A DNA stretch of 64,000 nucleotides, from contig NZ_JADOBQ010000007.1 of the NCBI RefSeq assembly GCF_015644665.1, positions 62,001 through 126,000 of the forward strand, written 5' to 3'. The notes under the pieces were generated by a model. The model was given only the letters and a program-made list of their open reading frames with translations, did not search any database and was not told the DNA's origin. The position numbers and the translations under genes were made by a program. Of this stretch, positions 1 through 64,000 are shown in pieces (the first letter of the stretch is position 1; the number at the start of each line of letters is the position of its first letter). The stretch comes from Roseobacter sp. MH60115. GTDB taxonomy: Bacteria; Pseudomonadota; Alphaproteobacteria; Rhodobacterales; Rhodobacteraceae.

Positions 1-363
1 TTGTTCATCGCGGCGACGCAAATGGGTGCGGTGGCCGCCGGTCAGGAGGCAGAGCCCTGGTTTGAACTGGGCGCGCGGATCGGCGAGGCGTTCCAGGTGG
101 CCGACGATTTACGCGATGCGCTCTACGATGAAGAAACTCTGGGCAAGCCCGCCGGTCAGGACGATCTGCACGGGCGTCCCAACGCAGTCTCGCTGCTGGG
201 CGTGCAGGGCGCGATTTCGCGGCTGAAGGATATTCTGGGCGGGGCCATTGCCTCGATCCCCTCTTGTCCGGGAGAGGCGCAACTGGCCGAGATGGTGCGT
301 ACCTATGCCGAGCGGCTGACGCCCGTCGCGCCGCATGTGACCGCCACGCGCAGCAATGTCTGA
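1..363 (+). CDS. crtE: Geranylgeranyl diphosphate synthase CrtE, C-terminal part (truncated by window edge)
   Basis: This is the 3' end of a trans-isoprenyl diphosphate synthase, which makes GGPP for carotenoids and for the bacteriochlorophyll tail. The remaining 120 residues contain the second aspartate-rich motif of the family (FQVADDLRD, about residues 31-39 of the fragment), which binds Mg-diphosphate. The TTG at base 1 is not the true start, because the first aspartate-rich motif and about 170 N-terminal residues lie outside the window. The stop overlaps the crtF start by 8 bases, so the two are translationally coupled. The crtE name rests on the motif and on the crtF-bchC context. Confidence 0.9.
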   Translation: MFIAATQMGAVAAGQEAEPWFELGARIGEAFQVADDLRDALYDEETLGKPAGQDDLHGRPNAVSLLGVQGAISRLKDILGGAIASIPSCPGEAQLAEMVRTYAERLTPVAPHVTATRSNV

Positions 364-1480
364 CAACACTGGCGACATGCCGGGCTGGCGTGGTGGCTGG
401 CTGAACCGGCTGGTCGCACGCCCCGGCTTTCAAAGCTGGGCCAGCAAGTTCCCCCTGACCCGCAGGCAGGCGCGCAAGGATGGCGCGCTGCTTTTCGATG
501 TGGTGCAGGGGTTCGTGCAAAGCCAGGTGCTGATGGCGCTGGTGGAGCTCGACATTCTCAAACGTCTGCGCGCAGGGCCGCAAAGTGCTGATCTGCTGGG
601 ACGCGCAACAGACATTCCGGCGGACCGGATGCGGGTGCTGCTGCAAGCGGCCGCGGCGCTGGACCTGCTCAAGCGGGACCGCAAGGGGGCGTACCGGTTG
701 GCGCGCAAGGGGGCGGCGCTGATGGGTGTGCCGGGACTGGAGGCGATGATCCGTCACCACCGCGCTTTCTACGCCGATCTGGCCGATCCGGTTGCTTTGC
801 TGCAGGGGCCAATGCAGACCGAGCTATCGGAGTTCTGGCCCTACGTCTTTGGCGCGCGCGGGGACATTGATCCGGACGTGGCTGCGACATATTCCGACCT
901 GATGGCGCAAAGCCAGCGGTTGGTGGCAGAGGACACGCTGCGCGCCGTTTCGCTCAAAGACACGCAATGCTTGCTGGATGTGGGCGGCGGCACCGGCGCT
1001 TTTCTGGAGGCAGCCGGGCGACAGGCCACGGGGCTGCAGATGATGCTCTTCGATCTGCCGCAGGTGGTGTCGGCGGCGCGGGTGCGGCTCAATGCGGCGG
1101 GTATGGGGGACCGGGTGACCATCCACGCCGGGTCGTTTCGGGAGGATCCTTTGCCGCTGGGTGCAGATGCGCTTTCCTTGATCCGGGTGCTTTACGATCA
1201 TTCTGATGACACCGTGCGCAACCTGCTGGCGGCGGCCTTCGCGGCGCTGCCGCCGAGTGGTCGTCTGATCATTTCCGAGCCGATGGGTGGGGGCGCCTCC
1301 CCTGATCCGGCGGGGGACATATATTTCGCTTTCTACACGCTGGCGATGCAGACCGGGCGCGTACGCTCGGCGGATGAGATATCCGACCTTTGTGCGACAG
1401 CAGGATTTGTGGACATGCGCAGCCCGAAACCGGCGCGGGCTTACGTCACGCGGGTGCTGACGGCGCGCAAGCCGGGATAG
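356..1480 (+). CDS. crtF: Demethylspheroidene O-methyltransferase CrtF
   Basis: A 374-residue SAM-dependent methyltransferase that O-methylates the C-1 hydroxyl of acyclic carotenoids in the spheroidene/spheroidenone pathway. The N-terminal half is a winged-helix dimerisation domain typical of small-molecule O-methyltransferases, with FDVVQGFVQSQVL near residue 45. The Rossmann SAM-binding motif DVGGGTG lies near residue 208. The length is usual for CrtF. It starts inside crtE (8-base overlap) and is followed by the two PpsR-type sites and bchC, the standard order in purple bacteria. Family assignment is strong; the exact carotenoid substrate is inferred from context. Confidence 0.93.
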   Translation: MSDNTGDMPGWRGGWLNRLVARPGFQSWASKFPLTRRQARKDGALLFDVVQGFVQSQVLMALVELDILKRLRAGPQSADLLGRATDIPADRMRVLLQAAAALDLLKRDRKGAYRLARKGAALMGVPGLEAMIRHHRAFYADLADPVALLQGPMQTELSEFWPYVFGARGDIDPDVAATYSDLMAQSQRLVAEDTLRAVSLKDTQCLLDVGGGTGAFLEAAGRQATGLQMMLFDLPQVVSAARVRLNAAGMGDRVTIHAGSFREDPLPLGADALSLIRVLYDHSDDTVRNLLAAAFAALPPSGRLIISEPMGGGASPDPAGDIYFAFYTLAMQTGRVRSADEISDLCATAGFVDMRSPKPARAYVTRVLTARKPG

Positions 1481-1494
1481 TGCCTTTGGTCAAC

Positions 1495-1512
1495 TGTCCA
1501 ATTTAGTTGACA
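1495..1512. promoter_or_regulatory. PpsR/CrtJ-type operator 1 upstream of bchC
   Basis: The sequence TGT CCAATTTAGTTG ACA fits the TGT-N12-ACA consensus bound by the redox- and light-responsive repressor PpsR (CrtJ). It is the distal member of a pair and lies 15 bases after the crtF stop. Binding by PpsR is known for this motif in Rhodobacter; here it is inferred from the match and the position. Confidence 0.85.
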
Positions 1513-1520
1513 CAATGGTA

Positions 1521-1538
1521 TGTAAGATTAAACTGACA
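1521..1538. promoter_or_regulatory. PpsR/CrtJ-type operator 2 upstream of bchC
   Basis: TGT AAGATTAAACTG ACA is a second perfect TGT-N12-ACA site, 8 bases after the first. Tandem sites with this spacing are the classical arrangement for cooperative repression of bchC in Rhodobacter. The bchC-puf genes downstream are the expected targets. The bchC start lies about 70 bases further on. Confidence 0.87.
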
Positions 1539-1608
1539 GTGACAGCATGAGCTGCGGGATGAGTCTTTGACGGAGATCAAAAGCGATCACGCCAGCGAGG
1601 AGAGAGAT

Positions 1609-2550
1609 TTGGAAACCACCGCCGTTCTCCTGAAAGGTCCACGCGATCTTGACGTAGATACCCTGACGCTCACACCGCCGGGGGCCGCGGATCTGGTGGT
1701 TGATATCCAGCATTCCGGCATTTCCACAGGAACGGAAAAGCTCTTCTGGACAGGGGATATGCCGCCCTTTCCGGGCATGGGTTACCCACTGGTGCCGGGC
1801 TATGAGGCTGTCGGCGAAGTGGTGGAAGCCGCCTCGGCGACGGGGTACCGGCCCGGCGATCATGTCTTTGTCCCGGGCGCCAATTGTTATGACGGCGCTT
1901 TCGGTCTTTTTGGCGGCGCCGCCTCCCGGATTGTAACCGCAGCAGATCGTGTGACGCGAATCGATGCGGGCCTTGGCGCGCAGGGGGCGCTGCTGGCGCT
2001 GGCGGCCACGGCGCGCCACACGATGGCCGGATTGAACAAGTCCGTGCCCGACCTGATCGTGGGTCACGGTGTACTGGGCCGCTTGCTGGCCCGCCTGACG
2101 ATCGCCGCCGGGGCACCTGCGCCCACCGTCTGGGAGATCAACCCGGCACGGCGGGGTGGGGCCATGGGCTACGAGGTTGTCGCCCCCGAGGACGACACGC
2201 GCCGCGACTACATGTCCGTCTATGATGCCTCGGGCAGCATGGAGGTGCTGAACGATCTGGTGGCCGCTCTGGGTAAGGGCGGTGAGGTCGTGCTGGCAGG
2301 CTTTTATAAGGAACCCATTCGGTTTGATTTCCCTCCGGCCTTCATGAAGGAGGCGCGGTTCCGGGTTGCCGCCGAATGGACCCATGACGATCTGGCCGCC
2401 ACCCGCGCGCTGGTGGAAAGCGGCACGCTGAGCCTGGATGGGCTGATCACCCATGAGACGGGTGCGGATCAGGCCCCGTCGGCCTACCGGCAGGCCTTCA
2501 CCGATGCGGATTGCCTGAAGATGATTTTGAACTGGAAGGACGTGGCGTGA
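1609..2550 (+). CDS. bchC: Bacteriochlorophyllide a dehydrogenase BchC
   Basis: A medium-chain dehydrogenase/reductase-like enzyme of 313 residues that oxidises the 3-hydroxyethyl group of 3-hydroxyethyl bacteriochlorophyllide a to the 3-acetyl group, the last ring modification before esterification. The frame is open from a TTG at 1567, but I chose the TTG at 1609: it has GGAG about 6 bases upstream and gives the family's usual N-terminus ([11 protein letters not shown]). The GPG/GHGVLG Rossmann region is near residue 150. The last 4 bases overlap the GTG start of bchX. Confidence 0.93.
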
Positions 2551-3578
2551 AAGATGGTATCGACACCAAGACCCCGGCTGCGGGCGACGTGCCAGACCTG
2601 AAGGATTTCGACAAGCGCCTGCGCGAGGAGGCGTCCGAGCCGACGCTGGAAGTGCCGCAGAGCGAACCCACCTCGAAAACGCAGATCATTGCGATCTATG
2701 GCAAGGGCGGGATCGGCAAATCGTTTACGCTGGCCAATCTCAGCCACATGATGGCCGAACAGGGCAAGCGCGTGCTGCTGATCGGGTGTGACCCGAAATC
2801 TGATACGACCTCTCTGCTTTTTGGTGGCAAGGCTTGCCCGACGATCATCGAAACCTCGACTGCCAAGAAGCTGGCGGGCGAAGAGGTCAAGATCGGCGAC
2901 GTCTGTTTCAAACGCGGCGGCGTCTTTGCGATGGAGCTGGGCGGTCCCGAGGTCGGGCGCGGCTGCGGCGGGCGCGGGATCATCCACGGGTTCGAGCTCT
3001 TGGAGAAGCTGGGGTTTCATGACTGGGATTTTGACTATGTGCTGCTCGATTTCCTCGGCGATGTGGTCTGCGGCGGTTTCGGTCTGCCGATCGCGCGGGA
3101 CATGGCGCAGAAGGTGATCCTTGTCGCCAGCAACGATCTGCAGTCGCTTTACGTGGCGAACAACGTCTGTTCGGCGGTGGAGTATTTCCGCAAGCTGGGC
3201 GGTAATGTCGGTGTCGCGGGTCTCGTGATCAACAAGGATGACGGCACGGGCGAGGCTGCGGCCTTTGCCGAGGCCGTCGACATTCCGGTTCTCGCGGCCA
3301 TTCCGCAGGACGATGACCTGCGCAAGAAGTCCGCGAACTACCAGATTGTCGGCACGCAGGCCTCGCAATGGGGCGATCTCTTTGCCCAACTTGGCGAGAA
3401 CGTGGCAGAGGCCCCGCCGGTGCGCCCTGTGCCGCTGGACCAGGACGGGCTGCTGGGGCTTTTTGATGCCTCTGAAACCGGTGGTGACATCGTGCTCGAA
3501 CCTGCCTCTGACGCGGACATGCGCGGCAAGAACGCCGCGCCCAAACCGTCGCTGGAGGTCGTTTATGACGAAGCCTGA
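2547..3578 (+). CDS. bchX: Chlorophyllide reductase iron protein subunit BchX
   Basis: The ATP-dependent electron donor of chlorophyllide a oxidoreductase, a nitrogenase-like complex that reduces the C7=C8 bond of ring B. It has 343 residues. The P-loop GKGGIGKS is at 52-59, and the cysteines that bridge a [4Fe-4S] cluster between two subunits are C140 (GRGCGGRG) and C175 (VVCGGFG). The GTG at 2547 is preferred because GGAAGGA ends 6 bases upstream and it overlaps the bchC stop (GTGA); an in-frame ATG at 2511 lies inside bchC. BchX delivers electrons to BchY-BchZ, encoded downstream. Confidence 0.95.
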
Positions 3579-3738
3579 GTGCATCGAAAAAACCCGCCGT
3601 GCGATGGACCGTGCCACAAACGCGGGCCGAAAGTCATTGACCGCCTGTGAGGTCAGTCGCGACATCATCGAGAAATCTATTCGGCTGATGGCGTCCATGC
3701 AGTTGCCCGCGCTGACCCACAGGTCCGTCGATAGATGA
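3565..3738 (+). CDS. Unrecognised 57-residue protein between bchX and bchY
   Basis: A short cistron filling the gap between two chlorophyllide reductase genes. GGAGG stands 7 bases before its ATG, its first 14 bases overlap the end of bchX, and its stop overlaps the bchY start in an ATGA. This arrangement implies coupled translation. The product is basic and hydrophilic, with two cysteines (C5 and C28), a predicted helical middle (SRDIIEKSIRLMASMQ) and no signal peptide or membrane segment. I do not recognise a family. A role in assembly of the BchXYZ complex is possible but is only inference from position. Confidence 0.65.
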   Translation: MTKPECIEKTRRAMDRATNAGRKSLTACEVSRDIIEKSIRLMASMQLPALTHRSVDR

Positions 3739-5306
3739 AACAGGAAGTCACATATGATGACGCCGCCGAGGTGGAGGTGATCAAGGGTCATCCCCATGGT
3801 GACGTCACCCGTGTGGCGGAGGCGGCACCTGCCGATGGCGCCGGGTGCCATTCGGGTGCTGAGATGGCCGAGGCGGCACGTCTGGCCGGGCAGTCGGAAT
3901 TGCTGGACAAGTTCAAGGCGGACTACCCGATGGGTCCGCATGACAAGCCGCAGTCGATGTGCCCTGCCTTTGGATCGTTGCGGGTCGGGTTGCGGATGAA
4001 GCGGGTGGCGACGGTGCTGTCGGGATCGGCCTGCTGTGTTTACGGGCTGACGTTTGTTTCGCATTTCTACGGCGCGCGGCGGTCGGTGGGCTATGTGCCC
4101 TTCAACTCCGAAACGCTGGTAACCGGCAAGCTGTTTGAAGACATTCGTGAGTCCGTACATGAGTTGGCGGACCCGGATCATTATGATGCAATTGTGGTGA
4201 CGAACCTCTGTGTGCCGACGGCCAGCGGGGTGCCGCTGCGGCTGTTGCCCGATGAGATCAACGGCGTACGGATCGTCGGCATCGATGTGCCGGGGTTTGG
4301 CGTGCCGACCCATGCCGAGGCCAAGGATGTGCTGGCGGGTGCGATGTTGAGTTACGCCCGTGCGGAAGCCGAAGCAGGTCCGGTCGCGGCTCCCGTGGGT
4401 GGCAAATCCACCCGTCCAACGGTGGCGCTTTTGGGCGAGATGTTTCCCGCCGATCCGATGATGATTGGTCAGATGCTGGCGCCCATGGGGCTGGCTGCCG
4501 GGCCGGTGTTGCCCTGCCGCGAGTGGCGCGAGCTTTATGCCGCTCTGGATTGTGCGGTCGTCGCGGCGATCCACCCGTTCTATGTGGATACGGTGCGGGA
4601 GTTCAAAGCCGCCGGGCGGCCCGTCGTCGGCTCCGCGCCGGTGGGGTATGACGGTACGGCCAGCTGGTTGCAGAGCATTGGCGAGACCCATGGTGTCTCT
4701 GCCGCTGACATCGCTGCCGCGCAAAACGCTGTTTTACCTACGATCCGGGGCGCGCTGGCCGCGACACCCATCACGGGCAGGATTACGCTCTCGGGCTATG
4801 AAGGGTCCGAGTTGCTGGTCGCACGCTTGCTCATCGAGAGCGGGGCGGAGGTGCCTTATGTGGGCACGGCCTGCGCCAAGTCACCCTGGTCGGCGGCGGA
4901 CGCAGAGTGGCTGGCGGCGAAGGGGGTCACGGTTAAATACCGCGCCTCGCTGGAGGATGATTGTGCAGCGATGGAGGCCATCCAGCCTGATCTGGCCATT
5001 GGGACCACGCCGGTGGTTCAGAAAGCCAAGGAGCTGGGCATTCCCGGTCTCTACTTCACCAATCTGATTTCTGCGCGGCCTCTCATGGGCGTTGCGGGGG
5101 CCGGATCACTGGCGGAGGTGATCAATGCGGCCATCGGCAACAAGGATCGCATGGGCCGGATGAAGGCGTTTTTTGAAGATGTCGGCGCAGGCGACACTGC
5201 GGGTGTCTGGGAGGGTGTGCCGAACCTGCGGCCTGACTTCCGGGTGCAGCATCAGAAGAAGCTGGACAAGGCCGCACGGGCGGCCAAAGCGGCGCAGATG
5301 ATATGA
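3735..5306 (+). CDS. bchY: Chlorophyllide reductase subunit BchY
   Basis: One half of the catalytic heterotetramer (with BchZ) of chlorophyllide a reductase, homologous to NifD/BchN. It has 523 residues. Candidate Fe-S ligands are the cysteines in SMCPAFGS (near residue 75), GSACCVYG (near 97) and NLCVPTASG (near 157), the pattern expected for a cluster shared between BchY and BchZ. The start overlaps the stop of the small cistron upstream. It is separated from bchZ by 160 bases carrying a hairpin with a T-run and a GC-rich repeat. Confidence 0.95.
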   Translation: MKQEVTYDDAAEVEVIKGHPHGDVTRVAEAAPADGAGCHSGAEMAEAARLAGQSELLDKFKADYPMGPHDKPQSMCPAFGSLRVGLRMKRVATVLSGSACCVYGLTFVSHFYGARRSVGYVPFNSETLVTGKLFEDIRESVHELADPDHYDAIVVTNLCVPTASGVPLRLLPDEINGVRIVGIDVPGFGVPTHAEAKDVLAGAMLSYARAEAEAGPVAAPVGGKSTRPTVALLGEMFPADPMMIGQMLAPMGLAAGPVLPCREWRELYAALDCAVVAAIHPFYVDTVREFKAAGRPVVGSAPVGYDGTASWLQSIGETHGVSAADIAAAQNAVLPTIRGALAATPITGRITLSGYEGSELLVARLLIESGAEVPYVGTACAKSPWSAADAEWLAAKGVTVKYRASLEDDCAAMEAIQPDLAIGTTPVVQKAKELGIPGLYFTNLISARPLMGVAGAGSLAEVINAAIGNKDRMGRMKAFFEDVGAGDTAGVWEGVPNLRPDFRVQHQKKLDKAARAAKAAQMI

Positions 5307-5361
5307 TAACGGTGCAAAATACATATTATGCGCCGCGTGCGCGGCAGCGGGTTTCGCCAGA

Positions 5362-5389
5362 AACCTGCGTGCGCACCCAGGTTGTTTTT
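5362..5389 (+). terminator. Terminator-like palindrome between bchY and bchZ
   Basis: Bases 5362-5383 form a 22-base near-perfect palindrome (AACCTG arm, GTGCGCAC centre, CAGGTT arm, one C-C mismatch). It is followed by GTTTTTG at 5384-5390, the form of an intrinsic terminator. A smaller hairpin, GGTTTC-gcca-GAAACC, precedes and overlaps it at 5350-5365. As it lies inside an operon it may be an attenuator or an mRNA-stability element rather than a full stop. Confidence 0.55.
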
Positions 5390-5394
5390 GTTGA

Positions 5395-7181
<1,787 letters not shown>

Positions 7182-7366
7182 ACGACCTCGCGCTGCACTG
7201 GCTGGCAAGACCGGCGGCGCGACCCGACTGCTCGATTGTTGTGCGCCTGTCGAGTTCCAAGACTGTCCGCCTCTCAACAAGGTGAACAGACCCCCGAGGG
7301 GGATATCCCCCAAAGGACCCGGCCGCGGGGTGCGCGGCGTCAGCATAACGTTCCGGAGGAATATTT
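7182..7366 (+). promoter_or_regulatory. pufQ-pufB intercistronic leader with palindromes
   Basis: A 185-base untranslated stretch before pufB. It contains the perfect palindrome GGGGGATATCCCCC (7298-7311), which can also pair its G-run with the preceding CCCCC (7291-7295), so two exclusive hairpins are possible. CCGGAGGA ends just before the pufB start. In Rhodobacter the corresponding region is where puf mRNA is processed. No gene is seen here. Confidence 0.45.
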
Positions 7367-7519
7367 ATGGCTGATAATACCGACCTGTCCTTTACAGGTC
7401 TCACAGACGAACAGGCGCAGGAACTGCATTCCGTCTACATGAGCGGTCTCTGGCTGTTCTCGGCGGTGGCTGTGGTCGCACATCTGGCGACTTACATCTG
7501 GCGTCCCTGGTTCGGATAA
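7367..7519 (+). CDS. pufB: Light-harvesting 1 beta polypeptide PufB
   Basis: A 50-residue LH1 beta apoprotein. It has a polar N-terminus, one transmembrane helix, H39 ([10 protein letters not shown]) as axial ligand to bacteriochlorophyll, the conserved upstream H21 (QELHSVY), and the C-terminal WRPWF motif. A strong GGAGGA lies 7 bases before the ATG, fitting high expression. It pairs with PufA to form the ring around the reaction centre. Confidence 0.96.
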
Positions 7520-7531
7520 GGAGAGATGGAT

Positions 7532-7690
7532 ATGGCAAAGTTCTACAAGATCTGGCTCATCTTCGACCCTCGCCGCGTTTTCGTGGCACAGGGCGTCTTC
7601 CTTTTCCTGTTGGCTGCGATGATCCACCTGGTGGTGCTCAGCAGTGGCCTGAACTGGTTCGAGGCGGCAGCTGCCGCAGGTGGTCAGTAA
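7532..7690 (+). CDS. pufA: Light-harvesting 1 alpha polypeptide PufA
   Basis: A 52-residue LH1 alpha apoprotein starting [17 protein letters not shown], the family signature. H32 in AAMIHLVV is the bacteriochlorophyll ligand in the single membrane helix. An in-frame ATG at 7526 is only 2 bases from AAGGAG, whereas the ATG at 7532 has 8-base spacing and gives the normal N-terminus. It lies 12 bases after pufB; the pair forms the most stable segment of puf mRNA in related species. Confidence 0.96.
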
Positions 7691-7742
7691 ATCTTGGGCG
7701 CGCGGCAAGGCGTGCTTTTGATCAACTGATAGCGAAAAGAAT

Positions 7743-7779
7743 GCTGCGGGCGGCCTGAGTGTGCGCCTCTGCCCGCAGC
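7743..7779 (+). terminator. pufA-pufL intercistronic hairpin
   Basis: GCTGCGGGC (7743-7751) and GCCCGCAGC (7771-7779) form a perfect 9-base stem around a 19-base loop that can pair further. It has no T-run. In Rhodobacter hairpins here block 3' exonucleases and partly terminate, so that pufBA mRNA outlasts pufLM and antenna exceeds reaction centre. A weaker stem (GCCTC/GAGGC, 7805-7824) follows before pufL. Confidence 0.75.
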
Positions 7780-7850
7780 GAACCAAGGACATAACAATCT
7801 GACGGCCTCCGCCTTGACCGAGGCGTGCCGCACACACGCGGAGAATGAAG

Positions 7851-8699
7851 ATGGCGTTGCTCAGCTTCGAAAGAAAATATCGCGTCCGCGGAGGGACGCT
7901 GATCGGGGGCGATCTGTTCGACTTCTGGGTGGGGCCTTTTTACGTGGGCTTCTTCGGGGTCACGACGGTCTTCTTCGCTCTCTTGGGAACCATTCTGATT
8001 TTCTGGGGTGCCAGCCAGCAGGGAACCTTCAACCCCTGGCTGATCAACATCGCCCCGCCGGACCTGAGCTACGGGCTTGGCCTGGCGCCCTTGATGGAAG
8101 GCGGTCTGTGGCAGATCATCACGATCTGCGCGACGGGGGCCTTCATCTCCTGGGCGCTGCGCGAGGTGGAGATCTGCCGCAAGCTTGGCATGGGCTATCA
8201 TGTGCCCGTCGGCTTTGGCTTTGCGATCCTCGCCTATGTGACGCTGGTCATCTTCCGCCCGCTGCTGATGGGGGCCTGGGGGCATGGGTTTCCCTACGGG
8301 ATTTTCAGCCACCTCGACTGGGTCAGCAACACCGGCTACGCCTATCTGCACTTCCACTACAACCCGGCGCATATGCTGGCCGTGACGCTCTTCTTCACGA
8401 CCACGCTGGCCTTGGCGCTGCATGGTGGGTTGATCCTGTCGGCGGCCAACCCCGAAAAGGGCGAAGAGGCCAAGACACCGGATCACGAGGATACGTTCTT
8501 TCGCGATTTCATCGGCTACTCCATCGGCACGCTGGGCATCCATCGCCTGGGATACCTGCTGGCGATCAACGCCGTCTTCTTCTCCGCCGTCTGCATCATC
8601 ATCTCCGGCCCGGTCTGGACGGCCGGTTGGCCCGAGTGGTGGAACTGGTGGCTCGATCTGCCGATCTGGGGTGACCCCATCGCCGTGGGAGGGATGTGA
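7851..8699 (+). CDS. pufL: Photosynthetic reaction centre L subunit PufL
   Basis: A 282-residue five-helix membrane protein that, with PufM, holds the special-pair bacteriochlorophylls, bacteriopheophytins, quinones and non-haem iron. The N-terminus [15 protein letters not shown] is the family signature. Conserved segments include the histidine-rich [15 protein letters not shown] and the iron/quinone-side helix with [13 protein letters not shown]. The ATG at 7851 has GGAG 7 bases upstream; the in-frame ATG at 7845 is too close. The length matches Rhodobacter L. pufM begins 2 bases after the stop. Confidence 0.97.
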
Positions 8700-8701
8700 T
8701 C

Positions 8702-9697
8702 ATGGCTTATCCTGAATATCAGAACATCTTCACGCAGGTGCAGGTCCAGGGCACGCCCGAATGGGGCATGGACGATACCGGCAACAACATGATGGAAGAG
8801 CGGGTCGGCAAACCCTTCTTCAGCACGCTTGCCGGGCTTTTCGGCAATGGCCAGATCGGTCCCTACTACTGGGGCTGGACCAGCATGGTGGCCTTTGGCA
8901 CCGGTCTTGCGTGGTTCTTCATCGTGGGGTTCAACATGCTGGCGCAGGTCGGCTGGTCGATCCCGCAGTTCATCCGGCAGCTCTTCTGGCTGGCGCTGGA
9001 GCCGCCCTCGCCTGAATACGGGCTGACCATGCCGCCGCTGAACGATGGTGGCTGGTACATCATCGCCAGCTTCTTTTTGCTGGTCTCGGTGATGACATGG
9101 CTGCTGAGGGCGTATCTTCTGGCCGAACAGCACAAGATGGGCAAACACATCTTCTGGGGCTTTGCCGCTGCCGTCTGGCTGTTCCTGGTGCTGGGCCTCT
9201 TCCGCCCGATCCTGATGGGCTCGTGGAGCGAGGCGGTGCCTTACGGTATCTTCCCGCACCTTGACTGGACCACGGCGTTTTCGATCCGCTACGGCAACCT
9301 CTATTACAACCCGTTCCACTGCCTGAGCATCGTCTTCCTCTATGGCTCGGTCCTGCTCTTCTGCATGCACGGCGGCACGATCCTTGCCGTCACCCGCTAT
9401 GGCGGCGACCGAGAGCTGGAACAGATCTACGACCGCGGGACCGCCACCGAACGCGCTGCGCTTTTCTGGCGCTGGACCATGGGCTTCAACGCCACGATGG
9501 AGGGCATCCACCGCTGGGCGTGGTGGTTCGCCGTGCTGACCCCGATCACCGGCGGCATCGGCATCCTGCTCACCGGCACGGTGGTCGACAACTGGTTCAT
9601 CTGGGCGCAGGAACACAACTTCGCGCCAATGTATGACGGCTCCTACGGATACGCTGACTACGGCTCCTACGAAGCCTTTATCGGGAAGGAGAACTGA
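8702..9697 (+). CDS. pufM: Photosynthetic reaction centre M subunit PufM
   Basis: A 331-residue partner of PufL. It shows the M signature near the start ([13 protein letters not shown]), the special-pair region with [13 protein letters not shown], and the iron-ligand helix ([14 protein letters not shown]). It is about 20 residues longer at the C-terminus than the Rhodobacter protein, as is common where PufC is present. The ATG at 8702 is used (GGAGGG 8 bases upstream) rather than the in-frame ATG at 8696. Confidence 0.97.
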
Positions 9698-9699
9698 TC

Positions 9700-10815
9700 A
9701 TGCTGCCCAAGTGGTTCAACAAATGGAATCAGGATAACCCGACCAATATCTTTGGCCCGGCGATCCTGGTCGGCGTGGCCGGGGCTGCGGTGTTCATCGC
9801 TGCGATGGTGGTCAGCTGGGGCAATCCGGCGCAGACCTCCAGCCTGCAGACGGGACCTCGGGGCACGGGCATGTCGGTGCCCGAGTTCAACGTGGTGCGC
9901 CTGGCGGCGGACCCGACGATCGAGGACTACTACACCGAAGAGCCCTATGTGCCCGAAGGTGGTGAAGATCTTGCCCGCGACATCTATGAAAACGTGCAGG
10001 TGCTGGGCGATCTGACGGAGGACAACTTCAACCGTGTGATGAACGCCATCACGCAGTGGGTGTCGCCCGAGCAGGGCTGCGCCTACTGCCACGGGGATGG
10101 TGATCTGGAGACCTATGGTGAAGACACGCTCTATACCAAGGTTGTGTCCCGCCGGATGATCCAGATGACGCAGGCGATCAACGAGGACTGGGATGGTCAC
10201 GTGAACGCGGTCGCCGAGGTGGGCGTGAATTGCTACACCTGTCACCGGGGCGAAAACGTACCCTCGGACATCTGGTTCAAGGTCTCGCCAGTCAACGCCT
10301 CTGCGGCGGGCTGGTCGGCCAATCAGAACCAGGCCACATCGCTGAGCCAGTCCACGTCTCTGCCGTCCGATGCGCTGGAGAAATACCTGCTGGAGGGCGA
10401 AACCATCGCCGTGCATTCGCTGGAAAGCCGCGAAGCCGGGGTGGCGGGCGTGGATGGCTATGCCTCCATCCAGGACACCGAACGCACCTATTCGCTGATG
10501 AATTACTTCTCCAACAGCCTCGGTGTGAACTGTGTTTTCTGCCACAACAGCCGCGCGTTTTATGATGGTTCGCAGAACACGCCACAGTGGGGCACCGCCT
10601 CCCTCGGCATCCTGATGGTGCAGGAGCTGAACACCGACTACCTCGTTCCGCTGCAGGATACCTACCCGCCCGAGCGCCTTGGTCCGATCTTTGCCGATGC
10701 GCCGAAAGCGGCCTGCAAAACCTGTCACAAGGGCTATCAGCGCCCGATGCAGGGGATGAACGTGATTGCAGACTGGCCCGAGCTCGCGACGACAGAGGCG
10801 CCGGTCTATGAATGA
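9700..10815 (+). CDS. pufC: Reaction-centre tetrahaem cytochrome c subunit PufC
   Basis: A 371-residue periplasmic cytochrome that re-reduces the photo-oxidised special pair. Four CXXCH haem-binding motifs are visible: CAYCH (127-131), CYTCH (178-182), CVFCH (278-282) and CKTCH (339-343). The N-terminal hydrophobic segment (about residues 18-42) has no lipobox cysteine, so the protein is probably held by an uncleaved anchor rather than a lipid. It follows pufM by 2 bases. Its presence, with no pufX, marks this as the Roseobacter-type puf operon. Confidence 0.97.
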   Translation: MLPKWFNKWNQDNPTNIFGPAILVGVAGAAVFIAAMVVSWGNPAQTSSLQTGPRGTGMSVPEFNVVRLAADPTIEDYYTEEPYVPEGGEDLARDIYENVQVLGDLTEDNFNRVMNAITQWVSPEQGCAYCHGDGDLETYGEDTLYTKVVSRRMIQMTQAINEDWDGHVNAVAEVGVNCYTCHRGENVPSDIWFKVSPVNASAAGWSANQNQATSLSQSTSLPSDALEKYLLEGETIAVHSLESREAGVAGVDGYASIQDTERTYSLMNYFSNSLGVNCVFCHNSRAFYDGSQNTPQWGTASLGILMVQELNTDYLVPLQDTYPPERLGPIFADAPKAACKTCHKGYQRPMQGMNVIADWPELATTEAPVYE

Positions 10816-10975
10816 GCCATCGGGCGGCGTCTAGCTAGGCGCTGCCCGATGGCACAGCCGTGCACGGACCCTTGGCTTCCTGGGTCCGGGCAACGGGGTC
10901 CTTCGGCACCCCGGTTCCCTTCCTGTTGGCTACAGGAACCTGGCGTCGCAACCGGTTCAACCCGGATGCGACGCC
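10816..10975 (+). terminator. Run of hairpins after pufC
   Basis: The 233-base gap before dxs carries successive inverted repeats. The first is a 14-base stem with one G-U pair (10816-10829 with 10840-10853), immediately after the pufC stop. Next is CGGACCC/GGGTCCG (10865-10871 with 10882-10888), then TTCCTGT/ACAGGAA (10920-10926 with 10932-10938), then the perfect 9-base GGCGTCGCA/TGCGACGCC (10942-10950 with 10967-10975). None has a T-run. They probably protect the puf 3' end; whether transcription continues into dxs is unknown. No gene is seen here. Confidence 0.7.
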
Positions 10976-11048
10976 TATCTTTTCCTGAAGGGCGGCAGCC
11001 CGGCTTTGGCAAGAGCCCGCCACCCGTCACAGAAACGGAGATGTGCGC

Positions 11049-12977
11049 ATGACCAAACCCGCAACCCCGACACTCGACCGCGTCGCCGGCCCGTCAGACC
11101 TGCGCCAGATGCCGGACCGTGATCTGCGACAGCTGGCGGATGAATTGCGCGCGGAGGTCATCGATGCCGTCAGCCAGACGGGGGGGCATTTGGGCTCCTC
11201 TCTCGGCGTCGTCGAGTTGAGCGTGGCTCTCCATTCGGTTTTCGACACGCCCCGTGACAAGTTGATCTGGGACGTGGGCCACCAATGCTACCCGCATAAA
11301 ATCCTCACCGGCAGGCGCGACCGCATGCATACGTTGCGGCAGGGCGGCGGGCTTTCGGGGTTCACCAAGCGCAGCGAGTCCGACTACGACCCCTTTGGTG
11401 CGGCCCATTCCAGCACGTCGATTTCCGCAGCCCTCGGGTTCACCATCGGTCGCGACATGGGCCTGCCCACGGGCGACGCGATTGCGGTGATCGGTGACGG
11501 CTCCATCAGCGCGGGCATGGCCTATGAGGCGCTGAACAACGCCGGTGCCGAAGGGCGCAGGCTTTTTGTGATCCTCAACGATAACGAGATGTCGATTGCC
11601 CCGCCTGTGGGGGCGATGTCGTCTTACCTGTCGTCGCTGTCGGACCTCACCCGCAAGGGGCCGTTCGGGGGCCTGGTCGCCGTGGCCGAAGGGATGGAGC
11701 AATTGGCGCCACGTCCGGTGCGCGAAGGCGCGCGGCGAGCACGTGAGATGGTCACCGGGCTGGAAAGCCGAGGCACGTTTTTCGAAGAGCTGGGCTTTGA
11801 CTACATCGGCCCCATCGACGGGCATGACATGGGCCAGTTGCTGAGCGTTTTGCGTGCGGCCAAGACGCGTGCAACCGGGCCGGTACTGATCCACTGCTGC
11901 ACGGTCAAGGGCAAAGGCTATGCACCCGCCGAAGGCTCCGCCGACAAGTATCACGGGGTCAGCAAGTTCGATGTGGGCACCGGTGTGCAATCCAAAGCCA
12001 AGGCCAACGCGCCCTCCTACACGGCCGTTTTCGGCGATGCGCTGACAGAGGCTGCGGCGCGCGATCCGCGGGTTGTCGCCGTCACCGCCGCGATGCCAAG
12101 CGGGACCGGCGTGGACCGCATGGCGAAACGTTTCCCGGGCCGGGTGTTCGACGTGGGCATCGCCGAGCAGCATGGGGTCACCTTTGCCGCCGGGATGGCG
12201 GCGAGCGGTCTGAAACCTTTCTGCGCCATCTATTCAACTTTCCTGCAGCGCGGGTATGATCAGGTTGTGCATGACGTGGCCTTGCAAGGTCTGCCGGTGC
12301 GCTTTGCGATAGACCGTGCCGGGCTGGTCGGTGCCGATGGCGCAACCCATGCGGGGGCGTTCGACATCGGCTATCTGGGCGCGCTGCCAGGCATGGTGGT
12401 GATGGCCGCAGCCGATGAGGCGGAGTTGGTGCATATGGTCACCACGGCTGCCGCGCATGACGCTGGCCCGATTGCCTTCCGTTATCCGCGGGGTAACGGG
12501 ACGGGTGTTGCCTTGCCCGAGGTTGGCGAGGTGCTGGAGATCGGCAAGGGCCGCATGATCCGCGAGGGGGAGGGCGACGTTGCCCTGCTGTCGCTGGGTA
12601 CCCATCTGGGCGAGTGTGAAGCGGCTGCGACCCTGCTGGCGGCGGAAGGCATCAGCGTGACCATCGCAGATGCGCGCTTTGCCAAGCCGCTGGACATGAA
12701 ACTGATCGGGCGGTTGGCGCAATCGCACGGCGCGCTTGTGACGGTGGAGCAAGGCGCGAGAGGCGGATTTGGTGCCATGGTGCTGCAGGACATGGCAGCG
12801 CACGGATTGCTCGACCACGGGTGCCGGGTGCGCACGCTGTGCCTGCCGGACCGGTTCATTGATCAGGCCGCCCCGGCAGAGATGTACCGCGACGCCGGCG
12901 TCGATGCCGAAGGGATCGTCGGAACCGTTCTGGCGGCGCTGCAGAGGGATCGCAAGGTGGTGTCGTTGCAGCGCTAA
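11049..12977 (+). CDS. dxs: 1-deoxy-D-xylulose-5-phosphate synthase
   Basis: A 642-residue thiamine-diphosphate enzyme that condenses pyruvate with glyceraldehyde 3-phosphate, the first and often limiting step of the MEP isoprenoid pathway. Visible are the TPP/Mg site [18 protein letters not shown] with NDNEMSI (about residues 150-185), the transketolase pyrimidine-domain motif [15 protein letters not shown] (about residue 420), and the C-terminal domain. The ATG at 11049 has GGAG 9 bases upstream; the in-frame GTG at 11043 is too close. Its place beside puf, as in Rhodobacter, links precursor supply to pigment demand. Confidence 0.95.
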
Positions 12978-12983
12978 CGCCGG

Positions 12984-13772
12984 TCAATGGCTGTCAGTGA
13001 AGTGTTTTATGGCGCGCGCCACTTGATCCGGCGCGTCCCAGTGGGGCGCATGCCCGCATCCCGACACAACCTCGGTCGGGATCCCGTTCAGCGCCTGCCG
13101 GGCAAGATCCAGAGGGATCAGCAAGTCTTTCTCTGCCAGAATTGCCTGCATCGGCACATCCGGGGGCGCCTGAAACAGTGCCGGGTCCGCCGTTGCGACG
13201 GCTGTCAGCTGATGCGCCATGGCGTCCGCAGACTGCGCATGCGGATAAGCCAGCGATTGTGCGATGGCGGCGTCGATGGCGCCCGGTGTCTGGTAGAATT
13301 CCGGCGTGAAAATCCAGGGCAGGAACACGCGCAGCCAGGTATCCGGCGGTGCGTCTGATCTTCGGATTGCAACGAGGCTGCGGAACAGGTCCATGTTTCG
13401 GAAAAGGCTCAGCGGGGCCGAGGCGACCATCGTGCAGCTCTGCACCCGGTCCGGGGCCAGTGAGGCCATGGCCCAGGCGATGTAGCCACCCAGGGAATGG
13501 CCCACCACGTGGCATGTGTCGTGCCCAAGATGGGCCAGCAGGGCCAGCGCATCCTCCGCCCAGATCTTCGGCGAGGCGGGGGCGTCCTGCGGGAAAGTTC
13601 TGCCGGTGGTGCGGTTGTCGGGGCAGATCAGGGTGAAATGGTCTGACAGAAACGGGACCACCGGTGCCCAGCTCGCGCTGTCCGAAAGCATGCCCGCGAC
13701 CAGCATCAGGGGTGGGCCATCGCCGATGACCTCGTAATGCAGCGTGACATCGGGCAGGTCCAGATCAGGCAT
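12984..13772 (-). CDS. Alpha/beta hydrolase
   Basis: A 262-residue alpha/beta-hydrolase-fold protein. The nucleophile elbow GHSLGG is near residue 91, an acid probably lies near residue 210, and the histidine lies in the C-terminal GCGHAPHWDAP. No membrane or signal segment is seen. It converges on dxs (6 bases between the stops) and its start overlaps the stop of the P1-peptidase gene, so those two share an operon. Its substrate cannot be read from the sequence; esterase, lactonase and 3-oxoadipate enol-lactonase-like activities are all possible. Confidence 0.85.
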   Translation of the reverse strand: MPDLDLPDVTLHYEVIGDGPPLMLVAGMLSDSASWAPVVPFLSDHFTLICPDNRTTGRTFPQDAPASPKIWAEDALALLAHLGHDTCHVVGHSLGGYIAWAMASLAPDRVQSCTMVASAPLSLFRNMDLFRSLVAIRRSDAPPDTWLRVFLPWIFTPEFYQTPGAIDAAIAQSLAYPHAQSADAMAHQLTAVATADPALFQAPPDVPMQAILAEKDLLIPLDLARQALNGIPTEVVSGCGHAPHWDAPDQVARAIKHFTDSH

Positions 13773-14766
13773 TCAACGTGCTCCAGCAGGGCAACAGGTC
13801 GCCGTCTTCCGGGGTCGCCTCATAGACGGCGCGGGCAATGGCGCGGGTCAGGCAGAGGGCTGCCGCATGGCCGATCAGCGTGACATCCCGCGTCGCATCG
13901 GTGTCGGGACGCGCGCCGGTTGAGAGGGCAAAGACCAGATCGCCATCCCCCGGCGAATGGGCAGGCACACAGGCGCGGGCAATACCGTCGTGGGCTGCCA
14001 CCGCCATGCGGTAGCACTGCGGTTTCGTCAGGGCGGCATCGGTGGCCACGATGGCGATGGTGGTATTGCCGCGGTCAAAGAACGCCTCGTGTTTGCGGCT
14101 GGTCATGTCCCGCCCGAGGCCGGAGGCCGGATCGGGGCCAAGCCCGCCGAACTCGCTGTCGATCTCAAAGGGGGCCGCGTAGAAATGCCGATCGCCCGGC
14201 GTCGTCACAGCGCCCAGCGGATTGGCGGCTGCAAGCGCCCCGACGGTGGTGCCATCCGGCAACACCAGCGACGCTGATCCAAGCCCGCCTTTCATCATGG
14301 CGGTCAAGGCGCCCGTCCCGGCGCCTGCAGTCCCTAGAGTAAAATCCGGACCTGCAGCGTCAAAGGCCGCGCGGCCCAGAGCAGAGTAGGGGTTTCGGGC
14401 CCAGTCCTTCTGCCCGCCGTTGAGCAGATCGAACAGGATCGCCCCGGGCACGATGGGCACGGTGGCATCGCCCACGCGGTAGCCGCGCCCAGCAGCCCGC
14501 AGCCCGTCGACCACACCCGAACAGGCATCCAGCCCGTAGGCGGAGCCGCCCGAAAGCACCAGCGCATCAATCTCGGAGACGGATTTGTCCGGGGCCAGCA
14601 GATCGGTTTCGCGCGTACCGGGGGCCCCGCCCATCACATGCACCGACGCCATGAAGGGCGCGCGTGCGGTGACAACCGTGCAGCCTGATTTGAGCCTGCT
14701 GTCCGCGGCGTTGCCGACCCTCAGCCCGCTGACGTCGGTGATGAGGTTGCGCGGGCCCGGGATCAT
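13765..14766 (-). CDS. P1-family peptidase (DmpA/NylC-like)
   Basis: A 333-residue N-terminal-nucleophile hydrolase of the DmpA / L-aminopeptidase-D-esterase family, which cleaves itself into two chains. Family features are the N-terminal ITDVSGLRVGNA, the LSGGSAYGLDAC segment, and RGNTTIAIVATDAAL (about residues 228-242), whose threonine after N is the probable autocleavage site and nucleophile. Relatives cleave N-terminal amino acids, beta-peptides or nylon oligomers. It overlaps the downstream hydrolase by 8 bases. The natural substrate is unknown. Confidence 0.85.
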   Translation of the reverse strand: MIPGPRNLITDVSGLRVGNAADSRLKSGCTVVTARAPFMASVHVMGGAPGTRETDLLAPDKSVSEIDALVLSGGSAYGLDACSGVVDGLRAAGRGYRVGDATVPIVPGAILFDLLNGGQKDWARNPYSALGRAAFDAAGPDFTLGTAGAGTGALTAMMKGGLGSASLVLPDGTTVGALAAANPLGAVTTPGDRHFYAAPFEIDSEFGGLGPDPASGLGRDMTSRKHEAFFDRGNTTIAIVATDAALTKPQCYRMAVAAHDGIARACVPAHSPGDGDLVFALSTGARPDTDATRDVTLIGHAAALCLTRAIARAVYEATPEDGDLLPCWSTLNA

Positions 14767-14845
14767 AGGGTGCAGATCGGGAACACGCGCCGCGCGCCCC
14801 TGCCGATGTCGATTTGCATATTTGACGAACGATGAAACACCCGGG

Positions 14846-15196
14846 TCAGATGCGGGGCTTCGAGGTTGCTGTGGCTGGGTCGCCGGTGTTGGGCACGCCC
14901 TTGGGCTCGATCAGCAGCACCTTGCATTCTTCCGCCGCGCGGGGCCGGTGGGTCACGCCTTTGGGCACGATGAAGAGCTCGCCTGCTTTCACGGGATGCG
15001 TTGCGTCTTCGAGGTCCATGATCATCTCGCCCTCCAGCACCAGAAAGAAATCATCCGTGTCTTCATGCAGGTGAAACGGGAATTCGCCCTGAAACCGGAC
15101 CACCATGACCTCGTTGTCATTATAATCGGCCACCACATGCGGGTCCCAGTGGCTGGTGAATTGCGCGAGTTTCTCGGCCAGGTTCACCGTCTTCAT
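14846..15196 (-). CDS. Small cupin protein
   Basis: A 116-residue single-domain cupin. Motif 1 (HLHEDTDDFFLVLEGE, with metal ligands H, H and E) is followed by motif 2 (PKGVTHRP). The ATG at 15196 overlaps the stop of the upstream SDR gene (ATGA) and has GGAGGG 8 bases before it. Cupins of this size often act on small polar metabolites such as mannose-6-phosphate analogues, or simply bind metal; no specific reaction can be assigned. The pairing with an SDR suggests a shared small-molecule pathway. Confidence 0.85.
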   Translation of the reverse strand: MKTVNLAEKLAQFTSHWDPHVVADYNDNEVMVVRFQGEFPFHLHEDTDDFFLVLEGEMIMDLEDATHPVKAGELFIVPKGVTHRPRAAEECKVLLIEPKGVPNTGDPATATSKPRI

Positions 15197-15939
15197 ATGC
15201 AACGCCCTCCGTCGACCTCCATGGCCACACCGGTGATCATTGAGGCCTCATCCGAGCACAGAAAGCAAGCCGCATTTCCCATGTCCTGCGGTGTTGAAAA
15301 CCGGCCCAGCGGAATGGTGGCGAGAAACTTGGCGCGCATTTCCGGCGTGTCCTCTCCCATGAAGGATTTGAGCAGCGGTGTTTCTCCTGCCACGGGGTTC
15401 AGGGCGTTCACGCGGATGCCCTCGGGGGCCAGTTCCACGGCCATGGCCTTGGTTGCCGTGATCATCCAGCCCTTCGAGGCGTTGTACCAGTTCAGCCGCG
15501 GGCGCGGCGACACCCCGGCGGTGGAGGCGATGTTGAGGATGGCCCCGGCCTTGCGGGTTTTCATATGCGGGACAAAGGCGCGGGCAGTCAAATAGACCGA
15601 TTTGGCATTCACCGCCAGCACCCGGTCGAAATCCTTCTCCGATACCTCCTCCAGCGCGGTGGGCAGGTGGGTCACGCCGGCGTTGTTGACCAGAATGTCG
15701 ACATGTCCCCAGGTATCGAGTGCCGTTTGCGCCATGGCATTGACCGAGGCCCCTTCCGAGACGTCAACCGCACAGGCCAGCGCATGGTCCCCCATCTGGT
15801 CACACAAGTCCTGCGCGCCTTGCTGGTTGAGGTCTGCGATCATCACCCGCGCGCCTTCGGATGTGAACTTGCGCACGATGCCCGCGCCAAAGCCCGAGGC
15901 CCCGCCTGTGACAATGGCCGTCTTTCCCGTCAGTCGCAT
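15193..15939 (-). CDS. SDR-family oxidoreductase
   Basis: A 248-residue classical short-chain dehydrogenase. It has the NAD(P) motif TGGASGFG (residues 11-18), an aspartate at the end of beta-2 (IADLN) that favours NAD(H), NNAG near residue 87, and the catalytic Ser-Tyr-Lys with YNASK near residue 151. Its C-terminus (EVDGGRCI) is typical of FabG- and glucose-dehydrogenase-like members. AGGGAGG precedes the ATG. It is translationally coupled to the cupin gene downstream. The substrate is unknown. Confidence 0.88.
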   Translation of the reverse strand: MRLTGKTAIVTGGASGFGAGIVRKFTSEGARVMIADLNQQGAQDLCDQMGDHALACAVDVSEGASVNAMAQTALDTWGHVDILVNNAGVTHLPTALEEVSEKDFDRVLAVNAKSVYLTARAFVPHMKTRKAGAILNIASTAGVSPRPRLNWYNASKGWMITATKAMAVELAPEGIRVNALNPVAGETPLLKSFMGEDTPEMRAKFLATIPLGRFSTPQDMGNAACFLCSDEASMITGVAMEVDGGRCI

Positions 15940-15949
15940 CTTGTCCTCC

Positions 15950-16447
15950 CTAAAGATGGTACTTCAAAACCCACCGGTCGTGCCCGTCGCTCTCGGGCGT
16001 TGCCGCTGCATAACGATGCGGGAGGAACCCTTCGCGCACCCAGAAATGCATCGCGCGTGGGTTTGCCTCAAGAACCGAGAGCTTCAGCATCGTCATCTTG
16101 GCCCGGCGGGCTTTTCGCTTGACCAATCTTAGCACAGCTCGGCCAATCCCGCGCCTGCGAAAGGCTGGATCCAGCAGCATCAGGCCAATCCACCAATCCG
16201 TGGGAAACTCGTAGCCTTCGGCAATGCAGATCATGCCGACCATGGCCTGTTCTTCCATCACCGCAAAGGTCATGAGCGCGTCTTGGCTCAGGCCCGGCGG
16301 CACGGCTGTGAAAAACCCGTCGATGAAATCCATGTTCGGGGCATGGCCGACTTCCAAGGTTACGTAGTCGGCGGCGCGCTGCGCCAGATCAAGCGCGTCT
16401 TCGGCATCTTCGGATCTGGTGATCGGGCGCAGGACAATATCAGACAT
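15950..16447 (-). CDS. GNAT-family N-acetyltransferase
   Basis: A 165-residue protein with the GNAT fold. The acetyl-CoA pyrophosphate-binding motif A is RRRGIGRAVLRLV (about residues 98-110), followed by the motif B region LKLSVLEANPRAMHFWVREGF. It lies 10 bases upstream of the SDR gene on the same strand, so it may belong to that operon. The substrate cannot be predicted. Confidence 0.85.
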   Translation of the reverse strand: MSDIVLRPITRSEDAEDALDLAQRAADYVTLEVGHAPNMDFIDGFFTAVPPGLSQDALMTFAVMEEQAMVGMICIAEGYEFPTDWWIGLMLLDPAFRRRGIGRAVLRLVKRKARRAKMTMLKLSVLEANPRAMHFWVREGFLPHRYAAATPESDGHDRWVLKYHL

Positions 16448-16494
16448 GCGCAGGGGCCGCCTGTTGCGCTCTTTTGCAGGCAGAGCGTCTTGGA

Positions 16495-18108
16495 TCAGCC
16501 ATGCGTGGCATCTTCATGCGCAGTCCTCAGGTCCGGCAGCCGGGGCGCTGCCGCAATGAGCTTTTTGGTGTAAGGATGTTGAGGCTTGGTAAAGACGGCC
16601 TCTGTCGGGCCCTCTTCGACGATCTCTCCGGCCTGCATCACCATGACGCGATCCGTGACGGATCGGACCACGCTGAGGTCATGGGAGACAAAAAGATAGG
16701 TCAGCCCATGGGTGCGGCAAAGGTCGGCCAGCAGATCGAGGATCTGCGCCCGGACAGAGACGTCGAGGGCAGAGACAGCCTCGTCAAAAAGGATAAGATC
16801 AGGCTTGATGATCAGCGCGCGGGCGATGGCAATGCGTTGGCGCTGGCCGCCCGAAAACTCGTGAATGTAGCGTGTGGCGTCGTCGGGATGCAGGCCGACG
16901 GCGGTCAAGGCTTCGGCGATGGCATCATGCCGTGCGGCACCCTTGGGCGGGTCCGGCAGCAAATGGAAGGGTTCGGTGATCAGCCGGGCGACGCGGTGAC
17001 GCGGGTTGAAACTGCCAAACGGGTCCTGGAAGACCACCTGCATGCGCCGCCGCACGTCAAGATTGGGCTTTCCTTGCGTCGTGACCGGGGCACCGCCCAG
17101 CGTGATCTGTCCCCGCTGTGGCTCTTCAAGACCGAGGAGGGCGCGGGTCAGGGTGGACTTGCCGCAGCCGCTTTCGCCCACCAGCCCCAGCCGTTCGCCG
17201 CGCATCAGCGTAAAACTGACGCCTTTCACCGCATCGAATTGGCCGGGCGCGGCAAAAAGCTGGCGACGGGGCAGGCGGTAGCTGCGGTGCACGTCTTGCA
17301 CCTCCAAAAGCGGGGCGGGGTCCGGCAGGTCCGGCAGATCGACCCGGTGGCCCGAGGCTTCGAACAGCATGCGCGTGTAGGGATGCCGCATGTTGTGCAG
17401 CAAGTCCTGCGTCGGGCCGGTTTCGACCACCTGGCCGTGGCGCATGACGGCGATGCGGTCGGCCATACCCGCCACGACGGCCAGATCATGGGTGATCATG
17501 ATCAGCCCCATGCCGAAATCCTGCACCAGCCCCTTCAGCAAATCGAGGATTTGCGCCTGGGTGGTGACATCGAGCGCCGTGGTCGGCTCATCCGCGATCA
17601 GCAGTTTGGGCCGCAGCGCAATTGCCATGGCAATCACGACCCGCTGGCGCTGTCCGCCCGACAGCTCATGTGGATACCGGCTGAGCGGGAAGCGGTCCGG
17701 CGGCAGACCGACGCGGGTAAGAACATCGCGGGCCAGCGTCTCTGCTTTCGCCGCTGTTGCGTCCGTGTGCAGGCGGATGGTCTCCGCCACTTGCCGCCCG
17801 ATGGTATGCACCGGGTTCAGCGCGGTCATCGGTTCCTGAAAGATCATGCCGATCTCATCGCCGCGCAGAGCACACATCTGCGCCTCGGGCAGGGTGGTGA
17901 GGTTGGTCTGCTCCAGCGTAATGGTGCCCGTTGCCTGCGTCCCGCGGGGCAGCAGTTGCATCACCGCGAGCGCGGTCATCGATTTGCCGGACCCGCTCTC
18001 GCCGGTGATGGCGAGGATTTCGCCGGGGGCGACGGACAGGCTCACATCTTTCAGAATTGGGATAGCCGCGATGCTCAAAGACAGCTGGTCGATCTGCAGA
18101 AGGCTCAT
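16495..18108 (-). CDS. Fused dual-domain peptide-type ABC transporter ATPase
   Basis: A 537-residue protein with two complete nucleotide-binding domains in one chain, as in GsiA or YejF. Walker A motifs are GESGSGKS (about residue 36) and GESGCGKS (about 310); ABC signatures are LSGGQRQR (about 150) and FSGGQRQR (about 425). Each half has the oligopeptide C-terminal extension. An open frame continues upstream, but the ATG at 18108 overlaps the permease stop and gives the normal N-terminus. It energises uptake of a peptide or similar solute through the two permeases encoded upstream. Confidence 0.92.
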   Translation of the reverse strand: MSLLQIDQLSLSIAAIPILKDVSLSVAPGEILAITGESGSGKSMTALAVMQLLPRGTQATGTITLEQTNLTTLPEAQMCALRGDEIGMIFQEPMTALNPVHTIGRQVAETIRLHTDATAAKAETLARDVLTRVGLPPDRFPLSRYPHELSGGQRQRVVIAMAIALRPKLLIADEPTTALDVTTQAQILDLLKGLVQDFGMGLIMITHDLAVVAGMADRIAVMRHGQVVETGPTQDLLHNMRHPYTRMLFEASGHRVDLPDLPDPAPLLEVQDVHRSYRLPRRQLFAAPGQFDAVKGVSFTLMRGERLGLVGESGCGKSTLTRALLGLEEPQRGQITLGGAPVTTQGKPNLDVRRRMQVVFQDPFGSFNPRHRVARLITEPFHLLPDPPKGAARHDAIAEALTAVGLHPDDATRYIHEFSGGQRQRIAIARALIIKPDLILFDEAVSALDVSVRAQILDLLADLCRTHGLTYLFVSHDLSVVRSVTDRVMVMQAGEIVEEGPTEAVFTKPQHPYTKKLIAAAPRLPDLRTAHEDATHG

Positions 18109-18920
18109 GTGCGCAGCCTCTGCAACCGGGGATCCAAGGCGTCGCGCAAACCATCGCCCAGCAGGTTCAGCCCCATGACAATGCCGATGATGACAACGCC
18201 GGGCACAATCGCGATATGCGGCGCGAGGGTGACCAGCGTCTGGGCATCGGCCAGCATCCGGCCCAGCGAGGGGGTGGGCGGCTGCACGCCAAGGCCCACG
18301 AAGCTCAGCGCGGCCTCGACCTGAATGCCTAGGGCGAACTGGATGGTGCCCTGCACGATCAGCAGGTTCAGCACATTGGGCAGGATGTGCTCGACCGAGA
18401 TATGCGCGCGGGTCTTGCCCGCGACGCGGGCGGCGAGGATGAATTCGCGCTCCCACAGCGGCAGCGCGCCGCCGCGGGTGACGCGGGCGAAAACGGGGAT
18501 ATTGAAGATGCCAAAGGCGACGATGGCGTTGGTGGCCGAAGGGCCAAAGACGGCGGTGATCAGGATCGCCATGACCAGCAGCGGGAAGGCGAAGACGATG
18601 TCATTGCCGCGCATGATCGTCTCGTCCAGCCAGCTGCCCTTGTGCATGGCGGCGGCCAGCCCCAGCGGAACACCGAAGGTGAGGCCGATGGCCAGCGCCA
18701 GCAGCGCCACGCCAAGGGAGGTGCGCGCGCCGACCATGATCATGCTGAGGATATCGCGGCCCAGATGGTCCGTGCCCAATAGATGCGGGCCTCCGGGTGG
18801 TTGCAGTTTGCCGGGGATGTTGAGCGTGGTGTGGTCGTGCGGGGTCCAGAGGAACGACAGCAACGCCAACCCGATGAAGAGGGCAGAGAGGGCCGCACCG
18901 ATGATCAGCGTCCGGCTCAT
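18105..18920 (-). CDS. ABC transporter permease, DppC type
   Basis: A 271-residue inner-membrane permease of the oligopeptide/dipeptide/nickel class. The N-terminal helix is followed by GTDHLGRDILSM, the DppC-family signature, and five more helices, with the EAA loop near RVAGKTRAHISVEHILPN. It overlaps its neighbours by 4 bases on both sides. It forms the channel with the DppB-type subunit encoded just upstream. Confidence 0.92.
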   Translation of the reverse strand: MSRTLIIGAALSALFIGLALLSFLWTPHDHTTLNIPGKLQPPGGPHLLGTDHLGRDILSMIMVGARTSLGVALLALAIGLTFGVPLGLAAAMHKGSWLDETIMRGNDIVFAFPLLVMAILITAVFGPSATNAIVAFGIFNIPVFARVTRGGALPLWEREFILAARVAGKTRAHISVEHILPNVLNLLIVQGTIQFALGIQVEAALSFVGLGVQPPTPSLGRMLADAQTLVTLAPHIAIVPGVVIIGIVMGLNLLGDGLRDALDPRLQRLRT

Positions 18921-19864
18921 GTGCGCGACCGCAGGCGCGGGTCGACGGCGGCATAGGCCAGATCGACGAGGAAATTGATCAGAATCACGCCGAAGACAAC
19001 GAGCATGACGACGCTTTCCACGACGATCAGGTCCCGCGCCGAGATCGATTGAAAGATCAGGCGGCCGAGACCCGGCAGGTAAAAGACCTGTTCGATGATG
19101 ATGGTGCCCGCGAAGAGGAAAGAGAACTGCAGCCCGATGATGGTGAGCACCGGGATCATCGCGTTTCTAAGCCCGTGACGCCAGAGGGTCTGGCGCGCGG
19201 TAAGGCCCTTGGCGCGGGCAGTGCGCATATAGTCCTCGCCGAGCACGTCGAGCAGGGCGGAGCGCATAACGCGGGTGAGGATCGCAGCCTGCGGCAGGGC
19301 GAGGGCGATGGCGGGCAGGGTAAGGGAGATGAGGCCGGTGAAGAGGCCCTTGTCCCAACCCGCAAAACCGCCTGCGGGAAACCAGCGCAGCTTTATGGCA
19401 AAGACCAGTACCAGCATCATCGCAAACCAGAAGTTTGGCAGGGCGACGCCGAGTTGCGTGGCCCCCATGACGCTCAGATCGCCCGCGTGTCCCCGGCGGG
19501 AGGCGGCGAAGATGCCCGCCGGAAAGGCGATAAAGATCGACAGGATCAGCGCGTAAAGCGCCAGAGGGATTGAGACGGCGATGCGGTCTGCCACCATTTC
19601 CGTTACCGGGGTGCGGTAGGTGTAGGAGGTGCCGAAATCGCCCGTGAGCATGCCCAGAACCCAGTTGAAATATCGCTGTACCTTGGGCACGTCGAGGCCG
19701 AGCTCCGCGCGCAGGGCGGCCAGCGTTTCAGGCTGTGCGTTGATGCCCAGCATGAAGGAGGCGGGATCGCCCGGCGCCACTTCGATCACGGTGAAGATGA
19801 TCAGCGACGCCACCGCGAGGCTGATGCAGAGAGAGAGCAGGCGTTTGAGCACATAGCGCAGCAT
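18917..19864 (-). CDS. ABC transporter permease, DppB type
   Basis: A 315-residue membrane permease. The N-terminal helix runs into VIEVAPGDPASFMLG, and GDFGTSYTYRTPV follows, both typical of DppB. The EAA loop lies near TARAKGLTARQTLWRHGLRN. No clear ribosome-binding site is visible for either the ATG at 19864 or the GTG at 19867. It is the first gene of a three-gene permease-ATPase operon. The likely binding protein lies further upstream (21735-23210), beyond a gene on the opposite strand. Confidence 0.9.
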   Translation of the reverse strand: MLRYVLKRLLSLCISLAVASLIIFTVIEVAPGDPASFMLGINAQPETLAALRAELGLDVPKVQRYFNWVLGMLTGDFGTSYTYRTPVTEMVADRIAVSIPLALYALILSIFIAFPAGIFAASRRGHAGDLSVMGATQLGVALPNFWFAMMLVLVFAIKLRWFPAGGFAGWDKGLFTGLISLTLPAIALALPQAAILTRVMRSALLDVLGEDYMRTARAKGLTARQTLWRHGLRNAMIPVLTIIGLQFSFLFAGTIIIEQVFYLPGLGRLIFQSISARDLIVVESVVMLVVFGVILINFLVDLAYAAVDPRLRSRT

Positions 19865-19942
19865 CACGGTGACGTTAGGCGGTGCCTCGCATGGGGTCCA
19901 GAGGGGTTGTTGAGCGCGCGCAATGCGTTAGGTCTTGAGGTC

Positions 19943-21076
19943 ATGGACAGCCCCCGTTTCATCGGTGCCGAGATTTTCCGCCACTCCAGCTATGGGCGCT
20001 GGCACCCGCTGCGCGTGCCGCGGGTCAGCACGGTGATGGATCTCTCCCGCGCGTTGGGGTGGCTGCCAAAGGCGCAGTTCATCACCGCGCCCCGTGCCAA
20101 GCCAAAGGCGCTGATGGCTTGGCATACGCCCGATTATGTTGCGGCTTTACAACGGATTGAGGCCAGCCAGGTGGCAACGGCGGAGGATCTGGCGCGGCAC
20201 GATCTGGGATCGGTGACAAACCCGGTCTACCGGGAGATTTTTCGCCGCCCGGCCACGGCGGCGGGTGGGTCGTTGCTGGCGGGTGAATTGCTGCGCGAAG
20301 GTGGTGTCATCTACAACCCGCCAGGGGGCACGCACCACGGCATGCCGGACCGTGCCAACGGCTTTTGCTATCTGAACGATCCCGTGCTTGCGATGCTCTC
20401 GCTGCGCCGGAACGGGGTGCGGCGGATCGCCTATGTGGATATCGACGCGCACCATTGTGACGGCGTGGCGGAAGGGTTCCACGGCGATCCAGATTGTCTG
20501 ATGATCTCCGTGCACGAGGAACGGCTTTGGCCGCGCACCGGGCCGCTGGAGGATGATGCGGGCGGGGCGGCGCTGAACCTGCCGGTTCCGCGCGGGCTGA
20601 ACGACAGCGAGATGGGGTTTATCCGCGACGCGCTGATTGTTCCGCAGGTCGAGGCGTTCCGACCGGATGCGATTGTCCTGCTCTGCGGGGCGGATGGGGT
20701 GGAGGAGGATCCGCTGGCGCATCTGTCGCTGTCGAACAACGCGCATTGGGCCGTGGTCTCGGCGCTGATGGGCATGGCGCCGCGCCTGCTTGTGCTGGGC
20801 GGGGGTGGGTATAACCCATGGTCGGTCGGGCGGCTCTGGACCGGTGTCTGGGCGACGCTCAACGGTCATGCCATTCCAGGTCGTCTGCCAGCGGATGCAG
20901 AAGCCGTGCTGCGCGCGCTGACGTTCGAGGGCAACAAGCGTGGGAAGAACCCGCCGGAGCATTGGTTCACGACCTTGCGCGACGCGCCCCGCGACGGGCC
21001 GGTCAGAGATGCAGTTAAGGACCGGGTGGGTATTCTGTCACGACGGACTGAGGCGCGACCGAAACGAAGGGCGTAG
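19943..21076 (+). CDS. Histone-deacetylase-like amidohydrolase (AcuC / acetylpolyamine amidohydrolase superfamily)
   Basis: A 377-residue zinc deacetylase of the arginase/HDAC fold. The zinc-site segment is YVDIDAHHCDGV, the substrate channel has GGTHHG and NGFCYLND, and a glycine-rich GGGGYN closes the site. Bacterial relatives deacetylate acetylpolyamines, acetyl-CoA synthetase or other N-acetyl amines. The start is uncertain: TTG codons at 19907/19910 lie upstream in frame; ATG 19943 has GAGG 4 bases before it. It sits on the opposite strand between ABC permease genes and the binding protein gene. Confidence 0.85.
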   Translation: MDSPRFIGAEIFRHSSYGRWHPLRVPRVSTVMDLSRALGWLPKAQFITAPRAKPKALMAWHTPDYVAALQRIEASQVATAEDLARHDLGSVTNPVYREIFRRPATAAGGSLLAGELLREGGVIYNPPGGTHHGMPDRANGFCYLNDPVLAMLSLRRNGVRRIAYVDIDAHHCDGVAEGFHGDPDCLMISVHEERLWPRTGPLEDDAGGAALNLPVPRGLNDSEMGFIRDALIVPQVEAFRPDAIVLLCGADGVEEDPLAHLSLSNNAHWAVVSALMGMAPRLLVLGGGGYNPWSVGRLWTGVWATLNGHAIPGRLPADAEAVLRALTFEGNKRGKNPPEHWFTTLRDAPRDGPVRDAVKDRVGILSRRTEARPKRRA

Positions 21077-21210
21077 CTCACCCGGTACTGGTTGAGCACC
21101 AAGCGTAAGGTCGATGCATTCGGCGCATCGGGATCTTGTCAGAAAGAGGGAGGTCAACTGGGCGCACAACCGGCTGTGGTGCCAAAGCATGGCGGGTGCG
21201 CCCGGTTGGG

Positions 21211-21420
21211 TCAGACGGGCATGTTGTCGAACATGTCCTCGATGGCTTCGTCGCGCAGATCGTTGTTCATCCGCTCCAGTCGGCGGGGCACGATCTGGCC
21301 TGTGGCTTTCAGCGTAGCAATCACGCGGTCGATCTGAGGTTGTAGCGCCATACGTTCCGTGTGCGAGGCGTTTTCAACTTCATGCTCCAATTGGGTGGCG
21401 CGCTGTTGTAGGTCGGTCAA
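21211..21420 (-). CDS. Small conserved-type protein of unknown function
   Basis: A 69-residue hydrophilic, largely helical protein (QRATQLEHEVENASHTERM) with no signal or membrane segment. AAAGGAG stands 6 bases before its TTG start, supporting it as a real gene. Short proteins of this appearance are common in Rhodobacterales, but I cannot name a family. It lies between the binding-protein gene and the HDAC-like gene, on the strand of the former. Confidence 0.6.
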   Translation of the reverse strand: MTDLQQRATQLEHEVENASHTERMALQPQIDRVIATLKATGQIVPRRLERMNNDLRDEAIEDMFDNMPV

Positions 21421-21702
21421 GGCAGTCTCCTTTCGTCCAAAGAGGCGTTGTCCTTAGGGATGCAGCAGCTTCGGATGTTCCCACTCCGAATGCGAACACA
21501 ATACACGCTTTAGTAGTAGATGAGCAAGCAACTGCACAATAAATAGGCGCGACTTTTCGTCCTGATTGAAGGATAAGCAGGCCGTTTTTTCACCGTTGGA
21601 GGATTGCTGCAAATCGCATACGGATACGTATGTAAAATGCTGTTTTGCAGCGTGTGTAAACTGAGCCGGACAGTCTCGTTTCCGGCGGGGAGGTGGTGTT
21701 CA
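21421..21702. other. Gene-free AT-richer intergenic stretch
   Basis: About 280 bases of noticeably lower GC than the surroundings. The only structure seen is the small palindromic TACG/CGTA region near 21620-21632 (ATACGGATACGTAT) and a T-run at 21584-21590. It contains the ribosome-binding site, and presumably the promoter, of the small gene at 21211-21420. No convincing coding frame or RNA gene is seen. Confidence 0.4.
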
Positions 21703-21724
21703 GGGGCCACTGATTCGTGGCCCC
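21703..21724 (-). terminator. Hairpin after the ABC binding-protein gene
   Basis: GGGGCCAC (21703-21710) and GTGGCCCC (21717-21724) form a perfect 8-base stem with a 6-base loop, starting 10 bases after the stop of the binding-protein gene. There is no T-run on either strand, so it may act as an RNA-stability end rather than a classical terminator. Confidence 0.6.
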
Positions 21725-21734
21725 GGACCTGGCG

Positions 21735-23210
21735 CTATTGCGCCCAGCTTACGCCCGTCAGGTCCGTGGCCTGTGTCGGGGCATTGGCCCAGAGGCCCTG
21801 CAACTCCGCCTTGGCGACCGACAGCTGCGCGAGTTGAAAGAGGTAGCCGTTCACATAGTCATCGGCGATCATCTGCTGTGCGTCACCCATCATGCTCGCG
21901 CGCATCTCGGGATCGGTGGTGCTGTTGAGCTTCGTGATCAGCGCCTGGAAGTCCGGGTTGTCGTATTGGAAGTAGTAGTCCGGATTGGCATAGATGCCGA
22001 TGTCCATCGGCTCGGTATGGCTGACGATGGTCAGGCCGAAATCCTTGCCGCGAAAGACGCTCTCCAACCACTGCGCCCATTCGACATTCGTAATCTTGGC
22101 AGTGATGCCCACCTCGGCCAGTTGCGCCGCAATGATCTCGCCGCCCCGCCGGGCGTAGGAGGGGGGCGGCAGGTGCAGCGTGGTCTCGAACCCGTCCGGC
22201 AGCCCGGCTTCGGCCAGCAGCGCGCGGGCCTTGTCGGGGTCGTGGGCGGACTGGCCTGTCAGATCCTTGTAGGCCGGATTGTGTGGCGCAAAGTGGGTGC
22301 CGATGGGGGTGCCATAGCCGAACATCGCCCCGTCAATGATCGCCTGCCGGTCGATGGCATGGGCCACGGCCTGACGCACCAGAGGGTTGTCGAAGGGTGG
22401 CATCTTGTTGTTGGTGGAGAGGATCGTCTCACCCTCTGTGGAGCCCACGAGCACCTGAAAGCGCGGGTCGGCCTCGAACTGCGGCAGGTTCTCGGGCGCG
22501 GGGAAGGCGTAGAAGTAATCCACATCCTCGGCCATCACCGCGGCGAAGGCGGCGGTGGGGTCGGAGATGAATTTGAACGTTGCGGCCTCAAGGGCGGCGG
22601 GCGTGCCCCAGTAGCCGTCGTTGCGCGCGAGCTCGATGCGGTCGGATTGCACCCATTCCACGAATTTGAAGGCGCCAGTGCCGATGGGCATCTGCTTGAT
22701 GCCGTCGATGCTCTCAGGGGCCACGATCACCGCGTCCCCCCAGGCGAGGTTGAAAAGCATGTTGCCGTTGGGCTCCGACAGGGTCAGCTGCACGGTCAGC
22801 GGGTCGATCACCTCGACGGCGGAGATCGCGGTATAAAGCGCCTTTTGCGCATTGGCACTGTCCTCGGCAAGGATGCGGTCGAGGGAGAATTTCACGTCTT
22901 CCGCGTCCATCGTGGTGCCATCGTGGAAGGTCACGCCCTCCCGCAGGGTGAAGGTATAGGTCAGCCCGTCGTCCGAAATCTCCCAACTCGCGGCGAGACC
23001 GGGGACAACCGCGCCGTCGGCCATGAAGCGGGTCAGCCCTTCGAAGACATTGGAATAGAGCACCGTGTCGATGGCGCCCGCCGCAGCGGAGGTCGGGTCG
23101 AGGTGCGGCGGTTCGAGCTGCACCGCGACGGTGATATCGGTCTGCGCCTGGGCACCGATCCCGGTGGCGGCGAATGCGAAGGCGAGAAGGCTGCGTGTGA
23201 AGGTCTGCAT
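21735..23210 (-). CDS. ABC transporter substrate-binding protein (SBP_bac_5, peptide type)
   Basis: A 491-residue periplasmic binding protein. The signal peptide is MQTFTRSLLAFAFAATGIGA followed by QAQTD, and the mature protein starts with VAVQLEPPHLDPT. Family segments include YTFTLREGVTFHDGTTMDAEDVKFSLDR, split here between residues about 95 and 122, and the C-terminal domain with YLFQLAQLSVAK. The ATG at 23210 is chosen because it begins the signal peptide; the frame stays open upstream. It probably serves the fused-ATPase transporter at 16495-19864. The solute is unknown. Confidence 0.9.
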   Translation of the reverse strand: MQTFTRSLLAFAFAATGIGAQAQTDITVAVQLEPPHLDPTSAAAGAIDTVLYSNVFEGLTRFMADGAVVPGLAASWEISDDGLTYTFTLREGVTFHDGTTMDAEDVKFSLDRILAEDSANAQKALYTAISAVEVIDPLTVQLTLSEPNGNMLFNLAWGDAVIVAPESIDGIKQMPIGTGAFKFVEWVQSDRIELARNDGYWGTPAALEAATFKFISDPTAAFAAVMAEDVDYFYAFPAPENLPQFEADPRFQVLVGSTEGETILSTNNKMPPFDNPLVRQAVAHAIDRQAIIDGAMFGYGTPIGTHFAPHNPAYKDLTGQSAHDPDKARALLAEAGLPDGFETTLHLPPPSYARRGGEIIAAQLAEVGITAKITNVEWAQWLESVFRGKDFGLTIVSHTEPMDIGIYANPDYYFQYDNPDFQALITKLNSTTDPEMRASMMGDAQQMIADDYVNGYLFQLAQLSVAKAELQGLWANAPTQATDLTGVSWAQ

Positions 23211-23368
23211 AAGGGTCCCCTGTGTCATGCTCCCCGGCGGGCGCGATCCTGCGTCGAGTGTTCCAACAATCCTCGCGTCAATCAAGGGCGGGTTTTCCGG
23301 CAAGGGCGTGGATTTCCGGCGCATCCGTGCTATCCGGCATCCGCAACGACAGCACAGGACCCGTGATC

Positions 23369-24208
23369 ATGAGCGCCACAGCCCGGAAAACAGCCCCGAT
23401 GCCCGCGGATATCAAGGCGCGAAAGGGGGGTGTGCCGCTGGTCAGCCTGACGGCCTATACCACCCCCATGGCACAGATGATGGACGCCCATTGCGACTTT
23501 GTGCTGGTGGGCGACAGCGTTGGCATGGTGCTGCACGGGCTGCCCTCGACGCTGGAGGTCACGATGGAGATGATGATCCTGCATGGCCGGGCGGTGGCGC
23601 GGGGGCTGAGCCGGTCGATGATGGTGATTGATATGCCCTTTGGCAGCTATGAGCAGAGCTCGCAGCAGGCCTTTGAGAGTGCGGCGACGCTGATGCGCGA
23701 GACGGGCGCCGGTGCGGTGAAGCTGGAGGGCGGGCAGCATATGGCGCCTACCATCGATTTTCTGGTCAAGCGGGGGATCCCGGTCATGGCGCATATCGGC
23801 CTGACGCCGCAATCCATCAACACGCTGGGAGGCTACACGGTTCAGGGGCGGGGGGCGCAGGGCGACATCATGATGGAAGACGCGCGCGCCGTCGCAGCAG
23901 CAGGGGCTTTTGCGGTGGTGTTGGAGAAAGTCCCACAAGGGTTGGCGGATCGGATCACGGCGGAGGTGGAGATCCCCACCATCGGCATCGGGGCTTCTGC
24001 GGGCTGTGACGGGCAGATCCTCGTGGTGGATGACATGCTGGGGTTGTTCACGGCGTTCAAGGCGAAGTTCGTGAAGCGGTATGCAGAGCTTGGGCAGACC
24101 GGCGAGGATGCAATTGCCTCCTATGCAGAGGAGGTGCGTGCCCGCCGTTTTCCGGGGCCGGAGCATGTGTTTGCTGATGCCGCGCCCAAGGGAGGGACGC
24201 GCGCGTGA
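23369..24208 (+). CDS. panB: 3-methyl-2-oxobutanoate hydroxymethyltransferase PanB
   Basis: A 279-residue TIM-barrel enzyme that makes ketopantoate from alpha-ketoisovalerate and methylene-tetrahydrofolate, the first committed step to pantothenate and CoA. Signatures are [25 protein letters not shown] (metal-binding Asp), and the catalytic glutamate region FAVVLEKVP. The ATG at 23369 gives the normal length. The stop overlaps the GTG start of panC, forming a panBC operon. Confidence 0.95.
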
Positions 24209-25068
24209 CGCCCCCGATCGTAAGAACCCTGGCGGAGCTTCGCAACGCAACGCGGGGCTGGCACCGGGCAGGGGAGAGCATCGGGGTGGTGCCGACCATG
24301 GGCGCGCTGCATGATGGTCACCTGAGCCTCGTGGCGGCGGCCAAGGCCGCGTGCGACCGGGTGATTGTGACGATTTTCGTGAACCCAAAGCAGTTCAATC
24401 AGGCGTCGGACCTCGACAATTATCCGCGTACCGAGGAAGAGGATGCGCGCAAGCTGGCGCGTTTTGCCGTAGATGCGGTCTATGTCCCCGATGTGAGCCA
24501 GATCTACCCAGAGGGGTTTGCCACGAATGTGTCGGTGGGTGGGATGACCGATGTGCTTTGTGGCGCCCACCGGCCCGGCCATTTCGACGGAGTGGCGACG
24601 GTGGTGAGCAAGCTCTTTACCCAAACCTCCGCCGACAAGGGCTTTTTTGGTGAGAAGGATTTTCAGCAGCTGATGGTGGTGCAGCGGATGGCGCGGGATC
24701 TGGATATTCCCATCGAGGTTGTGGGCTGTCCGACGATCCGGGAAGAGGATGGGCTGGCGATGTCCTCGCGCAATCTGCTGCTCAGCGACCGGGCGCGGAT
24801 CAAGGCGCCTTTGTTGTCTGAAGTGATGCAGGAGGTGGCCGAAAAGCTTGCAGCCGGTGAGAGTTTTGCACCCCTTCAGGCGGCGGCTGTTGCCCGGCTG
24901 ACGTCAGGCGGCTTTACCGATATCGATTACTTCGAGCTTCGGTCCTGTGCAGCGCTGGAGGCGCTGGAGTGGCCTACCGAACCCGCCCGCCTCTTTGCTG
25001 CGGCGTGGCTGGCGGGGGTTCGGCTGATCGACAATATCGACGTGCCGGTGGTGCCTGCGTCCGGCTAG
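24205..25068 (+). CDS. panC: Pantothenate synthetase PanC
   Basis: A 287-residue nucleotidyltransferase-fold ligase joining pantoate and beta-alanine using ATP. It shows [13 protein letters not shown] (the HIGH-like motif), VNPKQFN, and the pantoate-binding [19 protein letters not shown] and FGEKDFQQL segments. It starts at a GTG overlapping panB. Its stop codon overlaps the stop codon of the convergent toxin gene in a shared CTAG. Confidence 0.95.
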
Positions 25069-25466
25069 TCACTCAGCTTTGATAGCCGTGCACGGAACCA
25101 GTCTTCGAGCGCCTCTTGCGGCATCGCGCCGGTCACAACGTCAACGACGACATCATCGATCCGGTCGTCAGCTTGCACCGCCAGATCGTAGCCGCTGTTG
25201 AGGCAGAGAACTTCCGTGGTGAGCCATGCGGTGCGTTTGTTGGCGTCGTTAAAACCGTGCGACGTTGCCAGGCCGTGCAGCAAGGCGGCGGCCTTTTTGT
25301 GAATGGGACGGTGATAGCCATGGTAGGGTCTGCCGATGGCGCCGAGGATACTGTCGAGATTGCAGATGCCGCGCAGCCCGCCAAAAGCCTCCAGCGATTG
25401 CTCGTGGGCTTCCAGAACATCGCCCAGATTGACCCGGTAGTGCGGCTTACCGATTGGCCAATCGCT
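25065..25466 (-). CDS. Doc/Fic-family toxin, start codon not canonical
   Basis: The 133-codon open frame encodes a death-on-curing-type protein. The Fic core HGFNDANKRT (about residues 70-79) follows AIGRPYHGYHRP and IHKKAAALLHG, and homology starts at the family N-terminus WPIGKPHYRVNL. Doc toxins phosphorylate EF-Tu. The frame begins only two codons after an in-frame TGA, with no ATG, GTG or TTG before the TTG at 25283, in mid-protein. It overlaps the antitoxin gene by 20 bases in the +1 frame, so a rare start, coupled reinitiation, a frameshift or an inactive gene are all possible. Confidence 0.65.
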   Translation of the reverse strand, partial: SDWPIGKPHYRVNLGDVLEAHEQSLEAFGGLRGICNLDSILGAIGRPYHGYHRPIHKKAAALLHGLATSHGFNDANKRTAWLTTEVLCLNSGYDLAVQADDRIDDVVVDVVTGAMPQEALEDWFRARLSKLSD

Positions 25467-25620
25467 TCAGGGCGTCCCTGTTTTTGCTGATCGAGGCGCT
25501 GACCACCGTGGGTGTTTTCTTGCCGGAGGCATGCACGGATGTATCCCCCCCTTCCTTGCGGAGGGTGAATTTGCCGGTGTCTGCCGTGCGTGCGACGGTG
25601 GCGCTATGTGTCTTGGCCAT
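25447..25620 (-). CDS. Antitoxin partner of the Doc-type toxin
   Basis: A 57-residue basic protein beginning MAKTHSATVARTADTGKFTLRK and ending RDALKRLANR. It sits directly upstream of, and overlaps, the Doc-type gene, the usual place for the antitoxin. The ATG at 25620 has GAAGGA 9 bases upstream. The protein would neutralise the toxin and possibly bind the shared promoter. The call rests mainly on gene order and size; I do not see a clear DNA-binding motif. Confidence 0.7.
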   Translation of the reverse strand: MAKTHSATVARTADTGKFTLRKEGGDTSVHASGKKTPTVVSASISKNRDALKRLANR

Positions 25621-25718
25621 TGCTTCGGTATCCTTCTCCACCTGAAAATGCACATCCTTGGACAGTATATCAAGGGATCGTAAACCAGATATGACCTGCT
25701 GCTACGCTCCTGTGACGG

Positions 25719-27032
25719 TCAGTCCTGGGGCAACAGCAGCGTTTCCAGGGCGCGTCCCATCACCTTGGCGCTGTCGATCATGTCATCGATCCCGACGTAT
25801 TCATCGGGTTTATGCGCCAGTTCAAGGATGCCCGGCCCGTAGGCGATGCAGTTCTTGAGCTTGCCGATCCGGTCGATGTGTTTCTGGTCGTAAGTGCCGG
25901 GGGAGGCGACGTATTCTGGCGGCTGGCCCATGACGTCTTCAATAGCCTGCGCCACGGTGCGCACCACCGGAGCGTCGCGGTCGGTCATCGAAGGCAGGAC
26001 CGCGTTCAGCTCGGTCAGCTCATATTCGAAATCGGTGCGACTGGCCTTGAGCCCTTCGAGCAGGGCGGTGACCTCGCTGCGCACCTGATCGAGCGGTTCT
26101 TCCAGCAAAAAGCGCCGGTCGATCACGATACGGCAGCTGTCGGGCACACAATGGGCGGGCAGGCTGGTGTCACCCGGGGCGAACTCCAGCTGGCCGCCGT
26201 GGATGGAGTTGATGTTCATCGTGGATTGCCGCGCACCATCCGGCACCACGGGCATATCGGTGTGGCGCGCCGCCATGGCGGGGAAGAGCTTGTCTTCGAA
26301 CTCTGACAGCACCGCGCCCATGTGGCGCACGGCGCAGTCTCCCAGAAAGGGCATGGACCCATGGGCGATCTCGCCCTTTGTCTCGATCTCCGCCCACCAG
26401 CCACCGCGATGACCCAGACAGATACGATCCTTGTTCAGCGGTTCGGGGATGATCACATGCTGCACGCGCGTGGGGTTGAAATAGCCCTGCTCGGCGAGAT
26501 AAGCGACGCCGCCATAGCCGCCGGATTCCTCATCCGCCGTGCCGGAGATTTCGATGGCACCGGCGAAATCAGGATGGGTTTCGATGAAGGCCTCGCAGGC
26601 AATGATCGATGCGGCGAGCCCGCCCTTCATGTCACAGGCCCCGCGCCCGTAGATCTTGCCGTCCTTTTCCGCGCCGCCAAAGGGGTCCATGGTCCAGCCG
26701 CGACCGACCTCAACCACATCCGTGTGGCTGTTGAAATGCACACAGTCGCCGGAACGTGCACCTTCCCGGCGTGCGACGATGTTCCACCGGGGATACTTGT
26801 CGCTGTCCCCCGGAGTGTCATGGGCACGGACCAGTGTCGTCTCGAACCCGTGGCGCGACAGGCGCCTGTCCAGAAAGTCGCAGATATCGCGATAACAATC
26901 GCCGGGCGGGTTGAGCGTGGGAATGCGGATCAGGTCACGGGTCAGCGCAACAAGGTCCGCGCGTTTGGCATCGATGGCGTCAGACAGAGAGGTGGGGTTC
27001 AGCATGAAATTACTGTCAGGCAATTGCGACAT
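25719..27032 (-). CDS. M20-family deacylase (ArgE/DapE type)
   Basis: A 437-residue zinc amidohydrolase of the acetylornithine deacetylase / succinyl-diaminopimelate desuccinylase family. Metal and catalytic residues are visible in HFNSHTDVV, GRGACDMKGG and TADEESGG, and the dimerisation domain follows. Which N-acyl amino acid it cleaves cannot be told. Neither the ATG at 27032 nor the in-frame ATG at 27005 has a good ribosome-binding site; the latter removes nine residues. It follows the class-V aminotransferase-fold gene by 23 bases and may share its operon. Confidence 0.88.
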   Translation of the reverse strand: MSQLPDSNFMLNPTSLSDAIDAKRADLVALTRDLIRIPTLNPPGDCYRDICDFLDRRLSRHGFETTLVRAHDTPGDSDKYPRWNIVARREGARSGDCVHFNSHTDVVEVGRGWTMDPFGGAEKDGKIYGRGACDMKGGLAASIIACEAFIETHPDFAGAIEISGTADEESGGYGGVAYLAEQGYFNPTRVQHVIIPEPLNKDRICLGHRGGWWAEIETKGEIAHGSMPFLGDCAVRHMGAVLSEFEDKLFPAMAARHTDMPVVPDGARQSTMNINSIHGGQLEFAPGDTSLPAHCVPDSCRIVIDRRFLLEEPLDQVRSEVTALLEGLKASRTDFEYELTELNAVLPSMTDRDAPVVRTVAQAIEDVMGQPPEYVASPGTYDQKHIDRIGKLKNCIAYGPGILELAHKPDEYVGIDDMIDSAKVMGRALETLLLPQD

Positions 27033-27055
27033 CCGGGCAAGGTGAAAACGGCCGC

Positions 27056-28315
27056 TCAGCCGGTCCCGGCAATGTCCTTCATGGCGCCCAGAAACGTGCT
27101 GACTTCTTCGACACTATTATAGTGGCACATTGAGACCCGGACAGCGGCCTCCAGACCCAGGGGATTGAGGATGTTGCCAGAGTAGTGATCTGCCTTGCGG
27201 ACATGGGTGCGGATGCCCTGTGCGTTCAGAGCGCTGACGATCTCGGCGGCAGGCAGGTGGTCCAGGGCGAAGCAGACCAACCCCTCGCGTGCGGGATTGT
27301 CGATGCCGCCCAGAATGGTGATGCCGGGTAGTTCCGCCAGACCGGGCAGGTTGCCACTGCCATGCAGCATCGCCTGGGTCAGCGCGTGTTCGTGATCGTG
27401 TATGGCAGCCCCCGCCGCCTTCAGCCGGGTGCGTCGGTCATCGCTGTCGCTATGCTGTGCGCCCAGCCAGTCGAGATAGGCGACGACATCAGAGAAGGTC
27501 GCATAGGCACCAGTATCGCGGGTGCCCATCTCCCAATGGGCACGTGGGCCGTTCTCCAGCTGTTCCAGAGGCAGCGCCGTCATCCGGTCCGACACCCAGG
27601 CGACCCCGTAGCCATGGCGCGAAAAGGCCTTGTAGGGCGAGATCACATAGCCATCGATGTCATAGGCGGCGATGTCGATGTGACCGTGGCTCGCATGCTG
27701 GATGCCATCGACGAAGATGTAGGCCTCGGGGGCGACGGCCCGGATTGCGGCAGCAATAGAGGCCACGTCATTGGCGATGCCGGTCACGGGGGAGGTATGC
27801 AGGATGGTTGCGACCCGCACGTCGGGCGTCATGAGGGCCGCATAGGCTTCGGCGCTAACCGACCCGGTGGCGTCATCGTGTGGCACGGAAACATAGTCTT
27901 TGCCCGCAATCTGCGCCCAATGGGTCGCGGCAGAACGCGACGCGGGGTGTTCGACGGTCGAACCGATCACCGCGCCGCCCTCGGGCGCTCCCATCACCGC
28001 CGTGCGGATCAGGCGAAAGGTGAGTTCGGTGCCGCTTTCCCCGACAAAGAACTGGCCACCCCTCGGGTTGAAGAAATCCACCATATCCGTCTTGGACTGC
28101 GCGATCAGGTCAACGAGCGCACGGGCAGCGGGGTTGTCGCGGCCCTGATTATCCGGAATGGCGGCGAATTTTGCCGAGGTCTCGACGACGGAATTCAGCG
28201 TCAGTGCCCCGCCCGCGTTTTCAAAGAAGATGCGCGGCCCCTGAAACGGGCAGCTGTCCACATGGGCAAATCGGGCACGGACATCGGACATCAAATCAGG
28301 GGCAAAAAGGGGCAT
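27056..28315 (-). CDS. Class-V aminotransferase-fold PLP enzyme (cysteine-desulfurase-like)
   Basis: A 419-residue PLP enzyme of the NifS/SufS fold. ENAGGALTLNSVV near the start, STVEHPASRSAATHW and VDGIQHASHGHIDI are typical, and the PLP lysine is in SPYKAFSRHGYG (about residue 228). The active-site cysteine loop of true SufS is not obvious, so the reaction could be a desulfurase, selenocysteine lyase or lyase-type reaction. It is divergent to the membrane-protein gene at 28413, and the deacylase gene lies 23 bases downstream. Confidence 0.82.
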   Translation of the reverse strand: MPLFAPDLMSDVRARFAHVDSCPFQGPRIFFENAGGALTLNSVVETSAKFAAIPDNQGRDNPAARALVDLIAQSKTDMVDFFNPRGGQFFVGESGTELTFRLIRTAVMGAPEGGAVIGSTVEHPASRSAATHWAQIAGKDYVSVPHDDATGSVSAEAYAALMTPDVRVATILHTSPVTGIANDVASIAAAIRAVAPEAYIFVDGIQHASHGHIDIAAYDIDGYVISPYKAFSRHGYGVAWVSDRMTALPLEQLENGPRAHWEMGTRDTGAYATFSDVVAYLDWLGAQHSDSDDRRTRLKAAGAAIHDHEHALTQAMLHGSGNLPGLAELPGITILGGIDNPAREGLVCFALDHLPAAEIVSALNAQGIRTHVRKADHYSGNILNPLGLEAAVRVSMCHYNSVEEVSTFLGAMKDIAGTG

Positions 28316-28340
28316 GTCGGTCCGCGCAAGTAAAGGTTGT

Positions 28341-28366
28341 GGAACTCATTCAGGCGATAATAAGTT
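28341..28366 (+). promoter_or_regulatory. EcfG-type promoter upstream of the formate/nitrite-channel-family gene
   Basis: GGAAC (28341-28345), 17 bases, then AGTT (28363-28366). This fits the alphaproteobacterial general-stress sigma factor consensus GGAAC-N16/17-cGTT with one change. It lies 47 bases before the ATG at 28413. Confidence 0.65.
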
Positions 28367-28412
28367 GAGTGTCAAGCGGCACCGGCTCGGCAGGTGCGTT
28401 TCGGAGTTACCC

Positions 28413-29240
28413 ATGGACCAGACCGCACGCTACGAAGAAGAAGAAAAAGAAGAAGCCTCGGTTCAGAACGCTGCCGCCCTTGCCCCCAAGCTGATCTATG
28501 AGGTGATCCGCCGCGAGGGCGAAGAGGAAATGGCGCGACCCAAACGGTCGCTGCTCTGGTCGGGCATCGCTGCGGGGGTGATGATCAGCTTGTCGGTTCT
28601 GGGCGAAGCGATTTTCCGGACCTATCTGCCGGATGCGCCCAGCAGTTACCTGATCGAGAACCTGGGTTATTCGCTGGGCTTTCTCGCCGTGATCATGGGG
28701 CGCATGCAGCTTTTCACCGAAAATACGATCACGACAGTGCTGCCCGTCATGGTAGAGCGGACATGGTATGCATTCGGGTGCATGTTGCGGCTCTGGGGGA
28801 TCGTGATGACGGCAAATGTGATTGGTGCCTTTGCAGTGGCCGCCCTTTTTGTGTTTACCCCCGCGATACCGGCAGAGATCATGGTGTCCGTCGTTGATCT
28901 GTCGCATCACGCGACGGGCATGGGGGCGGATGCCTCCTTTTGGCGGGCCATTCCTGCGGGCATTATCGTGGCGTTGATCGTCTGGATGCTGCCGCAGGCG
29001 GACAGTGCGAAATTCTTCCTTATCCTGGTTTTCACCTGGCTGATCGCTGCGGGGGATTTCACCCATATCGTGGCCGGATCGGTGGAGATGGCCGTGCTGG
29101 TCTGGATGGGTGACATCACCGCCGCGACAGCCATTGGTGGATTTTTCATCCCGGTTCTGGCCGGAAACATCATTGGCGGGACGGTGATCTTTACCCTGAT
29201 GGCCTGGGGCCAGGTGCGCGACGAGCTTCCGGACAAGTAA
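28413..29240 (+). CDS. Formate/nitrite transporter-family membrane protein (YfdC-like)
   Basis: A 275-residue inner-membrane protein of the FNT superfamily. A charged, glutamate-rich N-terminal tail (about 45 residues) precedes six predicted helices. ENLGYSLGFLAVIMGRMQLFTENT and the repeat-two segment AAGDFTHIVAGSVE match FNT pore regions. GGAG is 7 bases before the ATG. The transported ion is unknown; YfdC-type members are not proven formate channels. An EcfG-type promoter motif upstream places it in the general stress response. Confidence 0.85.
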   Translation: MDQTARYEEEEKEEASVQNAAALAPKLIYEVIRREGEEEMARPKRSLLWSGIAAGVMISLSVLGEAIFRTYLPDAPSSYLIENLGYSLGFLAVIMGRMQLFTENTITTVLPVMVERTWYAFGCMLRLWGIVMTANVIGAFAVAALFVFTPAIPAEIMVSVVDLSHHATGMGADASFWRAIPAGIIVALIVWMLPQADSAKFFLILVFTWLIAAGDFTHIVAGSVEMAVLVWMGDITAATAIGGFFIPVLAGNIIGGTVIFTLMAWGQVRDELPDK

Positions 29241-29249
29241 GCGGGTTCG

Positions 29250-29275
29250 GGAACCATTCGACGTTTCGGCGCGTT
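29250..29275 (+). promoter_or_regulatory. EcfG-type promoter upstream of the PLDc_N/YihY pair
   Basis: GGAAC (29250-29254), 17 bases, CGTT (29272-29275): a perfect match to the EcfG consensus, 31 bases before the next ATG and 9 bases after the preceding stop. Confidence 0.75.
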
Positions 29276-29306
29276 GGGAGGGCAAGACAGATCAAAGGAG
29301 AACGAA

Positions 29307-29498
29307 ATGTTTGAGTATGCAGGAATTGGGGGACTGATCATTCTGGTCCTCAACATTTGGGCCATCGTGTCGATCATCGGATCAGGCGCGTCCACCGGTA
29401 GCAAAGTGCTCTGGACACTGCTTGTTCTGCTTCTGCCGATCCTCGGCTTCATCGCATGGCTGATCGCAGGACCGAGATCGTCCAAAGCCGCCATCTGA
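29307..29498 (+). CDS. Small membrane protein, PLD-nuclease N-terminal (PLDc_N) type
   Basis: A 63-residue protein with two hydrophobic helices (about residues 5-24 and 35-54) joined by SIIGSGASTGSKVLW and ending in a basic tail. This is the pattern of the PLDc_N domain found alone or before cardiolipin-synthase-like enzymes. AAAGGAG is 6 bases before the ATG. It lies 1 base before the YihY-family gene, so they are co-transcribed. Function unknown; a stress-induced envelope role is inferred. Confidence 0.8.
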   Translation: MFEYAGIGGLIILVLNIWAIVSIIGSGASTGSKVLWTLLVLLLPILGFIAWLIAGPRSSKAAI

Positions 29499-29499
29499 T

Positions 29500-30348
29500 A
29501 TGGTGCCACCGCGACGCCTGAGCTTCGCGATGAACCGGGCTGTATTTCTAGCCGTCGGTAAGCAGATCGCCAACAACAACCTCGGTCTTATTGCGGCCGG
29601 GGTTGCTTTCTATTCCATGCTCTCGGTTTTTCCGGCACTTGCCGCACTGATCGCGATCCTCAGCCTCGTTGCCGATCCCGCCGTGGTGATTGTTCAACTG
29701 CAGGAAATTCGTGGGCTGATGCCCGACGCGGTCTACACTATTCTCAACAAGCAGATCGTAACCCTGGTCAGCGCCAGCTCCGGCACGCTGGGGTGGGCAG
29801 GCGCGGTGTCTTTGGGTGTCGCCCTCTGGTCCGCGCGCGCGGGCGTCGGGGCGATGATGCACGGGCTTAATCTGGTCTATGCGCAAAAAGGGCGCTCCAG
29901 CATCAAGCATTACCTACGGGCGCTTTTGCTGACAGTCAGCCTGCTGGGCGTGGGGGTTGTCTCGCTGCTCACCATCGTGGTGACGCCGATTGTGCTATCG
30001 TTCTTTCCCTTGGGTATGCTGGCCTCCTTCACCATCGAGCTGCTGCGGTGGGCCATTGCCATCGTGGTCATTTTTGGCGGGATTGGCATGCTTTATCGTT
30101 TTGGTCCCAACCGCAAAGGCATTCGCATCGGGTGGCTGACGCCCGGCGCTGTGATGGCGGGCACAAGCTGGGCGGTCATGTCCATCGCCTTTTCATTCTA
30201 CGTCGCACATTTCGGCAATTACAACGAAGTCTACGGCTCCATCGGTGCTGTCATTGCGATGCTGATCTGGCTCTGGATCAGCAGTTTCCTCGTGCTGCTG
30301 GGCGCGGCGCTCAATGCCGAGATTGAACGACGCCGCAGAAGAGGGTGA
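29500..30348 (+). CDS. YihY/BrkB-family membrane protein
   Basis: A 282-residue membrane protein with about six helices and the YihY signature near the N-terminus (NNLGLIAAGVAFYSMLSVFP), plus the conserved late segment FGNYNEVYGSIGAVIAMLIWLW. The family was once called ribonuclease BN, but that activity belongs to another gene, and its function is unknown; some members are proposed to affect envelope lipids. It is immediately downstream of the PLDc_N gene and likely under the same EcfG promoter. Confidence 0.88.
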   Translation: MVPPRRLSFAMNRAVFLAVGKQIANNNLGLIAAGVAFYSMLSVFPALAALIAILSLVADPAVVIVQLQEIRGLMPDAVYTILNKQIVTLVSASSGTLGWAGAVSLGVALWSARAGVGAMMHGLNLVYAQKGRSSIKHYLRALLLTVSLLGVGVVSLLTIVVTPIVLSFFPLGMLASFTIELLRWAIAIVVIFGGIGMLYRFGPNRKGIRIGWLTPGAVMAGTSWAVMSIAFSFYVAHFGNYNEVYGSIGAVIAMLIWLWISSFLVLLGAALNAEIERRRRRG

Positions 30349-30399
30349 GCCAAAACCGGTAGAGTAACTGCGGCAAGCCGTCACGCCCCAAGATTTTCA

Positions 30400-30425
30400 G
30401 GAACAGACCCCGGGTGCCGCGTGTT
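30400..30425 (+). promoter_or_regulatory. EcfG-type promoter upstream of dps
   Basis: GGAAC (30400-30404), 17 bases, TGTT (30422-30425), one base off the EcfG consensus. It lies 31 bases before the dps start. Control of dps by the general stress sigma factor is well known in Alphaproteobacteria. Confidence 0.6.
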
Positions 30426-30456
30426 TCTCCTTTGACAGAAGAAAAGGAGAATGACG

Positions 30457-30954
30457 ATGACAAGCGCATTGAATGTAGTACCAGAGACGACCGACATCAG
30501 CACAGGCGTGAAAGACGCCGAAGCGATGGCACAGGGCCTCGAAAACGCATTGGCGGACACCTATCGCATGCTGTTCAAAACGCATGCCATTCATTGGAAT
30601 GTCGAGGGTCCATTGTTTTTCTCTGTGCACAACCTGACGGAAGAACAATATGAAGACCTGTTCAAGGCCGCTGACGACATTGCCGAACGCATTCGTGCCT
30701 TGGGCCAGCTGGCACCGTCGACGCTCTCGTCTATTGTTGCCAACTCGGTGATCCAGGATGATGAGACGCCCCCGTCGGCAGGCGAGATGTGTGAAGATCT
30801 GGCCGCGGATCACGAACGCGTCGCCCACCGGTTGCACGCCCTGATCAAGGTCGCGGGTGAGCACGGAGACCCGGTGACAGAAGACATGGCGACCGAGCGC
30901 GCCGCGTTCCATGAGAAAGCCGCATGGATGTTGCGCTCCATCGCCAAGAGCTGA
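30457..30954 (+). CDS. dps: Dps-family DNA-protecting ferritin-like protein
   Basis: A 165-residue Dps protein that forms a 12-subunit shell, oxidises and stores iron and shields DNA. The inter-subunit ferroxidase site is visible in KTHAIHWNVEGP and LFKAADDIAERIRALG. I chose the ATG at 30457 (GGAG 7 bases upstream) over the ATG at 30451, which is too close. It is followed by a strong bidirectional terminator and converges with phyR. Confidence 0.93.
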   Translation: MTSALNVVPETTDISTGVKDAEAMAQGLENALADTYRMLFKTHAIHWNVEGPLFFSVHNLTEEQYEDLFKAADDIAERIRALGQLAPSTLSSIVANSVIQDDETPPSAGEMCEDLAADHERVAHRLHALIKVAGEHGDPVTEDMATERAAFHEKAAWMLRSIAKS

Positions 30955-30977
30955 TGGGTAACTTGTAGAAAAAGAAA

Positions 30978-31003
30978 AACCCCGCTGGAAGCAGCGGGGT
31001 TTT
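30978..31003. terminator. Bidirectional terminator between dps and phyR
   Basis: AACCCCGCT (30978-30986) and AGCGGGGTT (30993-31001) make a 9-base stem with a 6-base loop, followed by T's on the + strand and preceded by an A-run (AAAAAGAAAAA) that gives T's on the - strand. It ends both dps and phyR. Confidence 0.9.
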
Positions 31004-31025
31004 GTGTGTGCGCCTGCTGTCTGCG

Positions 31026-31835
31026 TCAGGCTTTCAGCGTTTCCGTGGAGGAGAAGAACATCGCCTGGCTGACGGCGGAGATCACCTGATCCTCAGTATA
31101 TGGTTTCGAGATCAGGAAAGCCGGTTCATGTTTGTCACCGGTCAATAAGCGCTCGGGGAAGGCGGTGATGAAAATCACCGGGCGTTCACCAAGGTTCGCC
31201 ATCAGATCATTCACTGCATCGATGCCGGACGAATTGTCAGCCAGTTGAATATCGGCGAGGATCAAATCCGGTTTATCCGCTGACCCAAGGGCGACAGCCT
31301 CGTCCCGGGTGCGGGCGACGCCCGTGACCCGATGTCCCATATCTGAAACAATGCTTTCGATGTCCATGGCGATCACCGCTTCATCCTCGATGATCATCAC
31401 CGAACCGGACACCGCATCCGCCATTTCGCGCCGCGCGATTTGTACCAGTTCCTCGGCCTCGTCCTGATCAATACCGATGATGCTCGCAACGTCGCCAAAG
31501 CTGAAGCCTTCGACACTGTGCAGCAACAGCGCTTCACGGCTGTTGGCCGTCAGGCGCGAAAGATGTTTTTGCGCCCGCGCTTTCAACCCGCTCTCTTCTT
31601 CATCGACGGGCGCCCCGGCGCTTGACCAGATCCCGTATAAGACCCTGAAGACGCCGGTCTTGACCGAAACGCCATCCAACACGGACCGATCTGCCAGGAT
31701 TGCTTCGAGAGATGCCGCCGCGAAACGGTCGCCGCTGTTCTGGCTTCCCGTCATTGCACGCGCAAAGCGGCGCAGGTAAGGCAAGACATTGCCAAGTTCT
31801 TCACTGATGTCCGGGGAGACGGAGGCATCCGACAT
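31026..31835 (-). CDS. phyR: General stress response anti-anti-sigma factor PhyR
   Basis: A 269-residue response regulator with the reversed PhyR layout: an N-terminal sigma-factor-like domain (about 1-130, including LTANSREALLLHSVEGFSFGDVASIIG) and a C-terminal receiver domain (about 140-262) with phospho-acceptor aspartate in LILADIQL and lysine in ISKPYT. When phosphorylated, PhyR binds NepR and frees EcfG. AAAGGAAG is 8 bases before the ATG. It is divergent from nepR-ecfG-kinase, the classical arrangement. Confidence 0.95.
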   Translation of the reverse strand: MSDASVSPDISEELGNVLPYLRRFARAMTGSQNSGDRFAAASLEAILADRSVLDGVSVKTGVFRVLYGIWSSAGAPVDEEESGLKARAQKHLSRLTANSREALLLHSVEGFSFGDVASIIGIDQDEAEELVQIARREMADAVSGSVMIIEDEAVIAMDIESIVSDMGHRVTGVARTRDEAVALGSADKPDLILADIQLADNSSGIDAVNDLMANLGERPVIFITAFPERLLTGDKHEPAFLISKPYTEDQVISAVSQAMFFSSTETLKA

Positions 31836-31862
31836 ATGAAATCTTCCTTTTTCACTTTTCTT

Positions 31863-31887
31863 GGAACCGAACGCATAGTTACGAGTT
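31863..31887 (+). promoter_or_regulatory. EcfG-type promoter toward nepR-ecfG
   Basis: GGAAC (31863-31867), 16 bases, AGTT (31884-31887) on the + strand, one base off the consensus. It overlaps almost entirely with the - strand promoter for phyR, giving autoregulation of the sigma-factor operon. Confidence 0.65.
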
Positions 31888-31894
31888 TGGTTCC
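31870..31894 (-). promoter_or_regulatory. EcfG-type promoter toward phyR
   Basis: On the - strand GGAAC (31894-31890), 16 bases, CGTT (31873-31870), a perfect match. The ATG of phyR is 35 bases downstream of the -10. The GGAACC boxes of this and the opposing promoter form an inverted repeat at 31863-31894. Confidence 0.78.
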
Positions 31895-31940
31895 GACGCA
31901 GGTGGGATATTATTAACCTTCTCGGGGAATGATCGGCAGT

Positions 31941-32099
31941 ATGACTCAGTCAGGCGCAAACAGGAAACGTGAAAGCGTAATCGACGAAAACTTGAAGCGG
32001 GTTTATGAGGAGGCGCTGGAAGAAGGCGTGCCGGACAGATTCAAGGATTTGCTGGATGCGCTCAAGCAGCAGGACCAGTCCAAGGGGTCCAAAAAATGA
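31941..32099 (+). CDS. nepR: Anti-sigma factor NepR
   Basis: A 52-residue protein with the NepR core NLKRVYEEALEEGVPDRF followed by KDLLDALKQQ, the two helices that grip EcfG or PhyR. The ATG at 31941 is chosen; an in-frame ATG at 31929 would add four residues. Its last 4 bases overlap the ecfG start (ATGA), so anti-sigma and sigma factor are made in step. It is easily missed because of its size. Confidence 0.92.
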   Translation: MTQSGANRKRESVIDENLKRVYEEALEEGVPDRFKDLLDALKQQDQSKGSKK

Positions 32100-32653
32100 G
32101 TGCGCCCGACCCCCGCGAGGCGTTGGTGGAACATCTGCCCGCCATGCGTGCCTTTGCCATCAGCCTGACCCGAAACAGCGCGACGGCGGATGACATGGTG
32201 CAGGACACGCTGGTCAAGGCCTGGACAAACATCGACAAGTTTCAGGTCGGGACAAACATGCGCGCCTGGCTCTTCACCATCCTGCGGAACACCTATTATT
32301 CCTCCCGCCGCAAGGCAAAGCGCGAAGTCGCCGACGTCGACGGAGCCCACACCGAGGGCCTGGCGGAAAAGCCCGCGCACGACGGGCGGTTGCAGATGAC
32401 CGATTTCCGGCAAGCTTTTGCACAGCTGAGCGATGAGCAGCGCGAGGCGCTGTTGCTGGTGGGCGCATCGGGGTTTTCTTACGAAGAAGCCGCGGATATG
32501 TGTGGCGTTGCGGTTGGAACGATCAAGAGCCGCACCAACCGGGCGCGACAACGGCTGGCCGAACTGATGCAACTGGACGACGATGAGGCGCTGGAAATGA
32601 CCGATGATGCGACCATGTCTGTGCTGACGGCGTCCAAGGCCACCTCCTTCTGA
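32096..32653 (+). CDS. ecfG: General stress sigma factor EcfG
   Basis: A 185-residue ECF sigma factor. Region 2 contains ATADDMVQDTLVKAWTNIDKF and region 4 contains LSDEQREALLLVGASGFSYEEAA with IKSRTNRARQRL. Its genomic place after nepR and opposite phyR identifies it as EcfG. It recognises GGAAC-N16/17-cGTT promoters, of which several lie in this window. It is held inactive by NepR until PhyR is phosphorylated. Confidence 0.95.
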   Translation: MSAPDPREALVEHLPAMRAFAISLTRNSATADDMVQDTLVKAWTNIDKFQVGTNMRAWLFTILRNTYYSSRRKAKREVADVDGAHTEGLAEKPAHDGRLQMTDFRQAFAQLSDEQREALLLVGASGFSYEEAADMCGVAVGTIKSRTNRARQRLAELMQLDDDEALEMTDDATMSVLTASKATSF

Positions 32654-32655
32654 TC

Positions 32656-34380
32656 ATGACAGGCGGGTTTCTGGATGGCGATGTCTTTCGTGGTCTCGCC
32701 TTCCGTATCCTCGTATTCCTGTCGCTGGCTCTGTTACCCTTCGGCCTCATCGCCGTCGTTCAGACCCGCGAGATCGCCCGTCAGGCAGAAGCGGCGACGG
32801 AATTGTCGCTGCTCGGCCTGACGGAACAAGCCTCCGGGGCGGAGCGCAATTTCATCCAGCAGGGCTTTGGTGCCGCAGAGGCGCTCAGCTCCATCGTGCG
32901 GTTGTTTATCGAGGATGCAGAGGCCTGCGTGTCTTTCCTGCGCACTTACCAGCAAGCCTCTGGCGTCTATTCGCTGGTGGGTTTCCTGCCGGCAGATGGT
33001 GTGATGACCTGCTCATCGGTCGGTGGAGAATACGATTTCAGCGCTTATCCGGATTTCGATGGGGCGCTGGCCATGTCGGAGCGATCCGTCATCCTGAGCC
33101 GCACCGGGCCCGTCACGCAACAGCCCACGCTGGTGGTTGTGAGCCCGGTTTTCGAACGCGATGTGTTCAGCGGCTTCATGTTGCTGTCCATCGATCTGAC
33201 AACGCTGGAGGAAAACGTGGATTTCCCGACCGAGATCAACCCCTCCGATCTTGTGATCTTCAATGCGGCAGGTGACTTGCTGACGTCCGAGCGGGCGCGT
33301 CTGGTGACAGAGGCGGATCTGCCGTTGAACCGGAGCCTGAAAACGCTTGTGGGTGACCACACCACGGTCTTTGAGGATGTGAACAGCGACGCGGAGGAGC
33401 GGGTTTACGCGGTGGTGCCGATTGTGCCCGACGTCGTCTACGCCATGAGCATCTGGCGTCAGGCCGATGTGCTGGCCAGCGCAAATCAGACGGGTACTCT
33501 CAGTATCTTTCTGCCCATTCTTATGTGGATAGCCAGCCTGGTGGTCGCATTCTGGTCGATCAATCGGCTGGCCATTCGATACATCCGCAAACTGGGCCGC
33601 CAGATGCGCCTTTTCGCCTACAACCGGTCAATGCCGCGGTCTGCCATGGGGCAGGGGGTGCCGAAGGAATTCGTGGATATTCAGACGGCGTTCATGGGCA
33701 TGGCGGAGTCGATCATCCGGGATGAGGCGTCGCTAGAGGATTCGTTGCGGGAAAAGAACATTCTGCTGAAAGAGGTGCATCACCGGGTCAAGAACAACCT
33801 GCAACTGATCTCCTCGATCATGAACATGCAGATCCGTCGGGCCCCGACCGATGAATCGCGCCTTGTTCTCAAGCGCTTGCAGGAACGCATTCTCGGCCTC
33901 GCGACCGTGCATAAGAACCTCTACCAAAGCCAAGGGTTGGAGCGCTTTGACGCCGGGGCGCTGATTGAAGAGATCGTGGGGCAACTGCTGGTGGTTGGTC
34001 TGCCTGCGGGGTCTGCCATCACGGTGGGGCAGTCTTACGCGTCTGTGCAACTGGATACAGATGATGGTGCCCCGCTGAGCCTGTTGGTGTCCGAGGCCGT
34101 CACCAACGCGATGAAATACATTGGACAGGCAACCGCGCAGAACCCCGCAGAACTCAGGATCGATCTGTCGCAAAAGGACAGTGAAACGGCCGTTTTCAAA
34201 ATTTCCAACTCGGTCGGTGCGGCGCCGGAGGCAGAGGGCACCGGACTTGGCACGCAGTTGATCAATGCCTTCGCCCGGCAGCTGAATGCCGAGGTCATCA
34301 CCGAGATCGAGGAGGGGGTGCACCACCTGACGCTGACCTTTCCCGTGCCGCATCGGGTTAAAATCGTGCAGGACTATTAA
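32656..34380 (+). CDS. HisKA_2/HWE-type sensor histidine kinase of the stress response (PhyK-like)
   Basis: A 574-residue membrane kinase. A first helix (about residues 10-30) and a second (about 280-305) enclose a periplasmic sensor domain of about 250 residues. The phospho-acceptor motif KEVHHRVKNNLQLISSIM lies near residues 373-390 (H375 or H376), followed by a HATPase domain with SEAVTNAMKYI and a final glycine box (GTGLGTQL). It starts 2 bases after ecfG. The likely role is phosphorylating PhyR. Confidence 0.9.
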   Translation: MTGGFLDGDVFRGLAFRILVFLSLALLPFGLIAVVQTREIARQAEAATELSLLGLTEQASGAERNFIQQGFGAAEALSSIVRLFIEDAEACVSFLRTYQQASGVYSLVGFLPADGVMTCSSVGGEYDFSAYPDFDGALAMSERSVILSRTGPVTQQPTLVVVSPVFERDVFSGFMLLSIDLTTLEENVDFPTEINPSDLVIFNAAGDLLTSERARLVTEADLPLNRSLKTLVGDHTTVFEDVNSDAEERVYAVVPIVPDVVYAMSIWRQADVLASANQTGTLSIFLPILMWIASLVVAFWSINRLAIRYIRKLGRQMRLFAYNRSMPRSAMGQGVPKEFVDIQTAFMGMAESIIRDEASLEDSLREKNILLKEVHHRVKNNLQLISSIMNMQIRRAPTDESRLVLKRLQERILGLATVHKNLYQSQGLERFDAGALIEEIVGQLLVVGLPAGSAITVGQSYASVQLDTDDGAPLSLLVSEAVTNAMKYIGQATAQNPAELRIDLSQKDSETAVFKISNSVGAAPEAEGTGLGTQLINAFARQLNAEVITEIEEGVHHLTLTFPVPHRVKIVQDY

Positions 34381-34399
34381 CCAAATTTCGCGCAGCTAT

Positions 34400-34425
34400 G
34401 GAACAAATTCGAAGCAAATAGCGTT
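34400..34425 (+). promoter_or_regulatory. EcfG-type promoter upstream of a 36-residue membrane peptide
   Basis: GGAAC (34400-34404), 17 bases, CGTT (34422-34425): a perfect consensus match, 20 bases after the kinase stop and 33 bases before the ATG at 34459. Confidence 0.78.
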
Positions 34426-34458
34426 TTTCCTGCGAACACTGACGAAAGGAACCCTGAC

Positions 34459-34569
34459 ATGTCTATTGACCTGTTCGTTTTCGGGCTTTCCATTCTGACT
34501 GTGGTTGCGCTGATTGTTCTTGTTTTGACGAGCGAGGGCAAAGACAGACGTGGTGATGACAACGACTAG
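34459..34569 (+). CDS. Unannotated 36-residue single-helix membrane peptide
   Basis: MSIDLFVFGLSILTVVALIV continues with LVLTSEGKDRRGDDND: one hydrophobic helix of about 20 residues and a charged cytoplasmic-type tail. AAAGGA lies 9 bases before the ATG, a perfect EcfG promoter precedes it, and an intrinsic terminator follows, so it forms a complete small transcription unit. I recognise no family. Small stress-induced membrane peptides often modulate envelope proteins, but any role here is inference. Confidence 0.7.
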   Translation: MSIDLFVFGLSILTVVALIVLVLTSEGKDRRGDDND

Positions 34570-34674
34570 ATCGTTGTCGTGACGGACCATTGTTGGTCAT
34601 CTTTGCGCAAGGGGCTCGCCTTTGCTTTAGAGCCATCGCCGGGTAACGGCGGAAGAAAGCCGAAACAGATTGAT

Positions 34675-34706
34675 CCCTGATTGCCCAAGGCGATCAGGGG
34701 TTTTTT
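34675..34706 (+). terminator. Intrinsic terminator
   Basis: CCCTGATTGCC (34675-34685) pairs with GGCGATCAGGG (34689-34699) with one T-G wobble, and is followed by a run of six T's (34701-34706). It ends transcripts from the stress-peptide unit. The 105 bases before it are untranslated and contain a second hairpin (CGCCG/CGGCG near 34637-34651), so a small RNA or a long 3' UTR is possible. Confidence 0.88.
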
Positions 34707-34707
34707 G

Positions 34708-35304
34708 TCAAAAACTGGGCGGTGTGCAGGCGCTAATGATCTCGCACTCTTCGGTCCCGGTGTTTCGGAACCGGTGGGGCAACTGGCTGTTGAAAAGATA
34801 CCCGTCGCCGGGGCCTAAGGTGCCGACCTCGTCGTCCACGGTGATCTCGATTTGACCGCGAATGATCACCCCGGCCTCTTCCGCATCATGGCTGAGCAGT
34901 TCCGGCCCGGTATCCGCACCCGGGGCATAGCGCTCGTGCAGCAGCTGCAGCGCGTGCTCCTGCGCGTTCCCCAGCTGGCGCAGGGACAGGAGTTGCGCCT
35001 GCGGTCCATCGAGATCGGGGGGTGCGATTTCGGTGAATTCCTCGGCGGTGTAGAAGTATTTGCTCTGGCTGGTCTCTTCGAGCGTGGCAAAGAATTCGGC
35101 CATCGACACCTGAATCGCATCCAACAGGCTTTTGAGCGAGGCCACGGACGGGCTGGTCTTGTTCTGCTCGATCAGGGAAATCGTGCCATTGGTCAGCCCT
35201 GCCCGTGTGGCAAGTTCCCGCTGGGAAAGCCCCCGTTTTTTTCGGATCGTGCGTAGCCTGTGTCCAATATCCAAGGGGCCGGTTCCTCGTCTTTCGGGTG
35301 ACAT
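34708..35304 (-). CDS. XRE-cupin transcriptional regulator (PuuR-like)
   Basis: A 198-residue regulator with an N-terminal helix-turn-helix (LRTIRKKRGLSQRELA, TNGTISLIEQNKTSP; about residues 17-57) and a C-terminal cupin sensor domain (LSHDAEEAGVIIRGQIEIT, LPHRFRN). The layout and HTH sequence resemble PuuR, the repressor of putrescine use. The ATG at 35304 is chosen; the frame continues to 35388. It is divergent from a GABA-type aminotransferase gene, a likely target. The ligand is inferred only. Confidence 0.82.
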   Translation of the reverse strand: MSPERRGTGPLDIGHRLRTIRKKRGLSQRELATRAGLTNGTISLIEQNKTSPSVASLKSLLDAIQVSMAEFFATLEETSQSKYFYTAEEFTEIAPPDLDGPQAQLLSLRQLGNAQEHALQLLHERYAPGADTGPELLSHDAEEAGVIIRGQIEITVDDEVGTLGPGDGYLFNSQLPHRFRNTGTEECEIISACTPPSF

Positions 35305-35415
35305 GTTGGTTTTGCTTGGTTTTTTAAACAGCAAGCCGGGTCTGTGCTCAATCCCTTTTCTGCCAGCCGCGATCGAGAAGTCATCCATTCCATAAAAACG
35401 GCTGCAGAATCACGA

Positions 35416-35453
35416 TTGACAACAAAATTAAACGGCGTATCGATATTTTAAAC
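35416..35453 (+). promoter_or_regulatory. Putative promoter/operator of the aminotransferase gene
   Basis: The AT-rich gap between the divergent regulator and aminotransferase genes has a TTGACA -35 box (35416-35421). It also has two TTAAAC direct repeats (35428-35433 and 35448-35453), two helical turns apart, and the palindrome TATCGATA (35438-35445) between them. These are candidate promoter and regulator-binding elements; no binding is proven. Confidence 0.4.
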
Positions 35454-35482
35454 ACCTCGCCTGACATCAAAGGAATGAGCAT

Positions 35483-36877
35483 ATGGCCAGCACTGTCAAA
35501 ACGCCTGCGGCAAAAAAACCGCGCAAGCCCCGCGCGGCAAAAGCCCGCAAGATCGCCGTGGTTTCCACGACGCCCGCCGAACAGAGCAATGCAGCGCTGC
35601 TCGCTCGCCGCGAGGCGGCTGTCCCGCGCGGCGTCGCCTCTGCCGCGCCTGTGTTTGCGGAGCGTGCGGAGAACGCCGAGCTCTGGGATGTGGAAGGCAA
35701 GCGCTACATCGATTTCGCCGGTGGCATCGCCGTGCTGAACACCGGGCACCGCCACCCGTCGGTCGTCGCGGCGGCGAAGGCACAGGAAGATAAGTATACG
35801 CATACCTCCTTTCAGGTGGTGCCCTATGAGCCCTATGTCGCACTTGCAGAAAAGCTGAATGCGCTGGCGCCGGGTGATCATGCGAAGAAGTCACTGCTGG
35901 TGACCACAGGCGCGGAAGCCGTTGAAAACGCGGTGAAGATCGCGCGTGCCGCGACGGGTCGCCCGGGTGTGATCGCCTTCACCGGGGGTTATCATGGCCG
36001 CACGCTGCTGACGCTGGGCATGACCGGCAAGATCAGCCCCTACAAGAAAGACGTGGGCCCCTTCCCGTCGGATATCTTCCGCGCGCCATTCCCCTCCGTG
36101 CGGGACGGGATCACCGTGGAAGATGCGCTGACCGGATTGCGAAACCTTTTCCTGACCGATGCACAGCCGGACCGTGTTGCCGCGATCATCATCGAACCCG
36201 TGCTGGGCGAAGGGGGGTACACGCCCGTGCCCTTCGAGATGATGCAGGCGCTGCGCCAGATCTGCGACGAGCATGGTATCCTGCTCATTGCAGATGAAAT
36301 CCAGGCGGGCTTCGGCCGTACCGGCACATGGTTTGCGATTGAGCATTCCGGCGTGGTGCCGGATCTGATCACCGTGGCGAAATCCATGGCAGGCGGCTAC
36401 CCGATTGCCGGTGTGATCGGACGTGCGGACATCATGGACGCGATGGCGCCCGGTGGACTGGGCGGGACATACGGCGGTAACCCGGTGGCCTGCGCCGCCG
36501 CCCTGGCCGCGATCGAAGCCATTGAGAGCGAAGGGCTGCTGGCCCGTTCGTTGGAGATGGGCGAGACCTTCCGCGCCCGTTTTGCCGAGATCGGCGCGCG
36601 GGTCGCGCCCTACCGGATGTGGGACATCCGCGGCCTTGGCGCCATGCTGGCAGTCGAATTCGTCACCGACTTTGAGACCGCGACACCGGATGCAGCGCTC
36701 GTGAAATCCATCTGCGCCCATGCGCTCAAACGCGGGTTGATCCTGCTGGCCTGCGGGATGCACGGCAACGCCTTGCGGATCATGGTGCCCCTGACGGCGT
36801 CAGACGAGATCATTGCCGAAGGGATAGCGATCTTTGAGGCGGCACTCGCTGATGCGGTGGCTGAACAGACCGCCTGA
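35483..36877 (+). CDS. gabT: Class-III aminotransferase, 4-aminobutyrate aminotransferase type
   Basis: A 464-residue PLP enzyme moving the amino group of GABA or a related omega-amino acid to 2-oxoglutarate. It shows TTGAEAVENAVKIAR, GGYHGRTLLTLGMTG, the Asp in LIADEIQAGFGRTG, and the PLP lysine in VAKSMAGGYPIAGV. It carries about 28 extra N-terminal residues rich in Lys, Ala and Pro. AAAGGA 8 bases before the ATG supports translation from this start. The divergent PuuR-like gene suggests induction by an amine. gabT is a family-level name. Confidence 0.88.
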   Translation: MASTVKTPAAKKPRKPRAAKARKIAVVSTTPAEQSNAALLARREAAVPRGVASAAPVFAERAENAELWDVEGKRYIDFAGGIAVLNTGHRHPSVVAAAKAQEDKYTHTSFQVVPYEPYVALAEKLNALAPGDHAKKSLLVTTGAEAVENAVKIARAATGRPGVIAFTGGYHGRTLLTLGMTGKISPYKKDVGPFPSDIFRAPFPSVRDGITVEDALTGLRNLFLTDAQPDRVAAIIIEPVLGEGGYTPVPFEMMQALRQICDEHGILLIADEIQAGFGRTGTWFAIEHSGVVPDLITVAKSMAGGYPIAGVIGRADIMDAMAPGGLGGTYGGNPVACAAALAAIEAIESEGLLARSLEMGETFRARFAEIGARVAPYRMWDIRGLGAMLAVEFVTDFETATPDAALVKSICAHALKRGLILLACGMHGNALRIMVPLTASDEIIAEGIAIFEAALADAVAEQTA

Positions 36878-36901
36878 TGCGCGCCACCAAAGCACTACCA
36901 G

Positions 36902-36926
36902 AAAGGGCGCCTTTGAGCGCCCTTTT
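36902..36926. terminator. Intrinsic terminator between convergent genes
   Basis: AAAGGGCGC (36902-36910) and GCGCCCTTT (36917-36925) form a 9-base stem with a 6-base loop, with T's after it on the + strand and on the - strand as well (AAAGGG arm preceded by GAAA). It lies 24 bases after the aminotransferase stop and overlaps the stop of the convergent gene. Confidence 0.85.
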
Positions 36927-38544
36927 AACAGGGTGGGGGTGCGAAGCTTTTGGCGCTCGCCCGCGCCCAGCGTTTGCGGTAGTCGGCGCCGATATCTTCC
37001 TGGGTGTTGAGCAAAAATCCTTCCGGCAGATAGGGATAGGCCTCGTTGCCCTCGACCATTTCCTTGTCGCCCAGACGCACCATCATATGTTGCGGCATGA
37101 AATCCCCGGGGTGTTCGAGCCCGGCAGCCCCCGTCATTTCACCCAAGGCTTGCAGGGTGTTGTCGTGAAACCGCGCGACGCGTTGCGACTTTGAGCCGAC
37201 ATCAAGCGCCCGTTGGCGGACCGGGTCCTGCGTGGCCACGCCGACGGGGCAGTGGTTGGTGTGGCAGGCCTGCGCCTGAATGCAGCCGATGGCGAACATG
37301 AACCCGCGCGCCGAATTGCACCAGTCGGCCCCAAGCGCCAGCGCCCGCGCGATGTCGAAAGCGGAGATGATCTTGCCCGCCGCCCCAATCTTGACCTGTC
37401 CGCGCAGACCGGCGCCGCGCAGGGTGTTGTGCACGAAGGTCAGCCCCTCGATCAGGGGCATGCCGATGTGGTTGGAGAACTCGACCGGGGCCGCGCCCGT
37501 GCCGCCCTCCGTGCCGTCCACCACGATGAAATCCGGTGCGATCCCGGTTTCCAGCATCGCTTTCACCATGCACATGAACTCCCGCCGGTGGCCAATGCAG
37601 AGCTTGAACCCCACTGGCTTACCCCCTGATAAATCGCGCAATTCTCCGATGAACTGCATCATCTCGATGGGCGTCGAAAAGGCCGAGTGCGCGGCGGGAG
37701 AAATACAGTCCTCGCCCATGGGAATGCCCCGGGCCTCGGCAATCTCGGGGCTGATTTTCGAGGCCGGCAGCATGCCGCCATGCCCCGGCTTCGCGCCCTG
37801 GCTGAGCTTCAACTCGATCATCTTGATCTGGTCGAGGCTGGCCGTTTCCTTGAATTTTTCGGGATCAAAGGAGCCGTCTTCCGCCCGGCAGCCGAAATAG
37901 CCCGACGCGACCTGATAGATCAGATCACCACCGCCCGCCTTGTGGTAGCGGCTGACCGAGCCTTCACCGGTGTCATGGGCAAAGCCGCCCAGTTTTGCGC
38001 CAGTGTTCAGCGCCTCGATGGCGTTGGCAGAGAGAGAGCCGAAGCTCATCGCCGAGATGTTATAGAGCGACGCGTCATAGGGTTGTTTGCAGGCGTCACC
38101 CCCGATTTTCACGCGGAAATCCGTATCTTCGATATGGATCGGGATGACGGAATGCGTCACCCAGGCATAACCCGCATCATACACCCTTTGCCGTGTGCCA
38201 AAGGGGCGTTTGTCTTCCTGCCCCTTGGCGCGCTGATAGACCAGACTGCGGGCATCACGGGAAAACGGCTCCTCATCCTGATCGGATTCGATGAGATACT
38301 GGCGGATTTCCGGGCGGATGCCCTCGAAGAGGAACCGCATATGGCCCAGCACCGGGTAGTTGCGCAGGATCGAATGGTGTGGCTGCCGTACGTCATGCAG
38401 CCCCAGAAACGACAGGAAGATGAAGAACGCTGCCGGGATCAGCATCCACCCGGTCCAGATCAGCGCGGCAATCAGGCAAAGAAAACTGGCCACTACCACG
38501 CCTGTGAAGGTGGTGTAGCGCATCATGGATCCGAGATCTGGCAT
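36925..38544 (-). CDS. FMN-binding glutamate-synthase-family protein (GltB-like)
   Basis: A 539-residue membrane-anchored homologue of the FMN/synthase domain of glutamate synthase. Two N-terminal helices (about residues 9-50) are followed by the synthase barrel with PGHGGMLPASK, DGTEGGTGAAP, and the cysteine cluster CIQAQACHTNHCP (Fe-S ligands). It lacks the glutaminase domain of true GltB, so ammonia or another amine may be the nitrogen source. The ATG at 38544 has GGAAG just upstream. The reaction is unproven for this family branch. Confidence 0.88.
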   Translation of the reverse strand: MPDLGSMMRYTTFTGVVVASFLCLIAALIWTGWMLIPAAFFIFLSFLGLHDVRQPHHSILRNYPVLGHMRFLFEGIRPEIRQYLIESDQDEEPFSRDARSLVYQRAKGQEDKRPFGTRQRVYDAGYAWVTHSVIPIHIEDTDFRVKIGGDACKQPYDASLYNISAMSFGSLSANAIEALNTGAKLGGFAHDTGEGSVSRYHKAGGGDLIYQVASGYFGCRAEDGSFDPEKFKETASLDQIKMIELKLSQGAKPGHGGMLPASKISPEIAEARGIPMGEDCISPAAHSAFSTPIEMMQFIGELRDLSGGKPVGFKLCIGHRREFMCMVKAMLETGIAPDFIVVDGTEGGTGAAPVEFSNHIGMPLIEGLTFVHNTLRGAGLRGQVKIGAAGKIISAFDIARALALGADWCNSARGFMFAIGCIQAQACHTNHCPVGVATQDPVRQRALDVGSKSQRVARFHDNTLQALGEMTGAAGLEHPGDFMPQHMMVRLGDKEMVEGNEAYPYLPEGFLLNTQEDIGADYRKRWARASAKSFAPPPC

Positions 38545-39099
38545 ATATCTTCCTGCTGTGGCCGCAGTTTTCAGGGCGCGCGCTTTGGGCACGAGGGACT
38601 GCTGGCATCACGAAAAATTAAACATCCCCGAATGATGATTCATTGTGCGGATTTGCGCAAGGATTCCTGCTGTCACGCTTTGGTGGGCAGGATTCAGGTA
38701 TTGCGCTTGAACAACACTCAAAAGCTTCGTACGCTTTTGGACAACAGGGTGCGCATGAACAATATAGCGAATCCGGCCGCAGAATAAGCCGGGGCGCACC
38801 TGCCGGAGGATTGGGGAGCCTCACCGTCGTCATCCGCCCGTGCGGGGGCGTCGGGCCGCCTTTCCTGCTGAAGATCAAAAGGGAGAGGTGATGCGCGCGT
38901 TTAAAATACTAATCGATCCAGCCGGTCGTACAGCGCGCAAGCAGGCTGAAACGCCTATTCTCTCAAAGTGCCTTAACGTCGTTTTCACTTTACGCCTGTT
39001 CCTGAGGTTCCAACTGACAGCAGATGGGCGTAAGGCAACGTGGCGCGAAGTCGTATGTGGGTCATGTTGGCCCCCTTCGCCGCGACGGAGTGTTTTGTT
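38545..39099. other. Intergenic region with inverted repeats, no clear gene
   Basis: About 550 bases between divergent genes. It contains AATGA-tgat-TCATT near 38630-38645, the palindrome TTGCGCAA near 38653, a CAAAAGC/GCTTTTG hairpin (38719-38725 with 38733-38739), and TTACGCC/GGCGTAA arms (38990-38996 with 39027-39033). A 70-codon frame from 38891 has a purine-rich site before its ATG but low-complexity, unfamiliar product, and runs into the next gene in another frame. I treat the region as regulatory. Confidence 0.35.
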
Positions 39100-40158
39100 A
39101 TGACCCCATTCGCCATTGCCGGCGTGCAGATGTATGTGAACGCGCTGCATTCCAATGTGGAAGGGATGATCCACCGGCTGGACGTGCTGATGGCGCGGTT
39201 CCCCTGGACGCAGATGGTGCTGTTTTCCGAGCTGGCGCCCTACGGTCCGCTCGACAAATTTGCCCAGGCCCCGCAGAACGATGCGCTCGACACCTTCTGC
39301 GAAGCGGCGCGCAAGCATCGCGTCTGGCTGATCCCCGGTTCGATGTTTCTGCGCGATCCGGAGACGGGCATGGTGTTCAATACCGCCGTGGTGATCAACC
39401 CCGAGGGTGAGATCATCAAGCGCTATGCCAAGATGTTCCCCTTCCGGCCCTATGAAACGGGCATTGCCGCGGGCACGGAATTCTGCGTCTTCGACGTGCC
39501 GGAGGTCGGGCGGTTCGGTCTGTCGATCTGCTACGATATCTGGTTCCCCGAGACCACGCGGCAACTCACAGCGCAGGGTGTCGAGGTGCTGTTGCACCCG
39601 GTGCTGACCGGGACAACCGACCGGGACGCGGAACTGGCAATCGCCCGGTCCACGGCGGCACAGTTCCAATGTTACGTCTTTGACGTAAACGGGCTTGGCG
39701 CGGGCGGCGTGGGCAAATCGCTGGTCGTGGACCCCTCGGCCCATGTGCTGCACCAGTCTGCGGGACAGGAAGATATGTTCCCCATCGAGGTCGACCTGTC
39801 GATGGTGCGCCGCCAGCGCGAAACCGGCATGAAGGGGCTGGGTCAGGTCCTCAAGAGTTTCCGCGACCGGTCCGTCGATTTCTCGGTCTATGACCGGAAC
39901 AGCGGAACCGATGCCTATCTCAAGACGTTGGGTCCACTGGAAATACCTCAACAAGGGACGCGCGCGGGACTTCACGTGGATGTGCCAGCAGAAAAAGTTC
40001 AGGACACGCCTGCTTTCAAAGGTATGGCGATTGACACGCTGTCCGGATCCGTGACCGCGCATCCTGCGTCCAATACGACGAAAACTGCCCAAACAGAGGC
40101 AGCACCCCAACCCCCGACCGAAGAAATTCGGGGGAGCGAAAAACAATCTAGCGGGTAG
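39100..40158 (+). CDS. Carbon-nitrogen hydrolase (nitrilase superfamily)
   Basis: A 352-residue amidase-type enzyme with the Glu-Lys-Cys triad: E in VLFSELAPYG (about residue 44), K in KRYAKMFPFRP (about 111) and C in LSICYDIWFPE (about 143). The last 70 residues are Thr/Pro/Ala-rich and look disordered. Relatives include N-carbamoylputrescine amidase and omega-amidase. GGAG is 9 bases before the ATG. It heads a long + strand array with a PLP decarboxylase, so an amide or carbamoyl amine substrate is plausible. Confidence 0.88.
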   Translation: MTPFAIAGVQMYVNALHSNVEGMIHRLDVLMARFPWTQMVLFSELAPYGPLDKFAQAPQNDALDTFCEAARKHRVWLIPGSMFLRDPETGMVFNTAVVINPEGEIIKRYAKMFPFRPYETGIAAGTEFCVFDVPEVGRFGLSICYDIWFPETTRQLTAQGVEVLLHPVLTGTTDRDAELAIARSTAAQFQCYVFDVNGLGAGGVGKSLVVDPSAHVLHQSAGQEDMFPIEVDLSMVRRQRETGMKGLGQVLKSFRDRSVDFSVYDRNSGTDAYLKTLGPLEIPQQGTRAGLHVDVPAEKVQDTPAFKGMAIDTLSGSVTAHPASNTTKTAQTEAAPQPPTEEIRGSEKQSSG

Positions 40159-40234
40159 ATCGCCGGGCCTTGCCGGGCGGTCCCTTCCGCCCGGCGTATA
40201 ATCGGTGGTTTTCCCGGACAGCGGAGGACAACTG

Positions 40235-42988
40235 ATGCACGCGATAAACGACTACTCTTCGGCGATCCAATTGCGCTCGGACAGGTGGAGCGCGCTGCGC
40301 GAAACAACTGCCGCGTTGACCCGCGGTCCAAAGCCCAAACAGGAAGCGGAACTGCGCAAGACGGTCGAGGAGCTTTTCAAGTCGCTCGCCGTGATCGAAC
40401 CCTATTGGGCGTTCCCCGGCATGTCGGCTTTCGACCACATGCGGCGGCAGTTCGAGCATAACTCCTTGGATGATCTGGCTTTTGCTGTGGGGCGGGTAAC
40501 GCGCGCGCTGACGACCGGGGCATACCGCCGGCGCCACATCCCGCTGGAGCGCGACAGTGTCGATGCCGAAGAGCATGATGACGAGGCGATGCTGCCGCCC
40601 GAGGCGCGGGCATTGGCCAAACCTTATTTCGAAGTGCTGATTGTCGACAATGTGAACGAGCACCAGGAACGCTGGCTGCGCAGCAATGTCACGCGAATGC
40701 GTCGCGCCGAAGACCCGTTTGTCTACGAGGCGCTGGTGGTGCCGAGCCTTGAGGACGCGCTGGTTGCGGTGCTCTTCAACCACAACATCCAGGCCATCGT
40801 GGTGCGCCCCGGGCTGGTGCTGAAATCCAAGATGGATCAGGAGATCGTTGCCCGGTTCATCACCCGCGCCGGCGGGCAGGAAGAGATCGACAACATGCTG
40901 CCCGAAAACTACGGGCCGGAATTGTGTCGGTTGGTGGCCAAGGTGCGGCCCGAGCTTGACGCCTATCTGGTCACCGAACGCTCGGTGGAGGAGATCGCCG
41001 GGCTTGATCTGGGGATTTGCCGCCGGGTCTTCTACAATCAGGAAGACTTCATGGAGTTGCACCTGAACATCCTGCGCGGGGTGCAAGCCCGCAACAAGAC
41101 CCCGTTCTTTACCGCGCTTGTCGAGTATTCCAAGCAGCCCACGGGGGTGTTCCACGCGATGCCGATCAGTCGTGGAAAATCGATCAGCCGCAGTCACTGG
41201 ATACAGGATATGGGGGCCTTCTACGGGCCCAATATCTTCCTCGCTGAAACCTCGGCCACCTCGGGCGGCCTCGACAGCCTGCTGGAGCCGCACGGGCCGA
41301 TCAAGGAAGCACAGGAACTGGCCAGCCGCGCTTTCGGATCGAAGCAGACGTTTTTCGCGACAAACGGGACCTCGACCTGCAATAAGATCGTCGTGCAAGC
41401 CCTTGTTCGGCCTGGAGATATCGTGTTGGTCGATCGCGACTGTCACAAGTCGCACCACTACGGCATGGTGCTGGCGGGCGCGCAGGTCTGTTACCTCGAC
41501 AGCTATCCGCTCAATGAATATTCGATGTACGGCGCGGTGCCGCTGCGCGAGATCAAGCATCAGCTTTTGAAGCTCAAGGCCGAAGGTAAGCTGGACCGGG
41601 TGCGGATGCTGTTGTTGACCAACTGCACCTTTGACGGACTGGTCTACAATGTCGAGCGGGTGATGGAGGAGTGTCTGGCGATCAAACCGGACCTGATCTT
41701 CCTGTGGGACGAGGCGTGGTTTGCCTTCGCGCGGTTCAATCCAACCTATCGCCAACGCACGGCCATGGCAGCGGCGGGTAATCTCAAAGAGAAATTCCGC
41801 AGCGACACGCATGAACGGCTCTATGAGGCGCAAAAGTCGATGTTAGCGGATTGCGACGACGAAAAACTGCTTGAAACGCGCTTGATCCCGCCCCCCAACG
41901 CCCGCGTGCGGGCCTATGCGACGCAATCGACCCACAAGACGCTGACGTCGCTCAGGCAGGGGTCGATGATCCATGTCTTTGATCAGGACTTCAAAGGTGA
42001 GGTGGAGCAGGCGTTTCACGAGGCCTACATGACGCACACATCGACCTCGCCGAATTACCAGATCATCGCAAGCCTCGACGTGGGACGGCGGCAGGTGGAA
42101 CTGGAAGGGTTCGAATTCGTCCAGCGCCAGATCGAAGCAGCAATGTCGATGCGACGGGCGATCATGACGCATCCGCTGTTGTCCAAGTATTTCAAGGTAT
42201 TGACCGCCGGAGACATGATCCCGGATTTCCACCGTCAGTCGGGCGTGACCAGCTACTACGATGCAGAGCAGGGCTGGACCGATATGTGGGACTGCTGGGA
42301 GCAGGATGATTTCGTGCTGGATGCCACGCGGGTCACGCTGGCCGTGGGGGGTACGGGCTGGGACGGCGACACGTTCAAGACCGATATCCTGATGGATAAA
42401 TACGGTATCCAGATCAACAAGACCTCGCGCAATACGGTCCTGTTCATGACCAACATTGGTACCACGCGGTCGTCGGTCGCCTACCTGATCGAGGTGCTGG
42501 TGGAGATCGCCAAGTCGCTCGATGAGCGCCTGGATGACGCGAGCCGGATGGAGCGCCTGTCGTTTGACCGGCGGGTCCAGAACCTGATGGAAGAGCTGCC
42601 GCCGCTGCCGGACTTCAGCCGTTTCCACGATGCTTTCCGACAATGTGAGGTCACCGGGGAGGGGGACATCCGCTCGGCCTTCTTTCTCGCCTACGACGAG
42701 GAGAAATGCGACTATTACGACATCAACGGGTCGCTCGGCGCGGCGCTTGAGGCGGGCGAAGAGGTGGTGTCAGCCAGCTTCATCATCCCCTATCCGCCGG
42801 GCTTCCCGATCCTGGTGCCCGGACAGGTGGTCAGCAAGGAAATCCTGGCTTTCATGCTGGCACTGGACGTGAGCGAAATCCACGGCTACCGGCCCGATCT
42901 GGGGCTGCGGGTCTTTACCCAAGAAGCGTTACAAACGCTCGTCGACGCCAAACCGGTGACGCAAAAACTGGCCCAGGTGGCCGAATAA
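40235..42988 (+). CDS. Large Orn/Lys/Arg decarboxylase-family PLP enzyme
   Basis: A 917-residue fold-type-I decarboxylase. The N-terminal wing (about 1-270) precedes the PLP domain with FFATNGTSTCNKIVVQAL, HKSHHYGMVLAGA, FLWDEAWFAF and the PLP lysine in QSTHKTLTSLRQGSM; the C-terminal domain contains the YPPGFPILVPG substrate-site loop. It is some 170-200 residues longer than the E. coli enzymes. It decarboxylates a basic amino acid; which one cannot be told. GGAGG is 7 bases before the ATG. It sits between an amidase and an ATP-grasp gene. Confidence 0.92.
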   Translation: MHAINDYSSAIQLRSDRWSALRETTAALTRGPKPKQEAELRKTVEELFKSLAVIEPYWAFPGMSAFDHMRRQFEHNSLDDLAFAVGRVTRALTTGAYRRRHIPLERDSVDAEEHDDEAMLPPEARALAKPYFEVLIVDNVNEHQERWLRSNVTRMRRAEDPFVYEALVVPSLEDALVAVLFNHNIQAIVVRPGLVLKSKMDQEIVARFITRAGGQEEIDNMLPENYGPELCRLVAKVRPELDAYLVTERSVEEIAGLDLGICRRVFYNQEDFMELHLNILRGVQARNKTPFFTALVEYSKQPTGVFHAMPISRGKSISRSHWIQDMGAFYGPNIFLAETSATSGGLDSLLEPHGPIKEAQELASRAFGSKQTFFATNGTSTCNKIVVQALVRPGDIVLVDRDCHKSHHYGMVLAGAQVCYLDSYPLNEYSMYGAVPLREIKHQLLKLKAEGKLDRVRMLLLTNCTFDGLVYNVERVMEECLAIKPDLIFLWDEAWFAFARFNPTYRQRTAMAAAGNLKEKFRSDTHERLYEAQKSMLADCDDEKLLETRLIPPPNARVRAYATQSTHKTLTSLRQGSMIHVFDQDFKGEVEQAFHEAYMTHTSTSPNYQIIASLDVGRRQVELEGFEFVQRQIEAAMSMRRAIMTHPLLSKYFKVLTAGDMIPDFHRQSGVTSYYDAEQGWTDMWDCWEQDDFVLDATRVTLAVGGTGWDGDTFKTDILMDKYGIQINKTSRNTVLFMTNIGTTRSSVAYLIEVLVEIAKSLDERLDDASRMERLSFDRRVQNLMEELPPLPDFSRFHDAFRQCEVTGEGDIRSAFFLAYDEEKCDYYDINGSLGAALEAGEEVVSASFIIPYPPGFPILVPGQVVSKEILAFMLALDVSEIHGYRPDLGLRVFTQEALQTLVDAKPVTQKLAQVAE

Positions 42989-43012
42989 TACCAACAGAGA
43001 GGACATCATGAT

Positions 43013-44464
43013 ATGGCAGCCACGGTTCTGAAGAACATCTCGGAGATCCGCCGCTATTTCCACCGCAACGAGGACCCGATTTATTTCATTTCGGCCACGA
43101 ACTTCAACCTGTTGGGGCTCGATGAATGGGTGAAGAATTTCAAATACATCTGCTACATCGACTGCTACGGCGGCAAGCATCCGAACGTGTTCTGTCCGTC
43201 CGAGCAGCCGCATGCGGAATTCCAGTCCATCGAGGACATCAACAACTATCTGCTGCAGCACAAGGAAGTGATTGACTTCATCAAGCGGCGGGGCGGCAAG
43301 CCGAAATTCGTCTTCCTGATGTTTGACGAGGAGACCGAGCGTCTGTCGAAAGAGTTGGGCGCGGAGGTCTGGTTCCCCAAGGCGAAGTTGCGCACGAAGA
43401 TGGACAACAAGATCGAGACCGTGCGCATCGGCAACAAGGCGGGCGTGCCGTCGGTGCCCAATGTCCTGGCCGAGGTCAAATCCTATGAGGACCTGAAGAA
43501 GACCTGCGAAAAGGCCAAGATCGGGCATGATCTGGTGTTGCAGTCCGCCTTTGGCGATAGTGGGCATACGACGTTTTTCATCAAATCCGAGGCCGATTTC
43601 CGGCGCCACGAGCATGAGATCGTCGGTGAGGGCGAGATCAAGATCATGAAGCGGATCGACTGCCGGGGATCGGCGATCGAGGCCTGTGCCACCAAGGAAG
43701 GCACCATCGTGGGCCCGCTGATGACGGAGCTGGTCGGGTTCAAGGAACTCACCCCCTATCGCGGCGGCTGGTGCGGCAACGAGATTCTGTCGACCGCCTT
43801 TCCGCCGAAAGTGCGGCAGAAGGCACGTGATCTGACCTTCAAGTTCGGGGAGCAGCTGCGCAAGGAGGGCTATCGCGGCTATTTTGAGCTCGATTTCCTG
43901 ATCGACAAGAAGACGGGCGATCTCTGGCTGGGCGAGCTTAATCCGCGCATTACAGGCGCGTCCTCCATGACCAACCATGCGGCCTTTGCCCATGCGGATG
44001 CGCCGCTGTTCCTGTTCCACCTGCTGGAATTCTCGAAAAAGAAATTCAACCTGGATGTGGATGAGCTGAACGCCCGCTGGGCCGACAGCGCCAATATCGA
44101 CAGCTGGTCGCAGATGGTGATCAAACACACTGACGACAGCGTGGACATCTGCACTGGCAGCCCGGAAACCGGCATCTACAAGATGCTGGAGGATGGGCGG
44201 GTGGTCTATGACCGCTTTGACTATCACCGCCGGGCGGTGGAGAGCGAGAACGAGGCGTTTTTCCTGCGCATTCTGCAGCCGGGGGACTACCGCTATGAAG
44301 GGGCAGACATCGGCATTCTGGTGACGCGCGGCCGGTCCATGACCAAGAATTTCCGGTTGAATGAACGGGCCAAAAAGTGGATTCACGGCATCAAGCAATC
44401 GGTGACGGCCAAGCCGCTGCCCACCGCGACCGCTTTTGACGATCCGGCGTTCAAGATCCTCTGA
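43013..44464 (+). CDS. Stand-alone ATP-grasp ligase (biotin-carboxylase-like)
   Basis: A 483-residue protein with an ATP-grasp domain in the middle (about residues 130-340): NKAGVPSVPNVLAE, LVLQSAFGDSGHTTFF as glycine-rich loop, and the metal site GYRGYFELDFLIDKKTGDLWL followed by GELNPRITGASS. It lacks a biotin-carrier domain and no carrier gene is near, so it is probably an amide-forming ligase rather than a carboxylase. It lies 24 bases after the decarboxylase, suggesting that the amine made there could be its acceptor substrate. Confidence 0.85.
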   Translation: MAATVLKNISEIRRYFHRNEDPIYFISATNFNLLGLDEWVKNFKYICYIDCYGGKHPNVFCPSEQPHAEFQSIEDINNYLLQHKEVIDFIKRRGGKPKFVFLMFDEETERLSKELGAEVWFPKAKLRTKMDNKIETVRIGNKAGVPSVPNVLAEVKSYEDLKKTCEKAKIGHDLVLQSAFGDSGHTTFFIKSEADFRRHEHEIVGEGEIKIMKRIDCRGSAIEACATKEGTIVGPLMTELVGFKELTPYRGGWCGNEILSTAFPPKVRQKARDLTFKFGEQLRKEGYRGYFELDFLIDKKTGDLWLGELNPRITGASSMTNHAAFAHADAPLFLFHLLEFSKKKFNLDVDELNARWADSANIDSWSQMVIKHTDDSVDICTGSPETGIYKMLEDGRVVYDRFDYHRRAVESENEAFFLRILQPGDYRYEGADIGILVTRGRSMTKNFRLNERAKKWIHGIKQSVTAKPLPTATAFDDPAFKIL

Positions 44465-44486
44465 CCCGAAAGGACATGCGCACCCC

Positions 44487-45458
44487 ATGTTATGGCGCGC
44501 CGTAAGTGAAGACAGCCCCGGGCCGAAATGGTCCGGGCTTTTTGCCGAATACTGGCCGGACTACAAAGACTGGTGGTTGAAGGAAGGCGAAAGCACACGC
44601 CCGACCTATGCGGAGTCGCGCTCCGCTTTGCAGCAGCATATGCCGGAGATCGTGCCGCTTTATGATGAGCTCTGCGAATTGGCGGGGGGCGGCGATCTGG
44701 CGGCGCGGTTCTTGTCCTTCTACTGCCCGCCGCCCTATCTCGCGGGCTGCAGCCAGGCGATCTGGACCGGCAAGGAGCCGGTCATGGTGCGCAACTACGA
44801 CTACAACCCAAATGCCTTTGACAGCCTCGTTTTGCACACGAAATGGCAGGGGCGCCGGGTCATGGGCACCTCCGACGGGCTCTGGGGGCTGGTGGATGGC
44901 GTCAATGACGCGGGCCTGTCAATTTCGCTCACCTTCGGCGGGCGGCGCGTGGTGGGTGATGGGTTCGGTGTGCCCCTGATCCTGCGCTACGTGTTGCAGA
45001 CCTGCGAAACGGCGGAAGAGGCGAGCGCCGTGCTGGCACGCGTTCCGACGCATATGAGCTACAATGTGACCGTGCTGGACAAAAAGCGCCGGTATCTCAC
45101 GGCGATGATGGCGCCCGACCGGCCTGCGCTGATCACCCATGCCGCCGTTGCCACCAATCATCAGGAAAACGTCGAATGGGTCAGCCACGCCCGGTTCACC
45201 GCCACGGTAGAACGCGAACGATTCCTGTTGCACCGGCTCACCCTGCACCGGGACCCCGAAGAAAAGTTTATCGGGGCCTTTCTCAAACCTCCCTTGTATT
45301 CCACGGCGTTCAACGCGGGTTTCGGCACGCTTTACACGGCGGTTTATCGACCAAAACGCCGTCAGATGGAGTTGCGGTGGCCCGGGACGGTCTGGTCGCT
45401 GTCGATGAAGGACTTCGAAGAAGGCGGGCGTCGCATCCTCTTGCCCGGTGCCGCCTGA
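44487..45458 (+). CDS. C45-type Ntn acyltransferase/hydrolase
   Basis: A 323-residue member of the peptidase C45 / acyl-CoA:6-aminopenicillanate acyltransferase superfamily. CSQAIWTGKEPVMVRNYDYN follows the start of the Ntn fold, with C106-region Cys in LAGCSQ as probable nucleophile after self-cleavage, and DGLWGLVDGVNDAGLSIS is typical. Members make or break amide bonds. It is 22 bases after the ATP-grasp gene and before the transporter genes. The ATG at 44487 is preceded by AAAGGA at a long 13-base distance. Confidence 0.82.
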   Translation: MLWRAVSEDSPGPKWSGLFAEYWPDYKDWWLKEGESTRPTYAESRSALQQHMPEIVPLYDELCELAGGGDLAARFLSFYCPPPYLAGCSQAIWTGKEPVMVRNYDYNPNAFDSLVLHTKWQGRRVMGTSDGLWGLVDGVNDAGLSISLTFGGRRVVGDGFGVPLILRYVLQTCETAEEASAVLARVPTHMSYNVTVLDKKRRYLTAMMAPDRPALITHAAVATNHQENVEWVSHARFTATVERERFLLHRLTLHRDPEEKFIGAFLKPPLYSTAFNAGFGTLYTAVYRPKRRQMELRWPGTVWSLSMKDFEEGGRRILLPGAA

Positions 45459-45585
45459 GATTTTCGCACCCGCAAATTTTTGCCAGTAGATTCAGCATGC
45501 TTCGCGTTCAAGTTGCAGAAGGGGCTTGCCAAATCGTGCCCCGTCCCAAAGATTGTCGTCAGAAAAACAAAAAGGGGAGACTACA

Positions 45586-47166
45586 ATGAAAATCACCACA
45601 TCACTTCTGTCTGTCGCGGTGCTGCTGTCGAGCACGGCGCTGGCCTCCGCTGACACGCTTCGATGGGCCCGCGCGGGTGACAGCCTGACGCTCGATCCGC
45701 ATGCACAGAACGAAGGCCCAACCACCGCCTTGAACCATCAGATCATGGAGCCGCTAGTGCATCGCGATCATGAGGGCACCATCGTGGGGGCCCTTGCGAC
45801 CGAATGGACCCCATCCGAGGATGACCCCAACGTCTGGATTTTCAAACTGCGCGAAGGTGTGACCTTTCACGATGGCGCGGCCTTCGACAGTTCGGATGTG
45901 AAGTTCAGCCTTGACCGTGCGATGACAGAAGACTCCGACTTTAAGGAGTTGTTGGCCTCCGTGGCCGAGGTGCGCGCGCCGGATGCCTATACCATCGAGA
46001 TCGTGACCGACGGTCCGAACCCGATCATGCCCAACAACCTGACCAATATGTTCATCATGGACCAGGAGTGGGCCGAGGCGAACAACGCCGTGAAGGTGCA
46101 GGACTATGAAGGTGGCGAGGATACATTCGCTGCGAAAAATGCCAACGGCACAGGGCCCTACAAGGTTGTGAGCCGCGAACCCGACGTCAAGACCGTGCTG
46201 GCGCTCAACGAGAACTACTGGGGCAAGGATGAATTCCCGCTCGAAGTGACCGAGATCATCTACACGCCGATCCAGAACGCGGCCACCCGCGTGGCAGCGC
46301 TGCTGTCCGGTGAGGTTGATTTCATTCAGGACGTACCGGTGCAGGATCTTGAGCGGGTCGCAAGTACCGATGGGCTCGACGTGCGCACGGCTCCGCAAAA
46401 CCGGGTGATCTTCTTCGGCATGAACGTCGGCGATGAAGACCTTGCCAACGACAGCGTCGAAGGGGCCAACCCGCTGGCGGATGTGCGTGTGCGCGAGGCG
46501 ATGAACCTCGCCATCAACCGCGATGCCATCAAGCAGGTGGTGATGCGCGGCCAATCCGCGCCTGCGGGCATGATCGCGCCGCCCTTTGTGAACGGCTGGG
46601 ACGAGGCGATGGATGCGTCCTCATCCACCGATCTCGAAAAGGCGAAAACGCTGATGGGCGAGGCCGGTTATGGTGACGGTTTCTCGATCCAGCTCGATTG
46701 CCCGAATGACCGCTACATCAATGACGAGGCGATCTGCCAGGCCGCCGTTGGGATGCTGGCGCAGATCGGGGTGAACGTGAACCTCGATGCCAAGCCCAAG
46801 GCGCAACACTTCCCGCTGCTCAGCAATCTGGAAACGGATTTCTACATGCTGGGCTGGGGCGTGCCGACCTACGATTCCGAGTATATCTTCAACTTCCTGG
46901 TACACGGGCGTGACGACAAATATGGGTCGTGGAATGCGACGCGCTACACCAACGACGATCTGAACGACAAGATTCAGAGCCTCGCGTCGAACACCGATCT
47001 GGAAGCGCGTGACGCCGATATCGCCGCGATCTGGCAGGTGGTGCAGGATGAGAAGATCTATATCCCCATCCACCACCAGGTGCTGAACTGGGGCATGAAA
47101 TCCGGGGTCGACACGGTTGTCGAAGCGGAAGATTCGCCCAAAATCAAGTATTTCAAGCTGAACTGA
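45586..47166 (+). CDS. ABC transporter substrate-binding protein 1 (peptide type)
   Basis: A 526-residue SBP_bac_5 protein with signal peptide MKITTSLLSVAVLLSSTALA cleaved before SADTLRW. Family segments are DSLTLDPHAQNEGP, FKLREGVTFHDGAAFDSSDV and the conserved CPNDRYINDEAICQA. GGGGAG is 7 bases before the ATG; the frame stays open upstream but lacks a signal there. It is the first of two binding proteins for the transporter encoded downstream and, given the strong ribosome site, probably abundant. Confidence 0.92.
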   Translation: MKITTSLLSVAVLLSSTALASADTLRWARAGDSLTLDPHAQNEGPTTALNHQIMEPLVHRDHEGTIVGALATEWTPSEDDPNVWIFKLREGVTFHDGAAFDSSDVKFSLDRAMTEDSDFKELLASVAEVRAPDAYTIEIVTDGPNPIMPNNLTNMFIMDQEWAEANNAVKVQDYEGGEDTFAAKNANGTGPYKVVSREPDVKTVLALNENYWGKDEFPLEVTEIIYTPIQNAATRVAALLSGEVDFIQDVPVQDLERVASTDGLDVRTAPQNRVIFFGMNVGDEDLANDSVEGANPLADVRVREAMNLAINRDAIKQVVMRGQSAPAGMIAPPFVNGWDEAMDASSSTDLEKAKTLMGEAGYGDGFSIQLDCPNDRYINDEAICQAAVGMLAQIGVNVNLDAKPKAQHFPLLSNLETDFYMLGWGVPTYDSEYIFNFLVHGRDDKYGSWNATRYTNDDLNDKIQSLASNTDLEARDADIAAIWQVVQDEKIYIPIHHQVLNWGMKSGVDTVVEAEDSPKIKYFKLN

Positions 47167-47191
47167 GCCTGAGACGCTTGTGACATAAAAC

Positions 47192-47218
47192 GGCGTGGCC
47201 CGATTACCGGGCCGCGCC
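47192..47218 (+). terminator. Intercistronic hairpin between two binding-protein genes
   Basis: GGCGTGGCCCG (47192-47202) pairs with CGGGCCGCGCC (47208-47218), 11 pairs with one T-G wobble, 5-base loop and no T-run. Hairpins at this place in transporter operons usually stabilise the binding-protein mRNA against decay. Confidence 0.65.
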
Positions 47219-47259
47219 GCCACCGCTTTCCCGCATCTCCTGCTGAAAGGGTTCCTCTT

Positions 47260-48825
47260 ATGCTTCGTCCCATTTCACTCGCCGCCGCCTTGATGGTTTC
47301 CGCCTCTGCCCTTGTGGCCGAGGAGTTCCGATGGGCCGAGACGACCGACCCGCAAACGATGGACCCGCATGCGGTGAATTCCGCCGCCGTCCTGGGGTTT
47401 CTCAACAACGTCTACGAAGGGCTGGTGCGCCGCGGCAAGGACATGACCATCGAACCGGCGCTGGCGACGGCATGGGAGCCCATTGGCGCGGGGGAAGGCT
47501 GGCGCTTTACCCTGCGGCAGGGCGTAACCTTCCACGATGGCAGTACGTTTGACGCACAGGATGTGCTCTTTTCGTATCAGCGCGCCTCTGATGAAGCCTC
47601 CGATACGCGCAGCTGGTTCGCGCCGGTCTCCGAGGTCAAAGTGGTCGATGACTACACCGTCGACATCATGACCACGGCGCCGAACCCGATTTTCCCCGAC
47701 AGCATTGCCAACTGGATGATGATGGATTCAGGCTGGGCCGAAGCGAATAACGCGGCGCGCCCGGACAAGGACAATGGCAACTTCGCCACCCTGAACGCCA
47801 ATGGCACCGGTGCTTTCCAATTGAAGACGCGAGAGCCGGGATTGCGCACGGTGCTGGAGCCCTTCGGCGCTTGGTGGGATGAGGCAGAACACAACATCAC
47901 CCGTGCCGAACTGACCCCGATCCAGAACCCGGCCACGGCGGTTGCCGCCCTGCTGTCGGGCGATGTGGATTTCATCAACCCTGTGCCTATTCAGGACACG
48001 GCCCGGCTGGCTGCAAATGATCAGGTGAAGGTCATTCAGGGGATCGAAGCCCGTGTGATCATGCTTGGGTTTCCACATGAAGCGGAGGCGCTGAAGTACT
48101 CCGGGGAAACCACGGATGCCAACCCCTTCGCCGATGCGCGTGTCCGTCAGGCGGTTGCCCATGCGGTGAATGTGCCCGCCGTCTTGCAGACGATCATGCG
48201 TGGGAACGCCGAAGAGGTCAGCCAGCTGGTGAGCCCGGCCATGCGCGGCTATAGCGCGGATCTGGCCAGCCGCCCGGCCTTTGACCCCGAGAAGGCCCGC
48301 GCATTGCTGGCGGAAGCAGGCTATCCTGATGGTTTCTCTTTCGGGCTGAAATGCCCCAACGACCGCTATCTGAATGACGAATCCGTCTGTCAGGCGATCA
48401 CCGGTATGCTGGCGCAAGTGGGCATGCGCGCGACGCTCGATGCCATGCCGGTCCAGAACTACTGGCCGGAATTGCGCAGCGATAACTACGACATGTATCT
48501 GCTGGGCTGGTCACCCGGCACGTTTGACGCCGAACATCCGGTGCGTTTTCTTGCCAGCACACCGAATGAAGAAAAGAAGCTAGGCTCTTGGAATTTCGGT
48601 GGTTTTTCAAATGCGCGTGTGGACGAATTGCTGCCGATGATCCAGTCCGAGATCGATGACGGCAAACGTCAGGCCATGCTCGATGAGGTCACCAAGATCC
48701 TGCAGGATGAGGTCGCTTATGTGCCCTTATACGTCCAGCCGCTGGTCTGGGGCACGCAGGCCAACATCGCGCTCACGCAGCGCCCCGATAACTTCTTTAT
48801 TCTGCGCTGGGTCACCGTTAACTGA
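47260..48825 (+). CDS. ABC transporter substrate-binding protein 2 (peptide type)
   Basis: A 521-residue paralogue of the preceding protein with signal peptide MLRPISLAAALMVSASALVA before EEFRWAE. It shares TTDPQTMDPHAVNS, LRQGVTFHDGSTFDAQDV and CPNDRYLNDESVCQA with binding protein 1, so the pair arose by duplication. AAAGGG precedes the ATG at 9 bases. Two receptors for one channel imply two related solutes or two affinities. Confidence 0.92.
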   Translation: MLRPISLAAALMVSASALVAEEFRWAETTDPQTMDPHAVNSAAVLGFLNNVYEGLVRRGKDMTIEPALATAWEPIGAGEGWRFTLRQGVTFHDGSTFDAQDVLFSYQRASDEASDTRSWFAPVSEVKVVDDYTVDIMTTAPNPIFPDSIANWMMMDSGWAEANNAARPDKDNGNFATLNANGTGAFQLKTREPGLRTVLEPFGAWWDEAEHNITRAELTPIQNPATAVAALLSGDVDFINPVPIQDTARLAANDQVKVIQGIEARVIMLGFPHEAEALKYSGETTDANPFADARVRQAVAHAVNVPAVLQTIMRGNAEEVSQLVSPAMRGYSADLASRPAFDPEKARALLAEAGYPDGFSFGLKCPNDRYLNDESVCQAITGMLAQVGMRATLDAMPVQNYWPELRSDNYDMYLLGWSPGTFDAEHPVRFLASTPNEEKKLGSWNFGGFSNARVDELLPMIQSEIDDGKRQAMLDEVTKILQDEVAYVPLYVQPLVWGTQANIALTQRPDNFFILRWVTVN

Positions 48826-48893
48826 CCCGGCGTAGGTCCAGGCAGGGCAGGCTTTGCGCTTGACCCCACCCAAGACAGGCAACAATAAGACAT

Positions 48894-49874
48894 ATGCTCG
48901 CTTTCGTCATCCGCCGTGTGCTTCAGTCCATTCTCGTGCTGCTTGTGGTCGGGTTGGTGGCGTTTTCCATGTTCCGTTTTGTCGGCGACCCCGTGGACAA
49001 CATGCTGGGCCAGGAACGCACGCAAGCCGATATCGAGCGGCTGCGCAGCCAGCTGGGACTGGATCAGCCATTTGCGGTGCAATACTTCAAATTCCTGCAA
49101 GGTGCCGCCCAGGGTAATTTCGGCGTCAGCTACCGGCAAGGGCGCCCGGTCTCGGACATCCTGATGGAACGCGCACCGGCCACGCTTGAGCTTGCAGCTG
49201 TCTCCGGGTTTCTCGCAATCAGTATCGGCATCGCGCTCGGCGTCTTTACCGCCATCAGGCGCAACGGGTTTACCGCCAACGCGATCATGTCCGTCTCGCT
49301 GATCGGTGTCTCGCTGCCGACCTTTCTGATCGGAATTTTACTGATCTATCTGTTTTCCGTCGAATTGGGCTGGCTGCCCAGTTTCGGGCGGGGCGAAACG
49401 GTGATAATCGGCGGCTGGTCGACCGGGTTTCTGACGGAAAGCGGGCTCAAGGCGCTGATCCTGCCCTCGATCACGCTGGGGCTCTATCAGATGACGCTCA
49501 TCATGCGGCTGGTGCGGTCCGAGATGCTGGAAGTCCTGCGACAAGACTACATCCGCTTTGCCCGCGCCCGGGGGTTGCGCGACCGCGCGGTCAATTTCCG
49601 TCACGCGCTCAAGAACACGCTGGTGCCGGTGATTACGGTTACCGGGTTGCAGCTGGGCTCTATCATCGCCTTTGCCATCATCACCGAGACAGTCTTTCAA
49701 TGGCCGGGTGTCGGCCTCTTATTCATCAACGCCATTCAGTTCGTGGACATCCCCGTGATGGCGGCCTATCTGATGCTGATCTCGGTGATGTTCGTGGCCA
49801 TCAACCTGATCGTTGATCTGCTTTACTTTGCAATCGATCCGCGTTTGCGCGTCGATAGAACGGCGGCCCACTGA
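48894..49874 (+). CDS. ABC transporter permease, DppB type
   Basis: A 326-residue membrane permease with the DppB-type N-terminus (LAFVIRRVLQSILVLLVVGL), MFRFVGDPVDNMLG, GNFGVSYRQGRPV and the EAA-loop region FARARGLRDRAVNFRHALKN. It is followed with a 1-base overlap by the partner permease. It belongs to the peptide-type transporter of this array. Confidence 0.93.
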   Translation: MLAFVIRRVLQSILVLLVVGLVAFSMFRFVGDPVDNMLGQERTQADIERLRSQLGLDQPFAVQYFKFLQGAAQGNFGVSYRQGRPVSDILMERAPATLELAAVSGFLAISIGIALGVFTAIRRNGFTANAIMSVSLIGVSLPTFLIGILLIYLFSVELGWLPSFGRGETVIIGGWSTGFLTESGLKALILPSITLGLYQMTLIMRLVRSEMLEVLRQDYIRFARARGLRDRAVNFRHALKNTLVPVITVTGLQLGSIIAFAIITETVFQWPGVGLLFINAIQFVDIPVMAAYLMLISVMFVAINLIVDLLYFAIDPRLRVDRTAAH

Positions 49875-50830
49875 TGTCCGAGACCTCCCTTGAACCCACT
49901 GTACAGGCCGTCGAACGCTCGCGCTTCCGTCTCGCGCTGGAAAGCGATTTTGCCTATCAGTTCAAAAAATCCCCGGTTGCCATCGTCTCTGCGACCGTTG
50001 TCCTGACCATGGTGCTCTGTGCGGTCTTTGCGCCGCTGATCGCTCCTTACAATCCGTTTGATCCCGCCTCGCTGAACCTGATGAACGGGTTCTCGAAACC
50101 GATGGAACCCAATGCCTTTACCGGAGACATCTTCTGGCTGGGCACGGACGATCAGGGCCGCGACGTGTTTTCCACCATCCTCTACGGCATGCGCATTTCG
50201 CTCTTTGTCGGCGCGGCGGCGGTGCTTTTTGCGATGGTGCTGGGCGTGACCCTCGGCCTTGTGGCGGGGTATCTGGGCGGCTGGACCGAAACCATCATCA
50301 TGCGGGTTGCCGACGTTCAGCTGACTTTCCCGGCGATCCTCGTGGCCATGCTCATATTTGGCATCGCCAAGGGCATCACCCCGGTGGAATACCGTGACCA
50401 GATGGCAATCTGGGTACTGATCATTGCAATCGGTCTCAGCGACTGGGTGCAGTTTGCCCGCGTTGTCCGGGGCGCGACGCTGGTGGAAAAGAACAAGGAA
50501 TACGTGCAGGCCGCCCGTCTTATCGGACGCGGGTCGGGCGCGATCATGCTGCGCCACATCCTGCCCAACGTGCTGTCGCCCGTGTTGGTCATTGCCACCA
50601 TCTCGCTGGCACTGGCGATTATTGCCGAAGCGACACTGAGCTTTCTCGGTGTTGGCGCCCCGCCGACACAGCCGTCACTGGGTACGTTGATCCGGATCGG
50701 TCAGGGGTTCCTCTTCTCGGGCGAGTGGTGGATTCTGCTGTTCCCGGCGGTCACGCTTCTGGCGCTGGCACTGTCGGTCAACCTGCTGGGAGACTGGCTG
50801 CGCGACGCGCTGAACCCCCGGCTCAGATAA
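49874..50830 (+). CDS. ABC transporter permease, DppC type
   Basis: A 318-residue permease with a 35-residue cytoplasmic N-tail, a first helix (SATVVLTMVLCAVFAPLIAP), the DppC signature GTDDQGRDVFSTILYGMRIS and the EAA-loop area QAARLIGRGSGAIMLRHILPN. It pairs with the DppB-type subunit to form the channel. A small secreted DUF2059 protein gene follows after 12 bases. Confidence 0.93.
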   Translation: MSETSLEPTVQAVERSRFRLALESDFAYQFKKSPVAIVSATVVLTMVLCAVFAPLIAPYNPFDPASLNLMNGFSKPMEPNAFTGDIFWLGTDDQGRDVFSTILYGMRISLFVGAAAVLFAMVLGVTLGLVAGYLGGWTETIIMRVADVQLTFPAILVAMLIFGIAKGITPVEYRDQMAIWVLIIAIGLSDWVQFARVVRGATLVEKNKEYVQAARLIGRGSGAIMLRHILPNVLSPVLVIATISLALAIIAEATLSFLGVGAPPTQPSLGTLIRIGQGFLFSGEWWILLFPAVTLLALALSVNLLGDWLRDALNPRLR

Positions 50831-50842
50831 AGGACTGCCAAA

Positions 50843-51298
50843 ATGCGACTTCTATCAATTCTCGTGCTGGTCTTCATGGCCTCGGGTGCCTTTGCGCAGG
50901 ACGCCGAACGCGTCGAGGCTGCGACGGCCTATGTGAACAGCAAGGGCCAGCAAGAGCTCATGGACGACATGCTATCCCCCGAGGGGGTGATGGCGCAAAT
51001 GGGTCTGGTGGGTGATCGGGTGCCGGAAGGGAAACAGGAGGCTCTGGCGCGCATCGTTTCCGAAGAGCTCGCGGTGCTGAGGCCCGTGATGGAAGAGGCG
51101 ATGATCAATGGTATGGCCGCGACCTTCACGCTGGAGGAAATAGAGGCCCTGACGGAATTTTACGAATCCGACGTTGGAGCCTCGGCGATCCAAAAGATGA
51201 ACCCTTTCATGGCGCGGACGATGCAGCAGATCGGACCCCAATTCCAAGAGATGCAGACAAACCTGGCGCGCCGACTGCAGGAAGAAATGAGCAAGTAA
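50843..51298 (+). CDS. Secreted DUF2059-type protein within the transporter operon
   Basis: A 151-residue protein with signal peptide MRLLSILVLVFMASGAFA before QDAER. The mature part is helical and ends in the DUF2059 hallmark LEEIEALTEFYESDVGASAIQKM, near residues 97-120. Its function is unknown in the family. It sits 12 bases after a permease gene and 3 bases before an ATPase gene, so it is made with the transporter and would act in the periplasm. Confidence 0.85.
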   Translation: MRLLSILVLVFMASGAFAQDAERVEAATAYVNSKGQQELMDDMLSPEGVMAQMGLVGDRVPEGKQEALARIVSEELAVLRPVMEEAMINGMAATFTLEEIEALTEFYESDVGASAIQKMNPFMARTMQQIGPQFQEMQTNLARRLQEEMSK

Positions 51299-51301
51299 CG
51301 G

Positions 51302-52282
51302 ATGTCTGATCCAGTTCTCTCCATCCGCGATCTCACCGTCGAAATTCCAACACGCCACGGCATTTTGCGCCCGGTGGATGGTGTTTCATATGACATTGCC
51401 GCGGGTGAAATCCTTGGTGTCGTGGGGGAATCCGGGGCTGGCAAATCCATGGCCGGCAACGCCGTGATCGGGCTGCTCAATCCGCCTGCGCATATCGCCA
51501 AGGGCGAGATCCGGGTGCGGGGCACGCGGGTGGATCAACTGACGGGCGACGCCATGCGGCGGCTGCGGGGCAAGGAGATCGGCATGGTCTTTCAGGACCC
51601 GCTGACCTCGCTCAACCCGCTGCTCAGGATCGGGGATCAGCTGACCGAGACGATGCTCGCGCACCTCGACATCTCCCGCACCGAGGCCGACAGGCGCGCG
51701 GTTGCAGCGCTGGAGGAGGTAGGCATTCCCGGTGCCGCCGAACGTGTGGGCAGCTACCCGCATGAGTTCTCCGGCGGCATGCGCCAGCGGGTTGTGATCG
51801 CCCTTGCGCTCTGTGCCGAGCCTTCCCTCATCATCGCGGACGAACCGACAACGGCGCTGGATGTCTCCGTTCAGGCGCAGATTATCGCCCTGCTCAAGAA
51901 ACTCTGCCGCGAAAGAGGCACTGCCGTCATGCTGATCACCCATGACATGGGCGTCATTGCCGAAGCCGCCGACCGTGTGGCCGTCATGTATGCCGGGCAG
52001 TTGGCGGAACTTGGGCCGGTCCGCGATGTGCTGACAGCACCGCATCATCCCTATACCGACGGGCTGATGGGCTCGACCCCGCTGGCCTCGCGCGGCAAGG
52101 ACCGTTTGCACCAGATCCCCGGCGCGATGCCGCGTCTGGACGCGTTACCCGAAGGCTGTGCCTTTCACCCGCGCTGTCCGCGTGTTCAGGACGCCTGTCG
52201 CGTCTCCCCGGGTCCCCGGATCGAAGACGGGGCAGGCCGCGCGGCCTGCCTCTTCCCCATGACGCGGGAGGCCGTAGCCTGA
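51302..52282 (+). CDS. Peptide-type ABC transporter ATPase, DppD type
   Basis: A 326-residue ATP-binding subunit. Walker A GESGAGKS (about residue 43), signature FSGGMRQRV (about 157), Walker [13 protein letters not shown], and the C-terminal oligopeptide extension with a cysteine motif ([15 protein letters not shown]). It overlaps the following ATPase gene by 1 base. It forms the heterodimer that drives uptake. Confidence 0.94.
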
Positions 52283-53244
52283 TGGCGCTTGTCGATGTTC
52301 GCAACCTGACGCGCATCTTTGATGTGTCGAAACCCTGGCTGAACCGTGTGGTGGAGCGGCGGGAGAAATCATATCTGACGGCCGTGTCGGACGTCAGTTT
52401 CGAGATTGCCGAGCGCAGCGTCTATGCATTGGTCGGCGAGAGCGGATCGGGCAAGTCGACCATTGGCAAGATGCTGGTGGGGCTGCTCGGGCCAAGCTCG
52501 GGCGCTGTTGAAATCCGTGGCACCGACCTTGCGCGCGAGAACGATGCCGCGAAAATCGATGCCGTGCGCCGCGACATCCAGATGATTTTCCAGGACCCCT
52601 TTGCCTCGCTCAATCCGCGCTGGCGGGTGCGCGACATCATCGTGGAACCGGTCGCCGCACGGGGCGGCAACACCGACGGCATGGCCGAAAAGTTGCTGGA
52701 ACAGGTGGGGCTTTCCGCCCGGGACGCGGGCAAATTTCCGCATGAGTTCTCCGGCGGCCAGCGGCAGCGTATCTGCATTGCGCGCGCGCTAGCGTCCGAG
52801 CCAAAACTGATTGTCTGTGACGAGCCCACATCGGCGCTGGATGTGTCGGTTCAAGCGCAGGTGCTGAACCTGATGAGTGATCTGAAGGACAGCTTTGGGC
52901 TGACCTATCTTTTCATCAGCCACGATCTGACCGTGGTGCAGCATATGGCCGACCGGATCGGCGTGCTCTATCTGGGCCGTCTGGTGGAAGAGGCGGACCC
53001 GGATGCGCTGTTTGACGATCCCAAACATCCCTACAGCCAGATGCTTCTGGCCGCAGCACCGCAGCTCGACAGCTTTGGCCGGGACGTGCCGCCGCCCACA
53101 GGCGAAATCCCCGATCCGATCAACCCGCCAACAGGCTGCGCCTACCATCCGCGATGCCCCCTTGCCGCGGACATTTGCAGTCAGAAACGCCCCGAGATGC
53201 GCGAAATACGCGGCGCGCGTGTGGCCTGCCACATGGCCGAGTAA
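52282..53244 (+). CDS. Peptide-type ABC transporter ATPase, DppF type
   Basis: A 320-residue partner ATPase. Walker A GESGSGKS (about residue 54), signature FSGGQRQRI, Walker B LIVCDEPTSALD, and the C-terminal GCAYHPRCPLAADIC cysteine motif of this subfamily. It completes the second peptide-type ABC transporter in the window. The next gene starts 9 bases later, so the operon likely continues into the CoA-transferase-family gene. Confidence 0.94.
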   Translation: MALVDVRNLTRIFDVSKPWLNRVVERREKSYLTAVSDVSFEIAERSVYALVGESGSGKSTIGKMLVGLLGPSSGAVEIRGTDLARENDAAKIDAVRRDIQMIFQDPFASLNPRWRVRDIIVEPVAARGGNTDGMAEKLLEQVGLSARDAGKFPHEFSGGQRQRICIARALASEPKLIVCDEPTSALDVSVQAQVLNLMSDLKDSFGLTYLFISHDLTVVQHMADRIGVLYLGRLVEEADPDALFDDPKHPYSQMLLAAAPQLDSFGRDVPPPTGEIPDPINPPTGCAYHPRCPLAADICSQKRPEMREIRGARVACHMAE

Positions 53245-53253
53245 CGGGGTGTC

Positions 53254-54372
53254 ATGACAGGCCCGCTTGCAAGCTTGCAGGTCATCGAATTCTCAGGACT
53301 TGGTCCTGCGCCGCTGGCAGGCCAGTTGCTGGCCGATCTCGGCGCGGATGTCATCACGATTGACCGTAAATCTGCCCCGGCAGACCCCACCGACATCAAT
53401 CGCCGTGGCAAACGCAGCGTTGCGCTGAACCTCAAATCCAAGGATGGCTTGGCGGTGGCGAAGGCCCTTCTCAGCCAGGCGGACATCCTGATCGAAGGGT
53501 TCAGACCCGGGGTGATGGAGCGCTTGGGTCTGGGGCCGTCGGACTGCCCAGAGAGGCTCATCTACGGGCGCATGACGGGTTGGGGTCAGACGGGGCCATG
53601 GGCGGAAACCGCCGGGCATGACATCAACTATCTTGCCATGACGGGCGCCTTGCATGCCATTGGTCCTGCAGATCAGCCCCCCGTACCGCCGCTCAACCTG
53701 GTGGCGGATTTCGGTGGTGGGACGATGTTTCTGCTGCTGGGTATCTTGTCGGCTGTCATTGAGCGCGGCGTCTCTGGCAAGGGGCAAGTCGTGGACGCCG
53801 CAATGGTGGACGGGGTGCCTGCACTGATGGGATTGCTGCACGGCATGCTGGCGCGGGGCAGCTGGCAGAACGCGCGGGGGGCGAACTGGCTCGATGGCGC
53901 TGCGCCCTTTTACCGGTGCTATGTCTGTGCTGATGGCAAATACATCTCGGTTGGCGCGCTGGAGCCGCAGTTCTTTGCCGAACTCGTGGCCAAGGCAGGG
54001 CTGCCCGTTCCGGAAGGGGTTGCGCAGAACGATACGGCGCATTGGCCCGCGCAAAGCGCCACCTTTGCCGAGGTTTTTAAACGCAAGTCGCGCGATGACT
54101 GGATGGCACTCCTAGAGGGCAGTGACGCCTGCGCCGCACCGGTTCTCGATTTCTCCGAGGCAGCAGCACATCCCCAGAACGTCGCGCGGGACGTATTTTA
54201 CGAGGAAGACGGCGTCACACAGGCCAGTCCGGCCCCGCGTTTCAGCAGAACACAGGCCACCAGACCAACAAGCCCGCCCGCCGTGGGTGGCGACACGGAT
54301 GATATCCTCGGCACCCTTGGGTACGACGCGAAAACACGCGCCCGGATGCGGGAAGAGGGCGCGCTGACATGA
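53254..54372 (+). CDS. CaiB/BaiF CoA-transferase family, alpha-methylacyl-CoA racemase type
   Basis: A 372-residue class-III CoA-transferase-fold enzyme. VIEFSGLGPAPLAGQLLADLGADVI opens the protein, in two pieces here near residues 9-33, and GHDINYLAMTGAL contains the His-Asp pair used by AMACR-type racemases (about residue 123). Racemases epimerise 2-methylacyl-CoA; transferases swap CoA, and sequence alone does not settle which applies. The stop overlaps the flavin monooxygenase start (ATGA). Confidence 0.87.
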   Translation: MTGPLASLQVIEFSGLGPAPLAGQLLADLGADVITIDRKSAPADPTDINRRGKRSVALNLKSKDGLAVAKALLSQADILIEGFRPGVMERLGLGPSDCPERLIYGRMTGWGQTGPWAETAGHDINYLAMTGALHAIGPADQPPVPPLNLVADFGGGTMFLLLGILSAVIERGVSGKGQVVDAAMVDGVPALMGLLHGMLARGSWQNARGANWLDGAAPFYRCYVCADGKYISVGALEPQFFAELVAKAGLPVPEGVAQNDTAHWPAQSATFAEVFKRKSRDDWMALLEGSDACAAPVLDFSEAAAHPQNVARDVFYEEDGVTQASPAPRFSRTQATRPTSPPAVGGDTDDILGTLGYDAKTRARMREEGALT

Positions 54373-55610
54373 CCGTCGCGATTGCTGGTGCGGGTATCGC
54401 GGGGCTGACCCTTGGGCTGACGCTGCACCAGATCGGCTTGCCCTTTCGGATTTACGAGGCCGTGCGGCGCCTCAAACCCATGGGTGTCGGGATCAACCTG
54501 CAACCCAATGCGGTGCGGGAATTGATCGATCTGGGGCTGGAAGATGATCTGTCGCGGATTGGTGTCGCCACGCAGAGCCTTGGATTTTATAGCAAAACCG
54601 GTCGAGAGATCTGGACCGAACCAAGGGGCACCGCCGCCGGGTACTATTGGCCGCAGTTTTCGGTGCACCGGGGTCATCTGCAGATGCTCCTTTATGACAC
54701 GCTTGTCGCGCGCGCAGGGGTCGATTGCGTTGTGACCGGTCATCGCGCCACGGGCTTTTCGGCGGCGCGGCTGCATATGGAAACGGTTGACGGGCCAGTT
54801 GACACCAAGGCCCGGCTGATCGTCGCGGCGGATGGCATTCATTCGGCGCTCCGGCACCAGATGTACCCGGAGGAAGGTCCGCCGATCTGGGGCGGAGCGG
54901 TGCTCTGGCGCGGCACGACACAGGCGGTCCCCTTTCTGGGCGGTGCCGACATGATCTTGGCGGGCCATGACAGCCAGCGCTTCGTTGCTTATCCAATCAC
55001 GCCGCCGATCCCCGATACCGGCCAGGCGACGATCAACTGGATTGCGGAGCTGCGGATTGATCCGGCACAGGGATGGCGCAAGGAGGATTGGAACCGGCAG
55101 GCAAATCTTGCGGAGTTTTTGCCCGCTTTCGAGGCGTGGCGTTTCGAATGGCTGGATGTTCCCGCCCTGATCAGGGGCGCGGAAGCGGTCTACGAATACC
55201 CGATGGTGGACCGTGACCCGGTCGACCGCTGGACGCAAGGGCCGGTCACCCTGATGGGTGATGCCGCACACCCGACCTATCCAGTCGGCTCCAATGGTGC
55301 GAGCCAGGCGATCATTGACGCGCGCACCTTGGGGGCCTGTCTCAAAGAACATGGCATTGCCGAAAAGGCGCTCCTTGCCTATGAGGCCGCGATACGCCCC
55401 CGCACCACTGCTGTCACATTGGCCAATCGGGGTGCAGGGCCGGACGCCATCCTGCAGCTGGTAGAGGATCGGTGCGGCGGAGAATTTGATGACATCGAAA
55501 CCGTGGTCCCGCGCGCCGAGCTCGCAGCGCATTCTGCCAAATACAAGTCGCTTGCCGGGTTCGATGTGGCCGCATTGAATGCGCAACCGCCGCTGATCGG
55601 TCCGGTCTGA
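54369..55610 (+). CDS. FAD-dependent monooxygenase (aromatic hydroxylase fold)
   Basis: A 413-residue group A flavoprotein monooxygenase. The FAD-binding GAGIAGLTLG lies at residues 7-16, the second motif VAADGIHSALR near 155, and the third GDAAHPTYPVGSNGASQAI near 297-315. Relatives hydroxylate aromatic or heteroaromatic acids. It is translationally coupled to the CoA-transferase-family gene, so both may act in catabolism of a compound imported by the transporter. The substrate is unknown. Confidence 0.9.
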   Translation: MTVAIAGAGIAGLTLGLTLHQIGLPFRIYEAVRRLKPMGVGINLQPNAVRELIDLGLEDDLSRIGVATQSLGFYSKTGREIWTEPRGTAAGYYWPQFSVHRGHLQMLLYDTLVARAGVDCVVTGHRATGFSAARLHMETVDGPVDTKARLIVAADGIHSALRHQMYPEEGPPIWGGAVLWRGTTQAVPFLGGADMILAGHDSQRFVAYPITPPIPDTGQATINWIAELRIDPAQGWRKEDWNRQANLAEFLPAFEAWRFEWLDVPALIRGAEAVYEYPMVDRDPVDRWTQGPVTLMGDAAHPTYPVGSNGASQAIIDARTLGACLKEHGIAEKALLAYEAAIRPRTTAVTLANRGAGPDAILQLVEDRCGGEFDDIETVVPRAELAAHSAKYKSLAGFDVAALNAQPPLIGPV

Positions 55611-55623
55611 TCCTGCCGGTTGT

Positions 55624-56391
55624 CTAGTCGTACCACTCCGGCGCTTTTTTCAAGTCAGGCCATTGCGCAGGGCAGTGGCCATAGATCACCATCGCCTTGG
55701 TCTCTTCGGCAATCCGCATCAGCCGTGCCCCGCTTTCGATGGCGCAGGCGGTGTCCCAGGTGTCTGCAAAACCCTCGTCGATTTCTGCAGGGCGGCTGAT
55801 GGCGTCAGACGTCAGCAAAACCGGACCTGTCTTTGGCAAATCGACGAGGAAAGCCAGTTGCCCCGGAGTGTGGCCAGGCACCAGATAGGCATGAAACCCC
55901 GGCCCGATTTCCGCATCACCGCTCAACTCGATGCAATCGCGTTCAGGCCACTCCATGGCCTGTTTCCCGGCCCAATAGAGTGGGCGGGGCAGGGCCCGTT
56001 CTGCGGCGGCAATGACAAGAGGCACGCCCGGAAACCCGTGCAGAAAGCCGATGTGATCAATATGCGTATGGCTCTGGACCATCAGCGTGATCGCGGCGGG
56101 ATGAGTTCCCGTTAACGCCACTTGGTCAGGCGCAAGATTGTCAGACGTGATCGACAGGACACGGCCAAAACCGGTCAAATCATCCTCGATGCTCGCGGTC
56201 TCAGCATCATCTGCATACTTCGCCGGAAAGCCGGTATCGATCAGCACAGTCTCATCCGCATCTGTCTGGATGAGATACCCGCAAATCCCGATGACACGCC
56301 CGTTGGCGTGCACCTGAAAAAGACCGTAGTCCAGCACGGCCATGCGCCGTGGGCGACCTTTCAGCAGCGGGAACATATGCGTCGAGGGCAC
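55624..56391 (-). CDS. Metallo-beta-lactamase-fold hydrolase (N-acyl-homoserine-lactonase-like)
   Basis: A 255-residue MBL-fold enzyme. The dinuclear zinc motif is QSHTHIDHIG (HxHxDH, about residues 108-113), with a further His in VPGHTPGQ and Asp in LTSDAI. The N-terminal half (GICGYLIQTDADETVLIDTG) resembles AHL lactonases, but lactonase or thioesterase activity on other esters is equally possible. It is convergent with the flavin monooxygenase gene, 13 bases apart. Confidence 0.85.
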   Translation of the reverse strand: MPSTHMFPLLKGRPRRMAVLDYGLFQVHANGRVIGICGYLIQTDADETVLIDTGFPAKYADDAETASIEDDLTGFGRVLSITSDNLAPDQVALTGTHPAAITLMVQSHTHIDHIGFLHGFPGVPLVIAAAERALPRPLYWAGKQAMEWPERDCIELSGDAEIGPGFHAYLVPGHTPGQLAFLVDLPKTGPVLLTSDAISRPAEIDEGFADTWDTACAIESGARLMRIAEETKAMVIYGHCPAQWPDLKKAPEWYD

Positions 56392-56454
56392 TTTTCTACA
56401 GGCTCGGGAACGGGAGACATGCCGAACACCGCTACAGCCATAGAGGTCAATGCG

Positions 56455-57027
56455 TCACCGCAATCCATTGACTGCCACAAAGCGTGCAAGATCAAGGATG
56501 ATCTGCCCCCGCGCAGCGGCAATGGCCTGAGGGCCACCGGCGGGGTCGAATGCCACCGACAGATTGAACAGCCCGGAACGTTCGCGCCTGCCATCAGTGA
56601 CGGCTACGAAGTATTGACCGCGCGCCGAAAACTGCCCCTGCTCATCGGCAACGAAACTCTCAAAGCGCAGTTCCAACCGGGCGTCGGGAAAGCTCTCGAA
56701 GGGCCAGGGAGCCGAGGCCACGCGCGCACCGCTCAGACGCGCGAGATGCCGGGACAGCTCAAGGGCGACGGCGCGTTCGGGCGTATCCGCCCAGAGCACG
56801 CCGCCGTCACTGGTGACCCGACCGTCCAGACCCTGCAGCGAAATCTCGTCAGAGGCGGCATAGGCAGGCAATGAAATCTCGCGGATTTCCACGGCGCGGA
56901 AGGCAATGCGCTGGCGGTCGGTCACATCCGGGCTCGGCACGATGTACCTGTCCGGTGTGGCGCCACAGGCGGCCAGGGCGATCAACACGCAAAGGGCCCA
57001 AATCGGTCGTTTCATCGTCATGCTCAT
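56455..57027 (-). CDS. pqiC: PqiC-type outer-membrane lipoprotein
   Basis: A 190-residue lipoprotein: a signal ending in the lipobox LAAC (cysteine near residue 21), then an ABC-type auxiliary (PqiC/YmbA) domain with RIAFRAVEIREISLPAYAA. PqiC anchors the PqiB tunnel at the outer membrane. Its start overlaps the stop of the PqiB gene (ATGA), and it is the last gene of the operon. Confidence 0.85.
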   Translation of the reverse strand: MSMTMKRPIWALCVLIALAACGATPDRYIVPSPDVTDRQRIAFRAVEIREISLPAYAASDEISLQGLDGRVTSDGGVLWADTPERAVALELSRHLARLSGARVASAPWPFESFPDARLELRFESFVADEQGQFSARGQYFVAVTDGRRERSGLFNLSVAFDPAGGPQAIAAARGQIILDLARFVAVNGLR

Positions 57028-59108
57028 CGCCCTCTGATCAATGCACTGGGGTTTCGTTCCAGCAACCGCGCAAGCGAGGTGAGCGCGTCAGCTGCCTGCG
57101 AAATATCGCGGAGCGCTGCCTGTGCGTCGCGACTGATGACATCGCCCTGGTTATAACCTTCGATGGTGCGGCTGGCCTGATCAAAAACTTCCGTGATCCG
57201 CTCGACAAGGGCGGGCAGGTCCCTGCTGGATAAGGCAACCGCATCCGCGGCCTCACGGGCAGACGACAGGGTGGCATTCACATTGCCCACGGCCCCACCT
57301 TCACGCAATTCGGCCAGCGTTGCATTGAGTTCGTCCAGCGCCGCGCCCAACGAGGCCGGCAAATCCTGCGCGGCGGAGGTGCTGAGGATAGCATCTGCCG
57401 AACCGAGAAGTTTGGTCAGCTGTTCAGTCAGTTCCTCCAGCGGCATTGCTTCGGCCTTGGCCGCCACATTGCTCAGATTGTCGATCAGTTCAGGCACCCC
57501 GGCAACGGACGCGTTGACCGAGCCCGCCGCTTCGGTCGCGGCATCAATGGCCGCTACCACACGTTCCACCGCCTGTCCCTCTTCAATCTGACCAAGGATC
57601 GCCTCGATCCTGCCCAGGGCCGCGTTGAGCGTCGCGGGAACACTCTGCAACTCCTCCGAGGCAACGATCCCGCGCATATCTCCCAAAAGCGCGCGCACTT
57701 CCTGCGGTGTCTCGCGCAGGGCCTCACTGGACACAAACGCCTCCGCGCTCTGCATGAACCCGATTGCGCTGTTGAGCAGCTCTTCGATCGGCAGGCTGTT
57801 GATGCGTGTGAACACACCTTCGACCGTCGCCGTGGCGTCGGAAATCTCACTGTCCGTCGACGGCAAAGTGGCGATTTCGTCCGGCGATACGATGATGTCA
57901 GCGGGCTCCGCCTCTTCCACCTCGATCAGCTCCACCTTGAGGCCGCCTGTGAGCAAACTGCCCGTGGCCAGACGGGCCCGCAGACCCTCGCTCACACGGG
58001 TGCTGAGAAAATCAAGGGCACGTTCCGGATTGACCTCCCCCTGCAGGCCCAGCCGTGCCGGTTGGATGCCGATCACCACGTCCAGACGCACCCGGGTGTC
58101 CCCGAAGGCGTCCGCATCCACGAGACCGGACAGGCTCGCCACCGATCCGATACGCAGGCCGCTCCACTCCACAGGCGCCCCAATGGCCAGACCGGAGATG
58201 TTTTCGTCAAAAATGACCCGCAGTTCGAGCAGTTCTGTCTCGGACGCATTGAACACGCTGTTCCGCGCGCTGATCTGATCCGGGTAGACCTCGAACACGG
58301 TGCCATCGGAGACGCGCCCCCCGCCGGAGACAAATGTGTCAAAGGTCAACCCGCCCCCCACGAGAGAGGCAATCGAGGAAAAATCCACCTCGGCCCCGGA
58401 GGGCCCCAGGGAAACGCTGAACCCGGATGTATCCCAGAACCGCGTGGCGCGGGTGATCAGCCGGCCGTGGGGTTCGTAAATGATGGCCTCGGCGATGGCG
58501 AAACTGCCTTCTCGCGAAATCCGCGCCGGACCAACGCGGCCCACTTCGATGCCGCGAAAAAGGATCGGTGCGTTGTCGGTCAGCGACCCACCGGGCGTGG
58601 TGCGCAGCGCAAGTTGCAGCCCGTCCTTGCCAGGCTGAAAGAGCGGCGCGGTTTCGAGACCCTTGAACTGGGTCCTTATCGGGCCCACTTCGCTGTCCCA
58701 CGACCCTTCAATGAAAATACCACTCAATACCGTGTCGAGACCCGAAACGCCCTGCACCGTCAACTCGGGCCGGACGACCCAGAACGACGCACCGGCATCG
58801 ACAAACTCCGCGATTTCCTTTTCAAGCCGGATCTGAGCGATCACCCCTTCCAGACCCTCGGCAAAGCTCACGCTTTCAACAAGACCGACGGTCACGTCGC
58901 GAAACCGCAATTCCGTCTGACCGGAAGCGATACCTGCGCCATTCTCGAACTGCACGGCGATCAAAGGTCCGCGGTCGTTGTAGGACTGCCAGGCGACGGT
59001 CAACGCGATGATCAGGGCGATCAGCGGAATGACCCAGACGATGGACGCACGGCCCAGAAAACTCTCACGTGCGGGATCAATCGGCACGGGGTCAGGTGCA
59101 TCATTCAT
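57024..59108 (-). CDS. pqiB: PqiB-type MCE (MlaD-domain) lipid-transport protein
   Basis: A 694-residue membrane-anchored MCE protein. One N-terminal helix (about residues 22-45) is followed by three MlaD/MCE domains (starting near 50, 165 and 290), then a long helical C-terminal region rich in Ala, Glu and Leu (about 420-690) that would stack into a periplasm-spanning needle. PqiB carries lipids between the membranes. It overlaps its neighbours by 4 bases on each side. The C-terminal helical part is longer than in E. coli PqiB (546 residues). Confidence 0.88.
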   Translation of the reverse strand: MNDAPDPVPIDPARESFLGRASIVWVIPLIALIIALTVAWQSYNDRGPLIAVQFENGAGIASGQTELRFRDVTVGLVESVSFAEGLEGVIAQIRLEKEIAEFVDAGASFWVVRPELTVQGVSGLDTVLSGIFIEGSWDSEVGPIRTQFKGLETAPLFQPGKDGLQLALRTTPGGSLTDNAPILFRGIEVGRVGPARISREGSFAIAEAIIYEPHGRLITRATRFWDTSGFSVSLGPSGAEVDFSSIASLVGGGLTFDTFVSGGGRVSDGTVFEVYPDQISARNSVFNASETELLELRVIFDENISGLAIGAPVEWSGLRIGSVASLSGLVDADAFGDTRVRLDVVIGIQPARLGLQGEVNPERALDFLSTRVSEGLRARLATGSLLTGGLKVELIEVEEAEPADIIVSPDEIATLPSTDSEISDATATVEGVFTRINSLPIEELLNSAIGFMQSAEAFVSSEALRETPQEVRALLGDMRGIVASEELQSVPATLNAALGRIEAILGQIEEGQAVERVVAAIDAATEAAGSVNASVAGVPELIDNLSNVAAKAEAMPLEELTEQLTKLLGSADAILSTSAAQDLPASLGAALDELNATLAELREGGAVGNVNATLSSAREAADAVALSSRDLPALVERITEVFDQASRTIEGYNQGDVISRDAQAALRDISQAADALTSLARLLERNPSALIRGR

Positions 59109-59752
59109 TCTTGTTTTTGTCCTTTGCCCTGCTGCTGCGCATCCCAGATCATGCGGCTGTCAAATGCCTGTGCCGAAAGCATAGTGAAAATGACGGAGAG
59201 CGCAAAAAAAAGGCTGGCCAGGCCGGGGTTGATGGCGACCAGAACCTTGAGTTGCACCAAGGACGACAGGATCGCAACCACGAAGATATCGATCATCGAC
59301 CAGCGCCCGATGTATTCGACCACTTCGTAGAGCAGCTGGCGCTGGCTTTGGGAGACGGTCGAGGGCCGCGTCACGGAGATCGCCAGGAATGCAATCGCCA
59401 TGAATTTGGCGAGCGGGATGACCACGCTGGCGATCAGAATGATCGCGGCGACGCCGATGCTGCCGTGATGCATTAATTCGATGGCGCCGCCGACGATGGT
59501 GTCTTCCTGCACGTAAAAGAGTGTGCGGGTGCGTAACATCGGGTAGAGGTTGGCGGGAATGTAGCACATGAACCCGATGATCCACAGCGCCCAGACCCGT
59601 TGCAGGCTTTTCAGATCGCGCTGCACCAGTTTGCGTCCGCACCGCGCGCAGGTCTGAACCCCCTGCGGCCAGACCTGAAGGCAGCGGGTGCAGGCAACGA
59701 CGCCCAGATCGCGGGCGTTTATGACTTCGCGGGTTTGCTCAGCGCGTTCCAT
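59105..59752 (-). CDS. pqiA: PqiA-family membrane protein, second copy
   Basis: A 215-residue protein with a zinc-ribbon-like head (ACTRCLQVWPQGVQTCARCG, near residues 20-40) and four membrane helices, the half-size form of PqiA. The ATG at 59752 (AGGTGG 5 bases upstream) is chosen over an ATG at 59767. It overlaps the upstream pqiA-like gene by 34 bases. Together the two short genes match the two halves of E. coli PqiA, which pairs with PqiB. Confidence 0.87.
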   Translation of the reverse strand: MERAEQTREVINARDLGVVACTRCLQVWPQGVQTCARCGRKLVQRDLKSLQRVWALWIIGFMCYIPANLYPMLRTRTLFYVQEDTIVGGAIELMHHGSIGVAAIILIASVVIPLAKFMAIAFLAISVTRPSTVSQSQRQLLYEVVEYIGRWSMIDIFVVAILSSLVQLKVLVAINPGLASLFFALSVIFTMLSAQAFDSRMIWDAQQQGKGQKQE

Positions 59753-60357
59753 ACCGACCACCTGCACAAGAAATTATCCTGAACCACAACGAGCACGACC
59801 AGGATGGCGAACATCCAGAATGCCGGTCCAAAGCTTACATCCGCCAGATCGCTGATCTTGACCAGGGCCACGGCGCACCCGATGGCAAAAATCTCCGCCA
59901 TGGACCAGGGCCGCAGCGCCTCGGCCAGGCGGAAAGCCTGTGCTGCCTGTGGGGCAGGGGGCCTGTCCATGACAATCGGCACCAGCACGTAGAGAGACAG
60001 CAACACACGCGCCAAGGGCACGAAGATGATCAGCGCCGCCGTTGCCAGCGACAGCACAACCAGCGGTCCATCGCTGAAGGCAAGGGCGGCATCGAGGATC
60101 GACACCGAATTATGCGCGCCCGCCACGGCAATCGACAGGAACGGAAAGATCGCAGCCGCCGTGATCAGGATCACGATCGCCACCGAGAGGGCAATGATCT
60201 GCAGGCCCGCCTTGCGCCGCGGCATAATCAGCACCGTATGGCACCGGTGGCACACCGCCCTCTCACCATGCCCCGGACGGGCAAGCGTGTAAGCTGCATC
60301 GCAATGGGGGCAGACAATCAAATCGTTACGGGGAATCGGCGCGGCAGGGGCGGTCAT
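59719..60357 (-). CDS. pqiA: PqiA-family membrane protein, first copy
   Basis: A 212-residue membrane protein with CxxC pairs (CPHCDAAYTL and CHRCHTVL) followed by helices with FPFLSIAVAGAHNSVSILDA, a typical PqiA segment. It is the first gene of the PqiA-PqiA-PqiB-PqiC operon. Its end overlaps the second copy in another frame. Classical names call this family paraquat-inducible, but no superoxide-responsive site was recognised upstream. Confidence 0.87.
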   Translation of the reverse strand: MTAPAAPIPRNDLIVCPHCDAAYTLARPGHGERAVCHRCHTVLIMPRRKAGLQIIALSVAIVILITAAAIFPFLSIAVAGAHNSVSILDAALAFSDGPLVVLSLATAALIIFVPLARVLLSLYVLVPIVMDRPPAPQAAQAFRLAEALRPWSMAEIFAIGCAVALVKISDLADVSFGPAFWMFAILVVLVVVQDNFLCRWSVWNALSKPAKS

Positions 60358-60422
60358 GATCTGAATTTACACGCTTTTTCAACAAAGACATATGCCGCAA
60401 AGAGCTTCTGCCAAGAGCGGTG

Positions 60423-61820
60423 CTACCCCGCCCATGGTCCATGTTGATCCGTGCTGCCGTCATCCAGCCGGGCAAAGCCATGCAAACCGAAGAAATCACG
60501 CTGGCCCTGGATCATGTTCGCCGTTCCGCGCGCGGTGCGCATGGCGTCGAAATAGGCCAGACCTGATCCAAGCGCGGGGGCCGCGATACCATGCAGGGCG
60601 GCCTGGGCCACGACCTGACGCAGGGCGTCATGAGTTTGCGTCAGCTGATCCGCGAAGTAGGGCGCAAACATCAGGTTCTGCGCCGGATTATCCGTCAGCG
60701 CATCTGCCATGTCGTTCAGCATGTCGGAGCGGATGATGCAGCCTTCCCGCCAGACGCGGGCGATATCGGGCAGGGGCAGCTTCCAGCCAAAGGCCTCTGA
60801 CGCGGCGGAGATCATGATAAAACCCTGCGCGTAGCAAAGGATCTTGCCGCAGATCAGCGCCTGTTCCAGCGCGTCCTCGCTGACCGTACCCTTGGCCATT
60901 GCCTTGGGGGCGGCCCCAAAGAGCGCCTCACCCGAGGCCCGCGTGTCCCGCCGTGAAGACAGGTTGCGGGCAACCACGGCAGCCTCGATTGCGGGGATCG
61001 GGGCGGCAAGGTGCTGCGCCTCGATCACGGTCCAGCGCCCGGTGCCTTTTTGCCCCGCGGCATCCACGATCACGTCCAGAAGTGGGCCGCCCGTGGCCGG
61101 ATCCGTTGTCCCTGCGACCTTGCCGGAAATCTCCACCAGATAAGACCGGAGGGGGCCTTCGTTCCAGCGATCAAAGACCTTGCCAACGGCAGGCGCCTCA
61201 TAACCCATGCCATCGCGCAGCACGCCGTAGGTTTCGGCAATCATCTGCATATCGGCATATTCGATGCCATTGTGCACAGCCTTCACGAAATGGCCGGCGC
61301 CTTCCTCACCCATCCAGGTGGCGCAGGGCGTGCCTTCGTATTTGGCGCTGATGGCCTCCAGAATATGGGCCACACGGTCCCAGTCCTCGCGCTTGCCGCC
61401 GCCCATGATCGAGGGGCCATGGCGCGCGCCTTCCTCGCCGCCCGACACGCCAACGCCGAGGAACGGCCCGAAGGCATCCCGCATCCGCCGGTTGGTATCG
61501 TGGAAATTCGCATTCCCCGCGTCGATGATCAGGTCATTTGCGTCCAGCAAGGGGCGCAGCGCCGCGATCTGCGCGTCAACGATCTCGCCCGCAGGCACCA
61601 TCAGGATGATTGCACGCGGCGTCGCCAAGGCGGCAACGAAGTCTCCGAGCGTCTCGGTGGGCGTGATCCGGGGCGCAAGTTCCCCCGCCTCCGCATGGAA
61701 ATCCTGCGTGACTTGTGCCGTACGGTTCCAGACCGCGATGTCAAAACCCTTCTCGGCGATATTCAGCGCCAGCGCCGATCCCATCGTCCCAAGGCCAATC
61801 AGGCCGATCTCACTGCTCAT
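60423..61820 (-). CDS. gnd: 6-phosphogluconate dehydrogenase (decarboxylating)
   Basis: A 465-residue enzyme that oxidises 6-phosphogluconate to ribulose 5-phosphate and CO2. NADP motif GLGTMGSALALN (residues 8-19), substrate site GVSGGEEGARHGPSIMGGG (about residues 127-145), catalytic lysine in HFVKAVHNGIEYADMQ (about 185), and the C-terminal domain. The ATG at 61820 overlaps the stop of the SMP-30 gene, so it is the last gene of a lactonase-gnd pair. Confidence 0.95.
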   Translation of the reverse strand: MSSEIGLIGLGTMGSALALNIAEKGFDIAVWNRTAQVTQDFHAEAGELAPRITPTETLGDFVAALATPRAIILMVPAGEIVDAQIAALRPLLDANDLIIDAGNANFHDTNRRMRDAFGPFLGVGVSGGEEGARHGPSIMGGGKREDWDRVAHILEAISAKYEGTPCATWMGEEGAGHFVKAVHNGIEYADMQMIAETYGVLRDGMGYEAPAVGKVFDRWNEGPLRSYLVEISGKVAGTTDPATGGPLLDVIVDAAGQKGTGRWTVIEAQHLAAPIPAIEAAVVARNLSSRRDTRASGEALFGAAPKAMAKGTVSEDALEQALICGKILCYAQGFIMISAASEAFGWKLPLPDIARVWREGCIIRSDMLNDMADALTDNPAQNLMFAPYFADQLTQTHDALRQVVAQAALHGIAAPALGSGLAYFDAMRTARGTANMIQGQRDFFGLHGFARLDDGSTDQHGPWAG

Positions 61821-62713
61821 GGAAATTGCACTCCGGCCCGGTTCAAGGTGACACGATAAATACTTGTCGTCGCAGTGATGTAGAGCTGATGTTTCGCCCG
61901 ACCACCAAAGCAGATGTTGGACACCAGTTCCGGCACGAGGATCTTGCCCAAGAGCCGCCCATCCGGCGCAATGCAATGCACCCCATCGGCGGCGGAGGAC
62001 CAGAGGTTTCCATCCGTATCCACGCGAATGCCGTCGGCGGCACCCGGATCAATCGTGTGAAAATGCCGCCCGTTGCCGACCCCGTCACCATGCACGTCGT
62101 AGACCCGAATGTGCTGGGGATCGTCGGAAAACATGCGGCCGGTGTCGGCCACGTACAAAAGCGCCTCGTCCGGCGAGAAGGCCAGCCCGTTGGGGCAGTT
62201 CATATCCTCCACCAAGACATCCAGCGCACCGGTGTCGGGATCAGCCCGATAGACGACGCAGGGGTTTTCCTGTTCGCTGGCGAACCCTTCGTAATTCGTC
62301 ATGATCCCGTAATGCGGATCACTGAACCAGATTGAACCGTCTGATTTCACAATCACATCGTTCGGGGAATTCAACGGCTTACCGTTGTAGCTGTCGGCGA
62401 TCACGGTGATACGCCCGTCCCATTCGGTCCGGGTGACGCGGCGTGTGCCGTGTTCACATGAAATCAGCCGCCCCTGTCTGTCGCGCGTATGGCCATTGGC
62501 GTAATGCGACGGCGCGCGGTAGGTTGTGATCCCCACTTCGGGCGTCCAGCGCAGGATGCGATTGTTGGGAATGTCCGAGAAAAGCAGGCAGCCCGCATCC
62601 CCGAACCAGACCGGTCCTTCGACCCAGTCAAAACCAGTTGCCAGCTGTTTCACCGGCGCGTTGCCCATGACGTATTGCCCGAAGACCGGGTCGTGCACTT
62701 CAAAGAATGACAC
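61817..62713 (-). CDS. SMP-30/gluconolactonase-family protein
   Basis: A 298-residue six-bladed beta-propeller lactonase. Metal ligands are visible in WVEGPVWF (Glu), LNSPNDV (Asn), CPNGLAFSPDE (Asn) and ADGIRVDTDGNLW (Asp). The GTG at 62713 is chosen because GGGGGAG lies 9 bases before it; the frame opens earlier at a TTG. It would open gluconolactone or a related sugar lactone. It is upstream of gnd and downstream of the idonate dehydrogenase gene on the same strand. Confidence 0.9.
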   Translation of the reverse strand: MSFFEVHDPVFGQYVMGNAPVKQLATGFDWVEGPVWFGDAGCLLFSDIPNNRILRWTPEVGITTYRAPSHYANGHTRDRQGRLISCEHGTRRVTRTEWDGRITVIADSYNGKPLNSPNDVIVKSDGSIWFSDPHYGIMTNYEGFASEQENPCVVYRADPDTGALDVLVEDMNCPNGLAFSPDEALLYVADTGRMFSDDPQHIRVYDVHGDGVGNGRHFHTIDPGAADGIRVDTDGNLWSSAADGVHCIAPDGRLLGKILVPELVSNICFGGRAKHQLYITATTSIYRVTLNRAGVQFP

Positions 62714-62800
62714 TATTCGTTGCTCCCCCAAGTTGTTCTGTTGACGCTATCACCTGCATGTCGACGCGAAAGAGGCAAGCGGCGCACCCTGTCTGATTGT

Positions 62801-63832
62801 CTAGGCAAAGGCGATCTGCGCTTTCATCGCCTGTGTACGGTCACTGGCCAGCTCAAAGGCTTTGACGGCATCTGCCAGATCCAGCGTCTGCGTGATCAGC
62901 GGTTTCACATTGATCAACCCTTTGCGCATCAGCTCCACACCGGTAAAGAATTCCTCGTGAAAGCGGAACGACCCGCAGAGACGCAGTTCCTTTGCGGTGA
63001 TGGCCTGCACCGGCAAGGTCATGTCGCCCCCCAATCCAAGCTGCACGATCACGCCGCGCGGACGCATCGCAGCGATACCGCCGGTCAGGGCCGGGGCCGC
63101 GCCCGTGCATTCGAAAAGCACGTCAAAGGTGCCCTTGTCCGCCTCGTATGACTTCAACGCGTCGGGTTCCTTTTGCGCGTTGATGACCCGGTCCGCCCCG
63201 TTCTCCGCCGCCATTTTCAGGGTGAAATCTGTGAGGTCCGTTGCCACAACCTCCGCAGCGCCCGCCCGCCGTGCAGCGAGAATGCAGAGCAACCCAATCG
63301 GTCCGCACCCCGTCACCAGCACGCGCTTGCCCAAAAGCTCACCCGCCTGCCGCGCGCCATGCAGACAAACCGCCAGTGGCTCTGCCATTGCGGCTTCCCC
63401 GGCCGTCAATCCGTCGGCCGGCGCGCACTGCCGCTGATCGGCGACGAGGACTTGCCGGAACGCACCCTGGATATGCGGGAATGGCATGGCGGAACCGTAA
63501 AAGCGCATGTTCAGACAGTGGTTGTGCGTGCCTTCCTGACAATACTTGCAAGAGCCGCAGGGCCGGGAGGGGGAGACCGCCACAAGCTGACCCACACGCA
63601 ACCCTGTCACATCCGCCCCCAAGGCGGTGATATGGCCGGAAACCTCGTGGCCCAGGATCATCGGTTCCTTGATGCGAACCGTGCCGAACCCGCCATGCTG
63701 GTAGTAGTGCAGGTCAGATCCACAAATGCCGCCCGCCGCAATGGCGATCTGAACCTCACCGGATCCGGGTGTTTCGTCAGGTCCGTCTTCGATCCGCAGG
63801 TCGCGCGGGGCGTGAATAACCAGAGATTTCAT
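62801..63832 (-). CDS. idnD: L-idonate 5-dehydrogenase
   Basis: A 343-residue zinc alcohol dehydrogenase. The catalytic zinc site is in GGICGSDLHYYQHGG and GHEVSGHI, the structural zinc in CGSCKYCQEGTHNHC, and the Rossmann motif in GCGPIGLL (about residue 176). DLHYYQHGGFG is characteristic of L-idonate 5-dehydrogenase, which makes 5-ketogluconate. It is divergent from an SDR gene expected to be gluconate 5-dehydrogenase. An alternative is another polyol dehydrogenase such as sorbitol/xylitol. Confidence 0.88.
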   Translation of the reverse strand: MKSLVIHAPRDLRIEDGPDETPGSGEVQIAIAAGGICGSDLHYYQHGGFGTVRIKEPMILGHEVSGHITALGADVTGLRVGQLVAVSPSRPCGSCKYCQEGTHNHCLNMRFYGSAMPFPHIQGAFRQVLVADQRQCAPADGLTAGEAAMAEPLAVCLHGARQAGELLGKRVLVTGCGPIGLLCILAARRAGAAEVVATDLTDFTLKMAAENGADRVINAQKEPDALKSYEADKGTFDVLFECTGAAPALTGGIAAMRPRGVIVQLGLGGDMTLPVQAITAKELRLCGSFRFHEEFFTGVELMRKGLINVKPLITQTLDLADAVKAFELASDRTQAMKAQIAFA

Positions 63833-63874
63833 ATGTGCCTCTCCACAGTAGAACTATGCGCTTGGAAGCCTTGC

Positions 63875-63903
63875 TTGACTTCGGGCGTTACCGGTAACAT
63901 AAA
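63875..63903 (+). promoter_or_regulatory. Promoter with GntR/IdnR-like operator between idnD and an SDR gene
   Basis: A TTGACT -35 box (63875-63880), a 17-base spacer and a weak CATAAA -10 box (63898-63903). The perfect 12-base palindrome GTTACCGGTAAC (63887-63898) lies in the spacer and touches the -10. The palindrome matches the LacI-family gluconate-type operator known in E. coli for GntR and IdnR (TGTTACCGGTAACA-like), so gluconate or idonate control is inferred. Confidence 0.6.
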
Positions 63904-63941
63904 CAGCTTTGAAATTGACGTCGAGCATAAAGAGAGACCCC

Positions 63942-64000
63942 ATGAGCGTGAACCTTTTTGACCTGAGCGGGCGTCGCGCCTTGATCACCGGCTCCTCACA
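63942..64000 (+). CDS. Short-chain dehydrogenase, likely gluconate 5-dehydrogenase, start only
   Basis: Only the first 19 residues are present (MSVNLFDLSGRRALITGSS), ending at the NAD-binding TGSS... motif of a short-chain dehydrogenase. AAAGAGAGACC precedes the ATG. Position opposite an L-idonate dehydrogenase gene, with a gluconate-type operator between, suggests gluconate 5-dehydrogenase (IdnO), which would reduce 5-ketogluconate to gluconate. The assignment is tentative because the gene is truncated by the window edge. Confidence 0.65.
   Translation, partial: MSVNLFDLSGRRALITGSS

What the first reader, a model, noticed from the sequence alone, without database searches (positions are those of the whole stretch)
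39100..55610. Amidase / PLP decarboxylase / ATP-grasp ligase / C45 acyltransferase array next to a two-receptor peptide-type transporter
Seen: four enzymes that act on amine or amide bonds lie in a row on one strand (gaps 76, 24 and 22 bases). Two peptide-type binding proteins, two permeases, DUF2059, two ATPases, a CaiB-type and a flavin monooxygenase gene follow. Family knowledge: the decarboxylase makes a di- or polyamine, ATP-grasp enzymes join acids to amines, and C45 and nitrilase enzymes make or break amides. Inference: the locus makes, imports or recycles an amide-linked amine. I know of no described pathway with this set.
Basis: partly seen in the sequence, partly recalled or inferred. 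Interest (0 to 1): 0.72.

Follow-up and report, generated by a model that had tools for sequence, protein, structure and literature searches.

The report
Conserved four-enzyme amide operon, pathway unknown
Four enzyme genes (an amidase, a decarboxylase, an ATP-driven ligase and a second amidase) form a fixed operon in many relatives of the Roseobacter group and recur in distant bacteria, which points to an undescribed pathway that perhaps makes and breaks amides of small amino acids such as GABA or beta-alanine.

Summary
NIT-DC-GRASP-C45 (nitrilase-family amidase, OKR-type PLP decarboxylase, ATP-grasp ligase, C45 Ntn amidase) lie on one strand with gaps of 76, 24 and 22 bases. They are a real module: 76 of 80 fetched loci keep all four in order. 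In 385 Alphaproteobacteria genomes GRASP occurs in 11, DC in 11, both in 9. In 25 more distant loci the genes recur in changed orders.

The window's peptide transporter is not core: 4 of 80 loci have it, while 40 of 80 have a TAXI-TRAP system upstream. And the decarboxylase may not make a polyamine: the Glu proposed to bind lysine in CadA is Asn in 104 of 105 relatives; aspartate-alanine antiporters stand near 6 of 8 lone relatives opened, and these six form one clade; two loci hold the block among ectoine-breakdown genes.

Best reading: an acidic amino acid becomes GABA or beta-alanine, GRASP ties it into an amide, C45/NIT release it, GABA transaminase drains it. No call shows a substrate. 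Three paper searches listed nothing on the block.

The parts
34708..35388 (-). REG, HTH-cupin regulator, PuuR-like but below the PuuR cut-off
   Evidence: NF007408 138.8 bits, cut-off 211; >=50% identical copy in 22 of 80 loci
35483..36877 (+). GABT, 4-aminobutyrate transaminase
   Evidence: TIGR00700 554 bits over cut-off 507; >=60% identical copy in 27 of 80 loci
39100..40158 (+). NIT, nitrilase-superfamily amidase; first gene of the core
   Evidence: PF00795 99.7 bits; best NCBIfam formamidase, only 67 of 406 bits needed
40235..42988 (+). DC, large PLP decarboxylase of the Orn/Lys/Arg (OKR) fold with a long N-terminal part; PLP lysine K578 and pocket N738 (numbered from ORF start 40205)
   Evidence: PF01276 252 bits; best solved relative 9n0n/9n0o/9n0p, 818 bits; residues by alignment
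43013..44464 (+). GRASP, ATP-grasp ligase, highest mean identity of the four
   Evidence: NF005096 758 bits; model pLDDT 89.7; Foldseek best biotin carboxylase 2v58 E 4e-19, TMq 0.60, 14% identity; mean identity 0.84 over 88 loci
44487..45458 (+). C45, Ntn-type autoproteolytic acyltransferase/amidase; invariant Cys C105 (numbered from ORF start 44436)
   Evidence: PF03417 107 bits; NF040521 188 bits over 85; model best match IAT precursor 2x1c E 4e-13
45526..53244 (+). Peptide-type ABC transporter: SBP1, SBP2, two permeases, DUF2059 gene, two ATPases; variable, not core
   Evidence: PF00496 for the SBPs, PF09832; permeases and ATPases named from Roseobacter ponti homologues; window-type system in 4 of 80 loci and on the R. 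ponti plasmid
53254..54372 (+). CaiB/BaiF-type CoA-transferase family gene; shared neighbour in part of the family, probably not core
   Evidence: named from the Roseobacter ponti homologue; no NCBIfam match at 1e-40; >=60% identical copy in 13 of 80 loci
54369..55610 (+). FAD monooxygenase; not core
   Evidence: PF01494, NF005720; >=60% identical copy in 3 of 80 loci

Best explanation
NIT-DC-GRASP-C45 is a conserved metabolic operon that makes and unmakes an amide of a small omega-amino acid. Shown: the four genes stand together in a fixed order in Rhodobacterales, co-occur and co-vary in more distant bacteria, and DC and C45 keep their catalytic residues. Inferred: DC removes the alpha-carboxylate of an acidic amino acid (glutamate to GABA, or aspartate to beta-alanine). 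GRASP uses ATP to join that omega-amino acid to a partner, as carnosine synthases and GAR synthetase do (recalled analogues). C45 and NIT hydrolyse the amide or related amides. GABA transaminase and, elsewhere, aldehyde dehydrogenase pass the freed omega-amino acid to central metabolism. The transporter beside the block (TAXI-TRAP, amino-acid permease, or peptide ABC as here) differs by lineage and brings in precursor or conjugate. The partner and the product are unknown.
For: Unity: 76 of 80 loci in order. GRASP in 11, DC in 11, both in 9 of 385 genomes, Fisher p 6e-15 without tree correction. In 25 loci with GRASP under 80% identical, C45 lies near in 24 (one a fragment), DC in 17 and NIT in 17, in several orders. 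Distances of the four proteins correlate at r 0.89-0.95 over 88 loci (shared descent contributes). Acidic substrate: CadA E526 position is Asn in 104 of 105 DCs (1 gap); R323 and R584 in 105, R742 and K325 in 103 of 105, where three E. coli enzymes have no K/R; Glu526 was proposed as lysine-binding (PMC5607190, passage). Of eight lone-DC loci opened, six have AspT antiporters near, none of the GRASP loci searched has one; the six form one side of a branch, support 100/92; one lies with aspD. A Glu/Asp or C4-dicarboxylate type symporter and a Glu/Asp-like SBP follow the block in Cupriavidus oxalaticus, both below equivalog cut-offs. L129/L130 hold the block after DoeA/DoeB of ectoine breakdown. 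GABA theme: GABA-T over its cut-off near the block; a dehydrogenase whose best model is PuuC, below cut-off, in C. necator; an arginine route that I read as ending in GABA around GRASP-C45 in Shinella. Ligase and amidase folds.
Against: No call shows a substrate or product. The pocket argument is by alignment, not from a structure with ligand. The scan listed 18 conserved K/R positions absent from the three E. coli enzymes (10 further rows are His); I singled out four by closeness in sequence to active-site motifs, so the charge argument is selective. Rv2531c has Ile where most have R742 and Ala at K325, and one S. meliloti DC has Pro at R742. The AspT link is in a sister clade, not in the block; L155 and L160 are lone DCs without AspT; AspT in L150 is below its equivalog cut-off (372 of 547 bits). 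The regulator in C. necator is over the cut-off of PdxR, not of GabR or MocR. Ureohydrolase genes in 6 of 108 loci and arginine genes in Shinella fit arginine or agmatine as well. GABT >=60% identical is seen in only 27 of 80 loci. Two amidases plus a ligase in one operon are not fully explained.
Confidence: 0.33

Rival explanations
1. Polyamine amide pathway: DC makes agmatine, putrescine or cadaverine; GRASP acylates it, for instance with glutamate, as a stand-in for PuuA; transaminase/dehydrogenase oxidise it and C45 stands in for PuuD, releasing GABA for GABA-T.
For: PuuR-like regulator and GABA-T near the block; ureohydrolase in 6 of 108 loci; arginine-catabolism genes around GRASP-C45 in Shinella; dehydrogenase with PuuC as best model in C. 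necator; OKR fold.
Against: CadA Glu526 position is Asn in 104 of 105; AspT near six of eight lone DCs; the regulator is below the PuuR cut-off; no oxidase or aldehyde dehydrogenase was recognised in the window's block.
Confidence: 0.22
2. The block serves ectoine breakdown: DC acts on 2,4-diaminobutyrate, giving 1,3-diaminopropane, which GRASP conjugates.
For: Block after DoeA-DoeB in L129 and L130; ectB 2.7 kb upstream of a lone DC in S. meliloti, with a transposase between; lone DC next to ectoine genes in Phyllobacterium.
Against: DoeA/DoeB found in only L129 and L130 of 110 loci and the window; pocket lacks the acidic residue of CadA and SpeF; the Phyllobacterium DC also has AspT.
Confidence: 0.12
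3. Biosynthesis of a peptide-like small molecule (osmolyte, signal or metallophore): DC supplies an amine, GRASP couples it, C45 exchanges an acyl group as IAT does, NIT trims; the ABC system re-imports it.
For: Ligase plus acyltransferase-type fold; peptide ABC systems of other subtypes near the block in L035, L036, L143, L144 and L135; presence on a symbiotic plasmid near nifA and FixA/FixB-type genes.
Against: Among the frequent neighbour clusters that I identified there is an importer, transaminases and dehydrogenases but no exporter or carrier protein; many smaller clusters were not identified, so this is weak.
Confidence: 0.2
4. Independent genes held together by conserved chromosomal synteny, without one pathway.
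For: Most of the 80 loci are close relatives (Rhodobacterales), where neutral synteny is expected.
Against: Same genes in other orders in distant families; co-occurrence in 9 of 11; GRASP and DC both present but unlinked on one plasmid of Roseateles XES5.
Confidence: 0.05

Closest known systems
Putrescine utilisation (Puu) pathway of E. coli (recalled)
   Same: Ligase makes an amide of an amine, amidase releases GABA, GABA transaminase and a PuuR-like regulator stand by.
   Different: Ligase is ATP-grasp, not glutamine-synthetase type; amidases are C45 and nitrilase; a decarboxylase is built in; no oxidase or dehydrogenase recognised in the window's block.
Rv2531c, structures 9n0n/9n0o/9n0p, 'probable amino acid decarboxylase'
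   Same: Closest solved relative of DC over residues 55-916; shares the pocket Asn, R323 and R584.
   Different: Lacks R742 and K325. A census paper says a cryo-EM study did not clarify its activity (PMC12910592, passages); the structure paper was not held. Its gene neighbours were not examined here.
AAT-fold lysine/arginine/ornithine decarboxylases CadA, AdiA, SpeF
   Same: PLP-binding residues and fold.
   Different: About 200 extra residues compared with CadA, pocket Glu of CadA/SpeF replaced by Asn, different neighbours.
Isopenicillin N acyltransferase (IAT, C45)
   Same: Fold; the residue before the invariant Cys is usually Gly.
   Different: 14% identity in the best structural match; substrate unknown.
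Biotin carboxylase / PurK / GAR synthetase ATP-grasp enzymes
   Same: Fold.
   Different: 11-15% identity in the 50 matches listed; no Pfam match at E 0.001; the database name 'biotin carboxylase' is probably wrong.
Aspartate-alanine antiporter (AspT) modules
   Same: Sister DCs lie near AspT genes.
   Different: No AspT was found in the loci with GRASP; the block has ligase and amidases instead.

Membership tests
OKR / AAT-fold amino acid decarboxylase | PF01276 domain and PLP residues (CadA T220, S221, H245, D330, S364, K367) | tested here: met
   252 bits; identical in 105 of 105 DC rows
Lysine/ornithine decarboxylase | acidic residue at CadA 526, proposed to bind the substrate's distal amine | tested here: not met
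   Asn in 104 of 105, gap in 1; Glu in CadA and SpeF, Thr in AdiA; role from a passage of PMC5607190
Lysine/ornithine decarboxylase | activity on Lys, Orn or Arg | not testable with these tools
   needs an assay
C45 Ntn acyltransferase/amidase | PF03417 / NF040521 match, invariant Cys, IAT fold | tested here: met
   107 bits, 188 over 85 bits, C105 invariant in 35 rows, 2x1c best match
Nitrilase superfamily | PF00795 domain | tested here: met
   99.7 bits over 23.2
Nitrilase superfamily | Glu-Lys-Cys catalytic triad (recalled) | not tested
   no alignment to a solved member was examined for this
Nitrilase superfamily, a named branch | score over an equivalog cut-off | tested here: not met
   best formamidase 67 of 406, AguB 57 of 410 bits; 9 models matched, none over cut-off
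Biotin carboxylase | Pfam biotin-carboxylase domains | tested here: not met
   no Pfam family at E 0.001, although NF005096 carries that name
ATP-grasp superfamily | ATP-grasp fold | tested here: met
   Foldseek E 4e-19 to 2v58, TMq 0.60
Puu pathway | PuuR regulator | tested here: not met
   138.8 bits, cut-off 211
Puu pathway | GABA transaminase | tested here: met
   TIGR00700 554 over 507 bits
Puu pathway | glutamine-synthetase-type PuuA and PuuD-type amidase in the block | tested here: not met
   no such match among the models hit by the four core proteins; the rest of the genome was not searched

The most novel reading that the evidence does not exclude
The block is a new pathway that makes and recycles GABA- or beta-alanine-linked pseudopeptides, and its decarboxylase represents a whole branch of the OKR fold, Rv2531c included, that acts on acidic instead of basic amino acids.
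Probability: 0.27. Interest if true: 0.76.

Novelty: new variant of a known kind. Interest (0 to 1): 0.55.

Why it matters
The block occurs in many Rhodobacterales and on rhizobial symbiotic plasmids, yet its ligase is annotated 'biotin carboxylase' and its decarboxylase 'aminotransferase class I/II-fold enzyme', 'decarboxylase' or 'beta-eliminating lyase-related', and three paper searches listed no description. It gives an orphan decarboxylase family, including one with solved structures and no known substrate, a testable substrate class and three partner enzymes.

Tried and rejected
Polyamine reading of DC: less favoured after the pocket comparison and the AspT neighbours, not excluded. Beta-alanine for pantothenate: the own genome has panC in the window but no PanD. 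But PanD was not found in 148 of 149 family genomes, whether or not one search found GRASP in them, so this says nothing. Riboswitch: no Rfam match at gathering score in 34000-57000. Promoter and terminator scans of 38500-49000 gave numbers no better than shuffles. Anti-phage defence: for the four core proteins only a 19-bit nitrilase-domain match. Sequence relatives of C45 in the PDB: best E 0.08. Literature: SMa0680/SMa0682 papers (listing; passages) could not be tied to this DC. Paper searches on AspT-linked decarboxylases (10 of 968 listed) and on the cluster (12 of 20 listed) showed nothing relevant; the Rv2531c structure paper is not held. The tree of DCs has very long branches to the E. 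coli enzymes and L133 and five open forks, so only the AspT clade is used from it.

The 25 distant loci are those I fetched from hits, not all hits. Neighbour clusters come from 108 loci, two of them lone DCs, and most small clusters were not identified. C45 and NIT counts in the distant loci include fragments and, in L033 and L142, a NIT several kb away on the other strand. The six lone-DC plasmid loci are six of 39 records that one search found with DC, most of which were not opened. In one search one of the 11 GRASP hits (G712) is partial.
Full report
What is there. The window lies at 62001-126000 of one contig of a 4.76-Mb genome whose nearest named relatives are Roseobacter and Sulfitobacter. 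NIT is a nitrilase-superfamily protein far below every named branch; DC is a 917-residue PLP decarboxylase of the Orn/Lys/Arg fold; C45 is an Ntn-type acyltransferase/amidase; GRASP has no Pfam hit and meets an NCBIfam model called biotin carboxylase. Models of GRASP (pLDDT 89.7) and C45 (91.9) match ATP-grasp enzymes of the biotin carboxylase/PurK/GAR synthetase group and the precursor of isopenicillin N acyltransferase. Upstream stand a PuuR-like regulator, below the PuuR cut-off, and a GABA transaminase above its cut-off.

The four genes are a unit. A scan with an 11-row GRASP alignment gave 80 loci, the best of at least 437. In 76 of 80 the four genes stand in the same order and strand with short gaps; one of the other four has a split match in DC and three are cut by contig ends. 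In the same draw of 385 Alphaproteobacteria genomes GRASP was found in 11 (one partial), DC in 11 and both in 9, an association of p 6e-15 by Fisher's test without correction for kinship; in those nine the two matches are 40 to 433 bases apart. In a draw of 398 from the phylum GRASP is in 11. In 25 fetched loci whose GRASP is under 80% identical to the window's, C45 is near in 24 (one a fragment), DC in 17 and NIT in 17. Orders differ: NIT-GRASP-C45-DC in L129-L131, C45 and NIT divergent from DC-GRASP in L132, no DC near in L033, L135-L138, L142, L144 and L145. Over 88 loci with all four, pairwise distances of the four proteins correlate at 0.89 to 0.95, which shared descent alone would partly give.

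What varies. The window's two-receptor transporter is found in 4 of 80 loci and on a Roseobacter ponti plasmid. A TAXI-type TRAP receptor with fused permease lies upstream in 40 of 80. Other peptide ABC systems lie near the block in three rhizobial loci (a transposase between in one), Cupriavidus necator and L135; Shinella has an amino-acid permease. Among the 80, GABT (>=60% identity) is present in 27, the regulator in 22, both in 17, the glutamate synthase-family gene in 26, CaiB in 13, the monooxygenase in 3 and DUF2059 in 1; class-III transaminases of any kind in 43. So the core is the four enzymes, with a slot for an importer and frequent but not constant links to transaminases.

What the decarboxylase acts on. 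DC's best solved relative is Rv2531c (818 bits); a census paper calls it a probable amino acid decarboxylase whose activity a recent cryo-EM study did not clarify (PMC12910592, passages). I aligned 105 DC rows with CadA, AdiA and SpeF. The PLP contacts tested are kept (one row differs at His366). The Glu at CadA 526, proposed as lysine-binding (PMC5607190, passage), is Asn in 104 of 105 with one gap. The same call listed 18 conserved K/R positions that the three E. coli enzymes lack; four of them (R323, K325, R584, R742; 103 to 105 of 105) lie close in sequence to active-site motifs, a choice made by eye. I opened six lone-DC loci among the plasmid hits (39 records had DC); with L149 and L150 that makes eight. 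AspT-type aspartate-alanine antiporters lie near DC in six of the eight, and in none of the GRASP loci searched. The six form one side of a well-supported branch. One of them lies with aspD, carbonic anhydrase and an HdeA/HdeB gene, as in an acid-resistance module. L129 and L130 hold the block directly after DoeA, DoeB and an Lrp-type gene, and before a dehydrogenase, a transaminase and a threonine-dehydratase-like gene; I read the last three as the rest of an ectoine-breakdown set, from memory, whose end product is aspartate. These facts favour an acidic substrate, glutamate or aspartate. They do not prove it: the pocket is inferred from alignment, and arginine-catabolism genes in Shinella and ureohydrolase genes in L146-L148 speak for arginine.

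How it most likely works. DC would give GABA or beta-alanine; GRASP would tie this to an unknown partner; C45 and NIT would open amides; GABA transaminase would drain the product. Loci without DC would get GABA otherwise, as in Shinella by a 4-guanidinobutyrate route (my reading of the annotated genes around GRASP-C45 there). Shown: presence, conservation, folds, neighbours. Inferred: every reaction. On checking the calls I lowered this reading from 0.36 to 0.33 and the novel case from 0.30 to 0.27: the C. necator regulator passes the PdxR cut-off and not those of MocR or GabR, and the charged positions were chosen from 18; the polyamine rival rose from 0.20 to 0.22.

Novelty. Searches for PRK06524 (no paper), for at least three of ATP-grasp, C45, decarboxylase, Roseobacter and agmatine (18 listed), and for at least three of C45 family peptidase, biotin carboxylase, carbon-nitrogen hydrolase, ATP-grasp, gene cluster and gamma-aminobutyric (12 of 20 listed) listed no paper on the block; I saw listings only. 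The held library is open-licence papers. The enzyme families are known, the set was not found described, so I call it a new variant of a known kind.

Noticed in passing
window 24205-25068: panC (pantoate--beta-alanine ligase) is present but PanD was not found in the own genome nor in 148 of 149 family genomes, so the family's source of beta-alanine for CoA is unclear.
   Followed up: partly
L034 9141-13682; plasmid hits H25-H32: Several rhizobial symbiotic-plasmid copies look broken: DC annotated as two pieces and C45 cut short beside transposases in R. leguminosarum OyaliB, and only part of GRASP, in 2 or 3 pieces, in eight Sinorhizobium records.
   Followed up: no
L135-L138: A second GRASP group, 44-48% identical to the window's, sits with C45 and NIT but without DC nearby; L136 and L137 also have GABA-T and ALDH, L136 a TRAP transporter, L135 a peptide transporter.
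   Followed up: partly
window 44444-44461: GRASP ends in a PAFKIL tail of low model confidence, seen as FKIL or FKIM in four other rows read to the end; K481 is nearly invariant in 38 rows. It may be a docking peptide.
   Followed up: no
window 44517-44537: A 9-pair hairpin followed by T's lies just inside the C45 gene; the scan found no clear excess over shuffles.
   Followed up: no
L149, L150, L156-L159: Lone relatives of DC stand near AspT antiporters, which suggests an undescribed acid-resistance or energy-coupling module.
   Followed up: partly
window 36925-38592: FMN-binding glutamate synthase-family gene (named from the R. ponti homologue) stands between GABT and the block on the other strand; a >=55% identical copy is near the block in 26 of 80 loci.
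   Followed up: no
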